Assembly (NCBI GenBank): GCA_017614155.1
Contig: JAGACK010000004.1
Span: 1 to 64,000 of the forward strand
Source of the DNA: Lachnospiraceae bacterium
GTDB lineage: Bacteria; Bacillota; Clostridia; Lachnospirales; Lachnospiraceae
Direction: 5' to 3'
Length of the DNA stretch: 64,000 nt
The notes under the pieces are model-generated. The model searched no databases and was not told the DNA's origin. It saw only the letters and a program-made list of their open reading frames with translations. The translations under genes and the position numbers were made by a program. Positions within the stretch are counted from its first letter, which is position 1, and each line of letters starts with the position of its first letter. Shown here piece by piece: positions 1 to 64,000 of the stretch.

Positions 1-3000
1 CCTGCATCAGTTTTATTAACAAAAGTCGCCACAGCATTGATCGCTATATCATTGTAATTAGTCGAATGTACTTTTACAGACGCAGTGAGTTTATTCCCAC
101 CATTGATAGTAACTTCCTTCTTTCTTGTCACCGTCACAAGACCGTTTTTGTCCACTTGAGCGTCAAAAACGCCATCGGCAATTTCAAAACCATCTGATGA
201 CAGCCCTACATTATTATCATAGGTGATCGTTCCCGCATCCGCAGACATTTTCCCGGCCACAGATGCGGTAAAGGAGTCTGCCGAAACCGGTACAGTCACT
301 TCAACGTTCGTGATAGTCCCTGCATAATCCGCCTTTGCTATGGTAAAATCTTTGGTATTGTCAGCGGGCAGAGCATACTTTCCGGCCTTATCCCCGCTCA
401 GTCCCACGGCAGTGGCCGTATATGTCTGACCGTAAGGCGTGGCATTCACCCGGGCCCCTGTCACCGTAACACCGACCGCGTCCGGAGCCTCATTGGGGGA
501 AAGGTTTCTTAACGTGACCGTCGGGGCCTGCGGCGTTCCGTTAAATGTAAGGTTCGCAGTCCCCCATTTCAGGCCCACCGTCCTGGGCTCAACGGTCATG
601 ATCCCGGGGATATAGGAGATATCATAGCAATATAACACCGTAGGGCCGGTGTCGGTGCTTTCGCGATAATAAGTGATCCTGGCCGGATAGCTGCCCAGAT
701 CCGGATACATGTTCTTTACATCGTCCCAGGCTTTCCAGGAACCACCGATCTTATAATCATATTTTCTATTGCCCATGTATCCTGAGTCCTCAGAATTAAC
801 ATATCCCTCAGAATCCAAAACCAGCTGATCCGGAAATTTTTCGCCGTAGGATATGGCCGCGTCACGCACCCTTACCGTCAGCGGCACTCTGGCTACGTCC
901 ACACTGATGCATTGAGGCACGCTCGGCGCATGTTTATTATCCGAAGCCGCACGATACCAGACATGATAGGAACCGGACTCCCAGACACTGCATTTCTCCA
1001 CGTATCCATCTGTCGGGGTGATCTCGTAGACATATCTTCCGTCCTTTTTCAGCAGCTCCCCGTCTCCTCTGCGGATCTGCAAAACATTGTACTCCATCTT
1101 TGTTTCCGCTTCCCCCGGATTAACCAGATCCTGCCAGTTCAGGTAGCCTTCATATTTCAGATTTAATCTCGGTGTGGGATTCTTCGTAACCTTCGCCATG
1201 ACCAAACTGATCTTCAGGTTGCCGCTCACATAGGTGATGTCATAGTTTTTCGTGACATCCGTACCGGTATTCCGGATCTTTATGACAGCATTGGCAGGCG
1301 TGATCGTGCCGTTATCTGTGGGGGTATTGCAATTAGCCGGATCAGGATCCGGGGTCAGGTCCACATGCTTAAGCTCCTGGCCGTCTGCCAGATCTTTATA
1401 ATCTATGGCATATTCGATGCTGTCCCCGAGCTGGACAGTCTGATCCAGGGCTCTTATGGTGACGGGACGTTTTGAGATATTTGCCGTCGCCTGAGCCGGC
1501 TGAGCGAGATTATAGTTCCCTGCCGCCTCGCCGGTAAGGGAATAGTTTGTAAATGTCACCGTTTTGTTGTCACCCGCATCCGGGCTGTTAAAATTCGCAA
1601 TTCCGGAGTTAACGCTTACGGCATCGCCGGAAACCATGCCCTCGATCTTCATTCCGGTATCATTGACGCTTGCCGTGGTGGTGCCATCGTATATCTTGTC
1701 ATTGGCTATGAGGCCGGTTATTGTGACGTCTCTTTTCCTGATGGTATATTCGACGCTGGCTGTGGCTGTGCCGTGCCCCGTATCAGCAAGAGTTATGCTT
1801 GCGCGATAGTCTCCTGCATCCTTCGGAGCCACAGCTACAGCTTCGCCCCATGAGGAATCACTCTTCTTTTTCCGGTACTTAACCACCGCATCGCCGCTGA
1901 TGTTAAACTGATCGGTTACCACCGCCGGTTTAGGAGTACCGTCATAGACAAGTGTTGACGCGTCGGGGGCATTAAGGGTCAGGGTTGCAGTATTATTGGT
2001 GAGATTGCAGTTCGAGTTTTGACACTTCGCAGTAATGGTGCTTCCATTGGCCGTATAAATAAAGCTGTGAGAATGGCCCAGGATGAGCTTTTTGCCGGTG
2101 ATCTTTTTAAGATCTGTAATATTTCCCGCCAGTTTAATGGAATGATCATCGTCTATTAACAGCGTCTGATTAGGAGCAATCTTCACGGATCCGCTGTATC
2201 CGGCTGAGTAGATAAAATCGTCGTCCCTGCTGCAGCCAAGAGTAATGCTGGCCATGTTTTCCCATGGTTTTGAAGTCCCGCCATAATACCCGTCACCGAT
2301 CCCGGAACAACAATCTTTATCGAGTACGGTTACGGTGACTTTCCCCCCCAGGATACTGATCACTCCGCCATAGGCATGATTTCCTCCGCCTATACCGGTG
2401 CCCAGAAAGTCCGCACTGACCGTCACCACTCCTCCACGTATCTCAACGCTGCCGCTGCCGCCGCTTACGCTTTCGCTATCGATCTTGCCGCCTCCGATGG
2501 CCGCGCCGTATTGTGTGCTTAAGGCCGAGACCGTTCCTCCATAGATCCGGATATTTCCGTAGTTTTTGCTGTTAAGTCCTCCTCCGATGGACGCACCATT
2601 TTCTCCGCCCAGTGCCCGGATCATTCCGCCGTAAATATTGATGTTTCCGGAGGGACGTTCAGTCACCGCATTTTCTTTGTTACCTCCGATGGCCGCATTT
2701 CCGCTTGTCGCGTTTGCCTTAAGCAGCCCTGTTCCGCCGCTCTGGCCGAAGATGTTGAGGGTGTTTTTTGAATCCATTACGCTGATGCCCTTAGGGGCAG
2801 TAAGGGTTTGATTGTCTCCCAGGATCAGGCTCACATTTCCCGATATGCTGATACGGTTTAACAGCTCCATGTTTTGGCTGACATAGTAGTAGCCGGAGGG
2901 CAGAACGGTGTAGTCTGCTTCCATGGGGCTGTAGACCGTTTGTGTGGAAGCCCCGTTTTCATTCAGATAACTGACCTTGGCGAGATCCTGCCATTTGGCG

Positions 3001-5528
3001 GTCAGAGTCAGGTTATCATTGACCGGCGTTGAAAAACCATACAGAATGCCGTTATTATACCAGCCTTCGAATCTGTATCCCTGCTTTATGGGTGTGACCG
3101 GCTTTTCTGCTGTCTTCCCTAAGATGACGTTCTGGGGTTTGATGGCGGTACCGCCCTGGCTGTCAAAAGTAACTGTATAAGTCTCGCCCGATTCGGTCGG
3201 TTCGATCCTGGTTTTTTCTCCTTTGATGTTATCCGCTTTGGCGAGAGTCGATGTGCCCGCAATGATAAAGGGTTTGGTAAAGGCCACATTGCCATCATAG
3301 CCATCCGATACGATGAAGTCACTGCCTGCACCGCTTTCCCGGCACCAGGAAAGACGGATGTCTGCACCGGGGCCTCCGATGCCCGTTTCCTTTTCGCCAT
3401 CGTTATCAGTGTTCACTATCTGAGTATAACGGAGGGCAGTGATCTGACCTCCGTAAATTATGATCCTTCCGCCATTTCCATTGGCATTGGTATTCCCTGC
3501 CTTGCCGATGGCAGCGCTGTACTTGGAACCTCTGGCTTCGATCACACCGCCGTGGATGGTGATGGTTCCGGCATTCCCGTTACCGGTACCATCAGCGCAG
3601 TCACCGCCGATGCCCGCATAAAAGATAACCTCATTCGAACTCGCAATAAGCTTTCCGGTATTTCCCTCCTGGGAGTAGATGGTTAAAGAGTTGCCCTCTC
3701 TGACACTGATCCCCTTGTTTTCGCCTGCTTCAAGGGTCGCTCCGTCGCATAAGACAAGATGGACATCGCCGTTAACCTTCATACGGGATTGTACCGCCAC
3801 ATCCTCAGTCACGACATACCAGCCCGAGTTCATGGTAACAGTGGAAGCTGTGACAACCGCAGCTTCTTCACCCTCCGGTAATGTCGCGTTATTATTAAGC
3901 TCATTCGTATCGGGGTTATATTCTCCAAAGGTCAGTACGCAGACTTTTTCTACTGTTTTACTGCCGGTGTAAGGATACTTTCCATTTATGACAAGATCAT
4001 AAAAACCCGGTTCCTTCATATCCGCAGATGTATTTGTACCGTGTTTCTTACAGCTTTCGATAGTATAATTTGTGTTTTTTGTGAGTTTGGTGCCGATATT
4101 ATCCCACACCACAGGATCGATTGAAATACCGGTATGCCTATAGATCATTTTGATGTTCGCATCGGCAATGTTGTAGCTTCTTTTCGCCCACTTGGCGTAG
4201 ATGGTAAGGTCAGACGTTACCGGCAGATCAAAGTTATAGGGAACGGTGCATTCATAGTCTCTGTACCACCCGGCAAAGGAGGCATCACCTACCTTGCCGG
4301 CAGGATCAGCCGGCCTTGTAACCTTGCTTTCGGACTTCAGAAGCTGAACCGGAGGAACATCATCTCCGTTATAACTCCCGCAATCGAAGTTCACGGTGTA
4401 GAAGGTATCGGTTGTCGGTCTGAGTGTTACATTCGTCAGGCTCTTTATCTCGTTTGCGTTTGCGTTAATATAGTATTTCTCGCCGTCAGTGAATGTTTTC
4501 CCGGAAGCGATCTCAAAGGTGCCCTTATCGTTAGTACTATTCAGATCAAAACTGTTTGTGCTGACATAGTCTGTTTCATTTTTCCAGCTGAGAAAATGCG
4601 CTCCGCGGTATGTCGAATAAATCCCGGCATGTCCTCCCTTTGCGGTAACCTGACCGCCGTTTATCGTTATTTTTTCGGTTACCATTAGCCCGTAGTTTTG
4701 AGTATCGTTGCCCTTTGATTCCGCATAGACCTCGCCCCCATTTATAGTGAGATCATTATATGTTTGAATCCCGGTCGAATCACGGCCTTGGGTAACAGCA
4801 TTGATCTTTCCGCCATTGACAGTAAGATTATTCACAAGTATTCCATGACTATTTATATTAGTAGTGAGAATATTTAACTCTCCGCTCCCCCCCGACTGAC
4901 CGTAGATGGTAAGGGAATAGCCGCCACCGACTAAGCCTGGGCCGTCGCTGCTTCCGATGTTCATCTTCCATGTGTCGGCAAGGATGATATGACAGTCTCC
5001 GTTACAGTTCAATGTTGAGGTATAGCTGATGTCTCTGTTTACCACATACCAGCCTGCCCCAAGATCTGATTCATTTCCCTTAAGAACAGTGGCATTATCA
5101 CAGGTCTGTGTATCTCCGTTTTCGTCAATATAGTTGACCGTTTCCGAATCTCCGGCTGCCTCTTCAACGGTCTCATTACTGCTTCCTTCCGGCACTGCCT
5201 CAGGTTCGGTGTTTTCGGACACAGCCTCCTCCTCCTCTTCTGCTGCTCCGGTTTCTTCTTCAGGTGTTGTCTGGTCTTCACCGGCAGGTGCAGTTTCTTC
5301 CATACCCGTCTGCTCCTGCCCTGCAGGTGTTGCTTCTTCCCCGGTCTGCTCTTCAGCCGGAATGATCTGTTCTTCTTCCATGACCGTCGCGTCTTCTGCG
5401 GATATGGTCTCCCACTCCAGGGGTCCCGCATAGACTGACACCGGGAACTGGTCTATGAGCATCGTGGCAAGAAGTGCCGCGGCTATCTTTCTTTTTACAT
5501 GTCTGCTGATTATACGTGACATTTTCAT
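1..5528 (-). CDS. Large secreted surface protein with InlB-type, YDG and MBG-like repeats (3' end outside window)
   Basis: The start is the ATG at 5528, five bases after a GGAGAG site. The frame is open for about 1,842 codons to the left edge, so the C-terminus and any wall anchor are not visible. Residues 1-34 form a Sec signal peptide (basic VKRK, hydrophobic stretch, likely cleavage after VYA). About 90 Glu/Pro/Thr-rich residues follow. Three related modules then start with WYVV or YYYV, contain a LTIYGQSGGSG-like strand, and continue in ladders of IxIxGG turns that suggest a beta-helix (nt about 5060-4600, 3840-3430, 2905-2330). Two InlB/Listeria-Bacteroides-type repeats ending GWY...AKW lie at about nt 4400-4190 and 3180-2990. 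A YDG repeat (KIYDGTTTASV) is at about nt 1700, and MBG-like strands are at about 1480-1400 and 890-825. An extracellular adhesin or ligand-binding role is inferred from architecture only. Confidence 0.85.
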   Translation of the reverse strand, partial: MKMSRIISRHVKRKIAAALLATMLIDQFPVSVYAGPLEWETISAEDATVMEEEQIIPAEEQTGEEATPAGQEQTGMEETAPAGEDQTTPEEETGAAEEEEEAVSENTEPEAVPEGSSNETVEEAAGDSETVNYIDENGDTQTCDNATVLKGNESDLGAGWYVVNRDISYTSTLNCNGDCHIILADTWKMNIGSSDGPGLVGGGYSLTIYGQSGGSGELNILTTNINSHGILVNNLTVNGGKINAVTQGRDSTGIQTYNDLTINGGEVYAESKGNDTQNYGLMVTEKITINGGQVTAKGGHAGIYSTYRGAHFLSWKNETDYVSTNSFDLNSTNDKGTFEIASGKTFTDGEKYYINANANEIKSLTNVTLRPTTDTFYTVNFDCGSYNGDDVPPVQLLKSESKVTRPADPAGKVGDASFAGWYRDYECTVPYNFDLPVTSDLTIYAKWAKRSYNIADANIKMIYRHTGISIDPVVWDNIGTKLTKNTNYTIESCKKHGTNTSADMKEPGFYDLVINGKYPYTGSKTVEKVCVLTFGEYNPDTNELNNNATLPEGEEAAVVTASTVTMNSGWYVVTEDVAVQSRMKVNGDVHLVLCDGATLEAGENKGISVREGNSLTIYSQEGNTGKLIASSNEVIFYAGIGGDCADGTGNGNAGTITIHGGVIEARGSKYSAAIGKAGNTNANGNGGRIIIYGGQITALRYTQIVNTDNDGEKETGIGGPGADIRLSWCRESGAGSDFIVSDGYDGNVAFTKPFIIAGTSTLAKADNIKGEKTRIEPTESGETYTVTFDSQGGTAIKPQNVILGKTAEKPVTPIKQGYRFEGWYNNGILYGFSTPVNDNLTLTAKWQDLAKVSYLNENGASTQTVYSPMEADYTVLPSGYYYVSQNMELLNRISISGNVSLILGDNQTLTAPKGISVMDSKNTLNIFGQSGGTGLLKANATSGNAAIGGNKENAVTERPSGNINIYGGMIRALGGENGASIGGGLNSKNYGNIRIYGGTVSALSTQYGAAIGGGKIDSESVSGGSGSVEIRGGVVTVSADFLGTGIGGGNHAYGGVISILGGKVTVTVLDKDCCSGIGDGYYGGTSKPWENMASITLGCSRDDDFIYSAGYSGSVKIAPNQTLLIDDDHSIKLAGNITDLKKITGKKLILGHSHSFIYTANGSTITAKCQNSNCNLTNNTATLTLNAPDASTLVYDGTPKPAVVTDQFNISGDAVVKYRKKKSDSSWGEAVAVAPKDAGDYRASITLADTGHGTATASVEYTIRKRDVTITGLIANDKIYDGTTTASVNDTGMKIEGMVSGDAVSVNSGIANFNSPDAGDNKTVTFTNYSLTGEAAGNYNLAQPAQATANISKRPVTIRALDQTVQLGDSIEYAIDYKDLADGQELKHVDLTPDPDPANCNTPTDNGTITPANAVIKIRNTGTDVTKNYDITYVSGNLKISLVMAKVTKNPTPRLNLKYEGYLNWQDLVNPGEAETKMEYNVLQIRRGDGELLKKDGRYVYEITPTDGYVEKCSVWESGSYHVWYRAASDNKHAPSVPQCISVDVARVPLTVRVRDAAISYGEKFPDQLVLDSEGYVNSEDSGYMGNRKYDYKIGGSWKAWDDVKNMYPDLGSYPARITYYRESTDTGPTVLYCYDISYIPGIMTVEPRTVGLKWGTANLTFNGTPQAPTVTLRNLSPNEAPDAVGVTVTGARVNATPYGQTYTATAVGLSGDKAGKYALPADNTKDFTIAKADYAGTITNVEVTVPVSADSFTASVAGKMSADAGTITYDNNVGLSSDGFEIADGVFDAQVDKNGLVTVTRKKEVTINGGNKLTASVKVHSTNYNDIAINAVATFVNKTDA

Positions 5529-5599
5529 CTCATCTCTCCAATCTTCTTACACTGTTTCTTTTACTGTGAAATCCTCTTTTATTATACGAACGATCCCGT
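5529..5599 (-). promoter_or_regulatory. Probable promoter and ribosome site of the surface protein
   Basis: A TATAAT hexamer (minus strand, 5586-5581) lies about 55 bases upstream of the surface-protein ATG. A GGAGAG ribosome site is five bases from the ATG. No good -35 hexamer is visible at the usual distance, so the gene may also be read from the small receiver-like gene directly upstream. Confidence 0.4.
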
Positions 5600-5959
5600 T
5601 TACCGGTTTTTACCCGGTGGTCCCTGAAGTGCGTTCCTGGCGGACTTCCTGAATTCTTCCTCGTTAAAAGGCCGTACCAGAAAATCACTTAAGTGTCTCC
5701 TGAGTGCGACAGACAGGAAATCCGGATCGCTGGTCAGCCAGATTATCTTTGAATCCGGGTGCCGTTCCGACCATTCCAGGACCGTATTCATCCCCTTTGC
5801 GCCTTCGAGCGCCACAATAATCATGTCGTAGGGATAATCGTAGTGTCCGTGCCCGTCCAGCGGATCCCTGAAAACATCCATCCTGTCAGACTCCTCCTTC
5901 AGGATCCCCGCCATTGAGGCGTATTCCGTATCATCCTTCGTATAGATCACTGCATTCAC
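5600..5959 (-). CDS. Stand-alone receiver-like protein lacking the phospho-acceptor Asp
   Basis: This 119-residue protein starts at GTG 5959, five bases after GGAGAG; an ATG further upstream has no ribosome site. It has the size and strand pattern of a CheY-type receiver and nothing else. Where receivers read YDLIFMD, this one reads YDMIIVA, so the phosphorylatable Asp is Ala. The KP near the C-terminus is RP (FLVRPF), while the switch Thr is kept (WLTSD). It is therefore probably a phosphorylation-independent pseudo-receiver. It lies directly upstream of the surface-protein gene in the same direction with only 71 bases between, so the two may be co-transcribed. Its partner is unknown, and a degenerate regulator fragment is the alternative reading. 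Confidence 0.7.
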   Translation of the reverse strand: MNAVIYTKDDTEYASMAGILKEESDRMDVFRDPLDGHGHYDYPYDMIIVALEGAKGMNTVLEWSERHPDSKIIWLTSDPDFLSVALRRHLSDFLVRPFNEEEFRKSARNALQGPPGKNR

Positions 5960-6048
5960 TGAATCTCTCCTTTTTTCAAGCATTTAAGGGCATAATATGC
6001 CCACCGCCTCCACGATTATAATTTCCACAGATCCCTGTTGCAATGCAT

Positions 6049-6084
6049 CTGTGCCGAATTGACAAAACCTGTGCCGAATTGACA
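6049..6084. repeat. Two direct 16-base repeats with 20-base period
   Basis: The 16-mer CTGTGCCGAATTGACA occurs at 6049-6064 and again at 6069-6084. Each copy ends in TTGACA, the consensus -35 hexamer. No matching -10 is obvious at 17 bases. Two copies two helical turns apart fit a regulator binding site in the gap between two divergent genes. Confidence 0.6.
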
Positions 6085-6107
6085 TATGTCCGGATCACTG
6101 TCCTGGC

Positions 6108-6247
6108 AACCCGAGGTGAGACATGAGATTCCTGAGGGGCGTTCGAAGAGCGCCGGTGCTTCCGAGCGTATTTTGCGAGGTTAGCACCGCTGCGTGATGA
6201 GCGAGCGAAAGCGTCCCCGAAGGAACTCATTGTACTCACCGAGGGTT
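6108..6247. repeat. 140-bp imperfect palindrome (hairpin-forming element)
   Basis: The outer arms (AACCCGAGGTGAG... at the left, ...CTCACCGAGGGTTT at the right) and inner arms (GGTGCT near 6155, AGCACC near 6185) pair along most of the length around an AT-rich centre near 6172. The element occupies most of the 358-base gap between the divergent receiver-like gene and the LytTR regulator. It could be a MITE remnant or a structured transcript; no protein gene is credible here. Confidence 0.6.
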
Positions 6248-6272
6248 TAATAAACTGTACTTACGCCTGATG

Positions 6273-6281
6273 TGGTATAAT
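6273..6281 (+). promoter_or_regulatory. Extended -10 promoter of the LytTR-kinase operon
   Basis: TGGTATAAT at 6273-6281 is an extended -10 (TGnTATAAT) 37 bases upstream of the regulator ATG at 6318. There is no strong -35, which extended -10 promoters can do without. Confidence 0.55.
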
Positions 6282-6317
6282 CGATATGATCTTTTATTAT
6301 GGAAAGGAAAGACACAG

Positions 6318-7070
6318 ATGAACATCGCCGTTACAGATGACAATCCGAAAGACCGCGAAAAGATCATACGCATTCTTTCGGAATATGCGGCATCAAATAA
6401 TATGGATATATCCGTATCGGAGTACGACAATGCCGGGGAGTTCCTGGCAGATTACCGTCCGCTGCTTTACAGCGCGGTTTTTCTTGATATCTACATGGAT
6501 GGGACAAGCGGCATAGAGGCGGCGCAGCAGATCCGGGAGACGGACAGGGATGCGATCATAGTGTTCCTTACCACCTCGGAAGACCATATGCCTGACGCCT
6601 TCAGGCTCCATGCTTATGAATACATCGTAAAACCGGTCAGGAAAGAGGATCTTTTCCCGGTAATGGATGATATCCTAAAAAAGTCCACGCCTGTCAGTTC
6701 CCCTTCATTCTCCTTTCCGGTCCGTGACGGGCAAGCTGTAGTCCTTTTCGATGATCTGGTGACTGTGGGTACAGATGCCCACAATTATCTCGTGATCTCT
6801 GATAAGGACGGCAACGAACATCTCACCCGGATGACCTTTGCAAATGCCTGCGATCATCTGCTGCACGACAAGCGTTTCCTTCAGGCCCGTCGCGGTGTCA
6901 TCGTCAATATGGCATATATAAAAAGCTTTGATGATGCCCTTTTGCATCTGACTGTGGGCAAACCTGTTCCCATCGGTCCCCGGAACCGGAAAAAACTGGA
7001 ACAGATCTGGGACAATTACCTCATGGACAGGATGCGTTCCGGCATATTGACGGGAGGGAACAGGACATGA
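6318..7070 (+). CDS. LytTR-family response regulator (AgrA/VirR type)
   Basis: This 250-residue regulator has an N-terminal receiver (TDDN acidic pocket near residue 7, phospho-Asp in VFLDIYMDG, TTS switch, VKP lysine) and a C-terminal LytTR DNA-binding domain with the typical ending RRGVIVNMAYI followed by VPIGPRNRKKL. The start ATG 6318 follows a GGAAAGG site; an upstream in-frame ATG at 6270 overlaps the promoter. It overlaps the downstream kinase gene by four bases (ATGA), so the two form a translationally coupled pair. By family it controls a small set of target genes, often peptide-sensing or bacteriocin genes. Whether it controls the RiPP cluster 15 kb away cannot be told from the sequence. 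Confidence 0.9.
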   Translation: MNIAVTDDNPKDREKIIRILSEYAASNNMDISVSEYDNAGEFLADYRPLLYSAVFLDIYMDGTSGIEAAQQIRETDRDAIIVFLTTSEDHMPDAFRLHAYEYIVKPVRKEDLFPVMDDILKKSTPVSSPSFSFPVRDGQAVVLFDDLVTVGTDAHNYLVISDKDGNEHLTRMTFANACDHLLHDKRFLQARRGVIVNMAYIKSFDDALLHLTVGKPVPIGPRNRKKLEQIWDNYLMDRMRSGILTGGNRT

Positions 7071-8386
7071 GCATGGAATCATATCTGACCGAGCTTTTCA
7101 GCAACCTTGTATTTATCCCTGCCGCGCTACTCTGCTACCTCCCAATGAAAAACCGCCTGAAATACGGCAGAAAAAAAACGATCTTAGGCATGAGTTTTGC
7201 CCTGTGCGTCTTTATTCCTCTGCTGGCTCTGGTAGACACGGTCTTTAACGCAGGATACAACATGCTTTTCATTCCTGTCCTGATCATATTCCTGTTCATC
7301 TATCATGAGACGCTGAGTACGCCGTTTTCCCAGACACTTGCCGTATTTGTGCTGATCTGCGCGTTTTTCAGTTTTAACTCAAACTTTTCCAATGTCTATG
7401 ACGCCTTTTTGCACCCTGCAGCTACCATTGAGGATTACAGTCTTCAGGCTGCGGTATTCCAGTTCATATCAGGCCTGATATTTGCGGCGCTTCTTTTCCT
7501 GCCTCTTGCAAGGTATGGAAGCTGGCTCATTGACAATTTCCGCATAGGCAAGGTCTGGTACATAGGGACCGGTGTCTCAGCCATATTCCTTGCATTCAAC
7601 CTTCTGATCATACCGAAAAGGTACGAGACGCTTCATGTCAACAATATGGCGAGGGTTTTCTTTACCGTAGTCCCCATGATGCTGCTCCTGCTCCTGCTTC
7701 TGTGCTGGATCTTTTATTCCATTGTGCATGGCATGGTCGACATGGCTGAAACCCGCGACCGGAACCGGATCCTCGAGATGGAGGAAAGCCAGTACCGGAA
7801 ACTTCGGACATACATGGAAGAAAGCGCAAAGGCGCGTCATGATTTCCGTCATGTCATCGGCACCCTTGACGAGCTGCTCTCTGAAGGCAACAATGATGCG
7901 GCAAGACAGTATCTGACATCCTACACTGTCCAGATGCCCAAAAACGAGGTGATAAGCTACTGTGAGCATGCGGCGCTGAACGCGCTCCTGAACTACTACG
8001 GGGCTACAGCTCGTCAGTATGAGATCCGGGTCAGGATAAATGCCGATCTGCCCACAAGCCTTCCTCTTTCGGATGCGGATCTTTGCAACATCGTCGGCAA
8101 CATCTTTGATAATGCAATAACAGCCTGTCTTGATATCCCAAAGACAGACCGCTATATAAACTTAACATTATCCTGTCCCAACGATGTCCGTTTCGGGATC
8201 GTTGCGTCAAACAGTTTTTCGGGTGAGGTCAGGATGGACGGAGAACGGTATCTGTCCACCCACCGCGGAGGCAGCGGCATTGGACTTGAATCCATCCGCA
8301 CTGCGGCCGAAAAGTATGGCGGGAATGTAAGTTTCCGGCACGAAGGCAAAGAGTTTATCAGCGGCGTCGTAATACCCATAAAATAA
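7067..8386 (+). CDS. AgrC-like GHKL sensor histidine kinase
   Basis: This 439-residue protein has about six hydrophobic membrane segments in residues 1-225, then a short dimerisation helix with the phospho-His region ARHDFRHVIG, and a GHKL-type ATPase domain with N-box NIVGNIFDNAITACLD and G-box GSGIGLESI. This is the layout of AgrC/ComD/VirS kinases that sense peptide or other small signals and phosphorylate a LytTR regulator, which is the gene immediately upstream. No peptide-signal gene is adjacent, so the ligand is unknown. A 31-bp inverted repeat just after the stop may end transcription. Confidence 0.88.
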   Translation: MSMESYLTELFSNLVFIPAALLCYLPMKNRLKYGRKKTILGMSFALCVFIPLLALVDTVFNAGYNMLFIPVLIIFLFIYHETLSTPFSQTLAVFVLICAFFSFNSNFSNVYDAFLHPAATIEDYSLQAAVFQFISGLIFAALLFLPLARYGSWLIDNFRIGKVWYIGTGVSAIFLAFNLLIIPKRYETLHVNNMARVFFTVVPMMLLLLLLLCWIFYSIVHGMVDMAETRDRNRILEMEESQYRKLRTYMEESAKARHDFRHVIGTLDELLSEGNNDAARQYLTSYTVQMPKNEVISYCEHAALNALLNYYGATARQYEIRVRINADLPTSLPLSDADLCNIVGNIFDNAITACLDIPKTDRYINLTLSCPNDVRFGIVASNSFSGEVRMDGERYLSTHRGGSGIGLESIRTAAEKYGGNVSFRHEGKEFISGVVIPIK

Positions 8387-8394
8387 AAAAGACA

Positions 8395-8500
8395 GGGGAG
8401 ACAGGGGGACGGTCCTTCTGTCTCCCTGTCACAACCTATCGAAGGGTATGCATACCCTGCAAACAAAAAGGAGACAGAAGGACCGTCCCCCTGTCTCCCC
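8395..8500. repeat. 31-bp perfect inverted repeat around a 16-bp palindrome
   Basis: The left arm 8395-8425 and right arm 8470-8500 are exact reverse complements (31 bases; core GGGACGGTCCTTCTGTCTCC). The 44-base loop contains the perfect 16-base palindrome AGGGTATGCATACCCT at 8443-8458. It lies between the convergent kinase and dipeptidase genes, so it can act as a bidirectional terminator. The same GGACCGTCCCCCTGTCTCC sequence recurs at 10286-10351. Similar gagacaaaaggaccgtcccc-type repeats are, from general knowledge, dispersed in Clostridia genomes. Confidence 0.85.
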
Positions 8501-8504
8501 AATG

Positions 8505-10178
8505 TTAGATTATATTAGATAAGAGTTCTTCCAAAAGATGCCATATCTTCGGTATCGAATCAATGTAAAGGGTCTCTTCCGGAGAATGAGCGCCGACTAC
8601 ATCCGGCCCGATGCTGACCATGTCAAGATCTTCCGAAAGCTCCGCAAACACTCCGCACTCAAGTCCTGCGTGAATTGCTTCCACCTTTATATCTTCACCG
8701 TTTTGGGCTTTGTAGATCTCCTGTATCCTCGGCACGAGCACGCTGTCTGTTTTTATGGGCCATGGCTTTGCATCCACATCTATATCGATCGGAAGTCCGG
8801 TCTTTTTTGCAAGTTTTTCCTGAAATCCGGCAATTTCCTCCATCTTTTCCTCCGAAGAGCTCCTGTACATAGCTTCTATATCGACCGACTTGTCACCCAC
8901 ATTTATCACGCCGATGTTCGATGAGCTTTCGACAAAGCTTTCCACATCCTTTGACATCGTATATACCCCGTTGATGGAGCCTGTGATGAAATCAAGTATG
9001 GACTTTGTCTGTCTGTCGTCAAGCACTTCGTCAGGCCTGTCACATCCGGAAACAGAAACCGCCAGGTTTTCTTCTATCCCTTTGTACTCCTTCTTCAGTT
9101 CTTTTTCTGCCTCATCAATATAGTCTTTTACCTCAGCCTCATCCTTTTTATCAACGAGGATCACCGCTTCGCACTCCGCAGGGATTGCATTCTGCGCAAC
9201 ACCTCCGGTAATGGATGCAAGCTCAAACGGCACCGTATCCGAAAGTTCCGAAAGAAGTCCTGCTATCGTGACAATGGCATTGCATCTGCCTTCATTTATC
9301 ATGACACCCGAATGTCCGCCCACAAGACCTGATATGTTGATCTTCAGCGCCGAATCTTTTGAAGCATCCGTCAGTACCGGCTTATCATAAACGACTATCG
9401 AGCCGCCGGCAGCCGAGCTTATGGTGACGGTATCACTTGCCTCGCTGTCAATATTAATGAGATATTTTACGCCTTCCAGATCCTTTGATGTGATAGCCAG
9501 AGCTCCCGTCATGTCGACTTCCTCATCGGTCGTGAGTATCACGCGGAGAGGGCCGTGCTTCATCCCGCCTTCAACGATCGACATGATGACTGCAACGCCT
9601 GCCCCGTCATCTGAACCGAGTGTCGTCGTCCCGCCGGTCGTCATGGTCCCCGCCTCCCGGTCGACCACAACCTTTATATCATCGTTCTCGGGATCAAAAT
9701 CAACTCCCTTTTCGGCAACGCAGACCATGTCCATATGAGCCTGAAGGGCGGTCAGCGGAAGGTCCTCAAGGCCTTCGGTTGCGGGAACATCAAAGATCAG
9801 ATCATTTGCCTTGTTCTGTCTGACATCATATCCGAGATCTTCAGCCCATGCTTTGAGCCTGTCGCTTATTTCCTTTTCATGCTTTGACTGTCTGGGGACA
9901 GCTGCAAGTATCATGAAGTTGTCGACCACATTCTCGATGATGGCATCATCTGATCCTTTGTCTTTTTCGTCATCTGCAGGCATTTGCGCAACTTCCTTCC
10001 TGCCTGTTTTTTCATCCTCCATATTGATGCTGATATTATTATCATCATCCAAATCGATCGACATGGTATTACCATCATCCATATTGAGCGACAAGCCACA
10101 GCCCGTCAGCATCGTTGTCATAACAAGCGCCGCAGTTATCCCTGCGATCAGTTTTTTTCCAACGCCATGATAACTCAT
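8505..10178 (-). CDS. pepD: Lipoprotein aminoacyl-histidine dipeptidase (PepD, peptidase M20C family)
   Basis: The start is ATG 10178, behind a GGAGG site, and gives 557 residues. Residues 1-27 form a lipoprotein signal with lipobox LTGC (Cys27). An acidic linker of three near-repeated ten-residue units follows (about 29-58: LSLNMDDGNT, MSIDLDDDNN, ISINMEDEKT). The catalytic part is M20 with the PepD metal-site signatures AHMDMV, GSDDGAG, TTDEEVDMTGA, INIDSE and GAHSPEETLYIDS. The family hydrolyses Xaa-His and other dipeptides and is normally cytoplasmic. Here the signal places it outside the membrane, where it would act on peptides in the medium. The gene is monocistronic and bracketed on both sides by the same dispersed repeat family. 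The open frame continues upstream through that repeat, but the extension has no homology-like features. Confidence 0.88.
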   Translation of the reverse strand: MSYHGVGKKLIAGITAALVMTTMLTGCGLSLNMDDGNTMSIDLDDDNNISINMEDEKTGRKEVAQMPADDEKDKGSDDAIIENVVDNFMILAAVPRQSKHEKEISDRLKAWAEDLGYDVRQNKANDLIFDVPATEGLEDLPLTALQAHMDMVCVAEKGVDFDPENDDIKVVVDREAGTMTTGGTTTLGSDDGAGVAVIMSIVEGGMKHGPLRVILTTDEEVDMTGALAITSKDLEGVKYLINIDSEASDTVTISSAAGGSIVVYDKPVLTDASKDSALKINISGLVGGHSGVMINEGRCNAIVTIAGLLSELSDTVPFELASITGGVAQNAIPAECEAVILVDKKDEAEVKDYIDEAEKELKKEYKGIEENLAVSVSGCDRPDEVLDDRQTKSILDFITGSINGVYTMSKDVESFVESSSNIGVINVGDKSVDIEAMYRSSSEEKMEEIAGFQEKLAKKTGLPIDIDVDAKPWPIKTDSVLVPRIQEIYKAQNGEDIKVEAIHAGLECGVFAELSEDLDMVSIGPDVVGAHSPEETLYIDSIPKIWHLLEELLSNII

Positions 10179-10285
10179 AAATAAACCTCCATAACTTAAA
10201 TGATCTCCTGTAAATCTCCTATAAACATTCTGAAAGCTGATACTGCCTTTCAGTTTTTTATTATACCAACTAATCCTAAAACTTC

Positions 10286-10351
10286 CATAGGTGGGAGGGA
10301 GACAAAAGGACCGTCCCCCTGTCTCCTCATAGGTGGGAGGGAGACAAAAGG
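10286..10351. repeat. Partial copies of the GGACCGTCCCCC repeat
   Basis: A 24-base unit beginning CATAGGTGGGAGGGAGAC occurs at 10286-10309 and 10328-10351 (period 42). Between them lies the GGACCGTCCCCCTGTCTCC segment also found in the 8395-8500 inverted repeat. The stretch lies between the divergent-upstream side of pepD and the end of the LysR gene. Confidence 0.8.
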
Positions 10352-10357
10352 GTTCAT

Positions 10358-11251
10358 CTATTTTTGTTTTGAAAGATGAGCGGTAACCGATGCCAGGAAG
10401 GCTTCCGCTGTTTTTGAAAGAGGCCTTTCCCTGCTCCATATCAGATGATAGTTTGCGACGGCATTCTTTTGCCTGATGGCCCGGACTTCGATCCCGTCGC
10501 CCGAATGGATGATGCCCTGCGAGTTTGGAAATATCGTGATCCCGACACCGTTGCGGGCAAGCTCGACGGCGCTGGTGATATGCGCCACATAGCATCTGAC
10601 ATTCAAAGGCTTCGTCGGATCGGGCATCCAGGATCTGATCTCCTGACGGCGCGACTGCCTTGAAGGTATGATCAGCTCGCATCCGGTAAGTTCTTCCGGT
10701 GTGACATAGGAGCGTTTTTTTGAAGCCAGAGGATCCTTTTGGGGGATGATAGCGACCCATGGCTCGCTGTGAACAGGGATGGAATTTACCTTTTCTTCCG
10801 AAAAAGGCGTCATGATGACGGCAAGCTCGCACAGTCCTTTTTCCATGCGGGATATGATCTCATCTGTTGTCCCCGACCAGAGGTCATACTGAACATGGGG
10901 ATTATCCTTTTGAAATGAAGAGATCCATCCCGCCAGGAGTCTTGGCGCATATCCTTCGACGGATGCTATATAGAGTCTGCCCTGCAGCCCTTTTTCCATC
11001 TCTTTTACATCATCTATCGATTTGTTTACAAGCTCCAGTATCCTAATCGCATACTGCCTGAAATGAACGCCTTCCTCGGTAAGCGTCAGGGAATGCGGCT
11101 TTCTTTCAAAAAGCGGGGAGCCCAGTTCCTCTTCGAGATCCTTTATCTGACGGCTCAGAGGCGGCTGCGCGATGCACAGCTTTTCCGCAGCTTTTGTAAA
11201 GTTCAGTTCCTCTGCAACCGCAAGGAAATACCTGATATGCCGAAGTTCCAT
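10358..11251 (-). CDS. LysR-family transcriptional regulator
   Basis: The start is ATG 11251, five bases after GGAGG, and gives 297 residues. Residues 1-60 form the winged helix-turn-helix with the family signature MELRHIRYFLAVAEELNFTKAAEKL...QPPLSRQIKDLEEELGSPLFER. The rest is a periplasmic-binding-protein-like effector domain. Members bind upstream of a divergent target and respond to a small metabolite; the ligand cannot be predicted here. The divergent unit is a 24-codon ORF, and the intergenic region contains a textbook LysR-type box. The gene ends just before the repeat cluster upstream of pepD. Confidence 0.92.
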   Translation of the reverse strand: MELRHIRYFLAVAEELNFTKAAEKLCIAQPPLSRQIKDLEEELGSPLFERKPHSLTLTEEGVHFRQYAIRILELVNKSIDDVKEMEKGLQGRLYIASVEGYAPRLLAGWISSFQKDNPHVQYDLWSGTTDEIISRMEKGLCELAVIMTPFSEEKVNSIPVHSEPWVAIIPQKDPLASKKRSYVTPEELTGCELIIPSRQSRRQEIRSWMPDPTKPLNVRCYVAHITSAVELARNGVGITIFPNSQGIIHSGDGIEVRAIRQKNAVANYHLIWSRERPLSKTAEAFLASVTAHLSKQK

Positions 11252-11280
11252 TTCCACCTCCCTCATACGCATCAACCACT

Positions 11281-11327
11281 ATACCCAAAAGGTATCGCTA
11301 TGCGTTTATTATATGTATTTCACATAA
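11281..11327. promoter_or_regulatory. Candidate LysR-type operator sites
   Basis: ATAC-N7-GTAT at 11281-11295 is the classical LysR-type T-N11-A box. A second inverted pair, TTATATG / CACATAA around TATTT, lies at 11309-11327. Both are in the 172 bases between the LysR start and the small ORF. AT-rich -10-like sequence (TATATTATAG) follows near 11343-11351, but no convincing -35 is seen. Confidence 0.55.
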
Positions 11328-11423
11328 TGATTGCAAGGCGTTATATTATAGACAGAAAGAGAAAAACAAAGGACAGCAGATAAAGAACAGTCAACAGTTT
11401 ATCAGATAAAAGGAGGTGCCGTT

Positions 11424-11498
11424 ATGAAGATGTTCAAAATGATCGAGCTTTTTGTTGAGGAACTGTATGAAAGCTATTCACATCCCGCAAAATTCTAA
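11424..11498 (+). CDS. Small ORF encoding a 24-residue peptide
   Basis: An ATG at 11424 follows an AGGAGGTG site by the right distance and opens a 24-codon frame starting MKMFKMIELFVEELYESY and ending HPAKF, followed at once by a factor-independent terminator. The peptide is amphipathic (alternating Met/Phe/Leu and Glu) with no signal peptide or membrane segment. It lies divergent to a LysR gene and upstream of a hybrid kinase, but the terminator separates it from the kinase. It could be a regulatory peptide, a leader peptide, or the coding part of a small RNA. No family was recognised. Confidence 0.55.
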   Translation: MKMFKMIELFVEELYESYSHPAKF

Positions 11499-11526
11499 TG
11501 TTTACAAGAACCTTTTTTACCCCTTA

Positions 11527-11559
11527 AGGGCGTCGGAAATATCCGGCGCCCTGCTTTTT
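11527..11559 (+). terminator. Factor-independent terminator after the 24-residue ORF
   Basis: A ten-base-pair stem (AGGGCGTCGG / CCGGCGCCCT with one T-G pair, loop AAATAT) at 11527-11552 is followed by GCTTTTTC. Confidence 0.85.
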
Positions 11560-11627
11560 CCATGTGTTTTTGATACCTTGATAATATGACTCATATGTTA
11601 TACTATGATTTTCAGGGGGAGTGATAA

Positions 11628-13547
11628 GTGGGCACAAATACAAGTCTTTCTACTAAAATAATTATCCTGGTCGAACTCATACTGCTGATCACCAGCGTTC
11701 TTTTCTGTACTGTTTCCATTTACAGATCAAGAGTTGAGATCCGTAAAGCTATCGAACAGCGTATGCTTGATATCGCAAACTGCGCGTCCGGTTCAGTAAA
11801 CGGCGACATTCTTAAAACCTTCACAAAAGACAGCGTCAATGATCCCGAATATGTTTCTATCTATAATACCCTCTCCGTCTTCAGGGATAATGTAGAGCTC
11901 GAATACATCTATGCTCTCAGGGAAGACGGGAATGACAATTTCATCTTCGTCATGGATCTTGATCCGGATACGCCCGCAGCCTACGGAGACAGCGTCACAT
12001 ATACTGCGGCTTTGGATGAAGCAGCAAATGGGACGGCTGCCGTTGACAAAGTACCCTATACAGACAAATGGGGACAGTTCTACAGCGCATACAGTCCGGT
12101 CTTTGACTCTGACGGCAGGATCGCAGGCATAATAGCTACCGATTTTTCAGTGGAATGGTTTGAAGCTCAGCTCATGGCGCAGACCCGTTCGACAGTGCTC
12201 AGATATGCCGTTATACTTCTCATCTCTCTAGTGTTTGCAGGTATCCTTTCACTGCTGACAGTCAGGCCCTATGTCAGGATGGAGGGTGAGCTTCTCGAGG
12301 AAAAGCTTCGTGCCGAAAGCGCCAATATGGCAAAAAGCGACTTTCTTGCAAATATGTCTCACGAGATCAGAACACCGATAAATGCCATTCTCGGATTTAA
12401 CGAGATGACGATACGCGAATACAACCGTGCACTGAAACAAAAAGACGGAACACCTTCATCCGTATGCAGTGCTCTGGATAATATAGGCATCTATGCGCAG
12501 GATACCAAAAATGCAGGCAGGAATCTGCTTGCCATCGTTGATGATATCCTTGATTTTTCAAAGATCGAACAGGGCCGGCTAAAGCTTGAAGAAAGCCCCT
12601 ACCAGCTCAGCTCTCTTTTGAACGACCTCGGCAACATGATCCTTTTCAAGGCCCGTGAGAAAAAGCTTGACTTCATAGTCGATGTGGATCCTTCACTTCC
12701 CGATGAGCTCATGGGGGACGAACTGCGCATACGCCAGATACTGACCAATCTTTTGAACAATTCTGTTAAATTCACGGAAAGAGGCTCTATCAGGCTCACT
12801 CTCAGGGGCGAAAAGAATGATGACGGAATTCTTCTTCTGACCGCTTCCGTTGCAGATACCGGTATAGGGATCAAAGATGAAGACAGGGAGAAGCTGTTTA
12901 CAAGATTTGAACGTCTGGAAATGGAAAGGAACAGTACGCTTGAAGGGACCGGTCTCGGACTGGTGATCACGAAAAATCTGGTGGATCTGATGAACGGTAC
13001 GCTGACAGTAGAAAGCGAATACGGAAAGGGATCCGAGTTCACTGTCATGATCCCTCAGAAGATCGTTTCAGATGCCGCAGTCGGCGACTTCAGATCCAGA
13101 TTTGAAGAAAACAGCACGACTGAAGCCGTTGAGGAACACAGATCGTTTTCCGCGCCTGATGCACATATCCTGATAGTCGATGATACAAAGGTAAATCTGC
13201 TGGTCGCAGTCAGCCTGCTGAAAAATACATGCATGCAGATCGACACTGCCCTGAGCGGACAGGAGGCCATCGATATGGCAAAGGAAACCGCCTACGACCT
13301 GATCTTCATGGATCAGCGAATGCCCAAAATGGACGGCACCGAAGCCATGCACAGTATCCGTGAAACCGAAAACGGTGCCAGCAGTTCCTGCCCCGTTGTC
13401 TGCCTGACTGCAGACGCTGTCGACGGAGCCCGTGAAAAATACCTGGCTGCAGGCTTTACGGACTATCTGTCAAAGCCCGTCAGCAGCGCCGCTCTTGAAA
13501 ACATGCTGATGAAACATCTGCCAAAGGACAAATTCGAAGTTGCATGA
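11628..13547 (+). CDS. Hybrid sensor histidine kinase with C-terminal receiver
   Basis: The start is GTG 11628 after GGGGGA; 639 residues. A membrane segment at 9-30, an extracellular Cache-like sensor at about 31-190 (...VYTYAA/GRIAGIIATDFS-type strands) and a second membrane segment at 191-212 precede the kinase. The HisKA motif FLANMSHEIRTP carries His245. The ATPase has NLLNNSVKF, DTGIGI and GTGLGL. The receiver at 512-635 has phospho-Asp562 (MDQRMPKMDG) and Lys616. The protein ends phosphorelay-style without its own Hpt. An Hpt protein and two receiver proteins are encoded in the operon facing it, the natural partners. The gene has its own terminator. Confidence 0.9.
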   Translation: MGTNTSLSTKIIILVELILLITSVLFCTVSIYRSRVEIRKAIEQRMLDIANCASGSVNGDILKTFTKDSVNDPEYVSIYNTLSVFRDNVELEYIYALREDGNDNFIFVMDLDPDTPAAYGDSVTYTAALDEAANGTAAVDKVPYTDKWGQFYSAYSPVFDSDGRIAGIIATDFSVEWFEAQLMAQTRSTVLRYAVILLISLVFAGILSLLTVRPYVRMEGELLEEKLRAESANMAKSDFLANMSHEIRTPINAILGFNEMTIREYNRALKQKDGTPSSVCSALDNIGIYAQDTKNAGRNLLAIVDDILDFSKIEQGRLKLEESPYQLSSLLNDLGNMILFKAREKKLDFIVDVDPSLPDELMGDELRIRQILTNLLNNSVKFTERGSIRLTLRGEKNDDGILLLTASVADTGIGIKDEDREKLFTRFERLEMERNSTLEGTGLGLVITKNLVDLMNGTLTVESEYGKGSEFTVMIPQKIVSDAAVGDFRSRFEENSTTEAVEEHRSFSAPDAHILIVDDTKVNLLVAVSLLKNTCMQIDTALSGQEAIDMAKETAYDLIFMDQRMPKMDGTEAMHSIRETENGASSSCPVVCLTADAVDGAREKYLAAGFTDYLSKPVSSAALENMLMKHLPKDKFEVA

Positions 13548-13550
13548 AAT

Positions 13551-13583
13551 AACCCCAGCCGATCGCGTCGGATGGGGTTTTCC
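13551..13583 (+). terminator. Terminator between convergent kinase and receiver operon
   Basis: The stem AACCCC..CCGA / TCGG..GGGGTT is followed by TTTCC at 13551-13583, just after the kinase stop. The 3' end of the facing operon is 20 bases away. Confidence 0.75.
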
Positions 13584-13601
13584 TTATTAATCACCTTAGG
13601 T

Positions 13602-13994
13602 TTACTTCTTCAGAAGATATTTTCTGAGTATCTCATCCATTTTCACAGGCTCTACCGGTTTTGCAAGGAAATCATCAAAGCCGGCTTCTTTATATTTCTT
13701 TTCCGCCCCTGTCAATGCATTTGCGGTCAGGGCGATGATCAGGGCATCCGCTCCGCCCTCAAGCGTCCTGATCTTTTTCATTGCCTCTTCACCGTCCATG
13801 CCCGGCATCATGTGGTCCATAAAAATGATGTCAAAGGGCTTCATTTTCTCAAAGCAGGCTATGGCTGCCTTTCCGCTTTCAACGCAGGTCGGGGTGATCT
13901 TGTAGTGCCCGAGTATCCCTGCAGCCACCTTCAGGTTCATCCTGTTGTCGTCCACGACAAGGATCTTTGCATCACTTACAGTTGAAAATATCAC
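13602..13994 (-). CDS. Single-domain response regulator (CheY-like)
   Basis: This 130-residue receiver has acidic pair DD15-16, phospho-Asp60 in IFMDHMMPGMDG, the LTANA switch and the LAKPVEP lysine. The MNLKVAAGIL helix is typical of receivers that take phosphate from hybrid kinases. GTG 13994 is chosen because AGGTGA lies five bases before it; an in-frame GTG at 14003 that overlaps the upstream stop (GTGA) lacks its own site. It is the last gene of the Hpt / HD-GYP / receiver operon, has no output domain, and probably serves as a phosphate shuttle or sink. Confidence 0.88.
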   Translation of the reverse strand: MIFSTVSDAKILVVDDNRMNLKVAAGILGHYKITPTCVESGKAAIACFEKMKPFDIIFMDHMMPGMDGEEAMKKIRTLEGGADALIIALTANALTGAEKKYKEAGFDDFLAKPVEPVKMDEILRKYLLKK

Positions 13995-13999
13995 AATTA

Positions 14000-15442
14000 T
14001 CACCTATCCAGATTCTTGTCCAGGGCTATCGCAACCCTCTCCCTCAGATATATGGGATTGACGGGTTTTAATATATAGTCCAGCGCCCCGGCTTTCCTGC
14101 ATCGTATCACCGTGTCCCTGTCAGCAATGGCAGTCAGGAAGAGGATCTTGATATCGGCGCTTTCATTATCATGTATCTTTTCTATAGTGGTCACGCCGTC
14201 CATCATGGGCATATCTATATCCATGATGATCAGATCCGGCAGCCCCTTTGCCTTGATATAATTGAGGCAGGCTATACCGCTTTCAAGCGCCGTGACATCG
14301 TATTCATTTTCAAGAGCGGCTTTTGTCTGCCCTCTCGAGATGCCGCTGTCATCTATAACAAGGACCTTTTTCTTTTTATCGCTTTTGCCGCGGTTCTCGT
14401 TCAGCTCCTCAACGCCTGTCGATACCTGGAGCAGCATGCCCGATGCTGCAATAAAGACAGTGCTGTAATCCGGGTCCCTGGAAAGATCCACTTCCTTCCC
14501 GGTTTCATAGATCCTGATGACCGGTCTCTGTGCCGTTGTCGTATGCGCACATACAACAGCCCTCTGTCCGGTAGAAAGGATGACATCCATTCCCGGAGGA
14601 TATGCGGGTATGACGGTCCGCATGACATCTACCACATTTTTGTCAAAAAGGATATTCTGACCGCCGATGATATATTCAAGGGCATCCACGGGAGAATAGG
14701 GTTCCTTGTAGGAACGTCGGCTCGTCAGGGCGTCATATACATCAACAGCGTGGATGATCTTTGCCGCTAACGGGATCTCGTCGCTCTCTTTTCCGTACGG
14801 ATAACCGGAACCGTTCTCATTTTCATGGTGGCAGATGACCGCCTGCCTGACAGCAGATGAAATCATCGTATTGTCATACAGGATATCATAGGAATACTGC
14901 GGATGCCGTCTGATCTCGGCAAACTCATCATCATCAAGCCTGCCCTTTTTGTTGATGATCGCAACATCAATCCTGGTCTTTCCCAGATCGTGGCACAGCG
15001 CCGCCACCGCTATCTCCTGGATCTTTTCTTCACTAAGTCCCATCTTTGTCGCGACAGCAACCGCATAGATCGCCACATTTACGCTGTGATGGTAGGTATA
15101 ATCATCAAAAGAGCGCAGATCGAGCATATCCACGCTTATCCTTTTCAGCTCGGATATGTCCTCAACCATCTCCTTTGCGACTTCGATGATGCTGCCTATA
15201 TCGGCATTGGCGACGGCCTCGATACCGTCCTCCATGGTCTTGTCGCTGATGGTTTCCTCTATCTCTATATCTTCGGAAATGCTGTCCGTGATATATGCGC
15301 CCAGATAACCGTTGGTCTTTAGCCTCTCGATATTGACAGCAGAAAGCACGACCCCTTTCTGGAGCATATTGACCCTGCGGTCGATGATCTTCCTGGCAAG
15401 GATCATTCCCGGTTCAAGTTCATTTACAGAAACAAATCTCAT
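14000..15442 (-). CDS. HD-GYP domain protein with C-terminal receiver
   Basis: In this 480-residue protein, residues 1-100 are an uncharacterised N-terminal part and 105-280 are an HD-GYP phosphodiesterase domain with HD151-152, HHE205-207 and GSGYP211-215 (cf. the usual GxGYP). Residues 357-475 are a receiver with phospho-Asp408 (IMDIDMPMMDG) and Lys459. HD-GYP enzymes linearise cyclic-di-GMP. The order HD-GYP then receiver is the reverse of the common RpfG layout. The ATG overlaps the Hpt stop (ATGA) and the stop overlaps the next gene, so the operon is translationally coupled. Together with the facing hybrid kinase this suggests a sensory circuit that lowers c-di-GMP. Confidence 0.88.
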   Translation of the reverse strand: MRFVSVNELEPGMILARKIIDRRVNMLQKGVVLSAVNIERLKTNGYLGAYITDSISEDIEIEETISDKTMEDGIEAVANADIGSIIEVAKEMVEDISELKRISVDMLDLRSFDDYTYHHSVNVAIYAVAVATKMGLSEEKIQEIAVAALCHDLGKTRIDVAIINKKGRLDDDEFAEIRRHPQYSYDILYDNTMISSAVRQAVICHHENENGSGYPYGKESDEIPLAAKIIHAVDVYDALTSRRSYKEPYSPVDALEYIIGGQNILFDKNVVDVMRTVIPAYPPGMDVILSTGQRAVVCAHTTTAQRPVIRIYETGKEVDLSRDPDYSTVFIAASGMLLQVSTGVEELNENRGKSDKKKKVLVIDDSGISRGQTKAALENEYDVTALESGIACLNYIKAKGLPDLIIMDIDMPMMDGVTTIEKIHDNESADIKILFLTAIADRDTVIRCRKAGALDYILKPVNPIYLRERVAIALDKNLDR

Positions 15443-16062
15443 TCAATATTCCTCAACAGATCTTCTATTCTCTCGCAGCAGCCCAGAACCTTTTCTGATT
15501 CCAGGTCCCTGACACCTTCTTCAAGGATGGCCAGCTCATTTTTCAGGATTTCGGGAGTTTCCATGGACATGACCTTTGATGAAGATCCCTGCAGGAGCGT
15601 AACGTCAAAAGCATCCATCGCCGTCTTTATCTCCTGTATCCTTTCAGCGAATGCCTTTTTGTCAAAGGCTTCCTGTCTGTCCGTATCCCCGGTGATGACA
15701 CGCAGCCTGTCGGAAAGAGCCAAATAATCATCCGCGAATCTGTCCGTATCCCTGATTATGGTTTCCGTATCCCTGTCTTTTCCCGCAAGTTCCAGCGCAT
15801 AGGCCTCATCAAAAAGATCCGAGCCTATGGAACGGACCGACGCTTTCATGGCATGGGCCTGCACCTTGAACAGATCATGGTTTTCATCAGAAGGATCAGT
15901 CTTTATCTCATCCCTGTATTTCAATAATAATGACGCCTGCTTTGATGCCCCTGCCACCATCTCCCGAAGGATGGCAAGCAGCGATTCCTTTTCAGGCATG
16001 TATCTGTGGGCCTTTTCCCAGTCCACTCCTTCTATGACAGGCATGTGATAATCGTTAATCAT
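15439..16062 (-). CDS. Hpt-domain phosphotransfer protein
   Basis: The start is ATG 16062, six bases after GGGAGG; 207 residues. The helical N-terminal half has the histidine phosphotransfer motif AHAMKASVRSIG with His70, in the place of the family's AHxLKGSxxxxG. The C-terminal half is helical and Glu/Leu-rich with no recognised domain. Hpt proteins carry phosphate from a hybrid kinase receiver to a final receiver; the HD-GYP-receiver and single receiver follow in the same operon. A strong hairpin separates it from lexA, so it probably has its own promoter in the short gap upstream. Confidence 0.82.
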   Translation of the reverse strand: MINDYHMPVIEGVDWEKAHRYMPEKESLLAILREMVAGASKQASLLLKYRDEIKTDPSDENHDLFKVQAHAMKASVRSIGSDLFDEAYALELAGKDRDTETIIRDTDRFADDYLALSDRLRVITGDTDRQEAFDKKAFAERIQEIKTAMDAFDVTLLQGSSSKVMSMETPEILKNELAILEEGVRDLESEKVLGCCERIEDLLRNIE

Positions 16063-16093
16063 AACAAACCCTCCCAAATCTATTCTACGAAAA

Positions 16094-16118
16094 AAAGCCC
16101 CAAAAAGACAGGGGCTTT
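16094..16118. terminator. Terminator downstream of lexA
   Basis: AAAGCCCC / GGGGCTTT with a nine-base loop at 16094-16118 is flanked by A/T runs on both sides, so it can stop transcription in either direction. It lies between lexA and the Hpt operon. Confidence 0.85.
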
Positions 16119-16143
16119 AGAAAAAAAATGATATTTGAAGCAT

Positions 16144-16758
16144 TCAATAAAGGCGGAAGACTCCGAAAACCTTTCCGAGGATCCTGCAGGAATCGAGGAT
16201 GATGGGCTCATAATCGTCGTTCTGGGGCTGCAGCCGTATATGTCCGTTTTCTTTATAGAAATTTTTGACAGTGGCTCCGTCCTCAACCATGGCGACAACA
16301 AGATCACCGTTGTTTGCAGTATTTGTCTGAGCCACAAAAACATAATCACCGTCGTTGATCCCAATGTTGATCATGCTGTCACCCTTTACCTTCAGAGCAA
16401 AGCACTGAGTGTTCGGCGCCATCTCCACAGGCATCGGGAAATAGTTTTCAATATTCTGTTCTGCAAGGATGGGCGATCCTGCCGCCACATTCCCGACAAG
16501 CGGGATATTTGCGATCTCCCGTCTGGTCAGGTTGAACTCTTCATCCAGGATCTCGATGGCCCTGGGCTTTGTGGGATCTCTCCTGATATAGCCGTTTTTT
16601 TCAAGAGTCTCCAGATGGGCGTGAACGGACGATGTGGATTTAAGATCCACGGCAGCGCATATATCCCTGACCGCCGGCGGATAACCTTTTTCCAGTATCT
16701 GCCCTTTTATATACTTCAGGATTTCCTCCTGTTTTTTTGTAATCTTTCCCAGCGCCAT
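16144..16758 (-). CDS. lexA: LexA SOS repressor
   Basis: This 204-residue protein is standard in length. The N-terminal winged helix (YPPAVRDICAAVDLKSTSSVHAHLETLEKNGYI) is followed by the autoproteolysis domain with the cleavage site Ala93-Gly94 (GNVAAGSP), nucleophile Ser128 (KGDSMI) and general base Lys165 (ATVKNF). When RecA filaments form on damaged DNA, LexA cuts itself and derepresses SOS genes. The divergent neighbour is yneA, as in Bacillus. A LexA-box-like palindrome lies just upstream of its own start, consistent with autoregulation. Confidence 0.97.
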   Translation of the reverse strand: MALGKITKKQEEILKYIKGQILEKGYPPAVRDICAAVDLKSTSSVHAHLETLEKNGYIRRDPTKPRAIEILDEEFNLTRREIANIPLVGNVAAGSPILAEQNIENYFPMPVEMAPNTQCFALKVKGDSMINIGINDGDYVFVAQTNTANNGDLVVAMVEDGATVKNFYKENGHIRLQPQNDDYEPIILDSCRILGKVFGVFRLY

Positions 16759-16780
16759 TTCATCACCTCCGAATCAGAAT

Positions 16781-16794
16781 CGAATACTAGTTCT
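16781..16794. promoter_or_regulatory. Candidate LexA box at the lexA promoter
   Basis: CGAATACTAGTTCT (reverse AGAACTAGTATTCG) has the GAAC-N4-rTTC form of Gram-positive LexA boxes. It lies 23-36 bases upstream of the lexA start. Confidence 0.6.
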
Positions 16795-16835
16795 ATCCCA
16801 TTCTAACACACATGATGCAAAAAGCAAACATAAGT

Positions 16836-16910
16836 TTCGAAAATATGTTCGAATTTTCTATTGACATTCGAAAATATGTTCGATATAATCAAAATCAGAA
16901 CAGATGTTCG
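16836..16910. promoter_or_regulatory. Three LexA boxes upstream of yneA
   Basis: TTCGAAAATATGTTCGA occurs identically at 16836-16852 and 16867-16883. A third box, GAACAGATGTTCG, is at 16898-16910. All match the GAAC-N4-GTTC type operator. The second copy fills the promoter spacer and the third lies at the expected start of the transcript, so LexA would block polymerase directly. Confidence 0.88.
16861..16889 (+). promoter_or_regulatory. Consensus promoter of yneA
   Basis: TTGACA (16861-16866), a 17-base spacer and TATAAT (16884-16889) make a perfect housekeeping promoter. It is strong by sequence and therefore probably kept silent by the LexA boxes in and around it. Confidence 0.92.
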
Positions 16911-16934
16911 CATCCATGTGAAGGAGGAAATGCG

Positions 16935-17300
16935 ATGAAAAATACAGGATCAAGAGTTTTGAGAAGGGCAAAGCTTCGCAGGCAGAGAGCGATCCGCCGC
17001 AGAGTTTTCATGTTCGCCGCGGTTTTCGCAGTCATCACCCTCATCGTGACAGCCTCCATTTCAACCCGCTCATTCGCGGATGAGAAGACACCGGCCGGCG
17101 GCCGTTCAAAATACTACAGGAGCATCGAGATAAAAAAAGGCGACACCCTTTACAGTATCGCCGCTTCCTACATATCCTCCGAATACTCCGGGACAGGTGA
17201 ATACATCGATGAGGTCGTCAGACTGAACAGCCTCGATGACATAAACAGCATCCATGCCGGTGATCATCTTATCGTGCCCTATTTCTACGCAATGAAATGA
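16935..17300 (+). CDS. yneA: SOS-induced LysM membrane protein, YneA-like division inhibitor
   Basis: The start is ATG 16935 after AAGGAGG; 121 residues. The very basic N-terminus (about 20 residues with many Arg) is followed by a membrane segment (about 24-42), a short linker and a LysM domain from about 62 (IEIKKGDTLYSIAASY...LIVPYF). LysM domains bind peptidoglycan. In Bacillus the divergently placed lexA neighbour YneA, with the same layout, delays division during SOS by acting at the wall. The match in layout, position and three LexA boxes makes the same role likely; sequence identity to YneA is not assessed. It is the only plus-strand gene between 13.6 kb and the right edge. Confidence 0.85.
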   Translation: MKNTGSRVLRRAKLRRQRAIRRRVFMFAAVFAVITLIVTASISTRSFADEKTPAGGRSKYYRSIEIKKGDTLYSIAASYISSEYSGTGEYIDEVVRLNSLDDINSIHAGDHLIVPYFYAMK

Positions 17301-17304
17301 ATGC

Positions 17305-17631
17305 TCACTTCTTCCAGATCCTTTCAATGTCGTAGAAATCACGCCCCTCTTTCGTGAAAATGTGGATGATGATGTCGTTGTAGTCCATCAGTATCCACAG
17401 GGTACCCTCCTGAGGCCTTCCCTCTACATTCTTTGGTACGATGCCGTTTTTTCCAAGTCTCTCCTCCACGGCATCTACCAGGGCCTCAAGCTGGTTTTTA
17501 TTATTTGCTGTCGCAAGTATGAAATAATCAGCTATCTCAGTCAGTGAAGAAACATCCATCACCTTCACATCTTCTGCTTTTTTATCCTCCAGAGCCGATA
17601 CGGCAATATCAGCCTTTTCTTTTGCTTCCAC
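17305..17631 (-). CDS. rsfS: Ribosome silencing factor RsfS
   Basis: This 108-residue protein has the family core DVSSLTEIADYFILATANNKNQLEALVDAVEE and the ending GTLWILMDYNDIIIHIFTKEGRDFYDIERIW. RsfS binds L14 of the large ribosomal subunit and blocks subunit joining when nutrients are low. The start is a GTG at 17631 that overlaps the yqeK stop by one base, with AGGAGAG upstream. This is the usual nadD-yqeK-rsfS order. Confidence 0.95.
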   Translation of the reverse strand: MEAKEKADIAVSALEDKKAEDVKVMDVSSLTEIADYFILATANNKNQLEALVDAVEERLGKNGIVPKNVEGRPQEGTLWILMDYNDIIIHIFTKEGRDFYDIERIWKK

Positions 17632-18209
17632 TATCCTTCTCTCCTCTTTTTGTAATACTCATATGTTTCCTTTGTCATGGGATCGATCTTTCCGCCTTTT
17701 CTGTCCAGATATTTCAGCGTGTCCGACAGTATCCTGTAGACTCCGCTGTCGAGATCCTCAAAAGCCTCCTGCCTGACCACTGCCAGATTCGGTGCTTCAC
17801 TCCTGTTCGGCTCGATATAGTCTGCCGTAAAGATGATCTTTTGAAGCAGCGACATCGCCGGCTCTCCCGTAGTATGGGTCCTTACCGAACTGATGATATC
17901 CTCATCTTCTATCCCGTATCTTTCCCTTGCCAGGTACGCTCCAAGCTTTGCGTGAACAAGTGACGGTATCTCCTGCTCCGACTTTGAAAGGCTGATACCG
18001 TATTCTTCACACATCCTGTACTTCTCATCATTTGGGATGCATTTTGCGCAGTCATGAAGGAGCCCTGCTATAAAAGCCTTTTCCGTATCTTCGCCATATC
18101 TCATGGCAAGAGCCGATGCGGTATATGCAACTCCCAGCGTATGTCTGTATCTTTCCTTGTCCAGACATTTCTTTATCTTTTTTTGAAGTTCCGTCGTGCT
18201 TTCTTTCAT
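17631..18209 (-). CDS. yqeK: HD-domain hydrolase YqeK
   Basis: This 192-residue protein has HD motifs HTLGVAYTA, GLLHDCAK and HAKLGAY, plus HTTGEPAMSLLQKIIFTADYIEP. YqeK proteins are bis(5'-nucleosyl)-tetraphosphatases that hydrolyse Ap4A symmetrically. It lies between nadD (3-base gap) and rsfS (1-base overlap). Confidence 0.95.
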   Translation of the reverse strand: MKESTTELQKKIKKCLDKERYRHTLGVAYTASALAMRYGEDTEKAFIAGLLHDCAKCIPNDEKYRMCEEYGISLSKSEQEIPSLVHAKLGAYLARERYGIEDEDIISSVRTHTTGEPAMSLLQKIIFTADYIEPNRSEAPNLAVVRQEAFEDLDSGVYRILSDTLKYLDRKGGKIDPMTKETYEYYKKRREG

Positions 18210-18212
18210 GCC

Positions 18213-18806
18213 TTACCTGTAAAGACCGTTTTCCCTGATGTATTCCTCCACCGGATCCGGCAGATAATACTTCACCGATCTTCCTTTTTTCAGATAATCC
18301 CTTATCATCTCCGATGATATATCGATCCTTGGTGCTTCAAGTATATCGATTTCAGCGCCATAGTCACTCTCATACGAAAGCTTGAGGGTATACAGCTTGC
18401 CGGCATAATTCCTGGAAGCCGCCACTATCCGCGCAAGCGAGAATATCTTCTGCGGATCCTTGAATTTCGGCAGCTCGGCAAATGAATCCATGCCTGCGAT
18501 ATAATAGAACTCATCTTCCGGAAACATGCTTTTAAGCTCTTCAAGCGTATCGCAGGTGTATGAATTCCCGGGTCTTTTCGTCTCTATATCAAGTACCGTA
18601 AAATGATCGTTTCCCCTGCAGGCCAGCTCGCACATACGAAACCTCACCGAAGCATCGGGCATTATTATATCATCCTTGAAGTATGACCTGCCGCTCGGTA
18701 TGATAAATACCCTGTCAAGACCGAACCTGCTGTAAGCCTGTTCCGCAAGTATCATATGACCCATATGTATGGGATTGAATGTGCCTCCGAGAATACCTGT
18801 TTTCAT
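18213..18806 (-). CDS. nadD: Nicotinate-nucleotide adenylyltransferase
   Basis: This 197-residue protein opens with the nucleotidyltransferase signature GILGGTFNPIHMGHM and ends with PRIDISSEMIRDYLKKGRSVKYYLPDPVEEYI (the ISSTxIR-type motif). It converts nicotinate mononucleotide and ATP to deamido-NAD in NAD synthesis. It is part of the yhbY-nadD-yqeK-rsfS run. Confidence 0.97.
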   Translation of the reverse strand: MKTGILGGTFNPIHMGHMILAEQAYSRFGLDRVFIIPSGRSYFKDDIIMPDASVRFRMCELACRGNDHFTVLDIETKRPGNSYTCDTLEELKSMFPEDEFYYIAGMDSFAELPKFKDPQKIFSLARIVAASRNYAGKLYTLKLSYESDYGAEIDILEAPRIDISSEMIRDYLKKGRSVKYYLPDPVEEYIRENGLYR

Positions 18807-18850
18807 CTCATTCCCCCTGCTGTTTATGAGACGCTTAAACGTCTTGTCTG

Positions 18851-19144
18851 CTACGGCAGTCTGATGAGGGGTTTATCCTTGTTCGGCCTGTACAGAACTA
18901 TCTTTTTCCCAATGACATGCACCAGCGTGGAGTGTGTCCTTTCAGACAGTGTCACTGCTATCTCTTTTACATCATCGGGACAGTTCTTTAATACACCGAC
19001 CTTGATAAGTTCTCTTTTTTCAAGCGCTTCATCAGCCGCCTTTACATATTCGGGCGAAAGAGATCCCTTCCCGATCTGCAGGATGGTATCCATCGTCATG
19101 GCAAGGCTTCGAAGATATGCTCTTTGTGAACTGGTCAATTTCAT
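18851..19144 (-). CDS. yhbY: YhbY-type CRM-domain RNA-binding protein
   Basis: This 97-residue protein has the CRM/YhbY fold signature (LTSSQRAYLRSLA at the N-terminus, IGKGSLSPEYV, LVHVIGKKIVLYRP at the end). Family members associate with the pre-50S ribosome. ATG 19144 is chosen because the AGGTGA site, which overlaps the obgE stop, is placed for it; a GTG three codons upstream is less well placed. Confidence 0.93.
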   Translation of the reverse strand: MKLTSSQRAYLRSLAMTMDTILQIGKGSLSPEYVKAADEALEKRELIKVGVLKNCPDDVKEIAVTLSERTHSTLVHVIGKKIVLYRPNKDKPLIRLP

Positions 19145-19149
19145 GTTTA

Positions 19150-20430
19150 TCACCTGTAATAATCAAACGAATGTCCATACATCCGCACAGTATCGCCTTC
19201 ATTTATCCCCAGGGCTTCCAGCTGTCCGAGGATATCATTATCCTTCAGGAATTTCTGAAAGAACAGAAATCCCTTTTCCGACTGAAGATTCGTATAGCCC
19301 AGCATCTTTTCTATCCTCGGGCCCTCTACTACATAAACACCTTCTTTTTCATCATAGGAAACTGTAAAAGGCTCCTCTCCCGGTCTGTCAAATTCCGGGA
19401 AGTATTCCTGTTCAAAAACTGCTCCGGGCTCCCTGTGCTCTTTTACGAGTCCGTCCACATAGTAAAGAAGATCGTTTATGCCTTCGCCTGTAACGGCACT
19501 TATCGGAAAGACCTTAGTCCCGTCTTTTTCAAACTCGTTTTTAAGCCTTTTGATCACTTCTTCTTTGTCGGAAGCGACATCAAGCTTGTTCGCTGCTATG
19601 ACCTGGACCTTTTTTGTTATATCTACCTTATAGGAAGAAAGCTCCCTGTTTATGGCATGTATATCCTCCACCGGATCCCTTCCCTCAACAGATGCGGCAT
19701 CTACCAGATGTATGAGAACCCTGGTCCTTTCTATGTGCCTTAAAAAATCAAGTCCGAGGCCTGCCCCGTCCGAAGCGCCCTCTATGAGGCCCGGGATATC
19801 GGCTATAACAAAGCCGCCGCCCTCGATATCGACAACTCCCAGGTTCGGCTCAAGGGTTGTGAAATGATAATCGGCGATCTTCGGTCTGGCATTTGTTACC
19901 CTCGACAGAAAGGTGGATTTGCCGACATTCGGAAACCCTACCAGTCCCACATCCGCAATGCATTTAAGCTCTAAGGAAACCTCAAGCTGCATTGCTTCCT
20001 GTCCGGGTTTTGCATACTGCGGCACCTGCATGGTCGAGGTTGCAAAATGCATGTTTCCTATGCCGCCTTTGCCTCCTTTCAGGATCATGAACTTCTCGGT
20101 ATCGCCCGACATGTCAATTATCACCTTGCCGGACTTTGATTCCCTGATGACTGTCCCTTCGGGCACCTTCAGATAAATATCCTGACCGTTCTTTCCGTGG
20201 CATTTGTTTTTTCCGCCCTCCTGCCCGTCAGTCGCGGAAAATGACCTTTTGAACCTGTAATCGCGCAGGGTGTTCATGCCTTTGTCAACTACAAAATAGA
20301 CGCTGCCGCCGTCACCGCCGTCACCGCCGTCCGGGCCTCCAGCCGCCACAAACTTCTCACGATGGAAGCTCACATGTCCATCGCCGCCTTTTCCCGATCT
20401 GATCTTTATCACCGCCTGATCGGCAAACAT
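19150..20430 (-). CDS. obgE: Obg GTPase, ribosome assembly factor
   Basis: This 426-residue protein has the glycine-rich Obg domain (GGDGGDGGSVYF), then the G domain with GFPNVGKST, the switch DIPGLIEGA and NKLD, and a C-terminal OCT domain. It is essential in ribosome assembly and stress signalling. It follows rpmA but is separated from it by a strong terminator, so it starts its own transcript towards yhbY-nadD-yqeK-rsfS. Confidence 0.98.
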   Translation of the reverse strand: MFADQAVIKIRSGKGGDGHVSFHREKFVAAGGPDGGDGGDGGSVYFVVDKGMNTLRDYRFKRSFSATDGQEGGKNKCHGKNGQDIYLKVPEGTVIRESKSGKVIIDMSGDTEKFMILKGGKGGIGNMHFATSTMQVPQYAKPGQEAMQLEVSLELKCIADVGLVGFPNVGKSTFLSRVTNARPKIADYHFTTLEPNLGVVDIEGGGFVIADIPGLIEGASDGAGLGLDFLRHIERTRVLIHLVDAASVEGRDPVEDIHAINRELSSYKVDITKKVQVIAANKLDVASDKEEVIKRLKNEFEKDGTKVFPISAVTGEGINDLLYYVDGLVKEHREPGAVFEQEYFPEFDRPGEEPFTVSYDEKEGVYVVEGPRIEKMLGYTNLQSEKGFLFFQKFLKDNDILGQLEALGINEGDTVRMYGHSFDYYR

Positions 20431-20478
20431 AACAAAACCTCCGGATACGGCAGACTAAAGCGCTGCCGCATTAAAACA

Positions 20479-20503
20479 AGTCCCGGACCAAATGTCCGGG
20501 ACT
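20479..20503 (-). terminator. Terminator after rpmA
   Basis: A perfect ten-base-pair stem (AGTCCCGGAC / GTCCGGGACT, five-base loop) is followed on the minus strand by TTGTTTT. It ends the rplU-prp-rpmA operon. Confidence 0.9.
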
Positions 20504-20511
20504 AAAGATCA

Positions 20512-20799
20512 TTACTTTGCTTCGACTTCGTAAACGCTCGCCTGTTTTCTGAATTTGTCCTTTCTCTCAAAACGAAGGACTCCGTCGATCAGAGCGTAAA
20601 GTGTATCATCTCCGCCACGGCCCACATTCTTGCCGGGATGGATATGGGTGCCGCGCTGTCTGTAAATGATGTTTCCGGCCTTTACAAACTGTCCGTCGGC
20701 TCTCTTTGCTCCCAGTCTTTTTGCCTCGGAATCACGGCCGTTCTTGGTCGATCCGACTCCCTTTTTATGAGCGAAGAATTGAAGATCGTATCTTAACAT
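20512..20799 (-). CDS. rpmA: Ribosomal protein L27 with Prp-cleavable N-terminus
   Basis: The start is ATG 20799 (GGGAGG upstream); 95 residues. The N-terminus [10 protein letters not shown] precedes the conserved [14 protein letters not shown]. In Bacillota this extension is removed by the Prp protease after FFA, exposing the N-terminus that reaches the peptidyl-transferase centre. Prp is encoded by the adjacent gene. Confidence 0.98.
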
Positions 20800-20816
20800 C
20801 TCCTGCCTCCCTTTCA

Positions 20817-21146
20817 TCAAATAAAGCTATCTTCAAGTTTCAGATAATCACTGCCATATTCATCTTCTATCCCTCTGATCCCGAGGAAATAGGTATCAAG
20901 CAGAAGTCCTGCTTTTTCCGAAGGCTCCTCCTTAAAGATGCATTCTATCCGCCCCTTCTTTTCATCCACATCCACGATCGTCTCCTCATCCGGGAGAAAG
21001 GTTTCAAATGCATTTACCGTATTGATCGTAAGTATGGAAACAGCTGCGCAGACAACATCTTTTCCGGCGCTTTCAAACATCGCATGTCCTTCTGTCTGAA
21101 AGCCGTACACTTTTCCGTTTTTTCGGATGGCCTTTACTCTAATCAT
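20817..21146 (-). CDS. prp: Ribosomal-processing cysteine protease Prp
   Basis: This 109-residue protein has the catalytic His in [12 protein letters not shown] and the catalytic Cys in [10 protein letters not shown], the Prp dyad. It cleaves the N-terminal extension of L27, encoded next door. The order rplU-prp-rpmA is the standard Bacillota arrangement. No clear ribosome site precedes the ATG. Confidence 0.95.
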
Positions 21147-21170
21147 ATGACAGGATCGGTATTTTCACAA

Positions 21171-21479
21171 TTAAGCATTGATCTTGTCGATCTTCACTTC
21201 CGTGTATGCTTGCCTGTGTCCGTTCTTTTTGTGATAACCGCTCTTGTTCTTGTACTTGTAAACGATGACCTTTTTTCCTCTGCCCTGCTTTGTTACCTTT
21301 CCGGCAACAGATGCTTTTTCGATCGTGGGATTCCCGACCGTGAGCTTGTCATCGCCTATTGCAAGAACTTCTTCAAATGTTACGGTCTCACCTTCTTCGG
21401 CTTTGAGCTTTTCTACACGGATCACGTCGCCTTCGCTTACCTTGTACTGCTTTCCGCCTGTTGCAATAATAGCGTACAT
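21171..21479 (-). CDS. rplU: Ribosomal protein L21
   Basis: The start is ATG 21479 behind AAGGAGGTG; 102 residues. It begins [18 protein letters not shown] and ends with [14 protein letters not shown], both L21 signatures. It is the first gene of the L21-Prp-L27 operon, which is preceded by a structured leader. Confidence 0.98.
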
Positions 21480-21590
21480 TCGGCACACCTCCTTATCCTG
21501 ATCTCGCTGTTTTCGGTGGGCTCATAAAAACAAGCCACTTCTACCTTTCCATGCGGCATACCGTCAAATGATACCAACACAGCCCGTTTT
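21480..21590 (-). ncRNA. Probable L21 leader (autoregulatory 5' region)
   Basis: The 110 bases upstream of rplU contain a hairpin (GTGGCT / AGCCCAC, 21516-21538) on the minus strand shortly before the ribosome site. Its position fits the known L21 leader of Bacillota. The consensus itself was not checked base by base. Confidence 0.5.
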
Positions 21591-21592
21591 TG

Positions 21593-23113
21593 TCAAGTAC
21601 CGGTATACTTAAGGCTTCTTCTCTTTATCTTTTGCGAATCGGTCTTTTCAAACCCGGTATTCCTTATGCGCAGTTTTGTGATACGTTTGCCCGGAGGAAG
21701 AGTGCTGTTTATCTCCTCTGCCGCCTTTTCGAGAAGCTTTTCGGCCCTCCCCGCAAACTCCGGATACGGATAAACCTCCGCCGTTATCCCTTCCCCCTCC
21801 TGACAGACCATAACCTCGCTGATCCAGTCATAGTCCGCAAATCGGTTCTCAAGTTCCTCAGGTGAGAGATTTTCTCCGTTGCTGAGTATGATCAGATTTT
21901 TTTTCCGTCCCGTAATATATACATGCTCATCCTTCACATACCCAAGATCCCCGGTCTTCAGCCACCCGTCTGAAGTAAACATTTCGCTTGTAGCTTCTTC
22001 ATCATTATAATAACCCATCATGACGGATGGACTCTTTACCTGTATCTCACCGTCAACGATACGTATCCTGCAGTTTTTGACAACCCTTCCGGTGTCATTA
22101 CCGGTTGAGGGATCGGCTGTGCTTGAAGAAGATATCCTTGGTGAACATTCCGTCATGCCGTAGCCCTGAAGCAACGGTATCCCCATTTCTTCATATGCTT
22201 CGACAAGCTTTGGAGAAAGATAGGCTCCTCCGCAAAAGATAACGCGCAGTCTCCCACCGAAAACATTCTCTCTGACATCCTTAACGGGCATCAGTGGATC
22301 TGTCTTTTTTGCAACGATCATCCTCCTGTAAAGGGTCTGTGCGATCTGCGGTACAAAGAGCATCATGGTAGGCCGGAAAAGTTTTATATCCTGCATCAGA
22401 TGCATGGGAGAATCATTGAAGCAAAGCGTTGCGCCATACCTAAGGGAAAGCAGCACATCGCAGGTCAGGCAGTACGCATGGTGAACAGGAAGGACAGAAA
22501 GCAGGATATCATTTTCATCTCCTTCATTGTCGCAGCAAAAAACATTATCAATGAGATTCGCATGGGATAGCATCACGCCTTTGCGCTTTCCCGTTGTACC
22601 GGAGGTATAAAGGATACATGCACGATCCGAAGGCTTTGGGGTTTTATCTTCCGCAAAACTGTTTGCCGACAGAATCTCACCGACAGAGAAAACACCCTCA
22701 GCCGGATCAAGACATACGTATGTGATGATCTGCGGACATGATCTTTTTATCGAGTCAAGTTTTTCCAAAAAACTCCTGTCATAAAAAAGAGCCGTAACAT
22801 CCGCCCGGTTCAGATCATCGCAAATATCATCCAACGAAAGACGGGGATTTACGGGAACAGCAACATGTGCTCCGCACATTGACCCGAGCAGAACAGTTAT
22901 ACAAAAGATGCCTGACGAGGATATGATACCCGCATGGACCCGCTCCCCGTTTTTTTTCGACAGAAATGATGCCACCTTACGGACATCACAAAAAAACTCC
23001 TGAAAGGTCTTTGAGATAACCGCGCCTTTTTTATCCTTTTCACAAAGATAAACCTTTTCAGGACGTTTCGTAGCCGCACTGCTCAAAAGATCCCTTACTG
23101 TACTTATATTCAC
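21593..23113 (-). CDS. Acyl-AMP ligase (ANL superfamily), last gene of the RiPP cluster
   Basis: This 506-residue adenylate-forming enzyme has the P-loop ILYTSGTTGKRKGVMLSH, the motif GYGMTECSP, the GWLKTGDLGYV Asp and the hinge ITGRKKNLIILSNGENLSPEE. The catalytic Lys of the C-terminal domain is in KTDSQKIKR. It resembles fatty-acid ligases more than NRPS domains, but substrate cannot be read by eye. The start is a GTG that overlaps the stop of the adjacent acyl carrier protein gene, with AGGTGA six bases away. A ligase coupled to an ACP suggests it activates an acid and loads it on that ACP. In this cluster the acyl group may be destined for the peptide. A 100-base gap with the L21 leader separates it from rplU. 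Confidence 0.88.
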   Translation of the reverse strand: MNISTVRDLLSSAATKRPEKVYLCEKDKKGAVISKTFQEFFCDVRKVASFLSKKNGERVHAGIISSSGIFCITVLLGSMCGAHVAVPVNPRLSLDDICDDLNRADVTALFYDRSFLEKLDSIKRSCPQIITYVCLDPAEGVFSVGEILSANSFAEDKTPKPSDRACILYTSGTTGKRKGVMLSHANLIDNVFCCDNEGDENDILLSVLPVHHAYCLTCDVLLSLRYGATLCFNDSPMHLMQDIKLFRPTMMLFVPQIAQTLYRRMIVAKKTDPLMPVKDVRENVFGGRLRVIFCGGAYLSPKLVEAYEEMGIPLLQGYGMTECSPRISSSSTADPSTGNDTGRVVKNCRIRIVDGEIQVKSPSVMMGYYNDEEATSEMFTSDGWLKTGDLGYVKDEHVYITGRKKNLIILSNGENLSPEELENRFADYDWISEVMVCQEGEGITAEVYPYPEFAGRAEKLLEKAAEEINSTLPPGKRITKLRIRNTGFEKTDSQKIKRRSLKYTGT

Positions 23114-23346
23114 TTATCTTCACCTTTTAGTTCCCTGATCCGTTTTATCACATCATTTACCGTGACAATTCCCATGAGCATATCTTCATCCACAATAATA
23201 CCGAATTCCTCTTCAACATCACTCATGATCACCAGCACATCAAACGATGTAAGAGCGAGTTCTTCAACAAGCTTTGAATCCCCGTTGATGCTTTCCGGAT
23301 CTGCCTCCGTATATCGCGCTATTATCTCTTTTACTTTTTCGGGCAT
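23110..23346 (-). CDS. Acyl carrier protein of the RiPP cluster
   Basis: This 78-residue protein has an acyl-carrier four-helix pattern: EKVKEIIARYTEADPESINGDSKLVEELALTSFDVL. The phosphopantetheine serine is in LTSFD, a variant of the usual DSLD. It is short, acidic and stand-alone. It overlaps the downstream ligase gene by four bases. It is not the housekeeping AcpP, which would sit with fatty-acid genes and keep DSL. It is most likely the private carrier of the ligase. Confidence 0.88.
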   Translation of the reverse strand: MPEKVKEIIARYTEADPESINGDSKLVEELALTSFDVLVIMSDVEEEFGIIVDEDMLMGIVTVNDVIKRIRELKGEDK

Positions 23347-23369
23347 TTCCTCTTTCCTTCAACACTTTC

Positions 23370-24038
23370 CTATAATACAGACGACCAGACAGTTATCAGA
23401 GCGTCATATATCCCGTGAGCCAGTATCAGTGACAGAAGCGAACAGGATCTTATCTTAGATCTGAAAAGGCAGAATAATACGCCTAAAACAGCCGTCATAA
23501 ACATCTGGAGTACATTTCCGCCAAACAGATGAAACAAGCCAAAAAGAGCTGATGAGCCGATCACAGCCACGCTCTCCCTTCCGCTGATCTCAAATATTCT
23601 TTTGAATATGAAGCCTCGGAATACAAGCTCTTCGGAAAAGGCTACAGCCAGTATACAGTAGGCAAATTCAAAGACAAACTGCCAGATGCCGCTGTAGCGA
23701 TGTCCGTTATCAACATATTCACCGAAGCCCGCAAGATGAGGCAGCACGGTAAAAACAGCAGACATACCGATACCAAGAGCTATCCCGGTGATCACCTGGA
23801 AATGTACATTTTTTTTATCGAGGATATAATCCTTAATTCCTTCCCTTTCAATAAAAACAAGGATCAGGGGAATAATCGCAATGAGCCAGTAGCTTATAAA
23901 CATAGCGACAGTCCTTGCCGCAAGAGGGAGACTCATCAGAAAATGATCATTAAATGCAACCAGAGCAGCAAGTCCTGCCAGCGCCCCTAAAAAACCGACG
24001 GAAAGCCTTATCCATTCTTTTTTGTGTCCGTTCTTCAT
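23370..24038 (-). CDS. CPBP-family intramembrane protease
   Basis: This 222-residue protein has about six membrane segments and the CPBP (Abi) motifs EELVFRGFIF (EExxxR), FGLFHLFGG and LAHGIYDAL. Family members include glutamic-type intramembrane proteases used in prenyl-protein processing and in bacteriocin maturation or immunity. Its place between precursor 1 and the ACP gene suggests self-immunity or leader removal. The hairpin after precursor 1 lies directly upstream. Confidence 0.85.
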   Translation of the reverse strand: MKNGHKKEWIRLSVGFLGALAGLAALVAFNDHFLMSLPLAARTVAMFISYWLIAIIPLILVFIEREGIKDYILDKKNVHFQVITGIALGIGMSAVFTVLPHLAGFGEYVDNGHRYSGIWQFVFEFAYCILAVAFSEELVFRGFIFKRIFEISGRESVAVIGSSALFGLFHLFGGNVLQMFMTAVLGVLFCLFRSKIRSCSLLSLILAHGIYDALITVWSSVL

Positions 24039-24061
24039 AATCTATAATAAATCCTTTTAAA

Positions 24062-24095
24062 GACAGCAGGATATGCAAAAGCATATCCCGCTGTC
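24062..24095 (-). terminator. Strong hairpin after precursor 1
   Basis: A 15-bp stem with one mismatch (GACAGCGGGATATGC / GCATATCCTGCTGTC, loop TTTT) is followed by TTTAAAAGG. It lies between precursor 1 and the protease gene and shares the GCAGGATATG element with the hairpin after precursor 2. It probably protects or over-represents the precursor transcript while allowing some read-through. Confidence 0.8.
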
Positions 24096-24117
24096 CTTAA
24101 TACATTCTTAAAAATGC

Positions 24118-24429
24118 TTACTTTGTTACCTGACCTGCGCATCCGTTTGCAGCGCATGCATTTCCGCCGCATGATCCACCGGCCATAGCCATCAGCTCCT
24201 CCTCCGAGACTTCCTCGCCTGCAAACGGAGGAAGGAAGAATGTTGCCTGATATGCAGGATCCTGCTCGATGATGCGGATCTTGTAATCAGCAGGAATCTC
24301 CTTTCCGGTAGCCTTTGCGATAGCAGCATTGGGATTGGCGATAAGTTCCTTCCTGAAATTCTCATCAGTTACAGCCTTTGCAAGAAGATCCTGATAGCTC
24401 TTCTCCATTTCACTTTGTGTCCAGCTCAT
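24118..24429 (-). CDS. NHLP-leader RiPP precursor 1 (core with three Cys, one Lys)
   Basis: This 103-residue protein starts at ATG 24429 (GGAGG nine bases upstream). Residues 1-85 are a nitrile-hydratase-alpha-like leader: YQDLLAKAVTDENFRKELIANPNAAI, then the RIIEQDPAYQATFFLPP strand, then EEVSEEELMAMAGG. The double glycine 84-85 is the expected C39 cut site. The 18-residue core (86-103) has Cys87, Cys92 and Cys97 in C-x4-C-x4-C spacing and a single Lys at the very end. A second GG at 88-89 is an alternative cut site. The leader is the recognition element for the cluster enzymes. It is not a nitrile hydratase, since the metal site is absent. Confidence 0.9.
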   Translation of the reverse strand: MSWTQSEMEKSYQDLLAKAVTDENFRKELIANPNAAIAKATGKEIPADYKIRIIEQDPAYQATFFLPPFAGEEVSEEELMAMAGGSCGGNACAANGCAGQVTK

Positions 24430-24489
24430 AAATAATAACCTCCTTTATTAAAAAATAAATTACTACCCTTTTTAAACACACCCCGACGG

Positions 24490-25815
24490 TCAGAACAACT
24501 CTTTTGGCAGGCATCGCAGATATCCCGCCTCAAATATCCTTTCAAGTTTTTCCCGGAACATATTCATTACATAGTCAGAATTATACAGTTTTTTTCCTGT
24601 TTCTGCAAGCGAAATCCCCTTGTCCGAAAGCAGCTTCACACCCTCGGTAAAAAATCTGTTTCCGGTTACACGCAGAACAGCCCCGTCACCGAAAAATGCC
24701 GCTTCATTGCCGTTTATCTCCACATGTACCCCGTCAGGCAGAACTATGACATCCTCATTTTTTATCCCTGCTCTTAAAAATCTTTCCGAAAGCTCCGATA
24801 CCGCCCTTCGAAAGGAGCCTGCATCAGTAAAGGGCATGCTCCCGTATATCCTCTCTCCAGTCGGAAATTCATCGCATGGGAGTTCAGGCTCTTCATAGGT
24901 CACCTTCTTTGCGGCCATATTTACCCGCAGACCCGCAAGACAGGAAATGCTGTAAACAGCGTTTTTTTCATCCCTTGCCCTTCCGGAGGCTGCATATCTG
25001 TTTACCGACTCGGGATTATTGGGAATGATCTCGATATCCGAAAGTTCCTCAGGCGAAAAGAGCCTCATGATATCGTAAAACTGCTCCTTTGTACGTACAG
25101 ATATCCTGACTGCTGCATTATACATATCTTCTTCGCTTATGGATCGTATGAAGTTTCTGAACCTTTCGGTATCCCTGTCAGCTACAGCAGTCGTTGTCTG
25201 GGGAGTGTGTCCGAATACCCTTTTGAAATCCTCAACAAAAAGCTCATAATCGGGATTATCAAAGGGTTCTGTTGCAAAATAACAAACCCCTGTGCCTGCC
25301 GCCTGTCCGACAAGTTCCCTTGTGGCCGACAGAACCTCCTTCCATAATGCGGCATTTTCATCCGTATGAAAAAATACCTTCGAAAGCTTTTCTGCTCCCA
25401 GTCCGCAAAAACTGCAACCCACACTGCAGCCTTCAGAAAGCTCAAAAATCACCGGGAAATATCTCACATTCGGATGGCTCCTCAAAAGGCTGTTCTGGAC
25501 ACACATCCGTTTTTTTGTGATAAGACCGAGACTGAAATAATCCTGCATGGCAAAGTTGTCCGGTGCAAGTCTCCTTTCCGTTTCGGCAAGAATATCTTTC
25601 ACTCGCGGCAGATACAGGGCAAAGTACGGATGCTCCTCATAAGTGGTATCCTTCATGCTCTCAAGCGTATGCAGTGCCGCATCACAGGGTATGTCAAGAC
25701 CTGCCAGCAAAAGAGTCCCCTCTCCATCTTTTTGCAGGTGCTCATAAAACTGCGGATCCGCACAGGCACACTCATACAGTCTTTTTATTACAGGCCATGA
25801 CAGGAGCTCATGCAT
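24490..25815 (-). CDS. Radical SAM enzyme resembling PoyD-type RiPP epimerases
   Basis: ATG 25815 is chosen because AAGGA lies seven bases upstream and the ATG overlaps the stop of the preceding gene (ATGCATGA); 441 residues. The radical SAM cluster is C130-x3-C134-x2-C137 in FELSEGCSVGCSFCGLGAEKLSK. This FELS/T-GCSVGC-x-FCG context is, from memory, that of the PoyD family, which inverts L to D residues in proteusin cores. An N-terminal domain of about 120 residues precedes the barrel. There is no SPASM or cobalamin domain. The alternative is another RiPP radical SAM subfamily with the same context. A search against the epimerase model would decide. Confidence 0.7.
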   Translation of the reverse strand: MHELLSWPVIKRLYECACADPQFYEHLQKDGEGTLLLAGLDIPCDAALHTLESMKDTTYEEHPYFALYLPRVKDILAETERRLAPDNFAMQDYFSLGLITKKRMCVQNSLLRSHPNVRYFPVIFELSEGCSVGCSFCGLGAEKLSKVFFHTDENAALWKEVLSATRELVGQAAGTGVCYFATEPFDNPDYELFVEDFKRVFGHTPQTTTAVADRDTERFRNFIRSISEEDMYNAAVRISVRTKEQFYDIMRLFSPEELSDIEIIPNNPESVNRYAASGRARDEKNAVYSISCLAGLRVNMAAKKVTYEEPELPCDEFPTGERIYGSMPFTDAGSFRRAVSELSERFLRAGIKNEDVIVLPDGVHVEINGNEAAFFGDGAVLRVTGNRFFTEGVKLLSDKGISLAETGKKLYNSDYVMNMFREKLERIFEAGYLRCLPKELF

Positions 25816-27151
25816 CCTTTTTTCCTTCGGCATCCTTGTTTTCTTCAGCCTTCTTCTTCTGTTCGTAGTAAATCTCCAGAAGCTCGTCTAAGTGATCCCT
25901 GAAATATGAGCAGCAATCCCTGTTTTTGCCGTCCATCAGGTTCTTTAGCCTTATCTTGTGACAGCCGCCGTCACATACCGGGAAATAGAAGCATTCCCTG
26001 CATACGGGAGAATCAAGATAAGATGCTCCCACCATCCCCCTTGCGATGAGGGAATTGTTCCATCCTGTCAGATCATCGAGGCGCCCGATGACCATTTCGG
26101 GTATCCCGATATCATCCCAGCATTTGTAAAGCTCTCCTTCAGGGCCTACCACATAAGCGCATCTCTTTGTCAGAGTGCAGCCGGCTGCAGTCTTTTGTGG
26201 AAGAAGTGACATTGCGTTTATGTTATCCTTCCTTGCAAGTTCTGCAACGAACTGTCCTGTCAGATCAGAATCAAAAAAACAGCTCGCATCGGGATGTCCG
26301 TCTCCCTTCACATATCCGGGATAAACCGAAATCCTCTTTCCGTAGTCTTCAGGATACCTTCCATTTATGAGATTATAAACATCCCTGAACTCATCTTTGT
26401 TGCGCATATCGATATTAACCCTGATGTTCACTGTGCCCTTGTAATCAGAGGCCATGAGAGCATCAAGATTATTCATTATCATGTCAAAGGAACCTTCACC
26501 GTTAACCTGAAACCTGCGGCTGTCATGGGTCTTTTTGTTTCCGTCAAGGGTAATCTGCATATGATTAATGCTTAAGTCATTCAGATCCTTTATTATATCC
26601 TCTTTCAGCAGATAACCGTTTGTGACGATCATGGCATTGTATTTCTTTTCTTTTTCCTTCAGCCTCCTGTCTATGCTTCTGATCCTGTCGATAGCCAGCA
26701 GCGGTTCTCCGCCGTACCATGTGATGTAGAGCTGATCCTCTCTTTTGTGGAGATCTATGAAATCCATCAGCTTATCTTCAACCTCTTTTGACATGGGCTT
26801 CCCGGTACGATTTTCCTCATAACAGTATGAGCAGCTGAAATTACAGCTCCTTGTGACGGCTATGGTCAAAAGCAGGGTCCTGACAGCATAATTTCCCGTA
26901 AGGCGCCGCATCTTGACGATATTATAAAAATCATCATCCTGAGTATCCTCAACGATACAGCCGCTTCTTCGAAGTGTCAGATAGAGTCCCGGATCATTTG
27001 AAAAATCATATTTCTCCGGATCCTCCTGTATTTTTTTTACAGTATCAACCGCATCATCCTCTATCTTCATGAAAAAGCCCGATGCACTGTTGTACAAAAG
27101 CCAGCCGTTCCTTTCCGACTCAAATAAATGACTGTAATGCGACCATTTCAT
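25808..27151 (-). CDS. Radical SAM/SPASM peptide-modifying enzyme with PqqD-like N-terminus
   Basis: This 447-residue protein has, at about 1-75, a PqqD-like recognition domain (NGWLLYNSASGFFMKIEDD). The radical SAM motif is C103-x3-C107-x2-C110 (TRSCNFSCSYCYEE), with WYGGEPLL next. The SPASM region binds auxiliary clusters: CTLTKRCAYVVGPEGELYKCW and CRECFYFPVCDGGCHK near 340-410. Enzymes with this layout make thioether or carbon-carbon crosslinks in peptides; given the Cys-rich cores, thioethers are the likelier product. It sits 51 bases after the cobalamin-type enzyme and overlaps the epimerase candidate. Confidence 0.88.
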   Translation of the reverse strand: MKWSHYSHLFESERNGWLLYNSASGFFMKIEDDAVDTVKKIQEDPEKYDFSNDPGLYLTLRRSGCIVEDTQDDDFYNIVKMRRLTGNYAVRTLLLTIAVTRSCNFSCSYCYEENRTGKPMSKEVEDKLMDFIDLHKREDQLYITWYGGEPLLAIDRIRSIDRRLKEKEKKYNAMIVTNGYLLKEDIIKDLNDLSINHMQITLDGNKKTHDSRRFQVNGEGSFDMIMNNLDALMASDYKGTVNIRVNIDMRNKDEFRDVYNLINGRYPEDYGKRISVYPGYVKGDGHPDASCFFDSDLTGQFVAELARKDNINAMSLLPQKTAAGCTLTKRCAYVVGPEGELYKCWDDIGIPEMVIGRLDDLTGWNNSLIARGMVGASYLDSPVCRECFYFPVCDGGCHKIRLKNLMDGKNRDCCSYFRDHLDELLEIYYEQKKKAEENKDAEGKKDA

Positions 27152-27202
27152 ATATCAGATCTCCTTGTTAATTATTTATACTGCACAGCCTTAAGCCACA
27201 TA

Positions 27203-29101
27203 TTAACTGCCGTATGTCACATAGGGCTCACATTCTTCGGGAAGGACAAGAGAAAGCATCCTTCCACCCTTTCTGTACATCAGATGATTTCTTTCAACGA
27301 AGCTGAGAGCGTCCTCTATTTCACTCTCCTCATATTGTTCTCTTAAAGCTTCAAGCACCTTTTTTTCAGATGCGGTCTCACGGGTCATCAATAGGAGTTG
27401 TCTTCGTATCCCCTCTAAAGTAAACACCCTCTTGAAGGCATACCTTGTATCCCTGATCACTGCCTTTTCCTCCGACTCCGACATCCGCAGACTTTTTCCC
27501 GAATGGAAATCTGCCTGCCAGCTCTCCCTTGCGACCCTTATCCTTTCATACTGATCGGTATGGCGGACTATATCGGGAGTGATAAAGTAATTGGAGGTTT
27601 TCATCGAAAAATCCGTATCGGGGTCTGTTGCAAGCTCATTCTCCCTGGGAAGTATGGTGTGTATGCCGTATTCGTCATGATCGTCATAGAATACGCTGTT
27701 CCTCACGAGCATCATATAAGAAAAGCCCGTGGGCGGCTGCAGATGATGTATATGGCTCATCAGCTCTATCATCTCATCATACCAGGGAACCTCCTCGCCC
27801 GGAAAGCCATACAGCAGGTTCCAGAACATCCTCATTCCGTACATTCTGGCATATTTAAGACACGCAAGCTGGTCTATGGTCTGCGCCCCCTTGTTCATAA
27901 GCTTCAGCATGCCGTCAGAAAGCGACTCTATACCAGGCTGCAATGATACAAAGCCGTTGCGCTTCAAAAGCCTCATATCCCTTTCCTTCATGTTGGATTT
28001 GCATTCAGCTATGATCCTAAGATGCTTTCTGTCATCCGGAGCTTCTTCGGGAAGTCTCCTTATAAAACCGAGATCAAGGATGCAGTCTGCAAACAGCAGG
28101 TCTCTTTTCCCGTATCTTGCAGACAATTCCTTTGCCTCGTCCCAGACTCTGTCGTCAGACTTCGGTCTGTAGCATATGGATTCCTTTGAAAGATGCAGTC
28201 CACAGAATCTGCATTTCCCCTTTTGTCCCCACCAGCAGCCTCTGGAAGATTCCATGAGGATGACAGCCTGATCGTTTTGAACGAAGCTGTCCCTTTTGAC
28301 CTGTTCGAAATACTCGGTGTAATCAGGGATTGGGGAATCGTTCATATCCTCAAGACGCTTGTTTACTATAGGAGCGTGGGGGGTATGAAATTCAGGATGT
28401 ATCTTTTTCAGTTCATCCGTCCTGTCCTCAAGGATCATCCTGCAGCCCACTCCCAGAGCCCTGTCCCCTTCTCCGGTGAAAACATAATCAAGCGACGGGA
28501 TCCGGCTCACATATGCATCACCGACCTCACCGGCACAGCAGGACCCACCCATTATGGTCACAATATCCGGATCCCGCTCCTTTATCCTTTTAAACAGGGC
28601 AAAGGAAGCGTTCCTTTGCTGGGTAAGGACCGAACAGCCGACTATCTTCGGACCGCGCTTCATTATCGCATCAGCTTCCTCGTCGAGAAAATCTGCCGTC
28701 CTCTGACTTAATGTCGGCCATATCTGCATGACCATGTCATAAACCTCACCCGGAGGATATTTTTTGTGATCCTTCGTATACATCACGTCAACGGATTCAC
28801 TTAATATTCTCAAAACCTCTTCGGCACTTTTTTGAGGGGTAAAATCCGTGAATGGAGCAAAGAGCATCTCCCATGCGGAATGATAGGGTTCAAAGAGATT
28901 TTCCGCTGTTGTAAAAAGATCATATCCAACAGCGTCTACAAAATGATGTGAAGCATAGACGATCTCGTTTGAAACGCCAGCCTCGGAAAGATCGGTCTTC
29001 AAAAGCCCGAGCGCCAGCGACGGATTAAGCCAGGTATAGGGCATCTGTACAAGGACTGCATCACATTGTTTCAGTTTTTTCTCATCAAAATATATACTCA
29101 T
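27203..29101 (-). CDS. RiPP maturation radical SAM protein 1 family (B12-binding-like N-terminus)
   Basis: In this 632-residue protein, residues 1-215 look like a cobalamin-binding fold (VQMPYTWLNPSLALGLLKTDL, VTIMGGSCC). The radical SAM motif has unusual spacing, C289-x7-C297-x2-C300, in the context MESSRGCWWGQKGKCRFCGLH, which is diagnostic of this RiPP family. A C-terminal winged-helix-like part follows. Members are found with NHLP and related leaders. Methylation of unactivated carbons is known for some B12 radical SAM enzymes, but this subfamily's reaction is not assured. It lies downstream of precursor 2 and its terminator-like hairpin. Confidence 0.88.
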   Translation of the reverse strand: MSIYFDEKKLKQCDAVLVQMPYTWLNPSLALGLLKTDLSEAGVSNEIVYASHHFVDAVGYDLFTTAENLFEPYHSAWEMLFAPFTDFTPQKSAEEVLRILSESVDVMYTKDHKKYPPGEVYDMVMQIWPTLSQRTADFLDEEADAIMKRGPKIVGCSVLTQQRNASFALFKRIKERDPDIVTIMGGSCCAGEVGDAYVSRIPSLDYVFTGEGDRALGVGCRMILEDRTDELKKIHPEFHTPHAPIVNKRLEDMNDSPIPDYTEYFEQVKRDSFVQNDQAVILMESSRGCWWGQKGKCRFCGLHLSKESICYRPKSDDRVWDEAKELSARYGKRDLLFADCILDLGFIRRLPEEAPDDRKHLRIIAECKSNMKERDMRLLKRNGFVSLQPGIESLSDGMLKLMNKGAQTIDQLACLKYARMYGMRMFWNLLYGFPGEEVPWYDEMIELMSHIHHLQPPTGFSYMMLVRNSVFYDDHDEYGIHTILPRENELATDPDTDFSMKTSNYFITPDIVRHTDQYERIRVARESWQADFHSGKSLRMSESEEKAVIRDTRYAFKRVFTLEGIRRQLLLMTRETASEKKVLEALREQYEESEIEDALSFVERNHLMYRKGGRMLSLVLPEECEPYVTYGS

Positions 29102-29137
29102 TTGTTTATCGTATATACGGCAAAGATAAAATATCCT

Positions 29138-29172
29138 TAAAAAAAGCAGGATATGTACTTACATATCCTGCT
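29138..29172 (-). terminator. Terminator-like hairpin after precursor 2
   Basis: A 12-bp perfect stem (AGCAGGATATGT / ACATATCCTGCT, four-base loop) is followed by seven T on the minus strand. It lies just before the radical SAM gene, inside the operon. It shares AGCAGGATATG with the hairpin after precursor 1. Confidence 0.88.
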
Positions 29173-29203
29173 ATAATCCTGTCAGATAATACCGGTCATT
29201 ATT

Positions 29204-29605
29204 TCATCCTACAGTTCCAAACGCTCCGCAGGCTCTCGCACCGCATCCCTGATCTACTGCGCATCCCTTTGCTCCGCAGGCATCTGCCGGACATGCGGGA
29301 ATGGCAACAGCCGCTGCACACGCCGAAACGATAGCGGCTATGGATACGCCTCCGGCCATGCTCTGAAGTTCCTCCTGGGACAACTCCTCGCTTACAAGAT
29401 CAGGTATAACAAATGTTGATGTATAATCCGGATCCTGTTCGATAGCCTTTACTTTGAATCCTTCAGGCAGCTTCTCTCCGGAGAGTTTTTCTATTGCCGC
29501 ATTCGCATCTGCAAGCAGCTCCTCTCTGAAGGTCTTGTCTGTTGCAGCCCTCTGCTGTACCTGTACATAAAGCTTTTCAAGTTCTTCCTGTGTCCACTCC
29601 TTCAT
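29204..29605 (-). CDS. NHLP-leader RiPP precursor 2 (core with six Cys, one Lys)
   Basis: This 133-residue protein starts at ATG 29605 after GGAGGAAG. The leader (1-86) parallels precursor 1: YVQVQQRAATDKTFREELLADANAAI, KAIEQDPDYTSTFVIP, SQEELQSMAGG. The cut is expected after Gly86. The 47-residue core has a hydrophobic start (VSIAAIVSA...) and Cys96, 105, 110, 115, 121 and 126, mostly as C-x4-C. It has one Lys (113) and one Arg. The core ends in Gly. It is the longer partner of precursor 1 and carries the same Cys-pentad pattern. It stands between the transport genes and the modifying enzymes. Confidence 0.92.
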   Translation of the reverse strand: MKEWTQEELEKLYVQVQQRAATDKTFREELLADANAAIEKLSGEKLPEGFKVKAIEQDPDYTSTFVIPDLVSEELSQEELQSMAGGVSIAAIVSACAAAVAIPACPADACGAKGCAVDQGCGARACGAFGTVG

Positions 29606-29666
29606 AATGATACTTCCTCCTTAAATAATATAAATAATCTACCCAACCCTGATTAAGCCCACGCTT

Positions 29667-29754
29667 TACAGGGGGCCATTTTTTCATAGACCCTGTACCT
29701 TCCCTATTCTTTGCACACAGTTCATATAATAACATAATCACACCATTATTTAAA
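29667..29754 (-). promoter_or_regulatory. Possible internal promoter and leader hairpin of precursor 2
   Basis: On the minus strand TTTAAA (29754-29749), a 17-base spacer and TATTAT (29731-29726, with TG one base ahead) form a plausible promoter in the 189-base gap upstream of precursor 2. The leader contains TACAGGG / CCCTGTA arms at 29697-29667. It would let the precursor be made in excess over the export genes. Confidence 0.4.
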
Positions 29755-29794
29755 CACATTTAACAAAAACGTCTTCAAAACATCTTCTGCAGCT

Positions 29795-30751
29795 TTATAC
29801 GAAAAAAATCCCATTGGACTGATCTGTTTCAGGATAATCCATTGTTATCAGTTTTTCTGCCCCCTCGTATATCCGGCCGCGAAAATACATTCTCAGGAAC
29901 CTGAGCATATGAGAGTTTCCCGGCTTCACCCTGAAAGATATCCTGTCGCAGGTACTTTCGAGTCTCTTCAGAACGAATCCTCCCAGACAGAGGCCCGTCA
30001 GTTCCCTTCTGCCGTCCGGGAAAACATACATCCTTGCGATCTCCTCCGTTTTTTCACCCTTCCTTCTGCAGATCATCCATCCAAGTATCATTCCTGTTTC
30101 CCTGTCAGTCAGAAAGAAACTGTTGTCCTCATCTCTGTTATTATCAAAAGGAGAAAGAAGCCAAACCTCATGATCTGATTTTTCAATCCGCTTTTCAAGC
30201 TCCTTTTTTTCCTTTTCCTTTGCATCAATGCATCTTATAAGGCCGAAACCCTTTGACAGTACAAAGGCCTCGTCGCATGCTCCAAGCTTTGAATCATCTC
30301 TCATCATGCCGTGAAGTTCCATATCGAAGACATGTGTGATAATACTGTCTTTAACCTCTGTGATCCCGGCTCTTTTGCATATTGCCATATAGGGATCGTT
30401 TTCTCCCGGTTTGCCAGTCTCATATCTCCAGACTGTCTTTTTTACATTTGGATGGTTATGTGCCGAACAGTACATATCCCTGATCAGAACGGAAACGTTC
30501 CCCGGATTCCGGTATTCTTCAGAAAGAAAAACATGTAATATCCTGCAGAAATCCGCTTCCGGAGGAACAACCCCGAAAACCATCCCACAGATAACCCCGG
30601 CAGATACAGCCCTTAATACAACCATGTCCTTTTCAGGAACGAGGTCAAAATCATCCGGCAATGCGATACCGAGACCTTCATGAAGCCTTTTTATCTCTTC
30701 CTTTGATATCACCCTCTGCGTTTCAGGATATCTGCCTTTTGGCAAGCTCAT
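29795..30751 (-). CDS. Tandem GNAT-like acyltransferase candidate of the RiPP cluster
   Basis: This 318-residue protein appears to hold two GNAT-fold halves. The first (about 40-150) has VICGMVFGVV...ILHVFLSEEYRNPGNVSVLIRDMY; the second (about 205-318) has MILGWMICRRK...IARMYVFPDGRRELTGLCLGGFVLKRLE and KPGNSHMLRFLRMYF. The classical acyl-CoA loop (Q/RxxGxG/A) is weak in both, so donor use is uncertain. It overlaps the ABC gene upstream by 29 bases. GNAT-type enzymes fatty-acylate Lys or Orn in the selidamide RiPPs, and this cluster also has an acyl ligase and ACP. A role in acylating the peptide is an inference; self-protection by acetylation is the alternative. Confidence 0.6.
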   Translation of the reverse strand: MSLPKGRYPETQRVISKEEIKRLHEGLGIALPDDFDLVPEKDMVVLRAVSAGVICGMVFGVVPPEADFCRILHVFLSEEYRNPGNVSVLIRDMYCSAHNHPNVKKTVWRYETGKPGENDPYMAICKRAGITEVKDSIITHVFDMELHGMMRDDSKLGACDEAFVLSKGFGLIRCIDAKEKEKKELEKRIEKSDHEVWLLSPFDNNRDEDNSFFLTDRETGMILGWMICRRKGEKTEEIARMYVFPDGRRELTGLCLGGFVLKRLESTCDRISFRVKPGNSHMLRFLRMYFRGRIYEGAEKLITMDYPETDQSNGIFFV

Positions 30752-33305
30752 AAAACAGTCCCTTCTTTTCCATCAGTTCCCTGTAGCTGCCCTGCTCTGC
30801 GATACAGCCCTTGTCCATGACTATGATCCTGTCACAGTTCTGAACGGTGGACAGCCTGTGAGCTATGACTATCTTCGTCGCATCCAGCCTTTCAAGTGTC
30901 TCAACGACCTGATTCTGTGTTTTGTTGTCAAGTGCGGAGGTCGCCTCGTCAAGAAAGATCATCTTCGGTTTACCGACTATCGCTCTTGCGATCAGTATCC
31001 TCTGGCGCTGTCCGCCCGAAAGTGTCCCTGCCCCCTCCGATACCACGGTAAACAGTCCCATAGGCATATCTTTTATGTCCTCCTCAAGCCCGACCTCCCG
31101 TATTGCTTCTTCTATTCTCTCATTTTTGACATAGGGCGAGGTTATGATGATATTATCCCTGATGCTTCCGGTTATGATTCCGCCCTCCTGCAAAACAACA
31201 CCGAATTTCTTTCGAAGTTCCCTCTTGTCCAGATCATCTATGTCCTGATTATCATAATATATCTTTCCTGTCTGTGGCTTTTCAAAACCAAGGAGAAGCT
31301 TTAACAGAGTTGACTTGCCACAGCCGGAAGCCCCTACTATGCCGATATATTCACCGGGCATCACATGCAGATTGAAGTTCTTGATCACGGGATCGTCATC
31401 CTTTTTGTATGAAAACGATACACTGTTTATCTCCAGTTCTCCCTTGAGTTCACCCGGAACACGGCTTTGCTCCGAATTTTCAGGCAGGCTCTCGAGGATC
31501 GGTTTTGCATTTTTGTATATGGGAATGACCTGATTTATGATGAACATCTGGTTTGCAAGCGTCATCATAGCTGTGGAAAAAGCAGTGAAGGCCGACATGA
31601 AAGCCGAGAACATACCTATGGACAGACTGATCTTTTTATCGACGAGCGTATAATACATGAACAGAGAAAATACTATGTTTACGGATTGAATGATAGTGTT
31701 TGAAAAAAGTGTTATCTTTCCTTCCTTTTCAGTCAGTTCCTGGGAAGCGATCATTTCTTCCAGATAGTTCAACAGAGCCCTGTCCTCGGTCGACGATATC
31801 CTTATCTTTGATACACCGGAAATATACTGAAAAAGTTCCGACTGTGCGTCAATGTCTATCTTTATCCTTTTTCCTTCATAACGGAAATGAATCCTTGAAA
31901 GGAGTACGATGATCACCACAACAGTAAATGTCATGGTCACTGCAAGCTTTGTCAGATCCTTTGAATACTGGTTCATGCGCACCAGATACAAAAGCGAAAA
32001 AAGAGTTGAAAACAAGGTGAGCATAACCCCGTTTGTAAGTATCTGGTAAACTCCCGAGATGCCCATTACTCTCTGTCCAAGTTCCGCAGATTCATAATCC
32101 CTGTAAAAGCTTTCCGGAAGGTTGAACAGCCGGTCAAACGCAGCACTCTGTACCGCGTATTTCATGGAATTCATAGACCTGAAGGTCGCAAGGTTCTTTA
32201 CCACGGTAAAGGATACATTGCCAAGCGAACAGGCGATCAGTATGGCCCCCAGTTCTTTCATCTGGTGGGAATCTCCCGTCGGGATGAATTTGTCATAGGC
32301 AAGCTCGTTCATATAAGGTATGAGAAGTCCTGTCAGAGTTCCCAGAAATGCCAGAAGCAACAGCCTTGTAATATCCGACCTGTAAACATATTTCATCCCG
32401 AAAGAGATGATATCCCCCAGCTTCATTGATTTTTGAGGAAAAGGCGGATAAAGCATATACGCATCGGAGCCTATCTCTGAAGCAATCCTGCCGTTTACCT
32501 TGATAATGCTGCCGTCTGAGGGATCATAAACAGAATACCTGCCTGCGCCTCTCGGGATGCAGGCGACAGGCTCACCGGATTCCTTCCGAAAAGCCAGAAA
32601 CGGCCCACTGTCACATCTGTACCATTTATCCTCCAATACTATGTCCCTGATGGCAAAATGAGAAACCCTGGCTATGTCTTTTGCCTGAAATCTCCTGCCA
32701 CAGCTTGCCGTTATCTTTTCAATCTGAGCTATGCCGATATCCTGGATATTGCAGAGAAACGCCATGGCATCATACAACAGATTTCCGGTCTCTCTGACAT
32801 CCGGCCGTTTGATATCGCTCTTGTTTTTGCCAAAGGATTCCTTTATCAATGTCGAGAGCCGGCTTTTGTTTCTTTGTGCCTCATGCTCCGTGGCATAGAT
32901 ATACACTTCTTCACTGACTTCGTTTCTTTCGTAATGCTCAACAACAGCATCGAAAAAACGCTCTATGATATCAACGGAATCATCGCGGCCAAGTTCTATA
33001 CCTGTTTTTTCACAAAACGACAGGATCTCATCCTCTCCGGCTTTTTTTAAAGCAGACTCAAAGACACCTTCATTTAATGCGACAAAGCCGATAGTCCATT
33101 TCGTTCCATCCGGCGAAGTATCAGAAATGCCTGGAAGATATGTTCCCTCTCCAAAGCTGCCAAGGTACATCCTCCTCCTTGCCTTTCCGTTTTCAAACGG
33201 GATGATGTAGACAAGGATCTCACCCGAGCTTACTCTGAAAAGGCCACCGTTTTTTTCCGTATAATATATTTCTCCACCCTTTAGGCTTTTGATCTCTTTT
33301 TCCAT
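30723..33305 (-). CDS. NHLM-type ABC transporter, permease/ATPase without peptidase
   Basis: In this 860-residue protein, residues 1-300 are a soluble N-terminal part with a cyclic-nucleotide-binding-like beta region, as in the NHLM permease/ATPase family. A six-segment membrane domain (about 315-600) and an ATPase (Walker A GASGCGKST, LSGGQRQR, Walker B MIFLDEATSA) follow. Family members pair with the C39-peptidase ABC protein, which is directly upstream (4-base gap), to export NHLP-leader peptides. No C39 catalytic residues are seen here. Confidence 0.92.
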   Translation of the reverse strand: MEKEIKSLKGGEIYYTEKNGGLFRVSSGEILVYIIPFENGKARRRMYLGSFGEGTYLPGISDTSPDGTKWTIGFVALNEGVFESALKKAGEDEILSFCEKTGIELGRDDSVDIIERFFDAVVEHYERNEVSEEVYIYATEHEAQRNKSRLSTLIKESFGKNKSDIKRPDVRETGNLLYDAMAFLCNIQDIGIAQIEKITASCGRRFQAKDIARVSHFAIRDIVLEDKWYRCDSGPFLAFRKESGEPVACIPRGAGRYSVYDPSDGSIIKVNGRIASEIGSDAYMLYPPFPQKSMKLGDIISFGMKYVYRSDITRLLLLAFLGTLTGLLIPYMNELAYDKFIPTGDSHQMKELGAILIACSLGNVSFTVVKNLATFRSMNSMKYAVQSAAFDRLFNLPESFYRDYESAELGQRVMGISGVYQILTNGVMLTLFSTLFSLLYLVRMNQYSKDLTKLAVTMTFTVVVIIVLLSRIHFRYEGKRIKIDIDAQSELFQYISGVSKIRISSTEDRALLNYLEEMIASQELTEKEGKITLFSNTIIQSVNIVFSLFMYYTLVDKKISLSIGMFSAFMSAFTAFSTAMMTLANQMFIINQVIPIYKNAKPILESLPENSEQSRVPGELKGELEINSVSFSYKKDDDPVIKNFNLHVMPGEYIGIVGASGCGKSTLLKLLLGFEKPQTGKIYYDNQDIDDLDKRELRKKFGVVLQEGGIITGSIRDNIIITSPYVKNERIEEAIREVGLEEDIKDMPMGLFTVVSEGAGTLSGGQRQRILIARAIVGKPKMIFLDEATSALDNKTQNQVVETLERLDATKIVIAHRLSTVQNCDRIIVMDKGCIAEQGSYRELMEKKGLFYELAKRQIS

Positions 33306-33308
33306 TTT

Positions 33309-35453
33309 TCAGCTATTCTTTATCAATTCCCTGTATGGTCCGTCTATGCCCGACAGACTTTCATGGTTGCCACGCTGTACAATCTTTCCGCGCTCCATCA
33401 CAATGATCTCATCACAGTCCCTGATAGCCGACAGCCTGTGCGCAACAATTATACAGGTACTGCCCCTCTTTTTGATATTGTCTATCACTTTTTTTTCCGT
33501 AATGGGATCCAGCGCGCTTGTCGCCTCATCCATGATAATGATGTCAGGATTTGTGACAAGAGCCCTTGCTATCTCGATCCTCTGACGCTGTCCGCCGGAG
33601 AGATTCTTTCCTCCTTCCGTCAGTTCACTGTCATAGGCACCCGGTCTTGATGAGATATAATCATGAATACACGCATCCTTTGCTGCCTTTATCATATCCT
33701 CTTCGCGTACAAACCTGTTCCACATGGTAAGGTTGTCCCTGATGCTTCCCGGAAAGATGGTAATATCCTGACTTACAGTGGAAATACTTGCAGCTATCAC
33801 ATCTGCCGGTATATCTTCCGCAGGCAGACCGTCAAGTTTCATCTGTCCGCTCCACGGTCTGTAAAGCCCGGAACAGATCTTTGACACGGTCGATTTGCCG
33901 CTCCCCGAAGCCCCAACAAAGGCAATGGAACTTCCGCTTTCAAGGCTGAATCCGAAGCCCTCTATCAACGGCGGTTCGAGTATATTATAGCCGAACGAGA
34001 CATCCTCAAGCTCGATCCCTCCCTCAAGCTTTTGATGCATATCCTTTCTTTCCCGTTCATCAAACTTTTCATCCTTTTTGTATTTCATGATATCATCCAC
34101 ACGTTCCATATCGGCTCTCATGGTCTGGATCTTCTGGATGAAGGTGGCAAGGGAATTTACAGGCTCTGCAAACATCGCCAGAAGCCCGTTGTAGGCCACA
34201 AGCATACCTGATGTCATATCCCCCCGTATGACAAGCAGTCCGCCAACTACAAGCGTCAGTACTGTAAGTATCTGTCCCGAAACGGAAGGTATGGCATTTA
34301 ACAACTCCTGCCGCAATCCCATGGTCTGTTCCATCTGCACATTTTTCGCATAATTTCCGAGTATGCGGCTTACAAATTCATTTTCCGTTCCGGATGCCTT
34401 TATGGTGCTGGTCAGAGACAGTCCGGCAAAAAGTGTACCGACAAGCCTGCCGTTCTCCTGCTGGCTTTTGATCGAGATATCCCTCATGGAAGAGGCACAG
34501 ATCCCCATCAGGATAAGGTTCAATGCAACGCAGATGACACCTATGACTGTAAGCAGCGGCGAATACATGATCAGCAGTATCAGATAAAATACTGCCACAA
34601 ATATATCAAGAATGCTCTGGGCCAGGTCGCTGGTCAGAAAAAGATTAACGCTGTTATTGTTTGCCACTCTCTGTGAGAGATCTCCCGCAAATCTCTGGTC
34701 AAAAAAGCTGATGGGAAGTCTCAGCATATGATAAAGCATCTTTTGGGAACTTACCAGCATCATCTTTTTCTGAAGCTTTATGAGTATGCTGCCCCGGTAG
34801 ATCGTCAATGCCGACTTTACGATAAAGGTAAGTATCATTACCCCCATCAGTCTCGGGATCCACTCATACTGTGCATCCAGCAGTATCTCATCGATAAATA
34901 TCCTCGAAAAGGCAGGAATAAGAAGTCCCGGCAGGACCAGAAAGAGTCCCAGCACAATGAGTGCTGCTATAGCATCAACTTCGGAACGCAGCCTTGCCTG
35001 AACAAATGCAAGTATGGTCAGGGGTTTTCTTGTTTTTTTGAATTCCTCAGTCGGCTTGAAGGTGAGAACTATCCCTGTGAAGCATTCGTCAATATCGGAA
35101 ACTGTAAGCTTTCTCCTTCCGACAGCCGGATCGTTTATGATACAGTGTTTTCCGATCCTCCCTTCCCATACAACGAAGTGATCAAAGTTCCACCATAGTA
35201 TACAGGGCGTCGGCATCTCAAAAAGCCTGTCAAGATCCTTCCTGAGTCCGTGGGCCTCAAGTCCGAATTTCCTCGCAGCCTTCAGGATATTGTTCGCATT
35301 GCAGCCGTCTCTTGACACTCCGGTTTCGATACGCATTTTTTCAAGCGGGACAAAGCAGCCGTAGTAGCCCATGATCATGGAAAGGCTCGCGGCTCCGCAC
35401 TCTGTCACCTCCATCTGATATACGGTTGGAGTTCTGGAATAATTATATCTCAT
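33309..35453 (-). CDS. NHLM-type peptidase/ABC exporter (C39 leader peptidase)
   Basis: This 714-residue protein starts with a C39 peptidase domain: catalytic Cys19 (TECGAASL), His92 (NFDHFVV) and Asp108 (INDPAVG). It cuts leaders after double glycine, matching the AGG of both precursors. The membrane domain is at about 160-440; the ATPase has GASGSGKST, LSGGQRQR and IIMDEATSA. Its start overlaps the adaptor stop by four bases. It would remove the leader during export and works with the ABC protein downstream and the HlyD-like adaptor upstream. Confidence 0.95.
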   Translation of the reverse strand: MRYNYSRTPTVYQMEVTECGAASLSMIMGYYGCFVPLEKMRIETGVSRDGCNANNILKAARKFGLEAHGLRKDLDRLFEMPTPCILWWNFDHFVVWEGRIGKHCIINDPAVGRRKLTVSDIDECFTGIVLTFKPTEEFKKTRKPLTILAFVQARLRSEVDAIAALIVLGLFLVLPGLLIPAFSRIFIDEILLDAQYEWIPRLMGVMILTFIVKSALTIYRGSILIKLQKKMMLVSSQKMLYHMLRLPISFFDQRFAGDLSQRVANNNSVNLFLTSDLAQSILDIFVAVFYLILLIMYSPLLTVIGVICVALNLILMGICASSMRDISIKSQQENGRLVGTLFAGLSLTSTIKASGTENEFVSRILGNYAKNVQMEQTMGLRQELLNAIPSVSGQILTVLTLVVGGLLVIRGDMTSGMLVAYNGLLAMFAEPVNSLATFIQKIQTMRADMERVDDIMKYKKDEKFDERERKDMHQKLEGGIELEDVSFGYNILEPPLIEGFGFSLESGSSIAFVGASGSGKSTVSKICSGLYRPWSGQMKLDGLPAEDIPADVIAASISTVSQDITIFPGSIRDNLTMWNRFVREEDMIKAAKDACIHDYISSRPGAYDSELTEGGKNLSGGQRQRIEIARALVTNPDIIIMDEATSALDPITEKKVIDNIKKRGSTCIIVAHRLSAIRDCDEIIVMERGKIVQRGNHESLSGIDGPYRELIKNS

Positions 35454-37273
35454 TTATTATCTTTCTTTTCATCCCGGCCAAACGGATCCGGCTGGAAGGA
35501 GTGAAACTTCTTTTTCAGATGAGGGATAACCATGCTTATCGGAGCTTTATCCTCGATCACCGTGTCGGTCGCGACCATGGTACCCGGATCGATGGCAATC
35601 TCCGCTCCTTTTTTGCTCGACCATTTATAGCCGCTTACTGTTGAAGGATCTTTGTCCAGCTCGCAGGTAACCTCAACCACGGCACCCTTGTTCAAAAAAG
35701 AACTTGCCAGGATCTGATCCCCCAGCTGATTGACAAGTTCTTCCTGCGAAATGACATAATCTGAAACCTTTGAGACAACAGCACTCATGTGCCCGTATTC
35801 TTCCTTGTTTATTGTTGACGGATAAACTTTGACCTTCATTCCCGGCTTGATCTTCCTGCCGTCAGCAGCAGGGACATAGCAGATCACCACATAGTCGCTG
35901 TCAACCTCAAAACTTCCCGCATCCCCGTCATATCCGTCGGTGCCGGCTGCTCCCGCACTCATTGCAACATCCCTTCTCGACTGTGAAACATTGCAGATCG
36001 CCGTACCCGGCTGCACCGGAGAGCCTACATCAATGTTCACATCGATCACATAGCCGTTCAGGGTTGATCTGATCTGAGTCTCCTCGATCTGTTCCTTTGC
36101 CATCCTGATCTGGGCATCGAGATTGTCAAGCGCGGTAGCCTTGGCACTGTCAAACTGTTTCCTGAGCACCTCAAACTGGTCAACCACACCCTCTCCCTCG
36201 GATGCTACATTCACATCAAGCTGCGAAACAGAGTCCTCAAGACTTCGAAGGAGCGAAAGCTGTGTATTGTAATCAGTCAGAGCAAGATTGTAATTGTCCG
36301 ACTGCTGGTTTGCAAAGGTCTGTTTTGCAAGACGCATCTTTTCGGTATCTATATATGCCTGTGCAGTATTAAAATACCAGTTTTCCGCACTGCCCCTGGC
36401 ACCTGCGCGTTCGTTCACGGCGCTTTCCAACTCATCCTCCTGGGATCTGAGCTGATCCAGCTTTGCCTGTAAATCCTCTATCTGTTTAGTGATTTCTTCT
36501 ATTTTCGATTCCTCCGTCTCTTCCTTCTTTTTCTTTTTCAGTTTATCTATCTGATCCTCATACTGGGACATCACTTCATCGGACTGCGCATGAAAATTGG
36601 AAAGAGTGACCTTTGCCGATTCGTGCAGACTGACGGCACTGCTTAAGTTTGTCGCAGCAGTCTGGTATTCAAGCTGCTCCTTTGTATCGGTTCCGGTATT
36701 CATGGTCGCATAGAACATATTGCGGGCAAGCTGCATGGCTTCCCTTGCCTCATCGGTTTTTTTCCGCTGTTCCTCAAGCTGCTTTGTCCTCATTTCAAGC
36801 ATACTCTCGTTGGCGTTGAGATTTGAGCTGACAGTCAGAAGATTTGTCTTTATGCTTATAAGACTCTGATTGTCGGCCGTCTCGACATCCCCGGTCGATT
36901 CCAGGGTCACAGCCTCTACCTTAGCTCTCCTCTCTGCAAGGAGGTTCAGGTCATCATTTGCCTTATCCATACTGTAGCGTGCTATTATCTGGTTTTCCGA
37001 GATCTCATTTCCGGCTCTGATATATACTTCCTCGACTATCCCGGAATTCTTTGAATATACGGAATGGATACCGTCCCTGCTTATGTATATACCGACAGTT
37101 TGGAGATCAACCGGGAGCTTACCGAGTATTGACCACAGCACGATGATCCCTGCTATCAAAACCCCCCCCATCACCGCCACCCAAAAAACCGGCGGGATGA
37201 TCTTTATCATGACATCAAGCCTGTCGGGCGACGAATGCTTTTCCATCGCCGCCCTTCTGTACGGAACACTCAT
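35450..37273 (-). CDS. NHLM secretion adaptor, HlyD family
   Basis: This 607-residue protein has an N-terminal membrane segment (about 30-52: VFWVAVMGGVLIAGIIVLWS). Long coiled-coil stretches (about 95-400, including KKKKEETEESKIEEITKQIE) and a C-terminal lipoyl/barrel-like part (TLNGYVIDVNIDVGSPVQPG) follow. It bridges the exporter to the envelope. It is the first gene of the cluster; a probable promoter and an 11-bp inverted repeat lie in the gap upstream. Confidence 0.92.
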   Translation of the reverse strand: MSVPYRRAAMEKHSSPDRLDVMIKIIPPVFWVAVMGGVLIAGIIVLWSILGKLPVDLQTVGIYISRDGIHSVYSKNSGIVEEVYIRAGNEISENQIIARYSMDKANDDLNLLAERRAKVEAVTLESTGDVETADNQSLISIKTNLLTVSSNLNANESMLEMRTKQLEEQRKKTDEAREAMQLARNMFYATMNTGTDTKEQLEYQTAATNLSSAVSLHESAKVTLSNFHAQSDEVMSQYEDQIDKLKKKKKEETEESKIEEITKQIEDLQAKLDQLRSQEDELESAVNERAGARGSAENWYFNTAQAYIDTEKMRLAKQTFANQQSDNYNLALTDYNTQLSLLRSLEDSVSQLDVNVASEGEGVVDQFEVLRKQFDSAKATALDNLDAQIRMAKEQIEETQIRSTLNGYVIDVNIDVGSPVQPGTAICNVSQSRRDVAMSAGAAGTDGYDGDAGSFEVDSDYVVICYVPAADGRKIKPGMKVKVYPSTINKEEYGHMSAVVSKVSDYVISQEELVNQLGDQILASSFLNKGAVVEVTCELDKDPSTVSGYKWSSKKGAEIAIDPGTMVATDTVIEDKAPISMVIPHLKKKFHSFQPDPFGRDEKKDNK

Positions 37274-37292
37274 TTTTCACCTCAAAAAAAGC

Positions 37293-37358
37293 ACATCTTG
37301 TTGTGCGTCGTGCATAATTCAACAAGATGTAGTATATCACAAATGATTTAATTGTAAA
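37293..37358 (-). promoter_or_regulatory. Promoter and 5' inverted repeat of the RiPP operon
   Basis: On the minus strand TTTACA (37358-37353), a 16-base spacer and TATACT (37336-37331) form a housekeeping-type promoter. Immediately downstream are perfect 11-base arms ACATCTTGTTG / CAACAAGATGT (37330-37320 and 37303-37293). The arms would lie at the very start of the transcript, fitting an operator or a 5' stabilising hairpin. Confidence 0.6.
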
Positions 37359-37373
37359 ATAGCATTTGATTTT

Positions 37374-37673
37374 TTAATACAGGATCCTGATCCTGATGTT
37401 TGAAAAGAATATATACCAGACAGCAAGCATGATATGAAAGAGCAGAATGGCCGGGATGACTATCAGGAACTTCTTCTTTTTTGTCTTGTGATGAAATATG
37501 AACATTCCCAACAGCGCGCCCACGGAACCGCCGAGGACCGCGATCCATATAAGAGCCGCCTCGCTGATACGGAATTTTCCCGCCTTTGCAAGTGCCTTGT
37601 CGATCCCGTACATGGCAAAAGCAATGATATTTACTGATATGAAGTATAATAAAACAATCTTTTCTATTGTCAT
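37374..37673 (-). CDS. DUF1294 small membrane protein
   Basis: This 99-residue protein has three to four membrane segments and the family motif YGIDKALAKAGKFRISEAALIWIAVLGGSVGALLGMFIFHHKTKKKKF. The function of DUF1294 is not known. ATG 37673 is preferred (AGGA nine bases upstream) over a TTG at 37682. It sits directly after the tyrosine recombinase and is probably co-transcribed. The RiPP operon promoter lies downstream of its stop. Confidence 0.85.
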   Translation of the reverse strand: MTIEKIVLLYFISVNIIAFAMYGIDKALAKAGKFRISEAALIWIAVLGGSVGALLGMFIFHHKTKKKKFLIVIPAILLFHIMLAVWYIFFSNIRIRILY

Positions 37674-37678
37674 CTGTG

Positions 37679-38722
37679 TCAATCCTGGCTCAGGTTCCTG
37701 ACTGCCTCGATGGAAGCCTCGGTGCTCGTAACATAATGCATGGTACTTGAGATCGATGAGTGTCCCATGAGCTTTTGAACCTTTTCTACATCGCCGGTCT
37801 TTATGAGCATTGTCTCCGCAAAAGTAGTACGAAGCTTGTGGGGCGTGATCTTTTCAGCCTTGTCGGGAACACAGCCGTACATGTACTTCTTTACGAGTTT
37901 TTCGACGGATCTGACACTTATGCGGTTACCTGACCTGTTCAAAAATACAGCCGTTTCATTTCTGTCAGGCTTATAAAGCCCCCTGCCGTTTTCTATATAA
38001 TCAGAAAGAATCTTTTCGGCATTATCCGACATGTATACGGTATCAAAATTTCCGCCCTTCCGGTGGACATTTATCCCGTGCTTTGAAAAATTCACATCAT
38101 TTAAGTTCATGCCGACAAGCTCCGACACACGGATCCCGGTATCCAAAAAGATCGTGCATATCGCTGTGTCGCGTTTTGAAGCCTTGATATCGTGAAATTT
38201 CAGCTGATTCTTTGTCAGTCCGTCACCCGTCGAAACCGTATTGATCAGATCCTGCTTCTCATCCTTTTCAAGATAGATTATCTCTTTCTTTTTCACGCGG
38301 CCGCGCTTTATCATCTCTACCGGATTCAAGCTGAGATAGCCATGGGCTGTCAGATAGGAAAAAAGCCTGTTGAGGCTGACCATGTAATGCATGATGGTAG
38401 TCTCGGAACATACCGACAGGCCCTTATTGCTCTTTCTTTCCTTCGGCATGCGAAGATCATGCAGGAATTCCGCGATATCCTCATCCGTAAGCTTTGCCAT
38501 GTCCTCGACCGTGATCTCCTTCAATCCCTTTTTTGAAAAATAAGGATTGTTCTCAAGCAGGAAATCAAAAAAGGTCTTCAGCTGACTTGCATAGGAATAG
38601 AGAGTCATGCCGGACAGATGATTTTCCTCCGACATGAAAAAGCTCCTCACAAAACGCGGCATTTCCCTGTTGATCGCCTCTGCCCTGAAACGGGCTTCAT
38701 TCTCCCTGTCTTCTTTGTACAT
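37679..38722 (-). CDS. Tyrosine recombinase (XerC/D-like integrase)
   Basis: This 347-residue protein has an N-terminal SAM-like core-binding domain (about 10-130). The catalytic domain has Arg in IFLDTGIRVSELVG, HKLR in TPHKLRTTFAETML, HSS in KLMGHSSISSTMHYV, and the nucleophile Tyr in MHYV. It overlaps the nucleotidase gene by 26 bases. No att-like repeats or phage genes are nearby and flanking genes are core, so it looks like a chromosomal recombinase rather than an active element. Confidence 0.88.
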   Translation of the reverse strand: MYKEDRENEARFRAEAINREMPRFVRSFFMSEENHLSGMTLYSYASQLKTFFDFLLENNPYFSKKGLKEITVEDMAKLTDEDIAEFLHDLRMPKERKSNKGLSVCSETTIMHYMVSLNRLFSYLTAHGYLSLNPVEMIKRGRVKKKEIIYLEKDEKQDLINTVSTGDGLTKNQLKFHDIKASKRDTAICTIFLDTGIRVSELVGMNLNDVNFSKHGINVHRKGGNFDTVYMSDNAEKILSDYIENGRGLYKPDRNETAVFLNRSGNRISVRSVEKLVKKYMYGCVPDKAEKITPHKLRTTFAETMLIKTGDVEKVQKLMGHSSISSTMHYVTSTEASIEAVRNLSQD

Positions 38723-40490
38723 CTATGATTATCCTTCCCTGTCCGTACGGATCCGAATAATCCTCTCCGACCTTTCCTCCCAGAGTCTGGGTGATATAAT
38801 CAATGAGGACCTGATTGTCAAGCTTCACACGGTCCAGGACCACTTTGCATCCGTCAAACATGGTAAATCCGTCTCCGTGGTTAAAAAGCATATATTCATG
38901 TGAAGCCAGGGTATAGGTCTTTTTCGGATCCAGTTCCTCATCCCCGACCTTCACATTTCTGACACGGTACTTTCCCGACACGCCGGTAAACATGGAATCC
39001 TCATCCTTTGTAACGCTGCTTTCAATATCGGCATCTATCTCATAGGTCAGACCGGACACCTGCAGAAAGCCTCCGTTTTCTCCCGGAAGATCCGAGCCGC
39101 CCCATTCAAGAGCATCAAGAAGCTGCTGTCCCGTGACTTCGATCATGCTTATCATGTTCCCGAAAGGATGGACCGAAAGTATCTCTTTTTGAGTGATATC
39201 GCCTTTGGGGATCTCATCCCTGATGCCTCCGCTGTTTATTATGGCTACATCCGCGCCTAGCTGATCTCTGATGGCATCCGCGCAGAGGTCGCCCAGATTT
39301 GTTTCCCTGGTCCTTATTATCCTGACGGGCTTGTTGTCCGGTGTTCTCTCTGTCGGATCATTAACCACCAGATCCACATCCGTATGCGCAACGACTTTTC
39401 CGAGTTCTTCATCCAAAACTTTTGTCTCATCTGCGACATCCTGTGTCATTTTGTTCTCAAACCCGAAAACCTCAGACGGGAGCCTTTGGTTTTCCCATGT
39501 GAAAAGGCCCATATCGATCGCATCATCCGCGGCTGATATCCTGATATATCCTATACCATCCAGCTTGTACCCGCAGGCCTGACGGATTATCTCCTGCCCG
39601 TCTTTGTTTTTTACCACATTTCTTTCCATGTCATGGCTGTGTCCGTCGATGAAGGCGTCTATCCCGCTCGTATTTGCGATCACATCCGCATAGGTAAATG
39701 GCCTGTTCTTTTCCTCATTGCCAAGATGTCCCATGGCGATCACGAAATCCGCTCCTGCTTTTAACGCATCATCCACAGCCTTCTGGACGGCATCGTACAA
39801 ACCCTGACCCGTTTTGTCCTGCAGAAAGCCGTAGACGAATTTTCCGTTTTCATCCTGGAAATACTTCGGAGTCGAGCTCGTCAGAGTTTCCGGAGTCGTG
39901 ATGCCGACAAAGGCGATCTTTTTGCCCGCGGCCTCCTTTATGATATACGGCTCAAATACCAGTTCTCCGTCTTTGTTGAAATTGCAGCTGGTATAGGGAA
40001 AATCCGCCTCCCCTGTAAGCTCGAGAAACTTTTCCATGCCATAGTCAAACTCATGGTTTCCGATGGTGGCAACATCATATCCCATTTCATTCATGAGCCT
40101 GATTATGCTCTCTCCATCTGTCATGGTCCCGACAGGCTCTCCCTGGATGGAATCCCCGTTGTCGACAAGGAGCACGCTGTTTCCTTCAGCTTTTGCCCTT
40201 TCTCTTATCTGCCACAGACCGTCATAGCCAAAGTGCTGGTCTATGCCGCAATGAACATCACTGGTAAACAGGATGACTATATCTCCTGTAGGTTCAGCCG
40301 CCTTTTCCGACTGTGCTTCCGGCTCATTCTCCGATACTCCGGCTGTCTTTTCAGGCTGCGGGGCGGTCTCATCAGCGCTGATCCCGATATTCCCGTTCTC
40401 GTCAAGGTTTATGCTGCAGCCTGCAAGGAGGGCTGCCATTATTATGGATAAGAGCAGTGAAACCGCTCTGTACGGCCTTGTGGTCCTCAT
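38697..40490 (-). CDS. Lipoprotein 5'-nucleotidase / 2',3'-cyclic phosphodiesterase
   Basis: This 597-residue protein has a lipoprotein signal with LAGC (Cys25). The metallophosphatase domain has ILFTSDVHCGID, LVDNGDSIQGEP, TIGNHEFDYG and DAFIDGHSHD. The C-terminal 5'-nucleotidase domain has NLGDLCADAIRDQLGADVAIINSGGIR and HEYMLFNHGDGFTMF. It acts outside the cell to dephosphorylate nucleotides for salvage. Just after the lipobox it carries SINLDENGN, like the start of the pepD lipoprotein linker (SLNMDDGN). It is next to the cytidylate kinase-like gene with no gap. Confidence 0.95.
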   Translation of the reverse strand: MRTTRPYRAVSLLLSIIMAALLAGCSINLDENGNIGISADETAPQPEKTAGVSENEPEAQSEKAAEPTGDIVILFTSDVHCGIDQHFGYDGLWQIRERAKAEGNSVLLVDNGDSIQGEPVGTMTDGESIIRLMNEMGYDVATIGNHEFDYGMEKFLELTGEADFPYTSCNFNKDGELVFEPYIIKEAAGKKIAFVGITTPETLTSSTPKYFQDENGKFVYGFLQDKTGQGLYDAVQKAVDDALKAGADFVIAMGHLGNEEKNRPFTYADVIANTSGIDAFIDGHSHDMERNVVKNKDGQEIIRQACGYKLDGIGYIRISAADDAIDMGLFTWENQRLPSEVFGFENKMTQDVADETKVLDEELGKVVAHTDVDLVVNDPTERTPDNKPVRIIRTRETNLGDLCADAIRDQLGADVAIINSGGIRDEIPKGDITQKEILSVHPFGNMISMIEVTGQQLLDALEWGGSDLPGENGGFLQVSGLTYEIDADIESSVTKDEDSMFTGVSGKYRVRNVKVGDEELDPKKTYTLASHEYMLFNHGDGFTMFDGCKVVLDRVKLDNQVLIDYITQTLGGKVGEDYSDPYGQGRIIIDVQRRQGE

Positions 40491-41126
40491 TTATCTTCCG
40501 GCATTCCTTTCTGTTTCAACATCATTTACATACTGGCCCAAAAGCTTCACTGTCCCGTCGATCCCGAGCACCGATGAATTGATCGAGATATCATAGGTGT
40601 CGACATGCCCCCATCTCTTTGAGGAATAATAATCATAATAGCTCTTCCTCTGCTTGTCCTTTTTGAGCAGCATCTCTTTTGCCTTGTTCTCGGTCAGATC
40701 GAATCTTTCCATCACCCTTTTAAGCTTGAAATCCTGGTTCGCGGTAATAAACACGCTGATCAGGTTCTTTCTGTCCGCCAGGGCATAATCCGCGCATCTT
40801 CCGACTATGACGCAGGGACCCTCGTCCGCAATCTTTTTTATTGTGTCAAACTGTGCCAGAAATACCCTGTGGCTTACCGGCATGTCCACATACGCAGAGG
40901 AATTGTAGCCAAAGGAATAGGTATCCATGACAAGGTTGTAAAGAAACGAGCTTGTCGGCACCTCATCGTGGTTTTGAAGCACTTCTTCGCAAAGTCCCGA
41001 GTCCTTTGCCGCTCTTGCCAGAAGCTCCTTGTCATAAAAAGGGATATCAAATTTCTCCGCAAGCTTCCTTGCTATCTCCCTTCCGCCTGAACCGAACTGT
41101 CGCCCTATCGTTATAACTGATTCCAT
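40491..41126 (-). CDS. Cytidylate kinase-like family protein
   Basis: This 211-residue protein has the P-loop ITIGRQFGSGGREIARKLAEK and the acceptor region DMPVSHRVFL...GPCVIVGRCADYAL. This is the cytidylate kinase 2-type family common in Clostridia, separate from the housekeeping Cmk. The substrate is not certain. Its stop abuts the start of the 5'-nucleotidase gene, so both may act in nucleotide turnover. Confidence 0.85.
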   Translation of the reverse strand: MESVITIGRQFGSGGREIARKLAEKFDIPFYDKELLARAAKDSGLCEEVLQNHDEVPTSSFLYNLVMDTYSFGYNSSAYVDMPVSHRVFLAQFDTIKKIADEGPCVIVGRCADYALADRKNLISVFITANQDFKLKRVMERFDLTENKAKEMLLKKDKQRKSYYDYYSSKRWGHVDTYDISINSSVLGIDGTVKLLGQYVNDVETERNAGR

Positions 41127-41172
41127 GCATGTTCCTCCTGATAATAAATAATCCTCTGCTCTTTGATCATGA

Positions 41173-42093
41173 TCATCTGTTTCGCAGTTTTACAAGCAGT
41201 TCTTCAAAATACTCCGGAAGCGGAGCTGTCACCTCGATATAGCTCCCGTCCTTCGGCTTTTTAAATCCTGACATATATGCATGCAGGACCTGACCGTCAG
41301 TCCGGTACTTTGACCTGCCCGAGGAATAGACTTCATCTCCCATGACCGGATGATGTATGAGCGCCATATGCACCCTGATCTGATGCGTCCTTCCTGTCTC
41401 GAGCCGGCATTCGATATAGGTATGCTCCTTAAATCTTTCAATGACCCTGAAATGCGTGACCGCTCTTTTTGCGCCCCTGACATTTGCCGCCATCTTTTTC
41501 CGGTCGTTTGGATGCCTTCCAATCGGAGCATCCACTGTGCCTTCATCTTCTTTTATCACGCCGCAGACGATGGCGCGGTAAAGCCTTTTGATCGAGTGTT
41601 CCTTCAGCTGCGCCGCTATATCCCTGTGCGCGTCATCCGTCTTGCAGACTATGAGGGCTCCTGTAGTATCCTTGTCTATCCTGTGTACTATACCGGGCCG
41701 CAGGATCCCGTTTATGCCCGAAAGATCGTGACAGTAAAACATCAGCGCATTAACAAGTGTCCCGCTGTAGTGTCCCACCGCCGGATGTACCACCATGTCC
41801 TTCGGCTTGTTCACTACAAGTAATTCTTCATCCTCGTAAAGGATATCAAGAGGTATATCCTCGGGAAGTATGTCCGGTATCACTATATCCGGCACTTCCA
41901 TCACAACTTCATCCAGGGCTTTAAGCCTGTCATCCGCATCGGCTTTTTTTCCGTTAATAAAGACCTTTCCGTCTTTTATTATGGACTGTATGCGGCTGCG
42001 GCTGAAATCATCAAGGTAATCGCTTATGCCCTTGTCTGCCCTCGCTCCTTCAATCTCCTCCGGGACAAGGAACCTGAATTCTTCACTTCCCAT
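41173..42093 (-). CDS. rluD: RluD-type 23S rRNA pseudouridine synthase
   Basis: This 306-residue protein has an N-terminal S4 RNA-binding domain (RSRIQSIIKDGKVFINGKKADADDRL). The catalytic Asp is in GIVHRIDKDTTGALIV, with GRTHQIRVHMALIHHPVMGD next. Pseudouridine synthases of this family modify helix 69 of 23S rRNA. The start overlaps lspA by 11 bases, the common lspA-rluD arrangement. Assignment to RluD rather than a paralogue rests on context. Confidence 0.93.
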   Translation of the reverse strand: MGSEEFRFLVPEEIEGARADKGISDYLDDFSRSRIQSIIKDGKVFINGKKADADDRLKALDEVVMEVPDIVIPDILPEDIPLDILYEDEELLVVNKPKDMVVHPAVGHYSGTLVNALMFYCHDLSGINGILRPGIVHRIDKDTTGALIVCKTDDAHRDIAAQLKEHSIKRLYRAIVCGVIKEDEGTVDAPIGRHPNDRKKMAANVRGAKRAVTHFRVIERFKEHTYIECRLETGRTHQIRVHMALIHHPVMGDEVYSSGRSKYRTDGQVLHAYMSGFKKPKDGSYIEVTAPLPEYFEELLVKLRNR

Positions 42094-42652
42094 CCGTTTC
42101 TTCCGTAACTTTTTCAGTTTCCTGCGGCTTTGAGACCTGAGCCTTTCCGTACAGCTTTTTCAGGTCAAGGTCCTCCTCCCTGAAAACAAAGAGGAGCAGT
42201 ATAATCAGAACGGCCGTGGATAATGTCACATAGCAGTCAGCCACATTAAAGACCGGGAAATTGATATTGGAAAAATAGATGAAATCTATGACATGGTTAA
42301 GCACAATCCTGTCATACAGGTTTCCGGCCGCGCCTGCCGACAGAAAGCACAGGCTGATGCGCAAAAGCCTGTATTTTTTTGTGGCCGGGATCCGTATGAG
42401 ATAAAAGAAAATGATTGCAATAGCAACTATTCCCAATATGATAAATAATATCCTGAAATTCTGCAGCATGCCAAAGGCGGCCCCGTAATTTTCAAGATAA
42501 CGGAACTCAAGCACTTCCGGAATCAGGACTCTGACATACCCTCCCATGAGCGCGTCTTTTGCCACGAGCTTTGTGATCCTGTCAGCACAAAACAGTACTC
42601 CTATAAAGATCAGATCTGCTATCAGCCAGATAATCCTTGTCTTTTTTGCCAT
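42083..42652 (-). CDS. lspA: Lipoprotein signal peptidase
   Basis: This 189-residue protein has four membrane segments. The two catalytic Asp are in AAGNLYDRIVLNHVIDFI and FPVFNVADCYVTLST. It cleaves diacylated prolipoproteins ahead of the lipobox Cys, such as PepD and the 5'-nucleotidase in this window. The C-terminus is unusually extended and charged (EEDLDLKKLYG...TEKVTEETDGK). Confidence 0.96.
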   Translation of the reverse strand: MAKKTRIIWLIADLIFIGVLFCADRITKLVAKDALMGGYVRVLIPEVLEFRYLENYGAAFGMLQNFRILFIILGIVAIAIIFFYLIRIPATKKYRLLRISLCFLSAGAAGNLYDRIVLNHVIDFIYFSNINFPVFNVADCYVTLSTAVLIILLLFVFREEDLDLKKLYGKAQVSKPQETEKVTEETDGK

Positions 42653-42670
42653 CTTATCTCCCCTTTACCA

Positions 42671-43777
42671 TCAGTCCCATTCATCCGAAAGGATCAGCTG
42701 CCTGATCCCGTCAAGTATTTCTTCATCGGTAACGCTTGTGTCAATGCATGCCTTTCCGACCTTTTTCAATAATACAAACCTGATCTTTCCCGACTGCATC
42801 TTCTTGTCGGATTTTGTAAGCTTTAATATCTCATCCGGATCGGCGTCATCCCTTAATGTGATAGGCAGAAAGAACGGCAGGAACATGTCACGTATCTCAT
42901 AGAACTCCTCTGTTGAAAGACTGCCTCTTTTATAGGATATGTAGGCCGCCGCAATAGAGCCCAGTGCCACACACTCCCCGTGAAGGAGCGACAGATCGCA
43001 GTATTTTTCTATAGCATGTCCAATGGTATGTCCAAAGTTCAAAAGAGCCCTGTCTCCCTGTTCCTTCGGATCCTTTTCAACGACATCGCGTTTTATCTCC
43101 AGAGATCTTTTGACGATATGCTCAAGGGTTTCCCCATCTCTTTCGTTTATCTCATTGAAATTGTTGACGATGTACTCATAATAAGCCTCATCCTTTATCA
43201 GGCCGTGCTTTATGACCTCAGCCATGCCGGATGCGAACTGCCTTGCGGAAAGCGTGCCCAGCGTCGACAGGTTCATGTATACGAGTTTAGGCATATGGAA
43301 GGCGCCGACCATGTTCTTGTAGTTGTCAAGATCGACCCCGGTCTTGCCTCCAATCGACGAATCCGTACAGGAAAGAAGGGTCGTAGGTATCTGGATAAAC
43401 GAGATGCCGCGAAGGTAGGTCGCCGCGGCAAAGCCGGCAAGATCGCCCACAACGCCGCCACCCAAAGCCACGATCAGGTCTTTCCTGTCGTACTGCCTTT
43501 CCGTAAGAAATACATAGAGGTCCTTTACCGTGTCGAGATTTTTGTGTTCCTCGCCGGCTTCAAATACAAAGGTATCCGTCCTCGTACAAAGGGGTGTCAG
43601 AGCTTCCCTTACATCCTTTTCATATAGTCCGTTTACGGTCGAATCGGTGACTATGCACATCCTCTTTCCGGAAAGTCCGTTCTCTTCCATATACTTTGGA
43701 AGAGAAGAAAAATCCTTTTCGAGATAAATGCTGTAGCCGTCATCCGGGCCGGTTTTGACAAACAGTTTATCCGACAT
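42671..43777 (-). CDS. aroB: 3-dehydroquinate synthase
   Basis: This 368-residue protein has FEAGEEHKNL, the NAD site ALGGGVVGDLAGFAAATYLRGISFIQIPTTLLSCTDSSIGGKTGVD, and LNFGHTIGHAIE with metal-binding His, as in AroB. It converts DAHP to dehydroquinate in the shikimate pathway. No other aromatic genes are near. Confidence 0.97.
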   Translation of the reverse strand: MSDKLFVKTGPDDGYSIYLEKDFSSLPKYMEENGLSGKRMCIVTDSTVNGLYEKDVREALTPLCTRTDTFVFEAGEEHKNLDTVKDLYVFLTERQYDRKDLIVALGGGVVGDLAGFAAATYLRGISFIQIPTTLLSCTDSSIGGKTGVDLDNYKNMVGAFHMPKLVYMNLSTLGTLSARQFASGMAEVIKHGLIKDEAYYEYIVNNFNEINERDGETLEHIVKRSLEIKRDVVEKDPKEQGDRALLNFGHTIGHAIEKYCDLSLLHGECVALGSIAAAYISYKRGSLSTEEFYEIRDMFLPFFLPITLRDDADPDEILKLTKSDKKMQSGKIRFVLLKKVGKACIDTSVTDEEILDGIRQLILSDEWD

Positions 43778-43826
43778 AAATATCCTCCGGATTGTATTTT
43801 AACTCAATTTGGGTTCGTTGTCACAT

Positions 43827-43864
43827 AAAAGGACGGGCGATCCGCACGATCGTCCGTCCTTTTT
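43827..43864 (-). terminator. Terminator after sepF
   Basis: A long stem AAAAGGACGG..CGAT / ATCG..CCGTCCTTTT at 43827-43864 sits between sepF and aroB, with T-rich ends on both strands. Confidence 0.9.
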
Positions 43865-43898
43865 AGGGAAATCCACACTTAAGGAATGATTTCGTATT

Positions 43899-44402
43899 TT
43901 ACATCCTGCGGCTGTTATTATCGTACATATCGATCGAGCCGCTCAAGACATCCTGGAAATCTCCTGAAATGTCAACGCTCCTGGGTGTGACGATGAAGAT
44001 ATTCCTTGATATCTTTTGCAGGTGCCCGTTAAGCGCTGCATTTGCTCCGGATGTATAATCCATGATCCTCTGCGCCGCCTCAACGGTAATGCCTTCAAGA
44101 TTGATCACTACAGTCCTGTTTTCAAGCAATGTATCAACTATGGCCTTGCTGTCTTCAACAGAAGCAGGCTTGATAACACATACTTCCATTCCGGACGCAA
44201 GGGATGATTTCTTTGAACGGGGCATCGGTGTAACTTTTGCTCTCGATACAGGGCGATAATCTTCTTCGTCGTCATCCATATCACGATTCTTGCCGAATCT
44301 TCTCCTCGATACGACTACCTCGTCCTCATCCTCATCATACTCATCATCTTCAAACTCGTCATTCAGACTGATGGTGCTGAGGAACTTGTCTAAAACTCCC
44401 AT
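43899..44402 (-). CDS. sepF: SepF cell-division protein
   Basis: This 167-residue protein begins MGVLDKFLSTISL (amphipathic membrane-targeting helix) and has an acidic linker. The SepF domain (about 75-155) contains VCVIKPASVEDSKAIVDTLLENRTVVINLEGITVEAAQRIMDYTSGANAALNG. SepF tethers FtsZ to the membrane. It follows yggS, as in many Bacillota division clusters. Confidence 0.96.
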   Translation of the reverse strand: MGVLDKFLSTISLNDEFEDDEYDEDEDEVVVSRRRFGKNRDMDDDEEDYRPVSRAKVTPMPRSKKSSLASGMEVCVIKPASVEDSKAIVDTLLENRTVVINLEGITVEAAQRIMDYTSGANAALNGHLQKISRNIFIVTPRSVDISGDFQDVLSGSIDMYDNNSRRM

Positions 44403-44428
44403 TTAATATATCCTCCTGAAATCCGGGA

Positions 44429-45127
44429 TCATGTCTTTTTGCTGTAATCCCTTTCTCCGAATATTCCGGTTCCAACCCTGACCATGGTGGCTCCCTCTTC
44501 AATAGCCGTTTCATAATCACAGGTCATCCCCATTGACATAACATCCATGCGTCTATTATTACTCAATTTATTTGTTATGTCAACATCTAATTTCAACATT
44601 TTTTGAAAATATTCGCGATTTTGTTCAGAAACCACAACATATGGGGCTATGCACATGAGCCCTTTTACGTTCACATAAGAAAGTTCCATAATCTGGCTGA
44701 TCAGCGCAAACGCAGTATCCGGGCGGATTCCGAACTTTGTTTCCTCATTTGCGATGTTAACCTCTATCAGGATGTCTGAAACGACATTTTTCTGCTCTGA
44801 TCTTTTGTTTATTTCGCAGGCCAGCTCATATGAATCCACCCCGTGTATGAGCACGGTCTTTCCGATAAGGTATTTAACCTTGTTTTTCTGGAGATGGCCT
44901 ATCATATGCCAGCGGATGTCCTTCGGAAGGACTTCATATTTGTCGCAGAGTTCCTGCACCTTGTTCTCACCGAAATCCCTGATACCTGCTTCATACGCCT
45001 CCATGATATCTTCCACGGGCTTTGTCTTGCTGACTGCTATAAGCGTCACATCCTCTCTCTTCCGCCCGGCCCTCTCGCAGGCCGCTTTGATGTTCTCCTC
45101 AACTGTTTTCAGATTTTCTTTTATCAT
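44429..45127 (-). CDS. yggS: PLP homeostasis protein YggS/YlmE
   Basis: This 232-residue protein has TLIAVSKTKPVEDI with the PLP-binding Lys, then IRWHMIGHLQKNKVKYL, GLMCIAPY and MGMTCDYETAIEEGATMVRVGTGIFG. It is a non-enzymatic PLP reservoir protein, encoded next to sepF. A palindromic element starts about 45 bases upstream and may carry or replace part of its promoter. Confidence 0.95.
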   Translation of the reverse strand: MIKENLKTVEENIKAACERAGRKREDVTLIAVSKTKPVEDIMEAYEAGIRDFGENKVQELCDKYEVLPKDIRWHMIGHLQKNKVKYLIGKTVLIHGVDSYELACEINKRSEQKNVVSDILIEVNIANEETKFGIRPDTAFALISQIMELSYVNVKGLMCIAPYVVVSEQNREYFQKMLKLDVDITNKLSNNRRMDVMSMGMTCDYETAIEEGATMVRVGTGIFGERDYSKKT

Positions 45128-45172
45128 CTGTCTCCTCCCAAAAATTCTCTGAATTGTATATATTTGTTTTGA

Positions 45173-45402
45173 CTAGGGCTGTTTCAACCGTGTTTTGTTC
45201 ACGGCTCGGACAGTTCTAAGCTCATCCGTCGTCTTATAAACAAAATTTCGCTCTGCGCCGTTCCGGCCTTGCTCATTCATAGTTTCATTCAGGATGAAAG
45301 TGTTTGTGAGCAAGTCCGGCCTTCGCACCCGCGAAATTTATAAGCCTCGGATTCGCTAAGAACTGCCGGCTGGGTGTTCACAAAACACAGTTTCAACAGC
45401 CC
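45173..45402. mobile_element. 230-bp palindromic MITE-like element
   Basis: The two halves are near-complete reverse complements over about 110 bases each. GGGCTGTTTCAAC... opens the left arm and ...GTTTCAACAGCCC closes the right, with inner arms (CCGGCCTTGCTC / GAGCAAGTCCGG) meeting at a short loop near 45295. TTTGA stands directly outside both ends (45168-45172 and 45403-45407), a possible target duplication. No protein is encoded. Confidence 0.8.
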
Positions 45403-45416
45403 TTTGAAAAAATGTA

Positions 45417-46829
45417 TCATTTTATATTAATACCTGTATCCGTTTCAGTCACAAAATCATTATCATTGACTCCGTCGCCGTCAAGCACTATGTAATCATA
45501 GACCTGAAGATCATATTTCGACTTCGAGCTGACTATCGAATACTCGGTATTGGAATTGATTATCTCAATATTGGTGAAATCCGCATAACCCTTGTTCATA
45601 TTATAGACACCCGTCAGGGTATCCCTGTCCTTAACGGTATAGGTGTCCGCCGAATCAGGCTTGATGATCACATCACCGGAATTGAACACCGATGTGTCAA
45701 TATAGAGCATTCCGTCGACATTATTGTATACATCCGCCGCCACAAATTCAGTTGACTCACTCCCATCCTCCAGATAGGTCCGCCTGATGAAGCCTCCGGC
45801 CTCATTTGTCCCGACCGTCAGGTAATCCTCCGGTATCAGATAGAATTCCATTTTTACGATGGCGGAATTCGGAACCTTTAACCCCTTTGACTCGGACAGT
45901 TCAAGCTCAACATCGATATATCTTTCGGAAGCAAAGGTGATCATTGAGTTTGTAAAGGCGAGTTCCAGATAAAGACCGTCCTCATTTTCAAGGAAATTGA
46001 CCTTTCCCCAGGACTCATAGTCGTTCTCCACGAACCTGACCTTTACATAGGAATCATCCCCTATGGTCTCCTTCAGAGCTTCATCGGCAGGTATCACTAT
46101 CGACCAGTTCTCATCCGTAACTATCTTAAATGCGGTATCCCCGTCGCCCACCAGTCTTCCGTCAGTCAGATCCGTTTTTTCATGTTTTTCCTCATCCAGG
46201 ATATCCGCATTCACCTCACCGCTCTTCAGAGACTCCAGCCCGTCTGTCGAGTAAATGACCACGCCCGGGTCCGGACTGTAGCCCATATTGACATGATTTG
46301 CCGCCGCATTTCCCGAAAGGCTCTTCAGGCTTGCCAGGGCGCTTACACTGGCAAGTCTTCTTATCGTGCTTTTTATGGAATCCTTTATGCCGTAGATATG
46401 CTTGAAATTCTTGTCATCATAAGAAAAACTGCTGCTGACAAGCTCATTTTTCAGTTCTTTCAGATCTTCATCGGACAGAACGCCGCTTACCATACGCCCG
46501 TCCTCTATCATGCGCGACAATGTTCCGCTCTCATCGACAGAGTAGACGAGGCCGCCCTTTGAAACATGTTCATTTTCCTTTGCGTAATAATTGATGTAAC
46601 CCACATCATTGATACTGACGAGTTCCTCATGACGTACGGCCACGCCCCTGTATGCGCAGTCTACGGCAAGAGAACCCATTGTCACCTCATATCCGGTCAG
46701 ATGGGTCGTATGCTGATATGCATAAAGAACAAACAGGATATAAACAAATATAGCGCCGAAGATAAGCACCCCGGCATTCAGATGATACTGTTTTTTGTGT
46801 TTAATCTGTTTTCTTTCGGATGAACTCAT
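45417..46829 (-). CDS. Orphan HlyD-like membrane-anchored adaptor
   Basis: This 470-residue protein has a single membrane segment at about 17-42 (LIFGAIFVYILFVLYAYQ). The extracytoplasmic part has barrel and lipoyl-like pieces (GVAVRHEELVSINDVGYINYYAKENEHVSKGGLVYSV). This is the layout of HlyD-type adaptor relatives that sit beside sepF/yggS in Lachnospiraceae, to my recollection. No transporter lies next to it, so the partner is unknown. It could be a structural factor in the envelope. Confidence 0.65.
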   Translation of the reverse strand: MSSSERKQIKHKKQYHLNAGVLIFGAIFVYILFVLYAYQHTTHLTGYEVTMGSLAVDCAYRGVAVRHEELVSINDVGYINYYAKENEHVSKGGLVYSVDESGTLSRMIEDGRMVSGVLSDEDLKELKNELVSSSFSYDDKNFKHIYGIKDSIKSTIRRLASVSALASLKSLSGNAAANHVNMGYSPDPGVVIYSTDGLESLKSGEVNADILDEEKHEKTDLTDGRLVGDGDTAFKIVTDENWSIVIPADEALKETIGDDSYVKVRFVENDYESWGKVNFLENEDGLYLELAFTNSMITFASERYIDVELELSESKGLKVPNSAIVKMEFYLIPEDYLTVGTNEAGGFIRRTYLEDGSESTEFVAADVYNNVDGMLYIDTSVFNSGDVIIKPDSADTYTVKDRDTLTGVYNMNKGYADFTNIEIINSNTEYSIVSSKSKYDLQVYDYIVLDGDGVNDNDFVTETDTGINIK

Positions 46830-46852
46830 GTCTTAAAAAATGAAATAGTAAA

Positions 46853-46876
46853 AGGGGGCTGTTTATCCAACCCCCT
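46853..46876 (-). terminator. Probable terminator after the small P-loop gene
   Basis: AGGGGG / CCCCCT arms at 46853-46858 and 46871-46876 have a 12-base loop. TTTTAC follows on the minus strand. The short stem makes this moderate. Confidence 0.6.
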
Positions 46877-46893
46877 GACAACTTCTACCAGTT

Positions 46894-47313
46894 TTATAAT
46901 GCAACCACTACCTTGCTTTTCAGATCCTCGGGAAGATCATCTTTTGTGACCGAAATGCTGACCATGACCGAAACATTGAACTTTGTGCTGATCTCATCTA
47001 TCTTTTTGAGGGCTTCTATATGGTCGCCGTCCTTTGCGGATGCGCTTATGAGGAAGGTATCTATGAACAGCTGCTCCAAATCGTGATCGGCAGAAATGAT
47101 GCCGCTGACAAAACCGGTGAATTCCTTTGCCGACCCAATCATGTACTCACCGACATTAACAAGCCTGATGGAATTCTTGAGTTCAAACATGTGGGATGAA
47201 TCCTTATCAATGAATACCAGATTTCCCTTTGCGCTCTTTGCTGCTTCATTGACCTTGTCAAGCAGGATCTTTGTCTTGCCCTTGCCCTTTTCTCCTACGA
47301 TAAGCTGTATCAT
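46894..47313 (-). CDS. Small P-loop protein of unknown function
   Basis: This 139-residue protein begins with a Walker A sequence (LIVGEKGKGKTKIL) and keeps an NTPase-like beta strand NLVFIDKDSS. No full Walker B or PilT/ATPase core is present. The family has been loosely called PilT-like in Clostridia, but no pilus genes are near. It has its own promoter downstream of dacF and a terminator. Confidence 0.75.
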   Translation of the reverse strand: MIQLIVGEKGKGKTKILLDKVNEAAKSAKGNLVFIDKDSSHMFELKNSIRLVNVGEYMIGSAKEFTGFVSGIISADHDLEQLFIDTFLISASAKDGDHIEALKKIDEISTKFNVSVMVSISVTKDDLPEDLKSKVVVAL

Positions 47314-47362
47314 GTCAGCTCTTCCTCCTTAATATCATTTTCGCCCGTGCGGGCTCACTTCA

Positions 47363-47391
47363 GATTATACGATAAAATGCCCCAAAACACA
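47363..47391 (-). promoter_or_regulatory. Promoter of the small P-loop gene
   Basis: On the minus strand TTGTGT (47391-47386), a 17-base spacer and TATAAT (47368-47363) form a promoter about 50 bases before the ATG at 47313. Confidence 0.7.
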
Positions 47392-47402
47392 AGTTGAGTA
47401 TA

Positions 47403-48401
47403 TCAGGTCAGAAGCTCCAGCATCCTGTTTGTCTTTTCATACATGATGTCTGCATTCTGCGCCCTCATCACAAGCGAGATATAGGAATTTCCGGAAGAAT
47501 CCTTCGCAAGTATGATGAGGTTTGAACCGGCAAGCATCGTTGTGCCTGTCTTGCCCCCTGTCACGGTAGCCCTGACAGGTGCCGTCATCTGTCCCTTGAG
47601 ATATCTGTTTGTTGTAACGCAGCTGTAGTCTACCGGATCCCCGTTAATATCCTTGTACGAAGTGGAATATTCCGACATCGAGATGATCTCTATGAATTTT
47701 CCGTACTTGACCGCCTCATTGAAGATCAGGTACATGTCATACGGGGTCGTATAATGATTGTCATCATGGAGACCGTTGGGATTGACAAAATGGGTATTCG
47801 TGGCGCCAAGCTTCACCGCTCTCTCATTCATGAGCTGCGCAAAACCGTCTATGGAACCGCCCACATTGACAGCGATGAGATTTGCGACATCGTTCGCCGA
47901 ATATATCAGCAGCATGTGAAGCGCCTGATCGAGAGTCATTGAATCGCCGGCCTTCAGACCGATCTTTGTTGCGTCAGGCTCGGTGACCACGCAGCTTTCA
48001 TCAGCGCGGAGCACCTTGTCCATGTCGCAGTTTTCGATCGCGACCAGCGCAGTCATCACCTTTGTGAGACTTGCAGGATACATCCTCGTATATACATTTC
48101 TGCTGTAAAGGGTCTTTTTGTTCTTTATATCAAAGAATCCGGCAGCACCGTAAGCATCCGCTCCCTCGGCTATCTCTTCGCCGGCCAGGTTATCTCCTTC
48201 CGGAATACACAGGTTCTCCGCAAAAGACGCAGCCGAATTTCCCGCATCACTGGATTCAAAACGAAATGAACTGTTGGTTGTATTTCCGTCGTAAGGCAAA
48301 ACTATCTCCTGTCCTCCGCAGCCTGCAGATGCTGCTGCAACAAGGACCGCAGTAAATACCGCCTGCAGTTTTTTGAAACCCGGTCTATTTATATATCTCA
48401 C
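47403..48401 (-). CDS. D-alanyl-D-alanine carboxypeptidase (serine type)
   Basis: This 332-residue protein carries SxxK in ASLTKVMTAL, SxN in YSANDVANL and KTG in TGGKTGTTM. The GTG at 48401 is chosen; it overlaps the mgsA stop by 17 bases. The signal is VFTAVLVAAASAGC; the lipobox position -3 is Ser, so lipidation is uncertain. The chain ends right after the catalytic domain without the usual C-terminal beta domain. It trims peptidoglycan pentapeptides. Confidence 0.9.
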   Translation of the reverse strand: MRYINRPGFKKLQAVFTAVLVAAASAGCGGQEIVLPYDGNTTNSSFRFESSDAGNSAASFAENLCIPEGDNLAGEEIAEGADAYGAAGFFDIKNKKTLYSRNVYTRMYPASLTKVMTALVAIENCDMDKVLRADESCVVTEPDATKIGLKAGDSMTLDQALHMLLIYSANDVANLIAVNVGGSIDGFAQLMNERAVKLGATNTHFVNPNGLHDDNHYTTPYDMYLIFNEAVKYGKFIEIISMSEYSTSYKDINGDPVDYSCVTTNRYLKGQMTAPVRATVTGGKTGTTMLAGSNLIILAKDSSGNSYISLVMRAQNADIMYEKTNRMLELLT

Positions 48402-48780
48402 GCCACTCAAGATCCCCTCTGTCAAGCGATTTGATGAGCAGTTCCGCCGTCGCCAGGTTGGTGGCAATCGGAATATTGTGGATATCGCAGAGTCTTTGTA
48501 TGTTTCCCAGTTCAGACTCATGCATTTCCGGCGTTCCGGGATCCTTCATAAAGATCACCAGATCTATCTCGTTCTGCTCGATCTGTACTCCAAGCTGCTG
48601 TTCTCCCCCGAGATTTCCCGACAGGTATTTCCTGACGGAAAGACTGGTCGCCTCTTCTATCAGTCTCCCGGTTGTTCCTGTCGCATACAGCGTGTGTGGA
48701 CTCAGAATGTTCCTGTAAGCTATGCAGAAATTCTGCATAAGCTTCTTTTTTGCGTCATCAGCTACAAGTCCGATATTCAT
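48385..48780 (-). CDS. mgsA: Methylglyoxal synthase
   Basis: The start is ATG 48780 after AAGGAG; 131 residues. Motifs are NIGLVADDAKKKLM, ATGTTGRLIEEAT, GNLGGEQQLG, FMKDPGTPEMHE and NIPIATNLATAELL. It makes methylglyoxal from dihydroxyacetone phosphate, a phosphate-starvation bypass of glycolysis. It lies between rodA and the carboxypeptidase gene. Confidence 0.96.
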   Translation of the reverse strand: MNIGLVADDAKKKLMQNFCIAYRNILSPHTLYATGTTGRLIEEATSLSVRKYLSGNLGGEQQLGVQIEQNEIDLVIFMKDPGTPEMHESELGNIQRLCDIHNIPIATNLATAELLIKSLDRGDLEWREIYK

Positions 48781-48814
48781 TTGTACCTTCTCCTTTAGCA
48801 CTGGGGGCTTTCTT

Positions 48815-49951
48815 TTAAAAATCCAATTCCAGACCCTGCATCCTCTTTTCAGTTACCACCGAAAGCCCGACATTCTGGACCAGTCCTATCTCTGCCATGA
48901 TACAGACAAGCGAAGTCGATCCGTAACTGATGAAAGGAAGCGGGAGCCCGGTATTTGGGAGCAGTCCCGTTGCCACGCCGATATTCGCAAAACTCTGGAA
49001 GCCGATGTGGGCAGCCACACCGGCACACAGGAGCGTCCCTGCAAGATCAGGGGCCCTCATACCCGTATGTATGACTATGACAGTCAGGATCGCGAATATC
49101 GCAACTATCGCCGTACACCCCACAAACCCCAGTTCCTCTCCGGCAACCGCCAGGATAAAATCCGTCTGCGGCTCCGAAATGAAGTTTCCGTTCTTGACGG
49201 AACCCACTTCATTATTTTTGTACCCTTTCCCCGTGAGTTTTCCGGAACCTATGGCCGTGATGGAGTTCTGCTGCTGATATCCTTCCGTATTGGTGTACTT
49301 GTCAGGCTGAAGCCAAGCCAGGATCCTCAGCTGCTGATAAGGCTTGATGATCTCCTGATCAGGCTGAAGTATCAGAAACAAGGTGATAACAAGAGCCGGT
49401 ATCGCTATGGCAAGCACTCCAAGTATGATCTTTGACGACAGCCCCCCAACATAAAGCATTGCGGCAAAGACCACAAGGATGACAAGAGAAGTGGAAAGAT
49501 CCGGTTCATCCTGTATGAGGTACCACGGCACCGCTATCAGAACGATCGAATACAGCAGTATCGACGGTTTGTTGATCTTTTCCCTGTTTTTCATAATAAA
49601 CTCGGCAAAGAATAAAATCAATAGAATCTTGGCAGCCTCCGAAGGCTGGAACTGGAACCCGCCTATCAAAAGCCACCTTTTCGCATTGTTGACTGTCTTG
49701 CCGAACAGCTCCACGGACAAAAGCAATGCTATGCAGACGATGTAATAGACCCAGTAGAACCTGAGTATAAAGGAATAGTCTACAAAGGAGATCACCGTCA
49801 TGACCACGATCCCGAGTATCAGTCCCTCTATCTGCCTGTTCTGTACGCTTTCCTTCGCGGAGCCTATGATAATGATCCCGTAGATCGCCTGGACCAGCGT
49901 AAAGAAAAGAAGCAGGAAGTTATAGTTTTTCAGATTGTATTTTTTGAACAT
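48815..49951 (-). CDS. rodA: RodA, SEDS peptidoglycan polymerase
   Basis: This 378-residue protein has about ten membrane segments and the SEDS motifs ILFFAEFIMKNREK, LIQDEPDLSTSLVIL, GVATGLLPNTGLPLPFISYGSTSL. It polymerises glycan strands for rod growth with PBP2, whose gene ends one base into its start region. It is part of the mre block. Confidence 0.96.
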   Translation of the reverse strand: MFKKYNLKNYNFLLLFFTLVQAIYGIIIIGSAKESVQNRQIEGLILGIVVMTVISFVDYSFILRFYWVYYIVCIALLLSVELFGKTVNNAKRWLLIGGFQFQPSEAAKILLILFFAEFIMKNREKINKPSILLYSIVLIAVPWYLIQDEPDLSTSLVILVVFAAMLYVGGLSSKIILGVLAIAIPALVITLFLILQPDQEIIKPYQQLRILAWLQPDKYTNTEGYQQQNSITAIGSGKLTGKGYKNNEVGSVKNGNFISEPQTDFILAVAGEELGFVGCTAIVAIFAILTVIVIHTGMRAPDLAGTLLCAGVAAHIGFQSFANIGVATGLLPNTGLPLPFISYGSTSLVCIMAEIGLVQNVGLSVVTEKRMQGLELDF

Positions 49952-52845
49952 CAGTCTCCAATCACCCCGCTGTCCGGGATCGTTGCGTTGCCCGTGATGA
50001 TATCTTCCTCATTTTCAAGCTTGAAATAATACTTCAGCACATCTCTTGTGACCTCGGCAGCATTCGCCGAAGTATAGCCATATGCAATTCTCGTAGCCAC
50101 CGATATCCTCGGCGAGGAAAAAGGCGCAAAACCGATAAAGAGCGCATGGTTCGGACGGACGGTTACCTGCTGTGCCGTTCCGGTCTTTCCCGCTACAATG
50201 ACAGGGAAATCCTCAAACGCCTTATAGGTAGTCACCGCCTGTCTCATGCCCTCGTGGATCGCATTCCAGGTCGATGATGATATGTCTATATTGTTCCTGA
50301 CCGAGGGCGTATAGTCCTCTATGAGGTTCCCGTTCGAATCGTTCAGCTTGTCGATCACACTCAGATTATAGCATATACCCTTGTTTGCGACAGTGGAAAC
50401 ATATCTTGCAAGCTGCACCGTCGTATAGGAATGGGTACCCTGTCCGATGGCCGAACGGACAGAGTCCTGATCGGAAACCTGCGGCTCGGACTCGGTTATC
50501 TCGACTCCGCTCTTGTCTGTCAGACCGTACAGATCGCAGTATTTCCGGATCTTTTCCAGACCGTCCTGGCTGTTATAGATGCCTCTGGTTCCGCAGCCCA
50601 GCCGGTATCCGACCTCATAAAAGAAATAGTTGCAGGAATTCTTGATGCCTCCGATGACATCCAGTTCTCCGTGGTGCCCCGGATAGATCCAGCACCTGGG
50701 ACTCAAGGCATCCTTGTCAAAAACACCCACGCATTCTATCCTTTCTCCTAAGTTTATAACCTTCTCCTCCAGCCCCGCTGTAGTGGATATCGGCTTGAAG
50801 GTGGATCCCGGAGCAGTCTTCTGCTGGGTTGCATAATCATATAGAGGCAGTGATTTGTCCTGCGCCAGCGCATTATAGTATTCGGCATTGACTGAATTGG
50901 CGAGCATGTTGTCGTTGTAGCTCGGATAAGTGACCAAAGCCAGCACCTCGCCGGTACCGGGATCTGTCACGACACAGGATCCTGAACAGGGATCAAGCGC
51001 CAGCTGCGCCGGTGTTATCTCAAGGCTTTTGAGCAGGCTGACCATGAGGTCGTAGGGCAGTATTGCCCCTGCTTCAAGCTGCGCTTTTAAGTTTTCCGTA
51101 TCGTTTACTATCCCCTGCTCAAAGAGGACCATGCATACCTGATATCCCGTGATGCTTTCATCCGAGAGCATGTATCTGTATATTTTTTTGAAAAAGCCGT
51201 TATCGGTACGAAGTTTAGTCTCTATATAATCAACCAGGTAGCCGTAGATCTCATCGGTATCGGAATAACCCGATCCGATTGTAAGCCTGTCAACATTTAT
51301 CCACCCCTCCGCTATCGCTCCCTTGAGGTACTTTGAAAGAGAGATGGTACCCGAAGCCCACTGCAGGGAGATCTCCGCTTTATCATCAACCTCCTCCGAT
51401 CTGAAGATATCCGAGGAAGAGTCGGTGAGCATACTGTAGATATAGCTTTCATAGACCTTGTATTCATCATCCAGATCGTTGTAGGGCGTATTTCCGTTCC
51501 GAAGTTCCCCATCTATCGTTCCCACTACAGCGTCAAGCTTTGACCGGAATGCACTGTAGACCGCCTTTTCATTCTCGCCTGCCTCCGGGAGGGACAGATG
51601 GGAAAATGATATGACATTGTTGTCAAACAGCGCATAATAAACACTGTCTATGGGTATGATGATATCCGATGCGCTGCTTTCCTCGGAAGGATCATAATCC
51701 GTCACATTCCTGATCTTCGAAACAACGATACCGGCTATCTTCTGTTCGAGTATCTTGTAGATGGCGCTCTGGAGTTCATAATCTATCGTCAGATACAGAT
51801 CATTGCCGGCAACCGGGTCCGTCCTGTTTCCGGCTTCCGTCACGCGTCCCAGGTTGTCCACGAATATGGTCTGCCTTCCCTTTGTCCCCTGAAGCTGTCT
51901 TTCCATCACCTGTTCTATGCCGGACTTTCCTACCTTGTCATTGAGCTCATAGACATGATGGAAATTTATATCATCCTTGGAATTAAGGTCGCTTAGTTCC
52001 TCATCCGAGATCTTTCCCGTATAACCGAGGATATGCGACATGCTCGGATCATCTATGTATTCCCTTACGGTATCCTCCGCTATATCCACTCCCTGAAGCG
52101 AATCAAGATTCTCCATTATCTCTGCAACCGTCTTTTCATTTACTCCGGTTGCGATATTGGACGCTATATATTTCTGATAGCTGTTTGAGAACATGGCATA
52201 TCTGATCCTTATTATTTTCAGGATCAGATCCTTGGGATATCCCTCCATCGGGAAAAAGTCATAGGAATTTCCGTTTTTGACATATCTTCCCACTCCGAAC
52301 ATCTTTCTGCCGCAGAGGTACTCCATCACTTCCTCTGCCGTGGCATTTCTTTCCCTGATCAGAAGATCCTCCGTCGAGGATCTGCCATAGATGTCCGCCA
52401 GGAAACGAAGCAGGGATGACCTGGACACTGTAAACTGATAGGTACCGGTGTCATCAAGGGTAATGTTGAAATCATTATCAAGAGTATCACCGTTTCTTTC
52501 TATGATGTCGATCACCCGTACGATGGTGGAATTGATCTCCATATCCCTCGTGGATGTGGAATCGTAATTATCCTCGATCGTAACCGAATAGGCAAGCTTG
52601 TCCCAGGCAAGCTTTACTCCGTTCCTGTCATAGATTGCTCCCCTGGTAGCCTGGATATTCTTTTCTCTTTCAATCTTTAATGTGAAATTGTCCTGATATG
52701 ACTGGCCGTTCACTATCTGAAGGACAAAAAGCCTCCGGACAAGCAGTATCATCAGGAATATCAGGATCATTCCCATGATAAAAAGCCTGGAAGTAATAAG
52801 TCCTATCAGCTTGTCACGGACATTTTTCAGAAGGCCGGAATTCAT
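49951..52845 (-). CDS. mrdA: Penicillin-binding protein 2 (transpeptidase) with a long insertion
   Basis: This 964-residue protein is longer than the usual 600-720. A membrane anchor (about 20-45) and a dimerisation/pedestal part (RGAIYDRNGVKLAW) are followed by a transpeptidase with SxxK in APGSTFKPIS (about 680), SxN in KNSCNYFFYE and KTG in VAGKTGTAQQ (about 887). A segment of about 250 residues (about 365-618), Ser/Asp/Glu-rich and mostly helical, separates DLYLTIDYELQ from GSCVVTDPGTGEVLALV, which in other PBP2 proteins are only about 15-20 residues apart. It crosslinks the lateral wall with RodA and MreBCD. Confidence 0.93.
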   Translation of the reverse strand: MNSGLLKNVRDKLIGLITSRLFIMGMILIFLMILLVRRLFVLQIVNGQSYQDNFTLKIEREKNIQATRGAIYDRNGVKLAWDKLAYSVTIEDNYDSTSTRDMEINSTIVRVIDIIERNGDTLDNDFNITLDDTGTYQFTVSRSSLLRFLADIYGRSSTEDLLIRERNATAEEVMEYLCGRKMFGVGRYVKNGNSYDFFPMEGYPKDLILKIIRIRYAMFSNSYQKYIASNIATGVNEKTVAEIMENLDSLQGVDIAEDTVREYIDDPSMSHILGYTGKISDEELSDLNSKDDINFHHVYELNDKVGKSGIEQVMERQLQGTKGRQTIFVDNLGRVTEAGNRTDPVAGNDLYLTIDYELQSAIYKILEQKIAGIVVSKIRNVTDYDPSEESSASDIIIPIDSVYYALFDNNVISFSHLSLPEAGENEKAVYSAFRSKLDAVVGTIDGELRNGNTPYNDLDDEYKVYESYIYSMLTDSSSDIFRSEEVDDKAEISLQWASGTISLSKYLKGAIAEGWINVDRLTIGSGYSDTDEIYGYLVDYIETKLRTDNGFFKKIYRYMLSDESITGYQVCMVLFEQGIVNDTENLKAQLEAGAILPYDLMVSLLKSLEITPAQLALDPCSGSCVVTDPGTGEVLALVTYPSYNDNMLANSVNAEYYNALAQDKSLPLYDYATQQKTAPGSTFKPISTTAGLEEKVINLGERIECVGVFDKDALSPRCWIYPGHHGELDVIGGIKNSCNYFFYEVGYRLGCGTRGIYNSQDGLEKIRKYCDLYGLTDKSGVEITESEPQVSDQDSVRSAIGQGTHSYTTVQLARYVSTVANKGICYNLSVIDKLNDSNGNLIEDYTPSVRNNIDISSSTWNAIHEGMRQAVTTYKAFEDFPVIVAGKTGTAQQVTVRPNHALFIGFAPFSSPRISVATRIAYGYTSANAAEVTRDVLKYYFKLENEEDIITGNATIPDSGVIGD

Positions 52846-53345
52846 TGTATTTCCCTCCTTCTGTCATAGATCCTGTTGACCAGGCCTCTGACGGGCATAT
52901 AGATAATGATGGTGACAACCATCGTGTATATGATCTCCGGGATCATGATGTGGGCAAAATAAAAAGGAAGCTCAAGTCTGGCCCTGAAAAGGAAACCGAA
53001 GAAATACTGCAGGAATAGACACGATATATCGCTAAGCGCGATGAAGACCATGGGAAATTTCAGATCTTCCGGATAAAACACCCTGTTCCCGAATCCGTTA
53101 ATATAGCCTATGTACAGAAAGATCAGCGCATTTATGCCTATCACATTCCCGTAAAAGATATCCGTCAGAAGTCCTGCCATAAACCCGGTGATCATCCCGT
53201 CACGTTTTCCCCCGATAAAGCCCGCGCAGCTGGTTATGATAATCAGCAGATTGGGAACGATGCCGGCAAATGATACGGCCTGGAAAAAAGTGCACTGCAG
53301 CACGAAGCATATGATGACACCGGCTATTTCAATTATCCGTCTCAT
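52842..53345 (-). CDS. mreD: MreD rod-shape membrane protein
   Basis: This 167-residue protein has five to six membrane segments, the MreD pattern (GGKRDGMITGFMAGLLTDIFYGNVIGINALIFLYIGYINGF) and a C-terminal RGLVNRIYDRRRE. It overlaps PBP2 by four bases and mreC by 17. Confidence 0.93.
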   Translation of the reverse strand: MRRIIEIAGVIICFVLQCTFFQAVSFAGIVPNLLIIITSCAGFIGGKRDGMITGFMAGLLTDIFYGNVIGINALIFLYIGYINGFGNRVFYPEDLKFPMVFIALSDISCLFLQYFFGFLFRARLELPFYFAHIMIPEIIYTMVVTIIIYMPVRGLVNRIYDRRREIQ

Positions 53346-54213
53346 CGGCAGCCTCCCCCGCTTCCTTCGTACTGGTAATGATGAGCACTACATCAAGATG
53401 CTCAAAATCGACGAGCGGTGTTATCTTTCCCGATTTTGTCAGGTTGTTCGGATCAGTCTTTATGGAGCTGATATATCCGATGGATATACCCGGCAGATAC
53501 CGGTCGGAGATATCGGAGGTTACCACTTTGTCACCTACGGCGACCTTTCCTTCCCCGTCACTGAGCTGTGAAAAATCAATGTCACCCTTCTGCATGCTCT
53601 GAAGATTGCCCTTAACGATCAGGTTATCCGCAGTCGACAGGACCATGCCGCTGACATTGCTGTTATCATCTATTATCGACCTTACCTGAGCCCAGTTCGG
53701 CCCAACCTTGGTAACGATGCCTACAAGCCCGGATCCCGAGATAACATTCATGTCCACTCCGACTCCGTCTGCAGTGCCTTTGTCTATCACAAAAACGGAG
53801 TACCAGTTTCCCGGATCCTTTCCGGTAACACGTGCTCCGATCTTTTCATAGTCAGCATATTCCATGTTCAGCTGAAAGAGTTCCCTTAAGTTTGTCAGCT
53901 CATATCTGTCCGCTGTCAGCTCGTTGTTCTTCTGTTCAAGTTCCGCAACCTTTTCCCTGAGGGCCTCGTTTTCGGAAAGGACCATACGGACTTCCTTCAG
54001 GTCCTCCATCCTGCCCGTCACCTTGGTTCCTATCTCGGTCAGCCCGTTTTGGAACGGTATGATGGTATATCCGGCTATGCCTGACAAAAGACTGCTAACG
54101 ATATCCGTCATATAGGTAAGTATCATGAACCCGACACAGAGAACCGTCAGGATCGCCAGAACATATTTTTCCGGCATTACATACCTTTTTCGCTTCAGCT
54201 GTACACGTGCCAT
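53329..54213 (-). CDS. mreC: MreC cell-shape scaffold protein
   Basis: This 294-residue protein has an N-terminal membrane segment (about 17-37), a coiled coil (about 65-105: ENEALREKVAELEQKNNELTA), then the MreC double barrel with ARVTGKDPGNWYSVFVIDKGTADGVG and SGSGLVGIVTKVG. It links MreB to wall enzymes. It lies three bases after mreB. Confidence 0.96.
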   Translation of the reverse strand: MARVQLKRKRYVMPEKYVLAILTVLCVGFMILTYMTDIVSSLLSGIAGYTIIPFQNGLTEIGTKVTGRMEDLKEVRMVLSENEALREKVAELEQKNNELTADRYELTNLRELFQLNMEYADYEKIGARVTGKDPGNWYSVFVIDKGTADGVGVDMNVISGSGLVGIVTKVGPNWAQVRSIIDDNSNVSGMVLSTADNLIVKGNLQSMQKGDIDFSQLSDGEGKVAVGDKVVTSDISDRYLPGISIGYISSIKTDPNNLTKSGKITPLVDFEHLDVVLIITSTKEAGEAADETDN

Positions 54214-54215
54214 AA

Positions 54216-55226
54216 TTATTTCTCTTCGTCACCAAGTGAATATGCCACAGATCTGTAATTACTGTCAGTGATGATCCTTGCAAGTCCCAGGGCTACCGAA
54301 TCCTGCGAATCGAGAGCCTTGTTCACCTTCAGATTTGTTCCCTTGACAATATGCTCGTCAAGATGCGCAAGCTGGGCTGAGCCGCCCGTCAGATATATGC
54401 CGTGCCTGTAAATGTCCGCGCCAAGCTCGGGCGGAGTCCTTTCAAGTATGACCTTTATATTGTCCACTATCGTCGTGGATGCCTCACGGAGCGCCACATC
54501 GATGAGATCGGTGGGGATAGCTCTCTCAACGGGAAGTCCCGTGACTATATCTCTCCCGTAGACGATGGAATCCTCCTCGTCTTCTTCCAGCTCGGTAAGA
54601 GAAACCTTTACCATCTCCGCAGTTTTTTCGCCGATCAGAAGACCGAATTCCCTCCTGATGACTGTCCTGATGGTCTCGTCAAACTTCCTGCCTCCGGTCT
54701 TTAAAAGCTTTGAGAGCACTATGCCTCCGAGAGAAAGCACGGAGATCTCTGTAGTCTCATATCCCACATCCACGATCAGTATGCCCTGGGAATTCTTGAC
54801 ATCTATATCAAGACCAAGGCCATCCGCGATGGATTTCTCAACTATGAGAATCTTTTTTGCTTTTACATTTGCATCCTTGATCAGATCAAAGAATGCTCTC
54901 TTTTCAACCTCTGTGATATCCGTGGGAACAGCCACATAGAAATCGGCGCCGCCGTACCTTGGCCCGGTGATCTCCGTGATAAAATTCTTCAGCACCGACT
55001 GCATATTGTTGATATCGGCAATGACTCCGTTGTTCAGCGGATGTGAGACCCTGATATTCGCGGGTGACTTTTCGAACATCTCAAAAGCCGCATCACCGTA
55101 AGCGATGATGTTCGATCTTTTCATGACCGCGACCATGTTCTTTTCGCTCAGTATCGTATCATCGATATTATTATATATTTTTATATTTCCGGTACCCAGA
55201 TCGATACCGAAGCTGAAGTTGTTCAA
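54216..55226 (-). CDS. mreB: MreB actin-like rod-shape protein
   Basis: This 336-residue protein has the actin fold motifs GIDLGTGNIKIY (phosphate 1), VPTDITEVEKRAFFDLIKDA, VDVGYETTEISVL (phosphate 2) and YLTGGSAQLAHLDE (adenosine). The filament guides RodA-PBP2. Some core residues depart from common MreB (for example LGTGN for LGTAN), which leaves an Mbl- or paralogue-type role open. Confidence 0.93.
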   Translation of the reverse strand: MNNFSFGIDLGTGNIKIYNNIDDTILSEKNMVAVMKRSNIIAYGDAAFEMFEKSPANIRVSHPLNNGVIADINNMQSVLKNFITEITGPRYGGADFYVAVPTDITEVEKRAFFDLIKDANVKAKKILIVEKSIADGLGLDIDVKNSQGILIVDVGYETTEISVLSLGGIVLSKLLKTGGRKFDETIRTVIRREFGLLIGEKTAEMVKVSLTELEEDEEDSIVYGRDIVTGLPVERAIPTDLIDVALREASTTIVDNIKVILERTPPELGADIYRHGIYLTGGSAQLAHLDEHIVKGTNLKVNKALDSQDSVALGLARIITDSNYRSVAYSLGDEEK

Positions 55227-55919
55227 TTACAGGATCCCCTTTTCAGTAAAACTAAGGTACTCACCATCACCGATGATGATCGAATCAAGCATGACTATGC
55301 CCATGAGGGCGCATGCCCTTTTGAGACACCCTGAAACCTCCATGTCCTTTTCGCTCACGGCCGGATCACCGCTCGGGTGATTGTGAACGAGAATGAGCTT
55401 TGACGCATCCATGGCGAGAGCCTTTCTGACGATCTCACGGACCGAGACAAGCGACATATCAACAGTGCCTTCTGTCATTTTGATATCGCTGATCAGATAC
55501 TGGGCGGCATCCAAAAGCATGATACACACTCTTTCTGTCGCAAGATACCGGAGTTCCTCCATGTAATATCCTGCCGCCTGTGAAGAAGTTCTTATCTTTG
55601 TCCTTGAGCGAAAATGCGACTGTCTCCATATCCTCTTTGACAATTCGCACACGCATAAGAGCTCTGTGGCCTTGACCCTGCCTATGCCCCTGATGCTCAT
55701 CAGTTCCTTTGCCGAAAGTTTCATCAGATGTCCGATATTTCCGTCAGGACAAAGCTTTAAAACATCGGCCGAAAGCTCTGACACTCCCCTGTCCTTTGTT
55801 CCGGTACGGAGGAGCACCGATAGAAGCTCGCTGTCAGTCAGGTATTCCGGACCTGATCTTTCGCACTTCTCATAGGGCCTCTCATTAACAGGTGTCTGTC
55901 TTATCAAATTATATGTCAT
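55227..55919 (-). CDS. radC: RadC (JAMM domain protein)
   Basis: This 230-residue protein has an N-terminal helix-hairpin-helix (LMSIRGIGRVKATELLCVCEL) and a JAMM metal site ending LVHNHPSGDPAVSEKDMEVS. The name implies DNA repair, but its role is disputed. It lies directly upstream of mreB on the same strand, the common Bacillota order. Confidence 0.95.
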   Translation of the reverse strand: MTYNLIRQTPVNERPYEKCERSGPEYLTDSELLSVLLRTGTKDRGVSELSADVLKLCPDGNIGHLMKLSAKELMSIRGIGRVKATELLCVCELSKRIWRQSHFRSRTKIRTSSQAAGYYMEELRYLATERVCIMLLDAAQYLISDIKMTEGTVDMSLVSVREIVRKALAMDASKLILVHNHPSGDPAVSEKDMEVSGCLKRACALMGIVMLDSIIIGDGEYLSFTEKGIL

Positions 55920-55940
55920 ATCTGCTCCTTTCTTCTTTCG

Positions 55941-55972
55941 AAAAAAAGAGCAACCATTCTGCCGTTTGGCTT
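55941..55972 (-). terminator. Possible terminator between the PLP enzyme and radC
   Basis: An imperfect stem (AGCCAAAC / GGTTGCT) at 55972-55949 is followed on the minus strand by seven T. The stem is poor, so this is tentative. Confidence 0.45.
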
Positions 55973-55995
55973 AAAAATCCCCAAAAGTTATCCTA

Positions 55996-57282
55996 TCATT
56001 TCAGGGCACTTCGGTCAATGATTTTGTCATTTATCAGACACTGAAGCGTTTTTATTATGCCGGAAACGGCATGAAACGAGGTAAGCCCCCCCTGAAAGTA
56101 GACATTGTACGGACTTTTCAGCGGAGCATCCGCCGAAAGCTCGATCGATGAACCCGAAACAAAGTCGCCCGCAGCCATTATGACATCACAGTCATATCCG
56201 GGCATAGGCGAAGGAGCCGGGCTTACGAAGCTGTCCACTGCCGATGCGCTCTGGATGCCTTTGCAGAAAGAAAGCAGAGCCTCCTTTGAACGAAGAGTAA
56301 CGGCCTGGATAATGTCCGTGCGTTCTTCATCGCTTGACGGAAATACATCAAAGCCCAGCCTTTCGTATAGCGCGGCAGCAAATATCGCTCCCTTTAATGC
56401 CGACGCAGTCACGACAGGGGACAGGAAAAAGCCCTGATAAAATGACGGCAGCAGTCCGAGCGATGCGCCCACTTCCCTGCCGATCCCCGGAGATGTCAGT
56501 CTTGCTGCGGCATTTTCAACACATTCCTTTGTCCCTGCTATATAGCCTCCGACAGCAGCCAGTCCTCCTCCCGGATTCTTGATCAGTGAACCGGCCATCA
56601 TGTCAACTCCTGCATCCGTCGGCTCCGTCCTTTCGACAAATTCTCCGTAACAGTTGTCCACAAAGACCAGCACATCCTTTTTGATGCTCTTTACAAGCTT
56701 CGTCACATCCCCTGTTTCTTTTACCGAAATGGATCTTCTGGTGTCATACCCTTTTGAGCGCTGGATCGCCACGATCTTTGTCCTGTCGCAGATCTTTTCC
56801 CTGATGCTTTTTTCATCGAAATGCCCGTCAGGAGTCAGATCCGCCTGGGCATAGGTTATGCCGTACTCGGCAAGCGAACCCAAACAGTCCCTTATGCCTA
56901 TCACGGATTCTAAGGTGTCGTAAGGCTTTCCCGAGATATACAAAAGCTCGTCGCCGGGTCTCAGGTTTGAAAAGAGAGCAAGGGTAATGGCCTGGGTCCC
57001 GCAGGCTATCTGCGGTCTGACCAAGGCATCCTCGCAGCCGAAGGTATCCGCATAGATCCTTTCAAGCCTGTCTCTTCCCAAATCATCGTATCCGTAACCC
57101 GTGCTTCCCTTCAGGTCTGCTTCACTGACCCTGTTCTTCTGCATGGCGCAGAGGACTTTGAGCTGATTGTACTCCGCGTTTGCATCTACCGCTTCAAATC
57201 TTTCCTTCAGACCGTCAAGGATAGTTTTTGCATAATCATAAACATCCCTTTCGATCCCGAAACTTTCATACATTTCATACAT
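55996..57282 (-). CDS. Methionine gamma-lyase family PLP enzyme (YnbB type)
   Basis: This 428-residue protein has a fold-type I PLP pattern: AQIACGTQAITLALFSNLRPGDELLYISGKPYDTLE, VFVDNCYGEFVE, and the Lys in MMAGSLIKNPGGGLAAVGGYIAG. This is the family near miaA/mutL in many Bacillota, variously called aluminium-resistance or methionine gamma-lyase-like; the substrate is not established. It lies 20 bases after miaA. Confidence 0.9.
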   Translation of the reverse strand: MYEMYESFGIERDVYDYAKTILDGLKERFEAVDANAEYNQLKVLCAMQKNRVSEADLKGSTGYGYDDLGRDRLERIYADTFGCEDALVRPQIACGTQAITLALFSNLRPGDELLYISGKPYDTLESVIGIRDCLGSLAEYGITYAQADLTPDGHFDEKSIREKICDRTKIVAIQRSKGYDTRRSISVKETGDVTKLVKSIKKDVLVFVDNCYGEFVERTEPTDAGVDMMAGSLIKNPGGGLAAVGGYIAGTKECVENAAARLTSPGIGREVGASLGLLPSFYQGFFLSPVVTASALKGAIFAAALYERLGFDVFPSSDEERTDIIQAVTLRSKEALLSFCKGIQSASAVDSFVSPAPSPMPGYDCDVIMAAGDFVSGSSIELSADAPLKSPYNVYFQGGLTSFHAVSGIIKTLQCLINDKIIDRSALK

Positions 57283-57301
57283 GGTTTTTAAGTCCCTGCC
57301 T

Positions 57302-58219
57302 TTATCCTATAATCGCGGACATTTCTTCAAGCAGTCTGCTGTCCGCCTCTCCGCCTTTTCTTTCCAGCATGATGATATCTTTCTGGCTTTTAAACCAGGT
57401 CAGCTGTCTTTTTGCAAAATGCCTGGTTTCTTTTTTAATGTTATCTTTTGCTTCCGCAAGTGTTGCCCTTCCCTCAAAGTGATCAAAAAGCTGCCTGTAG
57501 CCTATCGCTTTCCTTGCCGTCCTGCTCAGATCTCCTCTTTCAAAAAGGCTTTTTGCCTCATCATAAAGGCCGTTTTCAAACATCAGATCCACTCTTTTGT
57601 TTATCCTTTCATAAAGGATGTCCCGAGGCATTGTGATGCAGAAATGAGCCGCATCATAAACCGGCTTTCTTTTATTCTCCTCTTCATTCTTCAAAGAAAG
57701 AGTCCTGCCCGTAATCTCATGATACTCTAAAGCCCTGATGATCCTTTTTGCGTTTCCTTTGTATTTTTCGGCGCTGACCGGATCAGCCTTTGCAAGCTTT
57801 TCGGCAAGATATTCCGTTCCGTACAGCCGTCCTTCTTCCTCGTATCTGCTCCTGACTTCTTCATCCACATCATCTTCTTCAAAAGATGCTCCGTAAAGAA
57901 GAGCTTTGATATAAAAACCGGTCCCTCCGACGATCACCGGAAGTACCGACGCTTCTTTAAGGTTCCTGATATGCCTGTCTGCCATCTCCCTGAAAACAGC
58001 CACATTGAACTCTTCCTTTGGATCCAGGATATCTATCATATAATGCTTAATGCCCTGCATCTCTTCTTTTTTCAGTTTTGCGGTACCGATGTCCATCCCC
58101 CTGTAAACCTGCATGGAATCAGCGGAAATGACAGCTCCGTTTTTCATCCGGCAAAGGGATATCGCCAGGTCGCTCTTTCCTGCAGCTGTCGGTCCCGATA
58201 TGATGACGATCTCCTTCAT
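57302..58219 (-). CDS. miaA: tRNA dimethylallyltransferase
   Basis: This 305-residue protein has ISGPTAAGKSDLAISL (P-loop), SADSMQVYRGMDIGTAK, KHYMIDILDPKEEFNV, VGGTGFYIKALLYG and ARKAIGYRQL. It adds a dimethylallyl group to A37 of tRNAs reading codons that start with U. It overlaps mutL by four bases. Confidence 0.97.
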   Translation of the reverse strand: MKEIVIISGPTAAGKSDLAISLCRMKNGAVISADSMQVYRGMDIGTAKLKKEEMQGIKHYMIDILDPKEEFNVAVFREMADRHIRNLKEASVLPVIVGGTGFYIKALLYGASFEEDDVDEEVRSRYEEEGRLYGTEYLAEKLAKADPVSAEKYKGNAKRIIRALEYHEITGRTLSLKNEEENKRKPVYDAAHFCITMPRDILYERINKRVDLMFENGLYDEAKSLFERGDLSRTARKAIGYRQLFDHFEGRATLAEAKDNIKKETRHFAKRQLTWFKSQKDIIMLERKGGEADSRLLEEMSAIIG

Positions 58220-59997
58220 ACGATCCTCTTGAACCTTTTTTCGAGATCCCTTTGGGTATACTCTATCATGGTCGGTCTGCCGTGAGGGCAGTTGTAAGGA
58301 TTTTCAAGGCTTAAAAGCTGGGTCAGCAGTTCATCGGCCTCTCCTGTTGACAGACGGGTATTTCCCTTCACCGCTGCCTTGCAGGACATTGTTGCAAGCC
58401 TGTCATGTATGACGCTTACATCTGTGGTATCCGTCTCCTCTGACAGCTCATCGATGAGCCCCTCAAATATCTCCCTGTTCTCCAGCTGCATGAATCCTGA
58501 CGGGACCGCGCGCAGGGCATATTCAGCCCCTTCAAAATGCTCTATCTCAAAGCCCATGGAATTAAAGGCTTCCATGTATTTTTTCAGTGTCACTTCCTGT
58601 CTTCCGTCAAGCGTAACAATGAGAGCCGGGTTCAGGTACTGAGATACCACCTGACGGTCTTTGAATTCTTTTACGAACCTTTCATACATGACCTTTTCAT
58701 GGGCTGCATGCTGGTCCACTATATACATCCTGTCCCGGTACTCGATGATCCAGTAGGTATCAAACACCTGCCCGACAAGCCTGAAATACGGCCTGTTCTC
58801 AGGCCTCATAACCTTCATGTCAAAAGACTGCTGGACAGGTATGTATTCCGCCTCTTCCTTTACCGTTTCAAAGATGCTCTCACTTTCCTCATAGGCGATC
58901 GCATCCCGTCTTTTTGTCTCAAAAGGTTCGGGCGCAGATGCGGGGCTTACATACTTTTCCTTCTTCCCTTCATCTTCTTCCGCTCTGTTTATGAGCTCTG
59001 TCTGCGAAAGCGCCTCCGAAACAGCCTTTCTGATAAACTCAAAAAGAACAGTCTTTTCAACAAACCTGACTTCGCTTTTTCTGGGATGAACATTGATATC
59101 AAGGAGCGAAGGATCCATATCGAGGATCAGGATCACAAAAGGAAACTTATGCTGCATAAGGTACGGCCTGTATGCTTCTTCCACGGCCCTTTCGAGTATC
59201 CTGTCATTGATCTCATGTCCGTTCACGAAAAAGATCTCATGATCCCTGTTGTTTTTTACCACGATGGGCTTTGCCGCATAACCCAAAAGCCTGATATGCG
59301 GTCCTTCGGCCTTCACGGTCAGGATGTTTTCCGCTGTCTCCCTGCCGAATACCTTGTAGATATTTTCAATCCTGTTACCGTTTCCCGTAGTGACGAGCCT
59401 GTTGGAGCCGTTCACTACATATTTGACCGAAATCTCCGGATAACAGATGGCAAGGTGCTCTGCAAACTCGGTGATATATCCCGCCTCCGTTATGGCGGTA
59501 CGCAAAAACTTCCTCCTTGCAGGCGTATGGAAAAAGAGATTCCTGGCCACAAAGGTTGTTCCGTCCGGCGCGCCGATCTCCTCAAAGGACACCTCTTCGC
59601 CGCCGTCTACACGATAGCGTATCGCAGTCATCTCATCCTTTGTCTTTGTGATCAGCTCAACCTGACACACGGACGCGATGGAAGAAAGCGCCTCCCCCCT
59701 GAACCCGAGACTCTTGATGGCAAACAGGTCCTCAGCTCTTTCTATCTTGCTGGTTGCATGCGACAGAAAAGCCTTTCTGACTTCATCATGCGGGATACCG
59801 GATCCGTTATCCGTCACTCTGACAAGGTCGGATCCCCCGCCCTTTATCTCTATGGTGATCGCATCGGAGCCCGCATCGATCGCATTCTCGACCAGTTCCT
59901 TTACGATGGAAAGCGGTCTTTCGATCACTTCCCCGGCTGCGATCCTGTTTATAGTGTTTTCATCAAGAAGGTGAATCTTTTCTTTCATTTCTGTCAT
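58216..59997 (-). CDS. mutL: MutL mismatch-repair protein
   Basis: This 593-residue protein has the GHKL ATPase motifs NRIAAGEVIERPLSIVKELVENAIDAGSD, DNGSGI and TSKI...LGFRGEALSSIASV. The C-terminal endonuclease motif is VDQHAAHEKVMYERF. As in other Bacillota without MutH, MutL itself nicks DNA. It overlaps mutS by 35 bases. Confidence 0.97.
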   Translation of the reverse strand: MTEMKEKIHLLDENTINRIAAGEVIERPLSIVKELVENAIDAGSDAITIEIKGGGSDLVRVTDNGSGIPHDEVRKAFLSHATSKIERAEDLFAIKSLGFRGEALSSIASVCQVELITKTKDEMTAIRYRVDGGEEVSFEEIGAPDGTTFVARNLFFHTPARRKFLRTAITEAGYITEFAEHLAICYPEISVKYVVNGSNRLVTTGNGNRIENIYKVFGRETAENILTVKAEGPHIRLLGYAAKPIVVKNNRDHEIFFVNGHEINDRILERAVEEAYRPYLMQHKFPFVILILDMDPSLLDINVHPRKSEVRFVEKTVLFEFIRKAVSEALSQTELINRAEEDEGKKEKYVSPASAPEPFETKRRDAIAYEESESIFETVKEEAEYIPVQQSFDMKVMRPENRPYFRLVGQVFDTYWIIEYRDRMYIVDQHAAHEKVMYERFVKEFKDRQVVSQYLNPALIVTLDGRQEVTLKKYMEAFNSMGFEIEHFEGAEYALRAVPSGFMQLENREIFEGLIDELSEETDTTDVSVIHDRLATMSCKAAVKGNTRLSTGEADELLTQLLSLENPYNCPHGRPTMIEYTQRDLEKRFKRIV

Positions 59998-62662
59998 TTA
60001 CCTCTGACTGAAGTTTGTACAGCGTGTTCATGGCTTCCATAGGTGTCATGTTTGACAGGTCAAGTTTTTTTATCTCATCTATCACGAGATCATAACCCAT
60101 GAAATCAAAAAGGGTCATCTGGTTTTCAAGGCCATTGTCCTTCTTCTTTTTTCCGGAGGCTTCCCTTATGGGCGGCGCTCCGACTCTTTCGATCCTCTGT
60201 GTGATATCGTTGTCGGAAAGCTCATCAACTATGACTCTTGCTCTTTCTATCACCGACGAGGGCACTCCGGCAAGCTTTGCCACCTCGATACCGTAGGATC
60301 TGTCCGCTCCGCCCTTTGTGATCTTTCGAAGGAATACAACCTCATCTCCTCTTTCCTTTACGGCAAAGCAGTAATTGTTCACGCAGGGTATCTTGCCCTC
60401 AAGCGTAGTCAGTTCATGATAATGTGTCGCAAACAGAGCCTTTCCGCCGCACAGTTTGACATTGCTGATATGCTCAACCACGGCCCATGCTATCGCCAGT
60501 CCGTCATAGGTGGAGGTGCCGCGCCCGATCTCATCGAGAATAAGCAGGCTGTTTTTGGTAGCGTTTCTGAGGATATTTGCCACCTCTGTCATCTCCACCA
60601 TGAATGTCGACTGTCCCGACGCCAGATCATCAGAGGCGCCTACTCTGGTAAATATCCTGTCAGTCACGCAGACATCCGCGCTTTTTGCGGGCACAAATGA
60701 ACCTATGGATGCAAGCAGGACGATCAGCGCCGTAAACCTCATGTAGGTGGACTTTCCTGCCATGTTCGGACCGGTGATGATGAGTATCCTGTTGTTTTCG
60801 CTGTCCAGAAAAACATCATTTGAAACAAATGATCCCGGAGGTATCATCTTTTCCACGACCGGATGTCTTCCGTCTTTTATGTTTATGATCCCCTTTGTGT
60901 TTATCGCGGGCCTGACATATCCTTCATGCTCCGCGACATAGGACAGGGAACAGAAGGCATCCAGATAGGATACTGCCTTTGCGCTTTCCTTGATCTTTGA
61001 GACATTTTCGGAAATTGTCCTCCTCACATCATCAAACAGCTCATATTCCAGGCTGTTCAGTCTCTCCTCGGAATTGAGGATCATATCCTCTATCTTTTTC
61101 AGTTCCTGCGTTGTAAATCTTTCCGCATTCGTAAGGGTCTGTTTTCTGATAAAGTCCTCGGGAACAAGGTCAAGAAAAGAATTCGTGACTTCAAAATAAT
61201 AACCGAACACCTTGTTGAACCTGATCCGAAGGTTCTTTATGCCGGTCCTTTCCCTCTGCTCATTTTCGAGATTTAAAAGCCATTCCTTCCCTTCCGTCTT
61301 TGCGGATCTTAAAGTATCCGCTTCGCTGCTGTATCCCTGCTTTATTATCCCGCCTTCCTTCACGGCCATGGGCGGTTCATCAACAACGGCTCTCTCGATC
61401 AGGGCGACAAGTTCTTCGAAGTCATCTATCCTTTCATTCAGTCTTTTAAGCAGCGCACTGTCAAATCCTGAAAGTACCTTTTTGATAGGACCGAGCATGG
61501 AAAGCGATCCTTTAAGAGCGATGATATCCCTCGGATTGGCATTGCCGTAGCTGACCCTGCACATCAGTCTTTCGATATCATAAATGGCGTTCAGGTATTC
61601 CCTGATCTCATCCCTGTCCATGAGTTTTTCGGAAAGCTCAGAGACCGCATCAAGCCTTTCTTCGATGGCGCGGGCATCTATCAGCGGCTGCGCCAGAAAG
61701 CTTTTGAGCATCCTTGATCCCATTGCTGTCTTTGTCTTGTCTATGACCCAGAAAAGAGAGCCTCTCTTTTCCTTTTCCCTCATCGTCTCGGTAAGCTCGA
61801 GATTCCTTCTGCTCGAGGAATCGATCGTCATGAAGCTTTCACCGTTATAAACGGAAATCTCGGTTATGTTTTCCGGATCGCTCTTCTGGGTATCGGTCAG
61901 ATAATAAAGGAGGGCGCCGGATGCTATCAGCGCCGACGGGATATCGGCAAGTCCGAGCCCTTCGATATTTGAGACCTTGAAGTGTCTCATGAGCCTTTCT
62001 TTTGCGCTGTTTTCTTCAAAGCTGTGATCGTTTAAGGAGTTTACGGGGACATCAAATCTTTCCTTTATGCTTTTGACATCGACGCCGCTCATAAAAAAGG
62101 ACTGGTTGCAGATGATCTCCTTCGGGGCAAATTTTGATATCTCATCAAAGAGGGATTCTCCCTGACGCAGCTGTGTCACAAGCAGGTCGCCCGTCGTCAC
62201 ATCCGCAGTCGCTATCCCGAAGCTGTCACAGATATAGGCGATGCACATAATGAAGCTGTTCGAGCCCGAATCCATGTCATAGATATTTGTATTTGTACCC
62301 GGAGTCACCACCCTGATGACATCTCTTTTTACGATGCCCTTTGCATCTTTCGGATCCTCGAGCTGCTCACATACGGCCACCTTGCATCCTTCGGCAACCA
62401 GCCTGTCGATATAGGTATCCGCTGCGTGAAAAGGCACCCCGCACATCGGAGCCCTTTCGGGAAGCCCGCAGCTTTTTCCGGTCAGGGTCAGCTTCAGAGT
62501 CTTTGATACAAATACGGCATCCTCAAAGAACATCTCGTAAAAATCCCCGAGCCTGTAAAAAAGGATGCAGTCAGGGTACTCCTTCTTCATCTGAAGGTAA
62601 TGCTGCATCATCGGGGATACGTTTTTTATTGTTTCTTCGTCGAATTCGGCAAGCTTTTCCAT
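59963..62662 (-). CDS. mutS: MutS mismatch-recognition protein
   Basis: The ATG at 62662 is chosen (GGAG six bases upstream) and gives 899 residues with SPMMQHYLQMKKEYPDCILFYRLGDFYEMF near residue 15, as in other MutS. The Phe-x-Glu mismatch wedge is in LFYRLGDFYE. The ATPase has TGPNMAGKSTYM and LILDEIGRGTSTYDG. An in-frame ATG at 62761 lies inside a stem-loop and adds 33 unlikely residues. It starts mutS-mutL-miaA. Confidence 0.97.
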   Translation of the reverse strand: MEKLAEFDEETIKNVSPMMQHYLQMKKEYPDCILFYRLGDFYEMFFEDAVFVSKTLKLTLTGKSCGLPERAPMCGVPFHAADTYIDRLVAEGCKVAVCEQLEDPKDAKGIVKRDVIRVVTPGTNTNIYDMDSGSNSFIMCIAYICDSFGIATADVTTGDLLVTQLRQGESLFDEISKFAPKEIICNQSFFMSGVDVKSIKERFDVPVNSLNDHSFEENSAKERLMRHFKVSNIEGLGLADIPSALIASGALLYYLTDTQKSDPENITEISVYNGESFMTIDSSSRRNLELTETMREKEKRGSLFWVIDKTKTAMGSRMLKSFLAQPLIDARAIEERLDAVSELSEKLMDRDEIREYLNAIYDIERLMCRVSYGNANPRDIIALKGSLSMLGPIKKVLSGFDSALLKRLNERIDDFEELVALIERAVVDEPPMAVKEGGIIKQGYSSEADTLRSAKTEGKEWLLNLENEQRERTGIKNLRIRFNKVFGYYFEVTNSFLDLVPEDFIRKQTLTNAERFTTQELKKIEDMILNSEERLNSLEYELFDDVRRTISENVSKIKESAKAVSYLDAFCSLSYVAEHEGYVRPAINTKGIINIKDGRHPVVEKMIPPGSFVSNDVFLDSENNRILIITGPNMAGKSTYMRFTALIVLLASIGSFVPAKSADVCVTDRIFTRVGASDDLASGQSTFMVEMTEVANILRNATKNSLLILDEIGRGTSTYDGLAIAWAVVEHISNVKLCGGKALFATHYHELTTLEGKIPCVNNYCFAVKERGDEVVFLRKITKGGADRSYGIEVAKLAGVPSSVIERARVIVDELSDNDITQRIERVGAPPIREASGKKKKDNGLENQMTLFDFMGYDLVIDEIKKLDLSNMTPMEAMNTLYKLQSEVNDRNERKDSPS

Positions 62663-62730
62663 CATACTCTCCGGTACAGGGTTCCTCATCTGAAACCCCG
62701 TGTCCGTCCCGGCTGTTTCAGCCTGAACAT

Positions 62731-62776
62731 TAACGGAGGAGATGTGCTGTTTATGACACATCTCCCCCCACCGTTT
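62731..62776. repeat. Stem-loop in the mutS leader
   Basis: Arms TAACGGAGGAGATGTG (62731-62746) and CACATCTCCCCCCACCGTT (from 62757) pair with a few bulges around a ten-base loop. It has no T-run on the minus strand, so it is more a leader structure than a terminator. The GGTGGGGGGAG on the minus strand could mislead start-site prediction. Confidence 0.6.
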
Positions 62777-62797
62777 AATGCTTTTATTATACGCAGA

Positions 62798-64000
62798 TCA
62801 TTCAAGCACAAACCTTGAAACTATACCCTTCATCTCGGCCACAAACTCTACCGTTGTATCCGCAATGGTATCCGTCTCCGAAGTAACGGCAACTATGTCC
62901 GTGGTCTTCTGGGCGATATCCGTCACGCCGTTTGCAGACTCTCCGATGGTCGTATTGATGCCGTTGATCGAAGTAGAAACATCATCGATAGATCCTGACA
63001 GGCTGTGAACGGCCTCGTTGATCGAAGACATGCTCTCCTCAAAGGAACTGGCATCATCGGAATACTGCTGCGCAAGGTCAGCAAAGGAAGCATAATCCGC
63101 CGTTACATCCTTGTCCACAAAGGCAATGGCCCTCTCAAGACACCCTGACATATTGTCCACGGATCTGTGAACCTCCTCCACGATCTCGTTGATGCCGCTG
63201 ACCGTATCCGAAGACTGGTTTGCCAGATGTCCGATCTCCTCGGCGACAACCGCAAATCCTCTTCCGGCCTCGCCTGCCCTGGCAGCCTCTATCGATGCAT
63301 TGAGTGCCAGGAGATTGGTCTGTCCTGCTATGCTCTTTATGGTCTCCGTCAGCTCGTTTATCTTGTCGACGGCCTTGCTCTGCTCTATGGCTGCATCTGA
63401 CTGTGTCTTCACATCCGCAAAGATCTGTGTCGTACGGGCCGAAGCCTCGTTTACCTGTTCCTTGATCTCGGCAGCCTTCTTCTTTACATCCGCAGCCAGC
63501 TGCTCGCCCTTGTTTGAAAGATCGTTTATCTGCTCGGTATTGTTTACCATTGTCTCGACATTTCCGTTGATCGTCTCCGTAGTTGCCGAAGTCTCCTGCA
63601 TTCCGGCAGCAAGTTCTTCGGATGTGGCGGAGTTGTCGGAGGAATTGTCATTGAGCTTTATGGTATTATCCTTCAGCTTTCTCGCATTGGCATCAAGCTC
63701 GTCCGCAACATGATCGATCTGCTTGACAGTATCACGAAGAGATTTTCTCATATCTCCGATGGTACGGGCGATCTGTCCCATCTCGTCAGCCCTGACCACC
63801 AGCTTCTCGGATTCTTTATTATGTGAGAAATCAAGCCTTCCTGTCTGCTCGACAAGCTGCACTATATCCTTTACAGGCCTTAAAAGAACCCTCGTTACCA
63901 CAAACATCAAAACAGTAAGCACAAGCATGATGATCACAAGGATGATGGTCGATTTCTGCGCAACCTTGTTTATCTGGTCGTCTATCTCAGACTCATCCAT
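62798..64000 (-). CDS. Methyl-accepting chemotaxis protein (5' end outside window)
   Basis: At least 400 residues are visible; the frame is open to the right edge, so the sensor domain and true start are missing. A membrane segment ([19 protein letters not shown]) is followed by HAMP ([18 protein letters not shown]) and a long coiled signalling domain with the hairpin tip [43 protein letters not shown]. It relays attractant or repellent binding to CheA. The C-terminus FVLE has no NWETF-like CheR tether. Confidence 0.92.

Follow-up and report, generated by a model that had tools for sequence, protein, structure and literature searches.

Gene Content of the Locus

The window, i.e., the whole 64,000-nucleotide stretch of Lachnospiraceae DNA analyzed here, carries 12 genes on the minus strand between positions 21593 and 37273. 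Their coordinates and family matches agree with the initial annotation, and all 12 reading frames are open. The features are listed below, with each score given against the cut-off of its model.

35450..37273, minus strand: HlyD-like adaptor of the NHLP exporter (TIGR03794, 219 bits against 156.2)
33309..35453, minus strand: C39 peptidase-ABC exporter, NHLM ABC1 (TIGR03796, 975.8 against 853.3; PF03412)
30723..33305, minus strand: NHLM ABC2 exporter subunit (TIGR03797, 793.7 against 709.4)
29795..30751, minus strand: GNAT-like protein, probably a tandem GNAT, candidate Lys acylating enzyme (PF00583, 26.1 against 20.7)
29204..29605, minus strand: precursor A, NHLP leader ending in AGG, core VSIAAIVSACAAAVAIPACPADACGAKGCAVDQGCGARACGAFGTVG (TIGR03793, 51.9 against 50.9; sequence)
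29145..29172, minus strand: terminator-like hairpin, 12 pairs followed by T6, in the gap that separates the precursor A gene from that of the B12 enzyme (consensus scan)
27203..29101, minus strand: B12-dependent radical SAM RiPP C-methyltransferase (TIGR03975, 459.2 against 281.85)
25808..27151, minus strand: radical SAM/SPASM-type maturase, candidate thioether-forming enzyme (PF04055, 76.3 against 29.5)
24490..25833, minus strand: PoyD-type radical SAM epimerase (TIGR04517, 319.8 against 325)
24118..24429, minus strand: precursor B, NHLP leader ending in AGG, core SCGGNACAANGCAGQVTK with a terminal Lys (TIGR03793, 56.7 against 50.9; sequence)
23370..24038, minus strand: CPBP-type intramembrane glutamic protease (PF02517, 60 against 22.4)
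23110..23346, minus strand: acyl carrier protein, ACP (PF00550, 43.2 against 20.8)
21593..23113, minus strand: acyl-AMP ligase, overlapping the ACP gene by 4 bases (PF00501, 213.3 against 29.9)
37374..38722, minus strand: XerS-like recombinase and a DUF1294 gene of the flank, outside the pathway

Both leaders and the HlyD/ABC1/ABC2 exporter set scored above the curated cut-offs for NHLP/proteusin systems, and there was good support for describing the locus as a RiPP cluster with NHLP leaders and radical SAM enzymes of three kinds. The GNAT-like protein, the CPBP protease, the ACP and the acyl-AMP ligase, all named previously, were each above their Pfam cut-offs. The far flank contains rplU, a prp-like gene, rpmA and obg, and the near flank the DUF1294, XerS-like and UshA-like genes.

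Precursor A is preceded by 189 bases and followed by the terminator-like hairpin. The hairpin scan gave 20 terminator-like sites compared to 15.2 (sd 4.2) in shuffled sequences, and a hairpin by itself is no proof of function. Among the 12 genes only the two precursors have AGGAGG upstream. Rfam models gave no match within 19000-40600.

Conservation of the Cluster between Genomes

A scan with the SPASM-type enzyme gave 36 loci. Nine of these (L158 and L160-L167; 27-36% identity) were set aside before the family was counted, and the remaining 27 loci, from 26 genomes, were close relatives, so that the family comprises 27 genomes including that of the window. The idea that the block is unique to the window was therefore rejected. 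The genome titles name Lachnospiraceae along with other Bacillota, as well as Treponema and Chloroflexi, and near-duplicates in the SPASM-type enzyme are found among the family genomes (L136/L137, L139/L140 and L144/L146/L147/L159).

The SPASM-type enzyme, the PoyD-type epimerase and NHLP precursors were found in the same locus in all 27 family genomes, and the SPASM and PoyD genes were adjacent, with a gap below 50 bases or an overlap, in 19. By tblastn the window PoyD protein matched none of the nine more distant loci that had been set aside. The GNAT was present in 18 and the B12 enzyme in 16 of the 27 genomes, and 11 had SPASM, PoyD, B12 enzyme and GNAT together. Each enzyme type is already known and the combination is common to further genomes. 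No published description of the four enzymes together was found in the accessible parts of the open-licence literature. The suggestion that the locus specifies an undescribed peptide with several modification types thus holds insofar as no description was found, but the combination itself recurs, and the cluster is apparently a member of a recurring, undescribed family.

Within the order the PoyD-type protein was rare: 3 of 392 sampled genomes had it, including the window genome and one with a 30-residue match only. When the PoyD protein alone was compared with named genomes, 31 pattern matches were obtained and none was confirmed.

In two same-genus relatives the cluster occupies the same rplU site and is accompanied by a CPBP gene and a fourth radical SAM enzyme, and both lack the ACP and ligase genes after CPBP. 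An ACP was found in 2, an acyl-AMP ligase in 1 and a CPBP protease in 3 of the 27 family genomes, the last being the window and the same two relatives. The term "complete 12-gene cluster" was too strong because these three genes lie outside the conserved core, and the view of all 12 genes as a conserved unit was likewise rejected. Of the 27 genomes, only that of the window has the ACP and the acyl-AMP ligase together. We did not retain them as certain members; they are the least secure genes of the cluster. A query with the ligase gave only weak matches in genome G435 and none in G399 (66% complete).

Radical SAM Enzymes

The C-x7-C-x2-C motif noted previously in the B12 enzyme is present in the window, and its three cysteines were invariant in all 11 aligned rows, window included; the B12 enzyme occurs in 16 family genomes, of which these rows cover 11. 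The TIGR03975 score places it within rSAM_ocin_1.

The SPASM-type enzyme has a radical SAM domain, as proposed, but scored below every NCBIfam maturase cut-off among the best 25 of 89. The best named matches were CefB (213.9 of 600 bits), Clo7bot (208.4 of 600) and PapB (130.6 of 340). Neither the Pfam SPASM model nor any PqqD model in Pfam matched at E 0.1, which leaves the PqqD-like N-terminus unconfirmed. Seven C-terminal cysteines were invariant in 19 aligned rows, and the nearest solved structure by sequence was 5wgg.

The epimerase candidate was 5 bits under the TIGR04517 cut-off, with a match that spans residues 16-439 of the protein and positions 4-445 of the 446 in the profile. Its motif cysteines do agree with the proposed PoyD-like identity: the CxxxCxxC motif and one further Cys (residue 298) were unchanged in all 30 aligned rows, among them homologues from Nostoc and Sinorhizobium. 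According to the available part of one study, the hydrogen donor of PoyD-type epimerases is a single strictly conserved Cys (PMC8326336), and residue 298 is presumably the equivalent of PoyD Cys372.

Precursor Cores

The two NHLP leaders of the window are the only ones in the source genome. The start of precursor A is hydrophobic and conserved, and precursor B has a short Cys/Asn core of 18 residues with three Cys and a single Lys, with which it ends; two distinct core types also recur in the family. Core statistics were based on 54 of 59 family ORFs (duplicates L030, L031, and L050 left out) and the two window precursors. Cys recurs roughly every five residues; of 329 Cys-Cys steps, 196 were exactly 5. 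Asp and Asn made up 45% of the residues three positions after a Cys, compared to 9.5% of the cores overall. As a polar residue three after one Cys is also two before the next, the spacing does not fix the thioether acceptor. The leader end was set by a simple rule, which made the precursor A core of L134 overlong (98 residues; 49 by another rule) and found no clear GG in L143 and L151.

The precursor B core was 17/18 and 15/18 identical to those of the two same-genus relatives. Core conservation exceeded leader conservation in two of five comparisons (L031, 17/18 vs. 74/85; L134, 14/18 vs. 48/86) and was not above it in the other three (L156, 15/18 vs. 74/85; L132, 6/19 vs. 67/85; L135, 10/31 vs. 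46/86). In a GNAT-less sister clade, the longest core per genome was 99-374 residues, with 13-37 Cys per precursor.

The GNAT Protein and the Terminal Lysine

The GNAT assignment of the initial annotation can be extended, since the AF2 model (pLDDT 87.7) contains two GNAT-like runs by our reading, and the protein is probably a tandem GNAT. The Lys acylating enzyme NpuN is described as a two-GNAT-domain protein in the accessible part of PMC13060382.

In all 18 family genomes with a GNAT, at least one core has a Lys among its three final residues, compared to 1 of the 9 genomes without. Per core, a terminal-region Lys was present in 31 of 45 precursors from the 18 GNAT genomes and in 1 of 13 from the other nine. 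When 44 of these 45 cores were pooled (one truncated ORF omitted), the last three positions contained 32 Lys among 132 residues, and all other positions 20 among 1071. Counts for the last three residues are independent of the leader-end rule. On the SPASM tree (26 rows, L156 left out) the association is a single split of 17 vs. 9 rows, and its Fisher value is not independent because of this one split, the near-duplicate genomes and the larger number of precursors where GNAT is present.

A single-sequence search of 295 genomes of the order with the GNAT returned its own genome and one 19% match only; the latter adjoins an NHLP exporter, and no NHLP leader was detected in the 20 kb examined. An alignment search of 391 genomes of the class returned only its own genome, a tblastn search of plasmids with the GNAT of a relative returned none, and the profile gave one weak match (E 0.013) to solved structures.

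A Proposed Hybrid Pathway and Its Alternatives

From the gene content with its family matches and motifs, the core patterns and the recurrence across 27 genomes, we favor with moderate confidence a hybrid RiPP pathway, a cross between proteusin, radical SAM thioether peptide and selidamide, that combines thioether bridging, epimerization, C-methylation, Lys acylation and export, and we infer the following steps as well as co-transcription of the block. The product would be one or two secreted hybrid RiPPs, with both precursors being modified while the nitrile-hydratase-like leader is still attached. The SPASM-type enzyme would join the Cys residues, about five apart, to a neighboring residue as thioethers; that the acceptor is the polar residue three after each Cys is a guess. 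The PoyD-type enzyme would convert selected residues of the Ala/Val/Gly-rich core to D-residues, and the B12 enzyme would place methyl groups onto unreactive carbons. The tandem GNAT would transfer an acyl group, probably fatty, onto the side chain of the terminal Lys of precursor B, and in the source genome this group may be supplied, i.e., activated and carried, by the ACP and the acyl-AMP ligase. In favor of the pathway, a paralogous ACP-ligase pair lies with a condensation-domain protein elsewhere in the source genome (L104). The C39-ABC transporter would cut the leader after GG and export the product together with ABC2 and the HlyD-like adaptor, and the CPBP protease may serve immunity or trimming.

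It is possible, if rather unlikely, that a hybrid RiPP is made but that the GNAT only acetylates, for self-protection or as a small acyl cap, with the ACP-ligase pair having an unrelated lipid function between the cluster and rplU. In line with this, neither same-genus relative has the pair after CPBP, and 16 of the 17 other GNAT family genomes show no ACP in the available locus DNA (25 of 27 for the whole family, several contigs being short). The paralogous pair (L104) also has no RiPP gene in the 7.3 kb examined, and the NHLP leaders of the source genome are confined to the window. On the other hand, the ACP gene starts 23 bases after CPBP on the same strand and overlaps the ligase gene, and in a relative titled Treponema (L135) the cluster has an ACP of its own 80 bases after the precursor.

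Alternatively, the enzymes may divide their substrates: hydrophobic precursor A would be epimerized and methylated as in polytheonamide, and precursor B would receive only bridges and an acyl group. The outcome would be two separate products or one with two components. Such a division partly coincides with the favored pathway, and we hold it to be as improbable as acetylation. The two recurring core types agree with such a division, and the hairpin and gaps around precursor A permit separate expression; yet the Cys-every-fifth pattern is common to both cores, and where only one precursor was found in a family member (e.g., L136, L142, L148, and L151), SPASM and PoyD are both still present. The rarity of PoyD in the order might suggest a decayed or silent cluster without a product. 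We consider this very unlikely given the open frames, the intact catalytic cysteines, the AGGAGG upstream of the two precursors alone and the 17/18 and 15/18 identity of the precursor B core with those of the same-genus relatives.

If the hybrid pathway is correct, one compact pathway combines four backbone or side-chain changes known from separate peptide classes, and the cluster is a test case for how one substrate is shared between two radical SAM enzymes, a bridge-former and an epimerase. With no more than 18 residues, among them three Cys and a single Lys, the precursor B core allows a direct test of where each modification is placed and in what order. More tentatively, and with limited confidence, the family may be a new RiPP class in which paired SPASM and PoyD enzymes would act on one Cys-every-fifth core to give thioether bridges and D-residues and a tandem GNAT would lipidate the C-terminal Lys, the window having its own acyl-activation pair and the GNAT-less sister clade making very large bridged secreted proteins. 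This long-core clade raises the question whether such chemistry builds whole proteins. The source bacterium is related to ruminant-gut species and its relatives inhabit livestock; the biological role is probably competition between gut microbes.

Relation to Known Peptide Classes

B12 radical SAM methyltransferases are part of proteusin (polytheonamide) pathways. The cluster resembles those of polytheonamide and its relatives in its NHLP leaders, C39-ABC/NHLM export, PoyD-type epimerase and B12 C-methyltransferase, and adds the SPASM-type enzyme, the Cys-every-fifth cores and the GNAT.

With the selidamides (phaeornamide, kamptornamide, nostolysamides) it shares the NHLP leader, a probable tandem GNAT and a core Lys, acyl transfer being predicted; a GNAT is encoded with an NHLP precursor, where selidamides have an NHLP or Nif11 precursor. 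The acylated Lys of nostolysamide is Lys1 in the accessible part of its description (PMC13060382), whereas in the window cluster the Lys is at the C-terminal end, and radical SAM enzymes are encoded instead; no lanthionine synthetase was detected among the 12 window proteins scanned.

The Cys-every-fifth pattern is also reminiscent of CefA/CefB (NF038108/NF038107), and CefB was the best match of the SPASM-type enzyme. The window proteins are not members of these families, since the cut-offs are 600 for CefB (213.9 reached) and 30 for CefA (best 19.7).

The window cluster resembles those of ranthipeptides and sactipeptides (SCIFF, freyrasin, NxxcA), whose thioethers are made by radical SAM enzymes, in its Cys-rich cores and in the auxiliary-type cysteines at the C terminus of its SPASM-type enzyme, for which 5wgg is the nearest solved structure by sequence. 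It differs by its NHLP leader, its constant PoyD partner and a maturase below the cut-offs of the named families listed. Freyrasin has the spacing C-x3-D. The spacing in the window family is C-x2-D/N, compared to N-x2-C in the accessible part of the NxxcA description.

Gene organization and enzyme identities

The cluster is a real, intact-looking RiPP cluster and a member of a recurring hybrid family. All 12 minus-strand genes proposed in the initial annotation were recovered as ORFs with family matches, and its view that the component families are known holds, each enzyme kind having already been described.

Gene order in the window and in two same-genus relatives (G399 and G435)
37273 to 21593, minus strand: HlyD-like adaptor, C39-ABC, NHLM ABC2, GNAT-like protein, precursor A, B12 radical SAM, SPASM-type radical SAM, PoyD-type radical SAM, precursor B, CPBP, ACP, acyl-AMP ligase
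37374-38722: XerS-like and DUF1294 genes
G399/G435 variant cluster: ABC1 (G399), ABC2, GNAT, SPASM, PoyD, precursor A, precursor B, B12, fourth radical SAM/SPASM, CPBP, then opposite-facing DUF1294 and XerS-like genes, then rplU

Intergenic gaps range from -29 to 102 bases, except for 189 bases upstream of precursor A. A 60-residue ORF (29577-29759) overlapping the start of precursor A has no family match and is regarded as spurious. AGGAGG is located just upstream of precursors A and B only among the 12 genes. A terminator-like consensus scan, which gave 20 sites in the region compared to 15.2 (SD 4.2) in shuffles, placed a 12-pair hairpin with a T-run directly 3' of precursor A, and precursor A may thus be expressed more strongly than the downstream genes. 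The genome of the window contains two NHLP leaders in total, both in the window.

In the profile search the leaders, the exporter and the B12 enzyme passed curated cut-offs, while PoyD scored about 5 bits under its family cut-off. The SPASM-type enzyme was over no cut-off among the named families shown and was not matched by the Pfam SPASM model. Among solved structures, 5wgg (E 3e-27) is the nearest to it in sequence; the entry is listed as "Radical SAM domain protein", and we take it to be the ranthipeptide enzyme CteB. The predicted structure of the GNAT-like protein (pLDDT 87.7, pTM 0.74) appears, by our reading, to contain two consecutive GNAT-like strand/helix runs. NpuN, the Lys acylating enzyme for nostolysamides, is described as a tandem GNAT whose relatives occur together with NHLP or Nif11 precursors, with a lanthionine synthetase not always alongside (PMC13060382).

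Relatives in named genomes

A scan of named genomes with a three-row SPASM alignment as query gave 36 loci. For nine of them (27-36% identity), a tblastn search with the PoyD of the window gave no match, and these were left out of the family. The remaining 27 loci represent 26 genomes, L156 and L157 being in one, and together with the window the family comprises 27 genomes. L133 is the G399 contig, titled goat-rumen Lachnospiraceae MAG; L156/L157 correspond to G435 and L142 to G418 (letter-identical). By title, the genomes are assigned to Lachnospiraceae and other Bacillota, with one Treponema, one Chloroflexi and five Lactobacillales/Streptococcaceae; MAG taxon labels may be wrong, and some genomes are near-duplicates in SPASM. 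Rumen, omasum or abomasum is named in four titles; our guess is that other isolate codes denote rumen, rabbit or termite gut.

PoyD, present in 27/27 genomes, adjoins SPASM in 19 and lies 0.7-5.9 kb off in 8. Because contigs are short, the other counts are lower bounds: GNAT was found in at least 18 genomes, B12 in at least 16, SPASM, PoyD, B12 and GNAT together in at least 11, CPBP in at least three, ACP in at least two (window and L135) and the acyl-AMP ligase in the window alone.

Elsewhere, in L051 (G403, C27; 6890-10645), a tandem pair of PoyD-like genes precedes an NHLP-like precursor whose hydrophobic end is Ala/Val-rich. L019 (G040, C19; 6671-13270), from another family of the order, has six alike ORFs of 184-196 residues, perhaps precursors, followed by two PoyD-type genes.

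Precursor cores and terminal Lys

The leader profile identified 59 precursor ORFs across the 27 loci and three overlapping same-genus loci. Two core types recur: type A begins approximately [ILV]S..LI.S.CA.A and is Cys-rich thereafter, and type B is short with Lys at or near the end. The 385 Cys in 56 cores are spaced by 5 in 196/329 cases and by 6 in 59/329. At position Cys+3 of these cores Asp makes up 25% and Asn 20%, compared to 5.3% and 4.2% overall. Since this position is also two before the next Cys, the pattern does not fix the acceptor.

Lys was found among the last three residues of at least one core in 18/18 GNAT genomes but in only 1/9 without GNAT (L149; Fisher p 4e-6); counted by core, the figures are 31/45 and 1/13. 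The SPASM tree separates the GNAT and non-GNAT groups by one branch (100/99 support), and the association is therefore a single event whose p-value is not to be taken at face value. Within GNAT-genome cores (44/45) Lys occupies 32/132 end positions compared to 20/1071 elsewhere, and end Lys is retained across three well-supported GNAT groups whose cores otherwise differ.

In the nine genomes without GNAT the cores are long: the longest in each genome spans 99-374 residues, and the nine precursors listed contain 13-37 Cys each. In L142 (12248-13627; contig shared with L050), L145, L136, L137 and L149, the NHLP precursors are 290-459 residues long, contain 30-37 Cys and have stretches with Cys at every fifth residue; these loci encode SPASM and PoyD enzymes and no GNAT.

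The stable SPASM-PoyD pairing, Cys-every-fifth cores and GNAT-linked terminal Lys together look undescribed; open-licence PubMed Central literature, mostly at abstract level, gave no description of the enzyme combination. A rumen culture survey lists proteusin clusters at 2/476 (PMC13289728).

The rplU site in same-genus relatives

PoyD relatives occur in 6/48 genomes of the genus, the window's own genome counted and one being a fragment; NHLP leaders were found at E 0.001 in nine of the 48 genomes and over the cut-off in three. The variant cluster of G399 and G435 adjoins rplU, its order being pieced together from separate contigs with continuity over contig ends inferred. An HlyD-like gene was not seen in these contigs. 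The fourth radical SAM/SPASM enzyme (L030:12084-13508) is far under the named-family cut-offs shown. Compared to these relatives, the XerS-like and DUF1294 genes of the window are on the opposite side of the cluster and in the opposite orientation relative to rplU. In G414, XerS-DUF1294 and three other ORFs precede rplU, with no cluster at that site; in G391 an NHLP exporter with different neighbours is located near rplU. Thus the rplU site differs among species, and the core of the cluster appears to predate its current edges.

In G391, another species of the genus, the exporter (C5, L092/L124) is accompanied by a SPASM-like protein of 28% identity, although a search for NHLP leaders in this genome gave none; the rplU site may gather peptide clusters.

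ACP and acyl-AMP ligase

A second contig of the window's genome (C20, L104, locus positions 3245-6459) encodes a condensation-domain protein, an ACP and an acyl-AMP ligase, and G412 (L105) has ORFs resembling this trio, the first condensation-domain-like by likeness alone. This suggests that ACP-ligase pairs work with an acyltransferase elsewhere, and the window pair may analogously serve GNAT. Its absence downstream of CPBP in both G399 and G435 counts against such a role, whose odds we put at about even.

The L104 trio and the similar ORFs of L105 would yield an acylated product and adjoin what we read as a probable regulator gene. The same genome carries a second NHLP exporter set (HlyD, ABC1, ABC2; C10 207190-209748, L123), adjoining an 877-residue ORF with, by our reading, a ferredoxin-like motif at its start.
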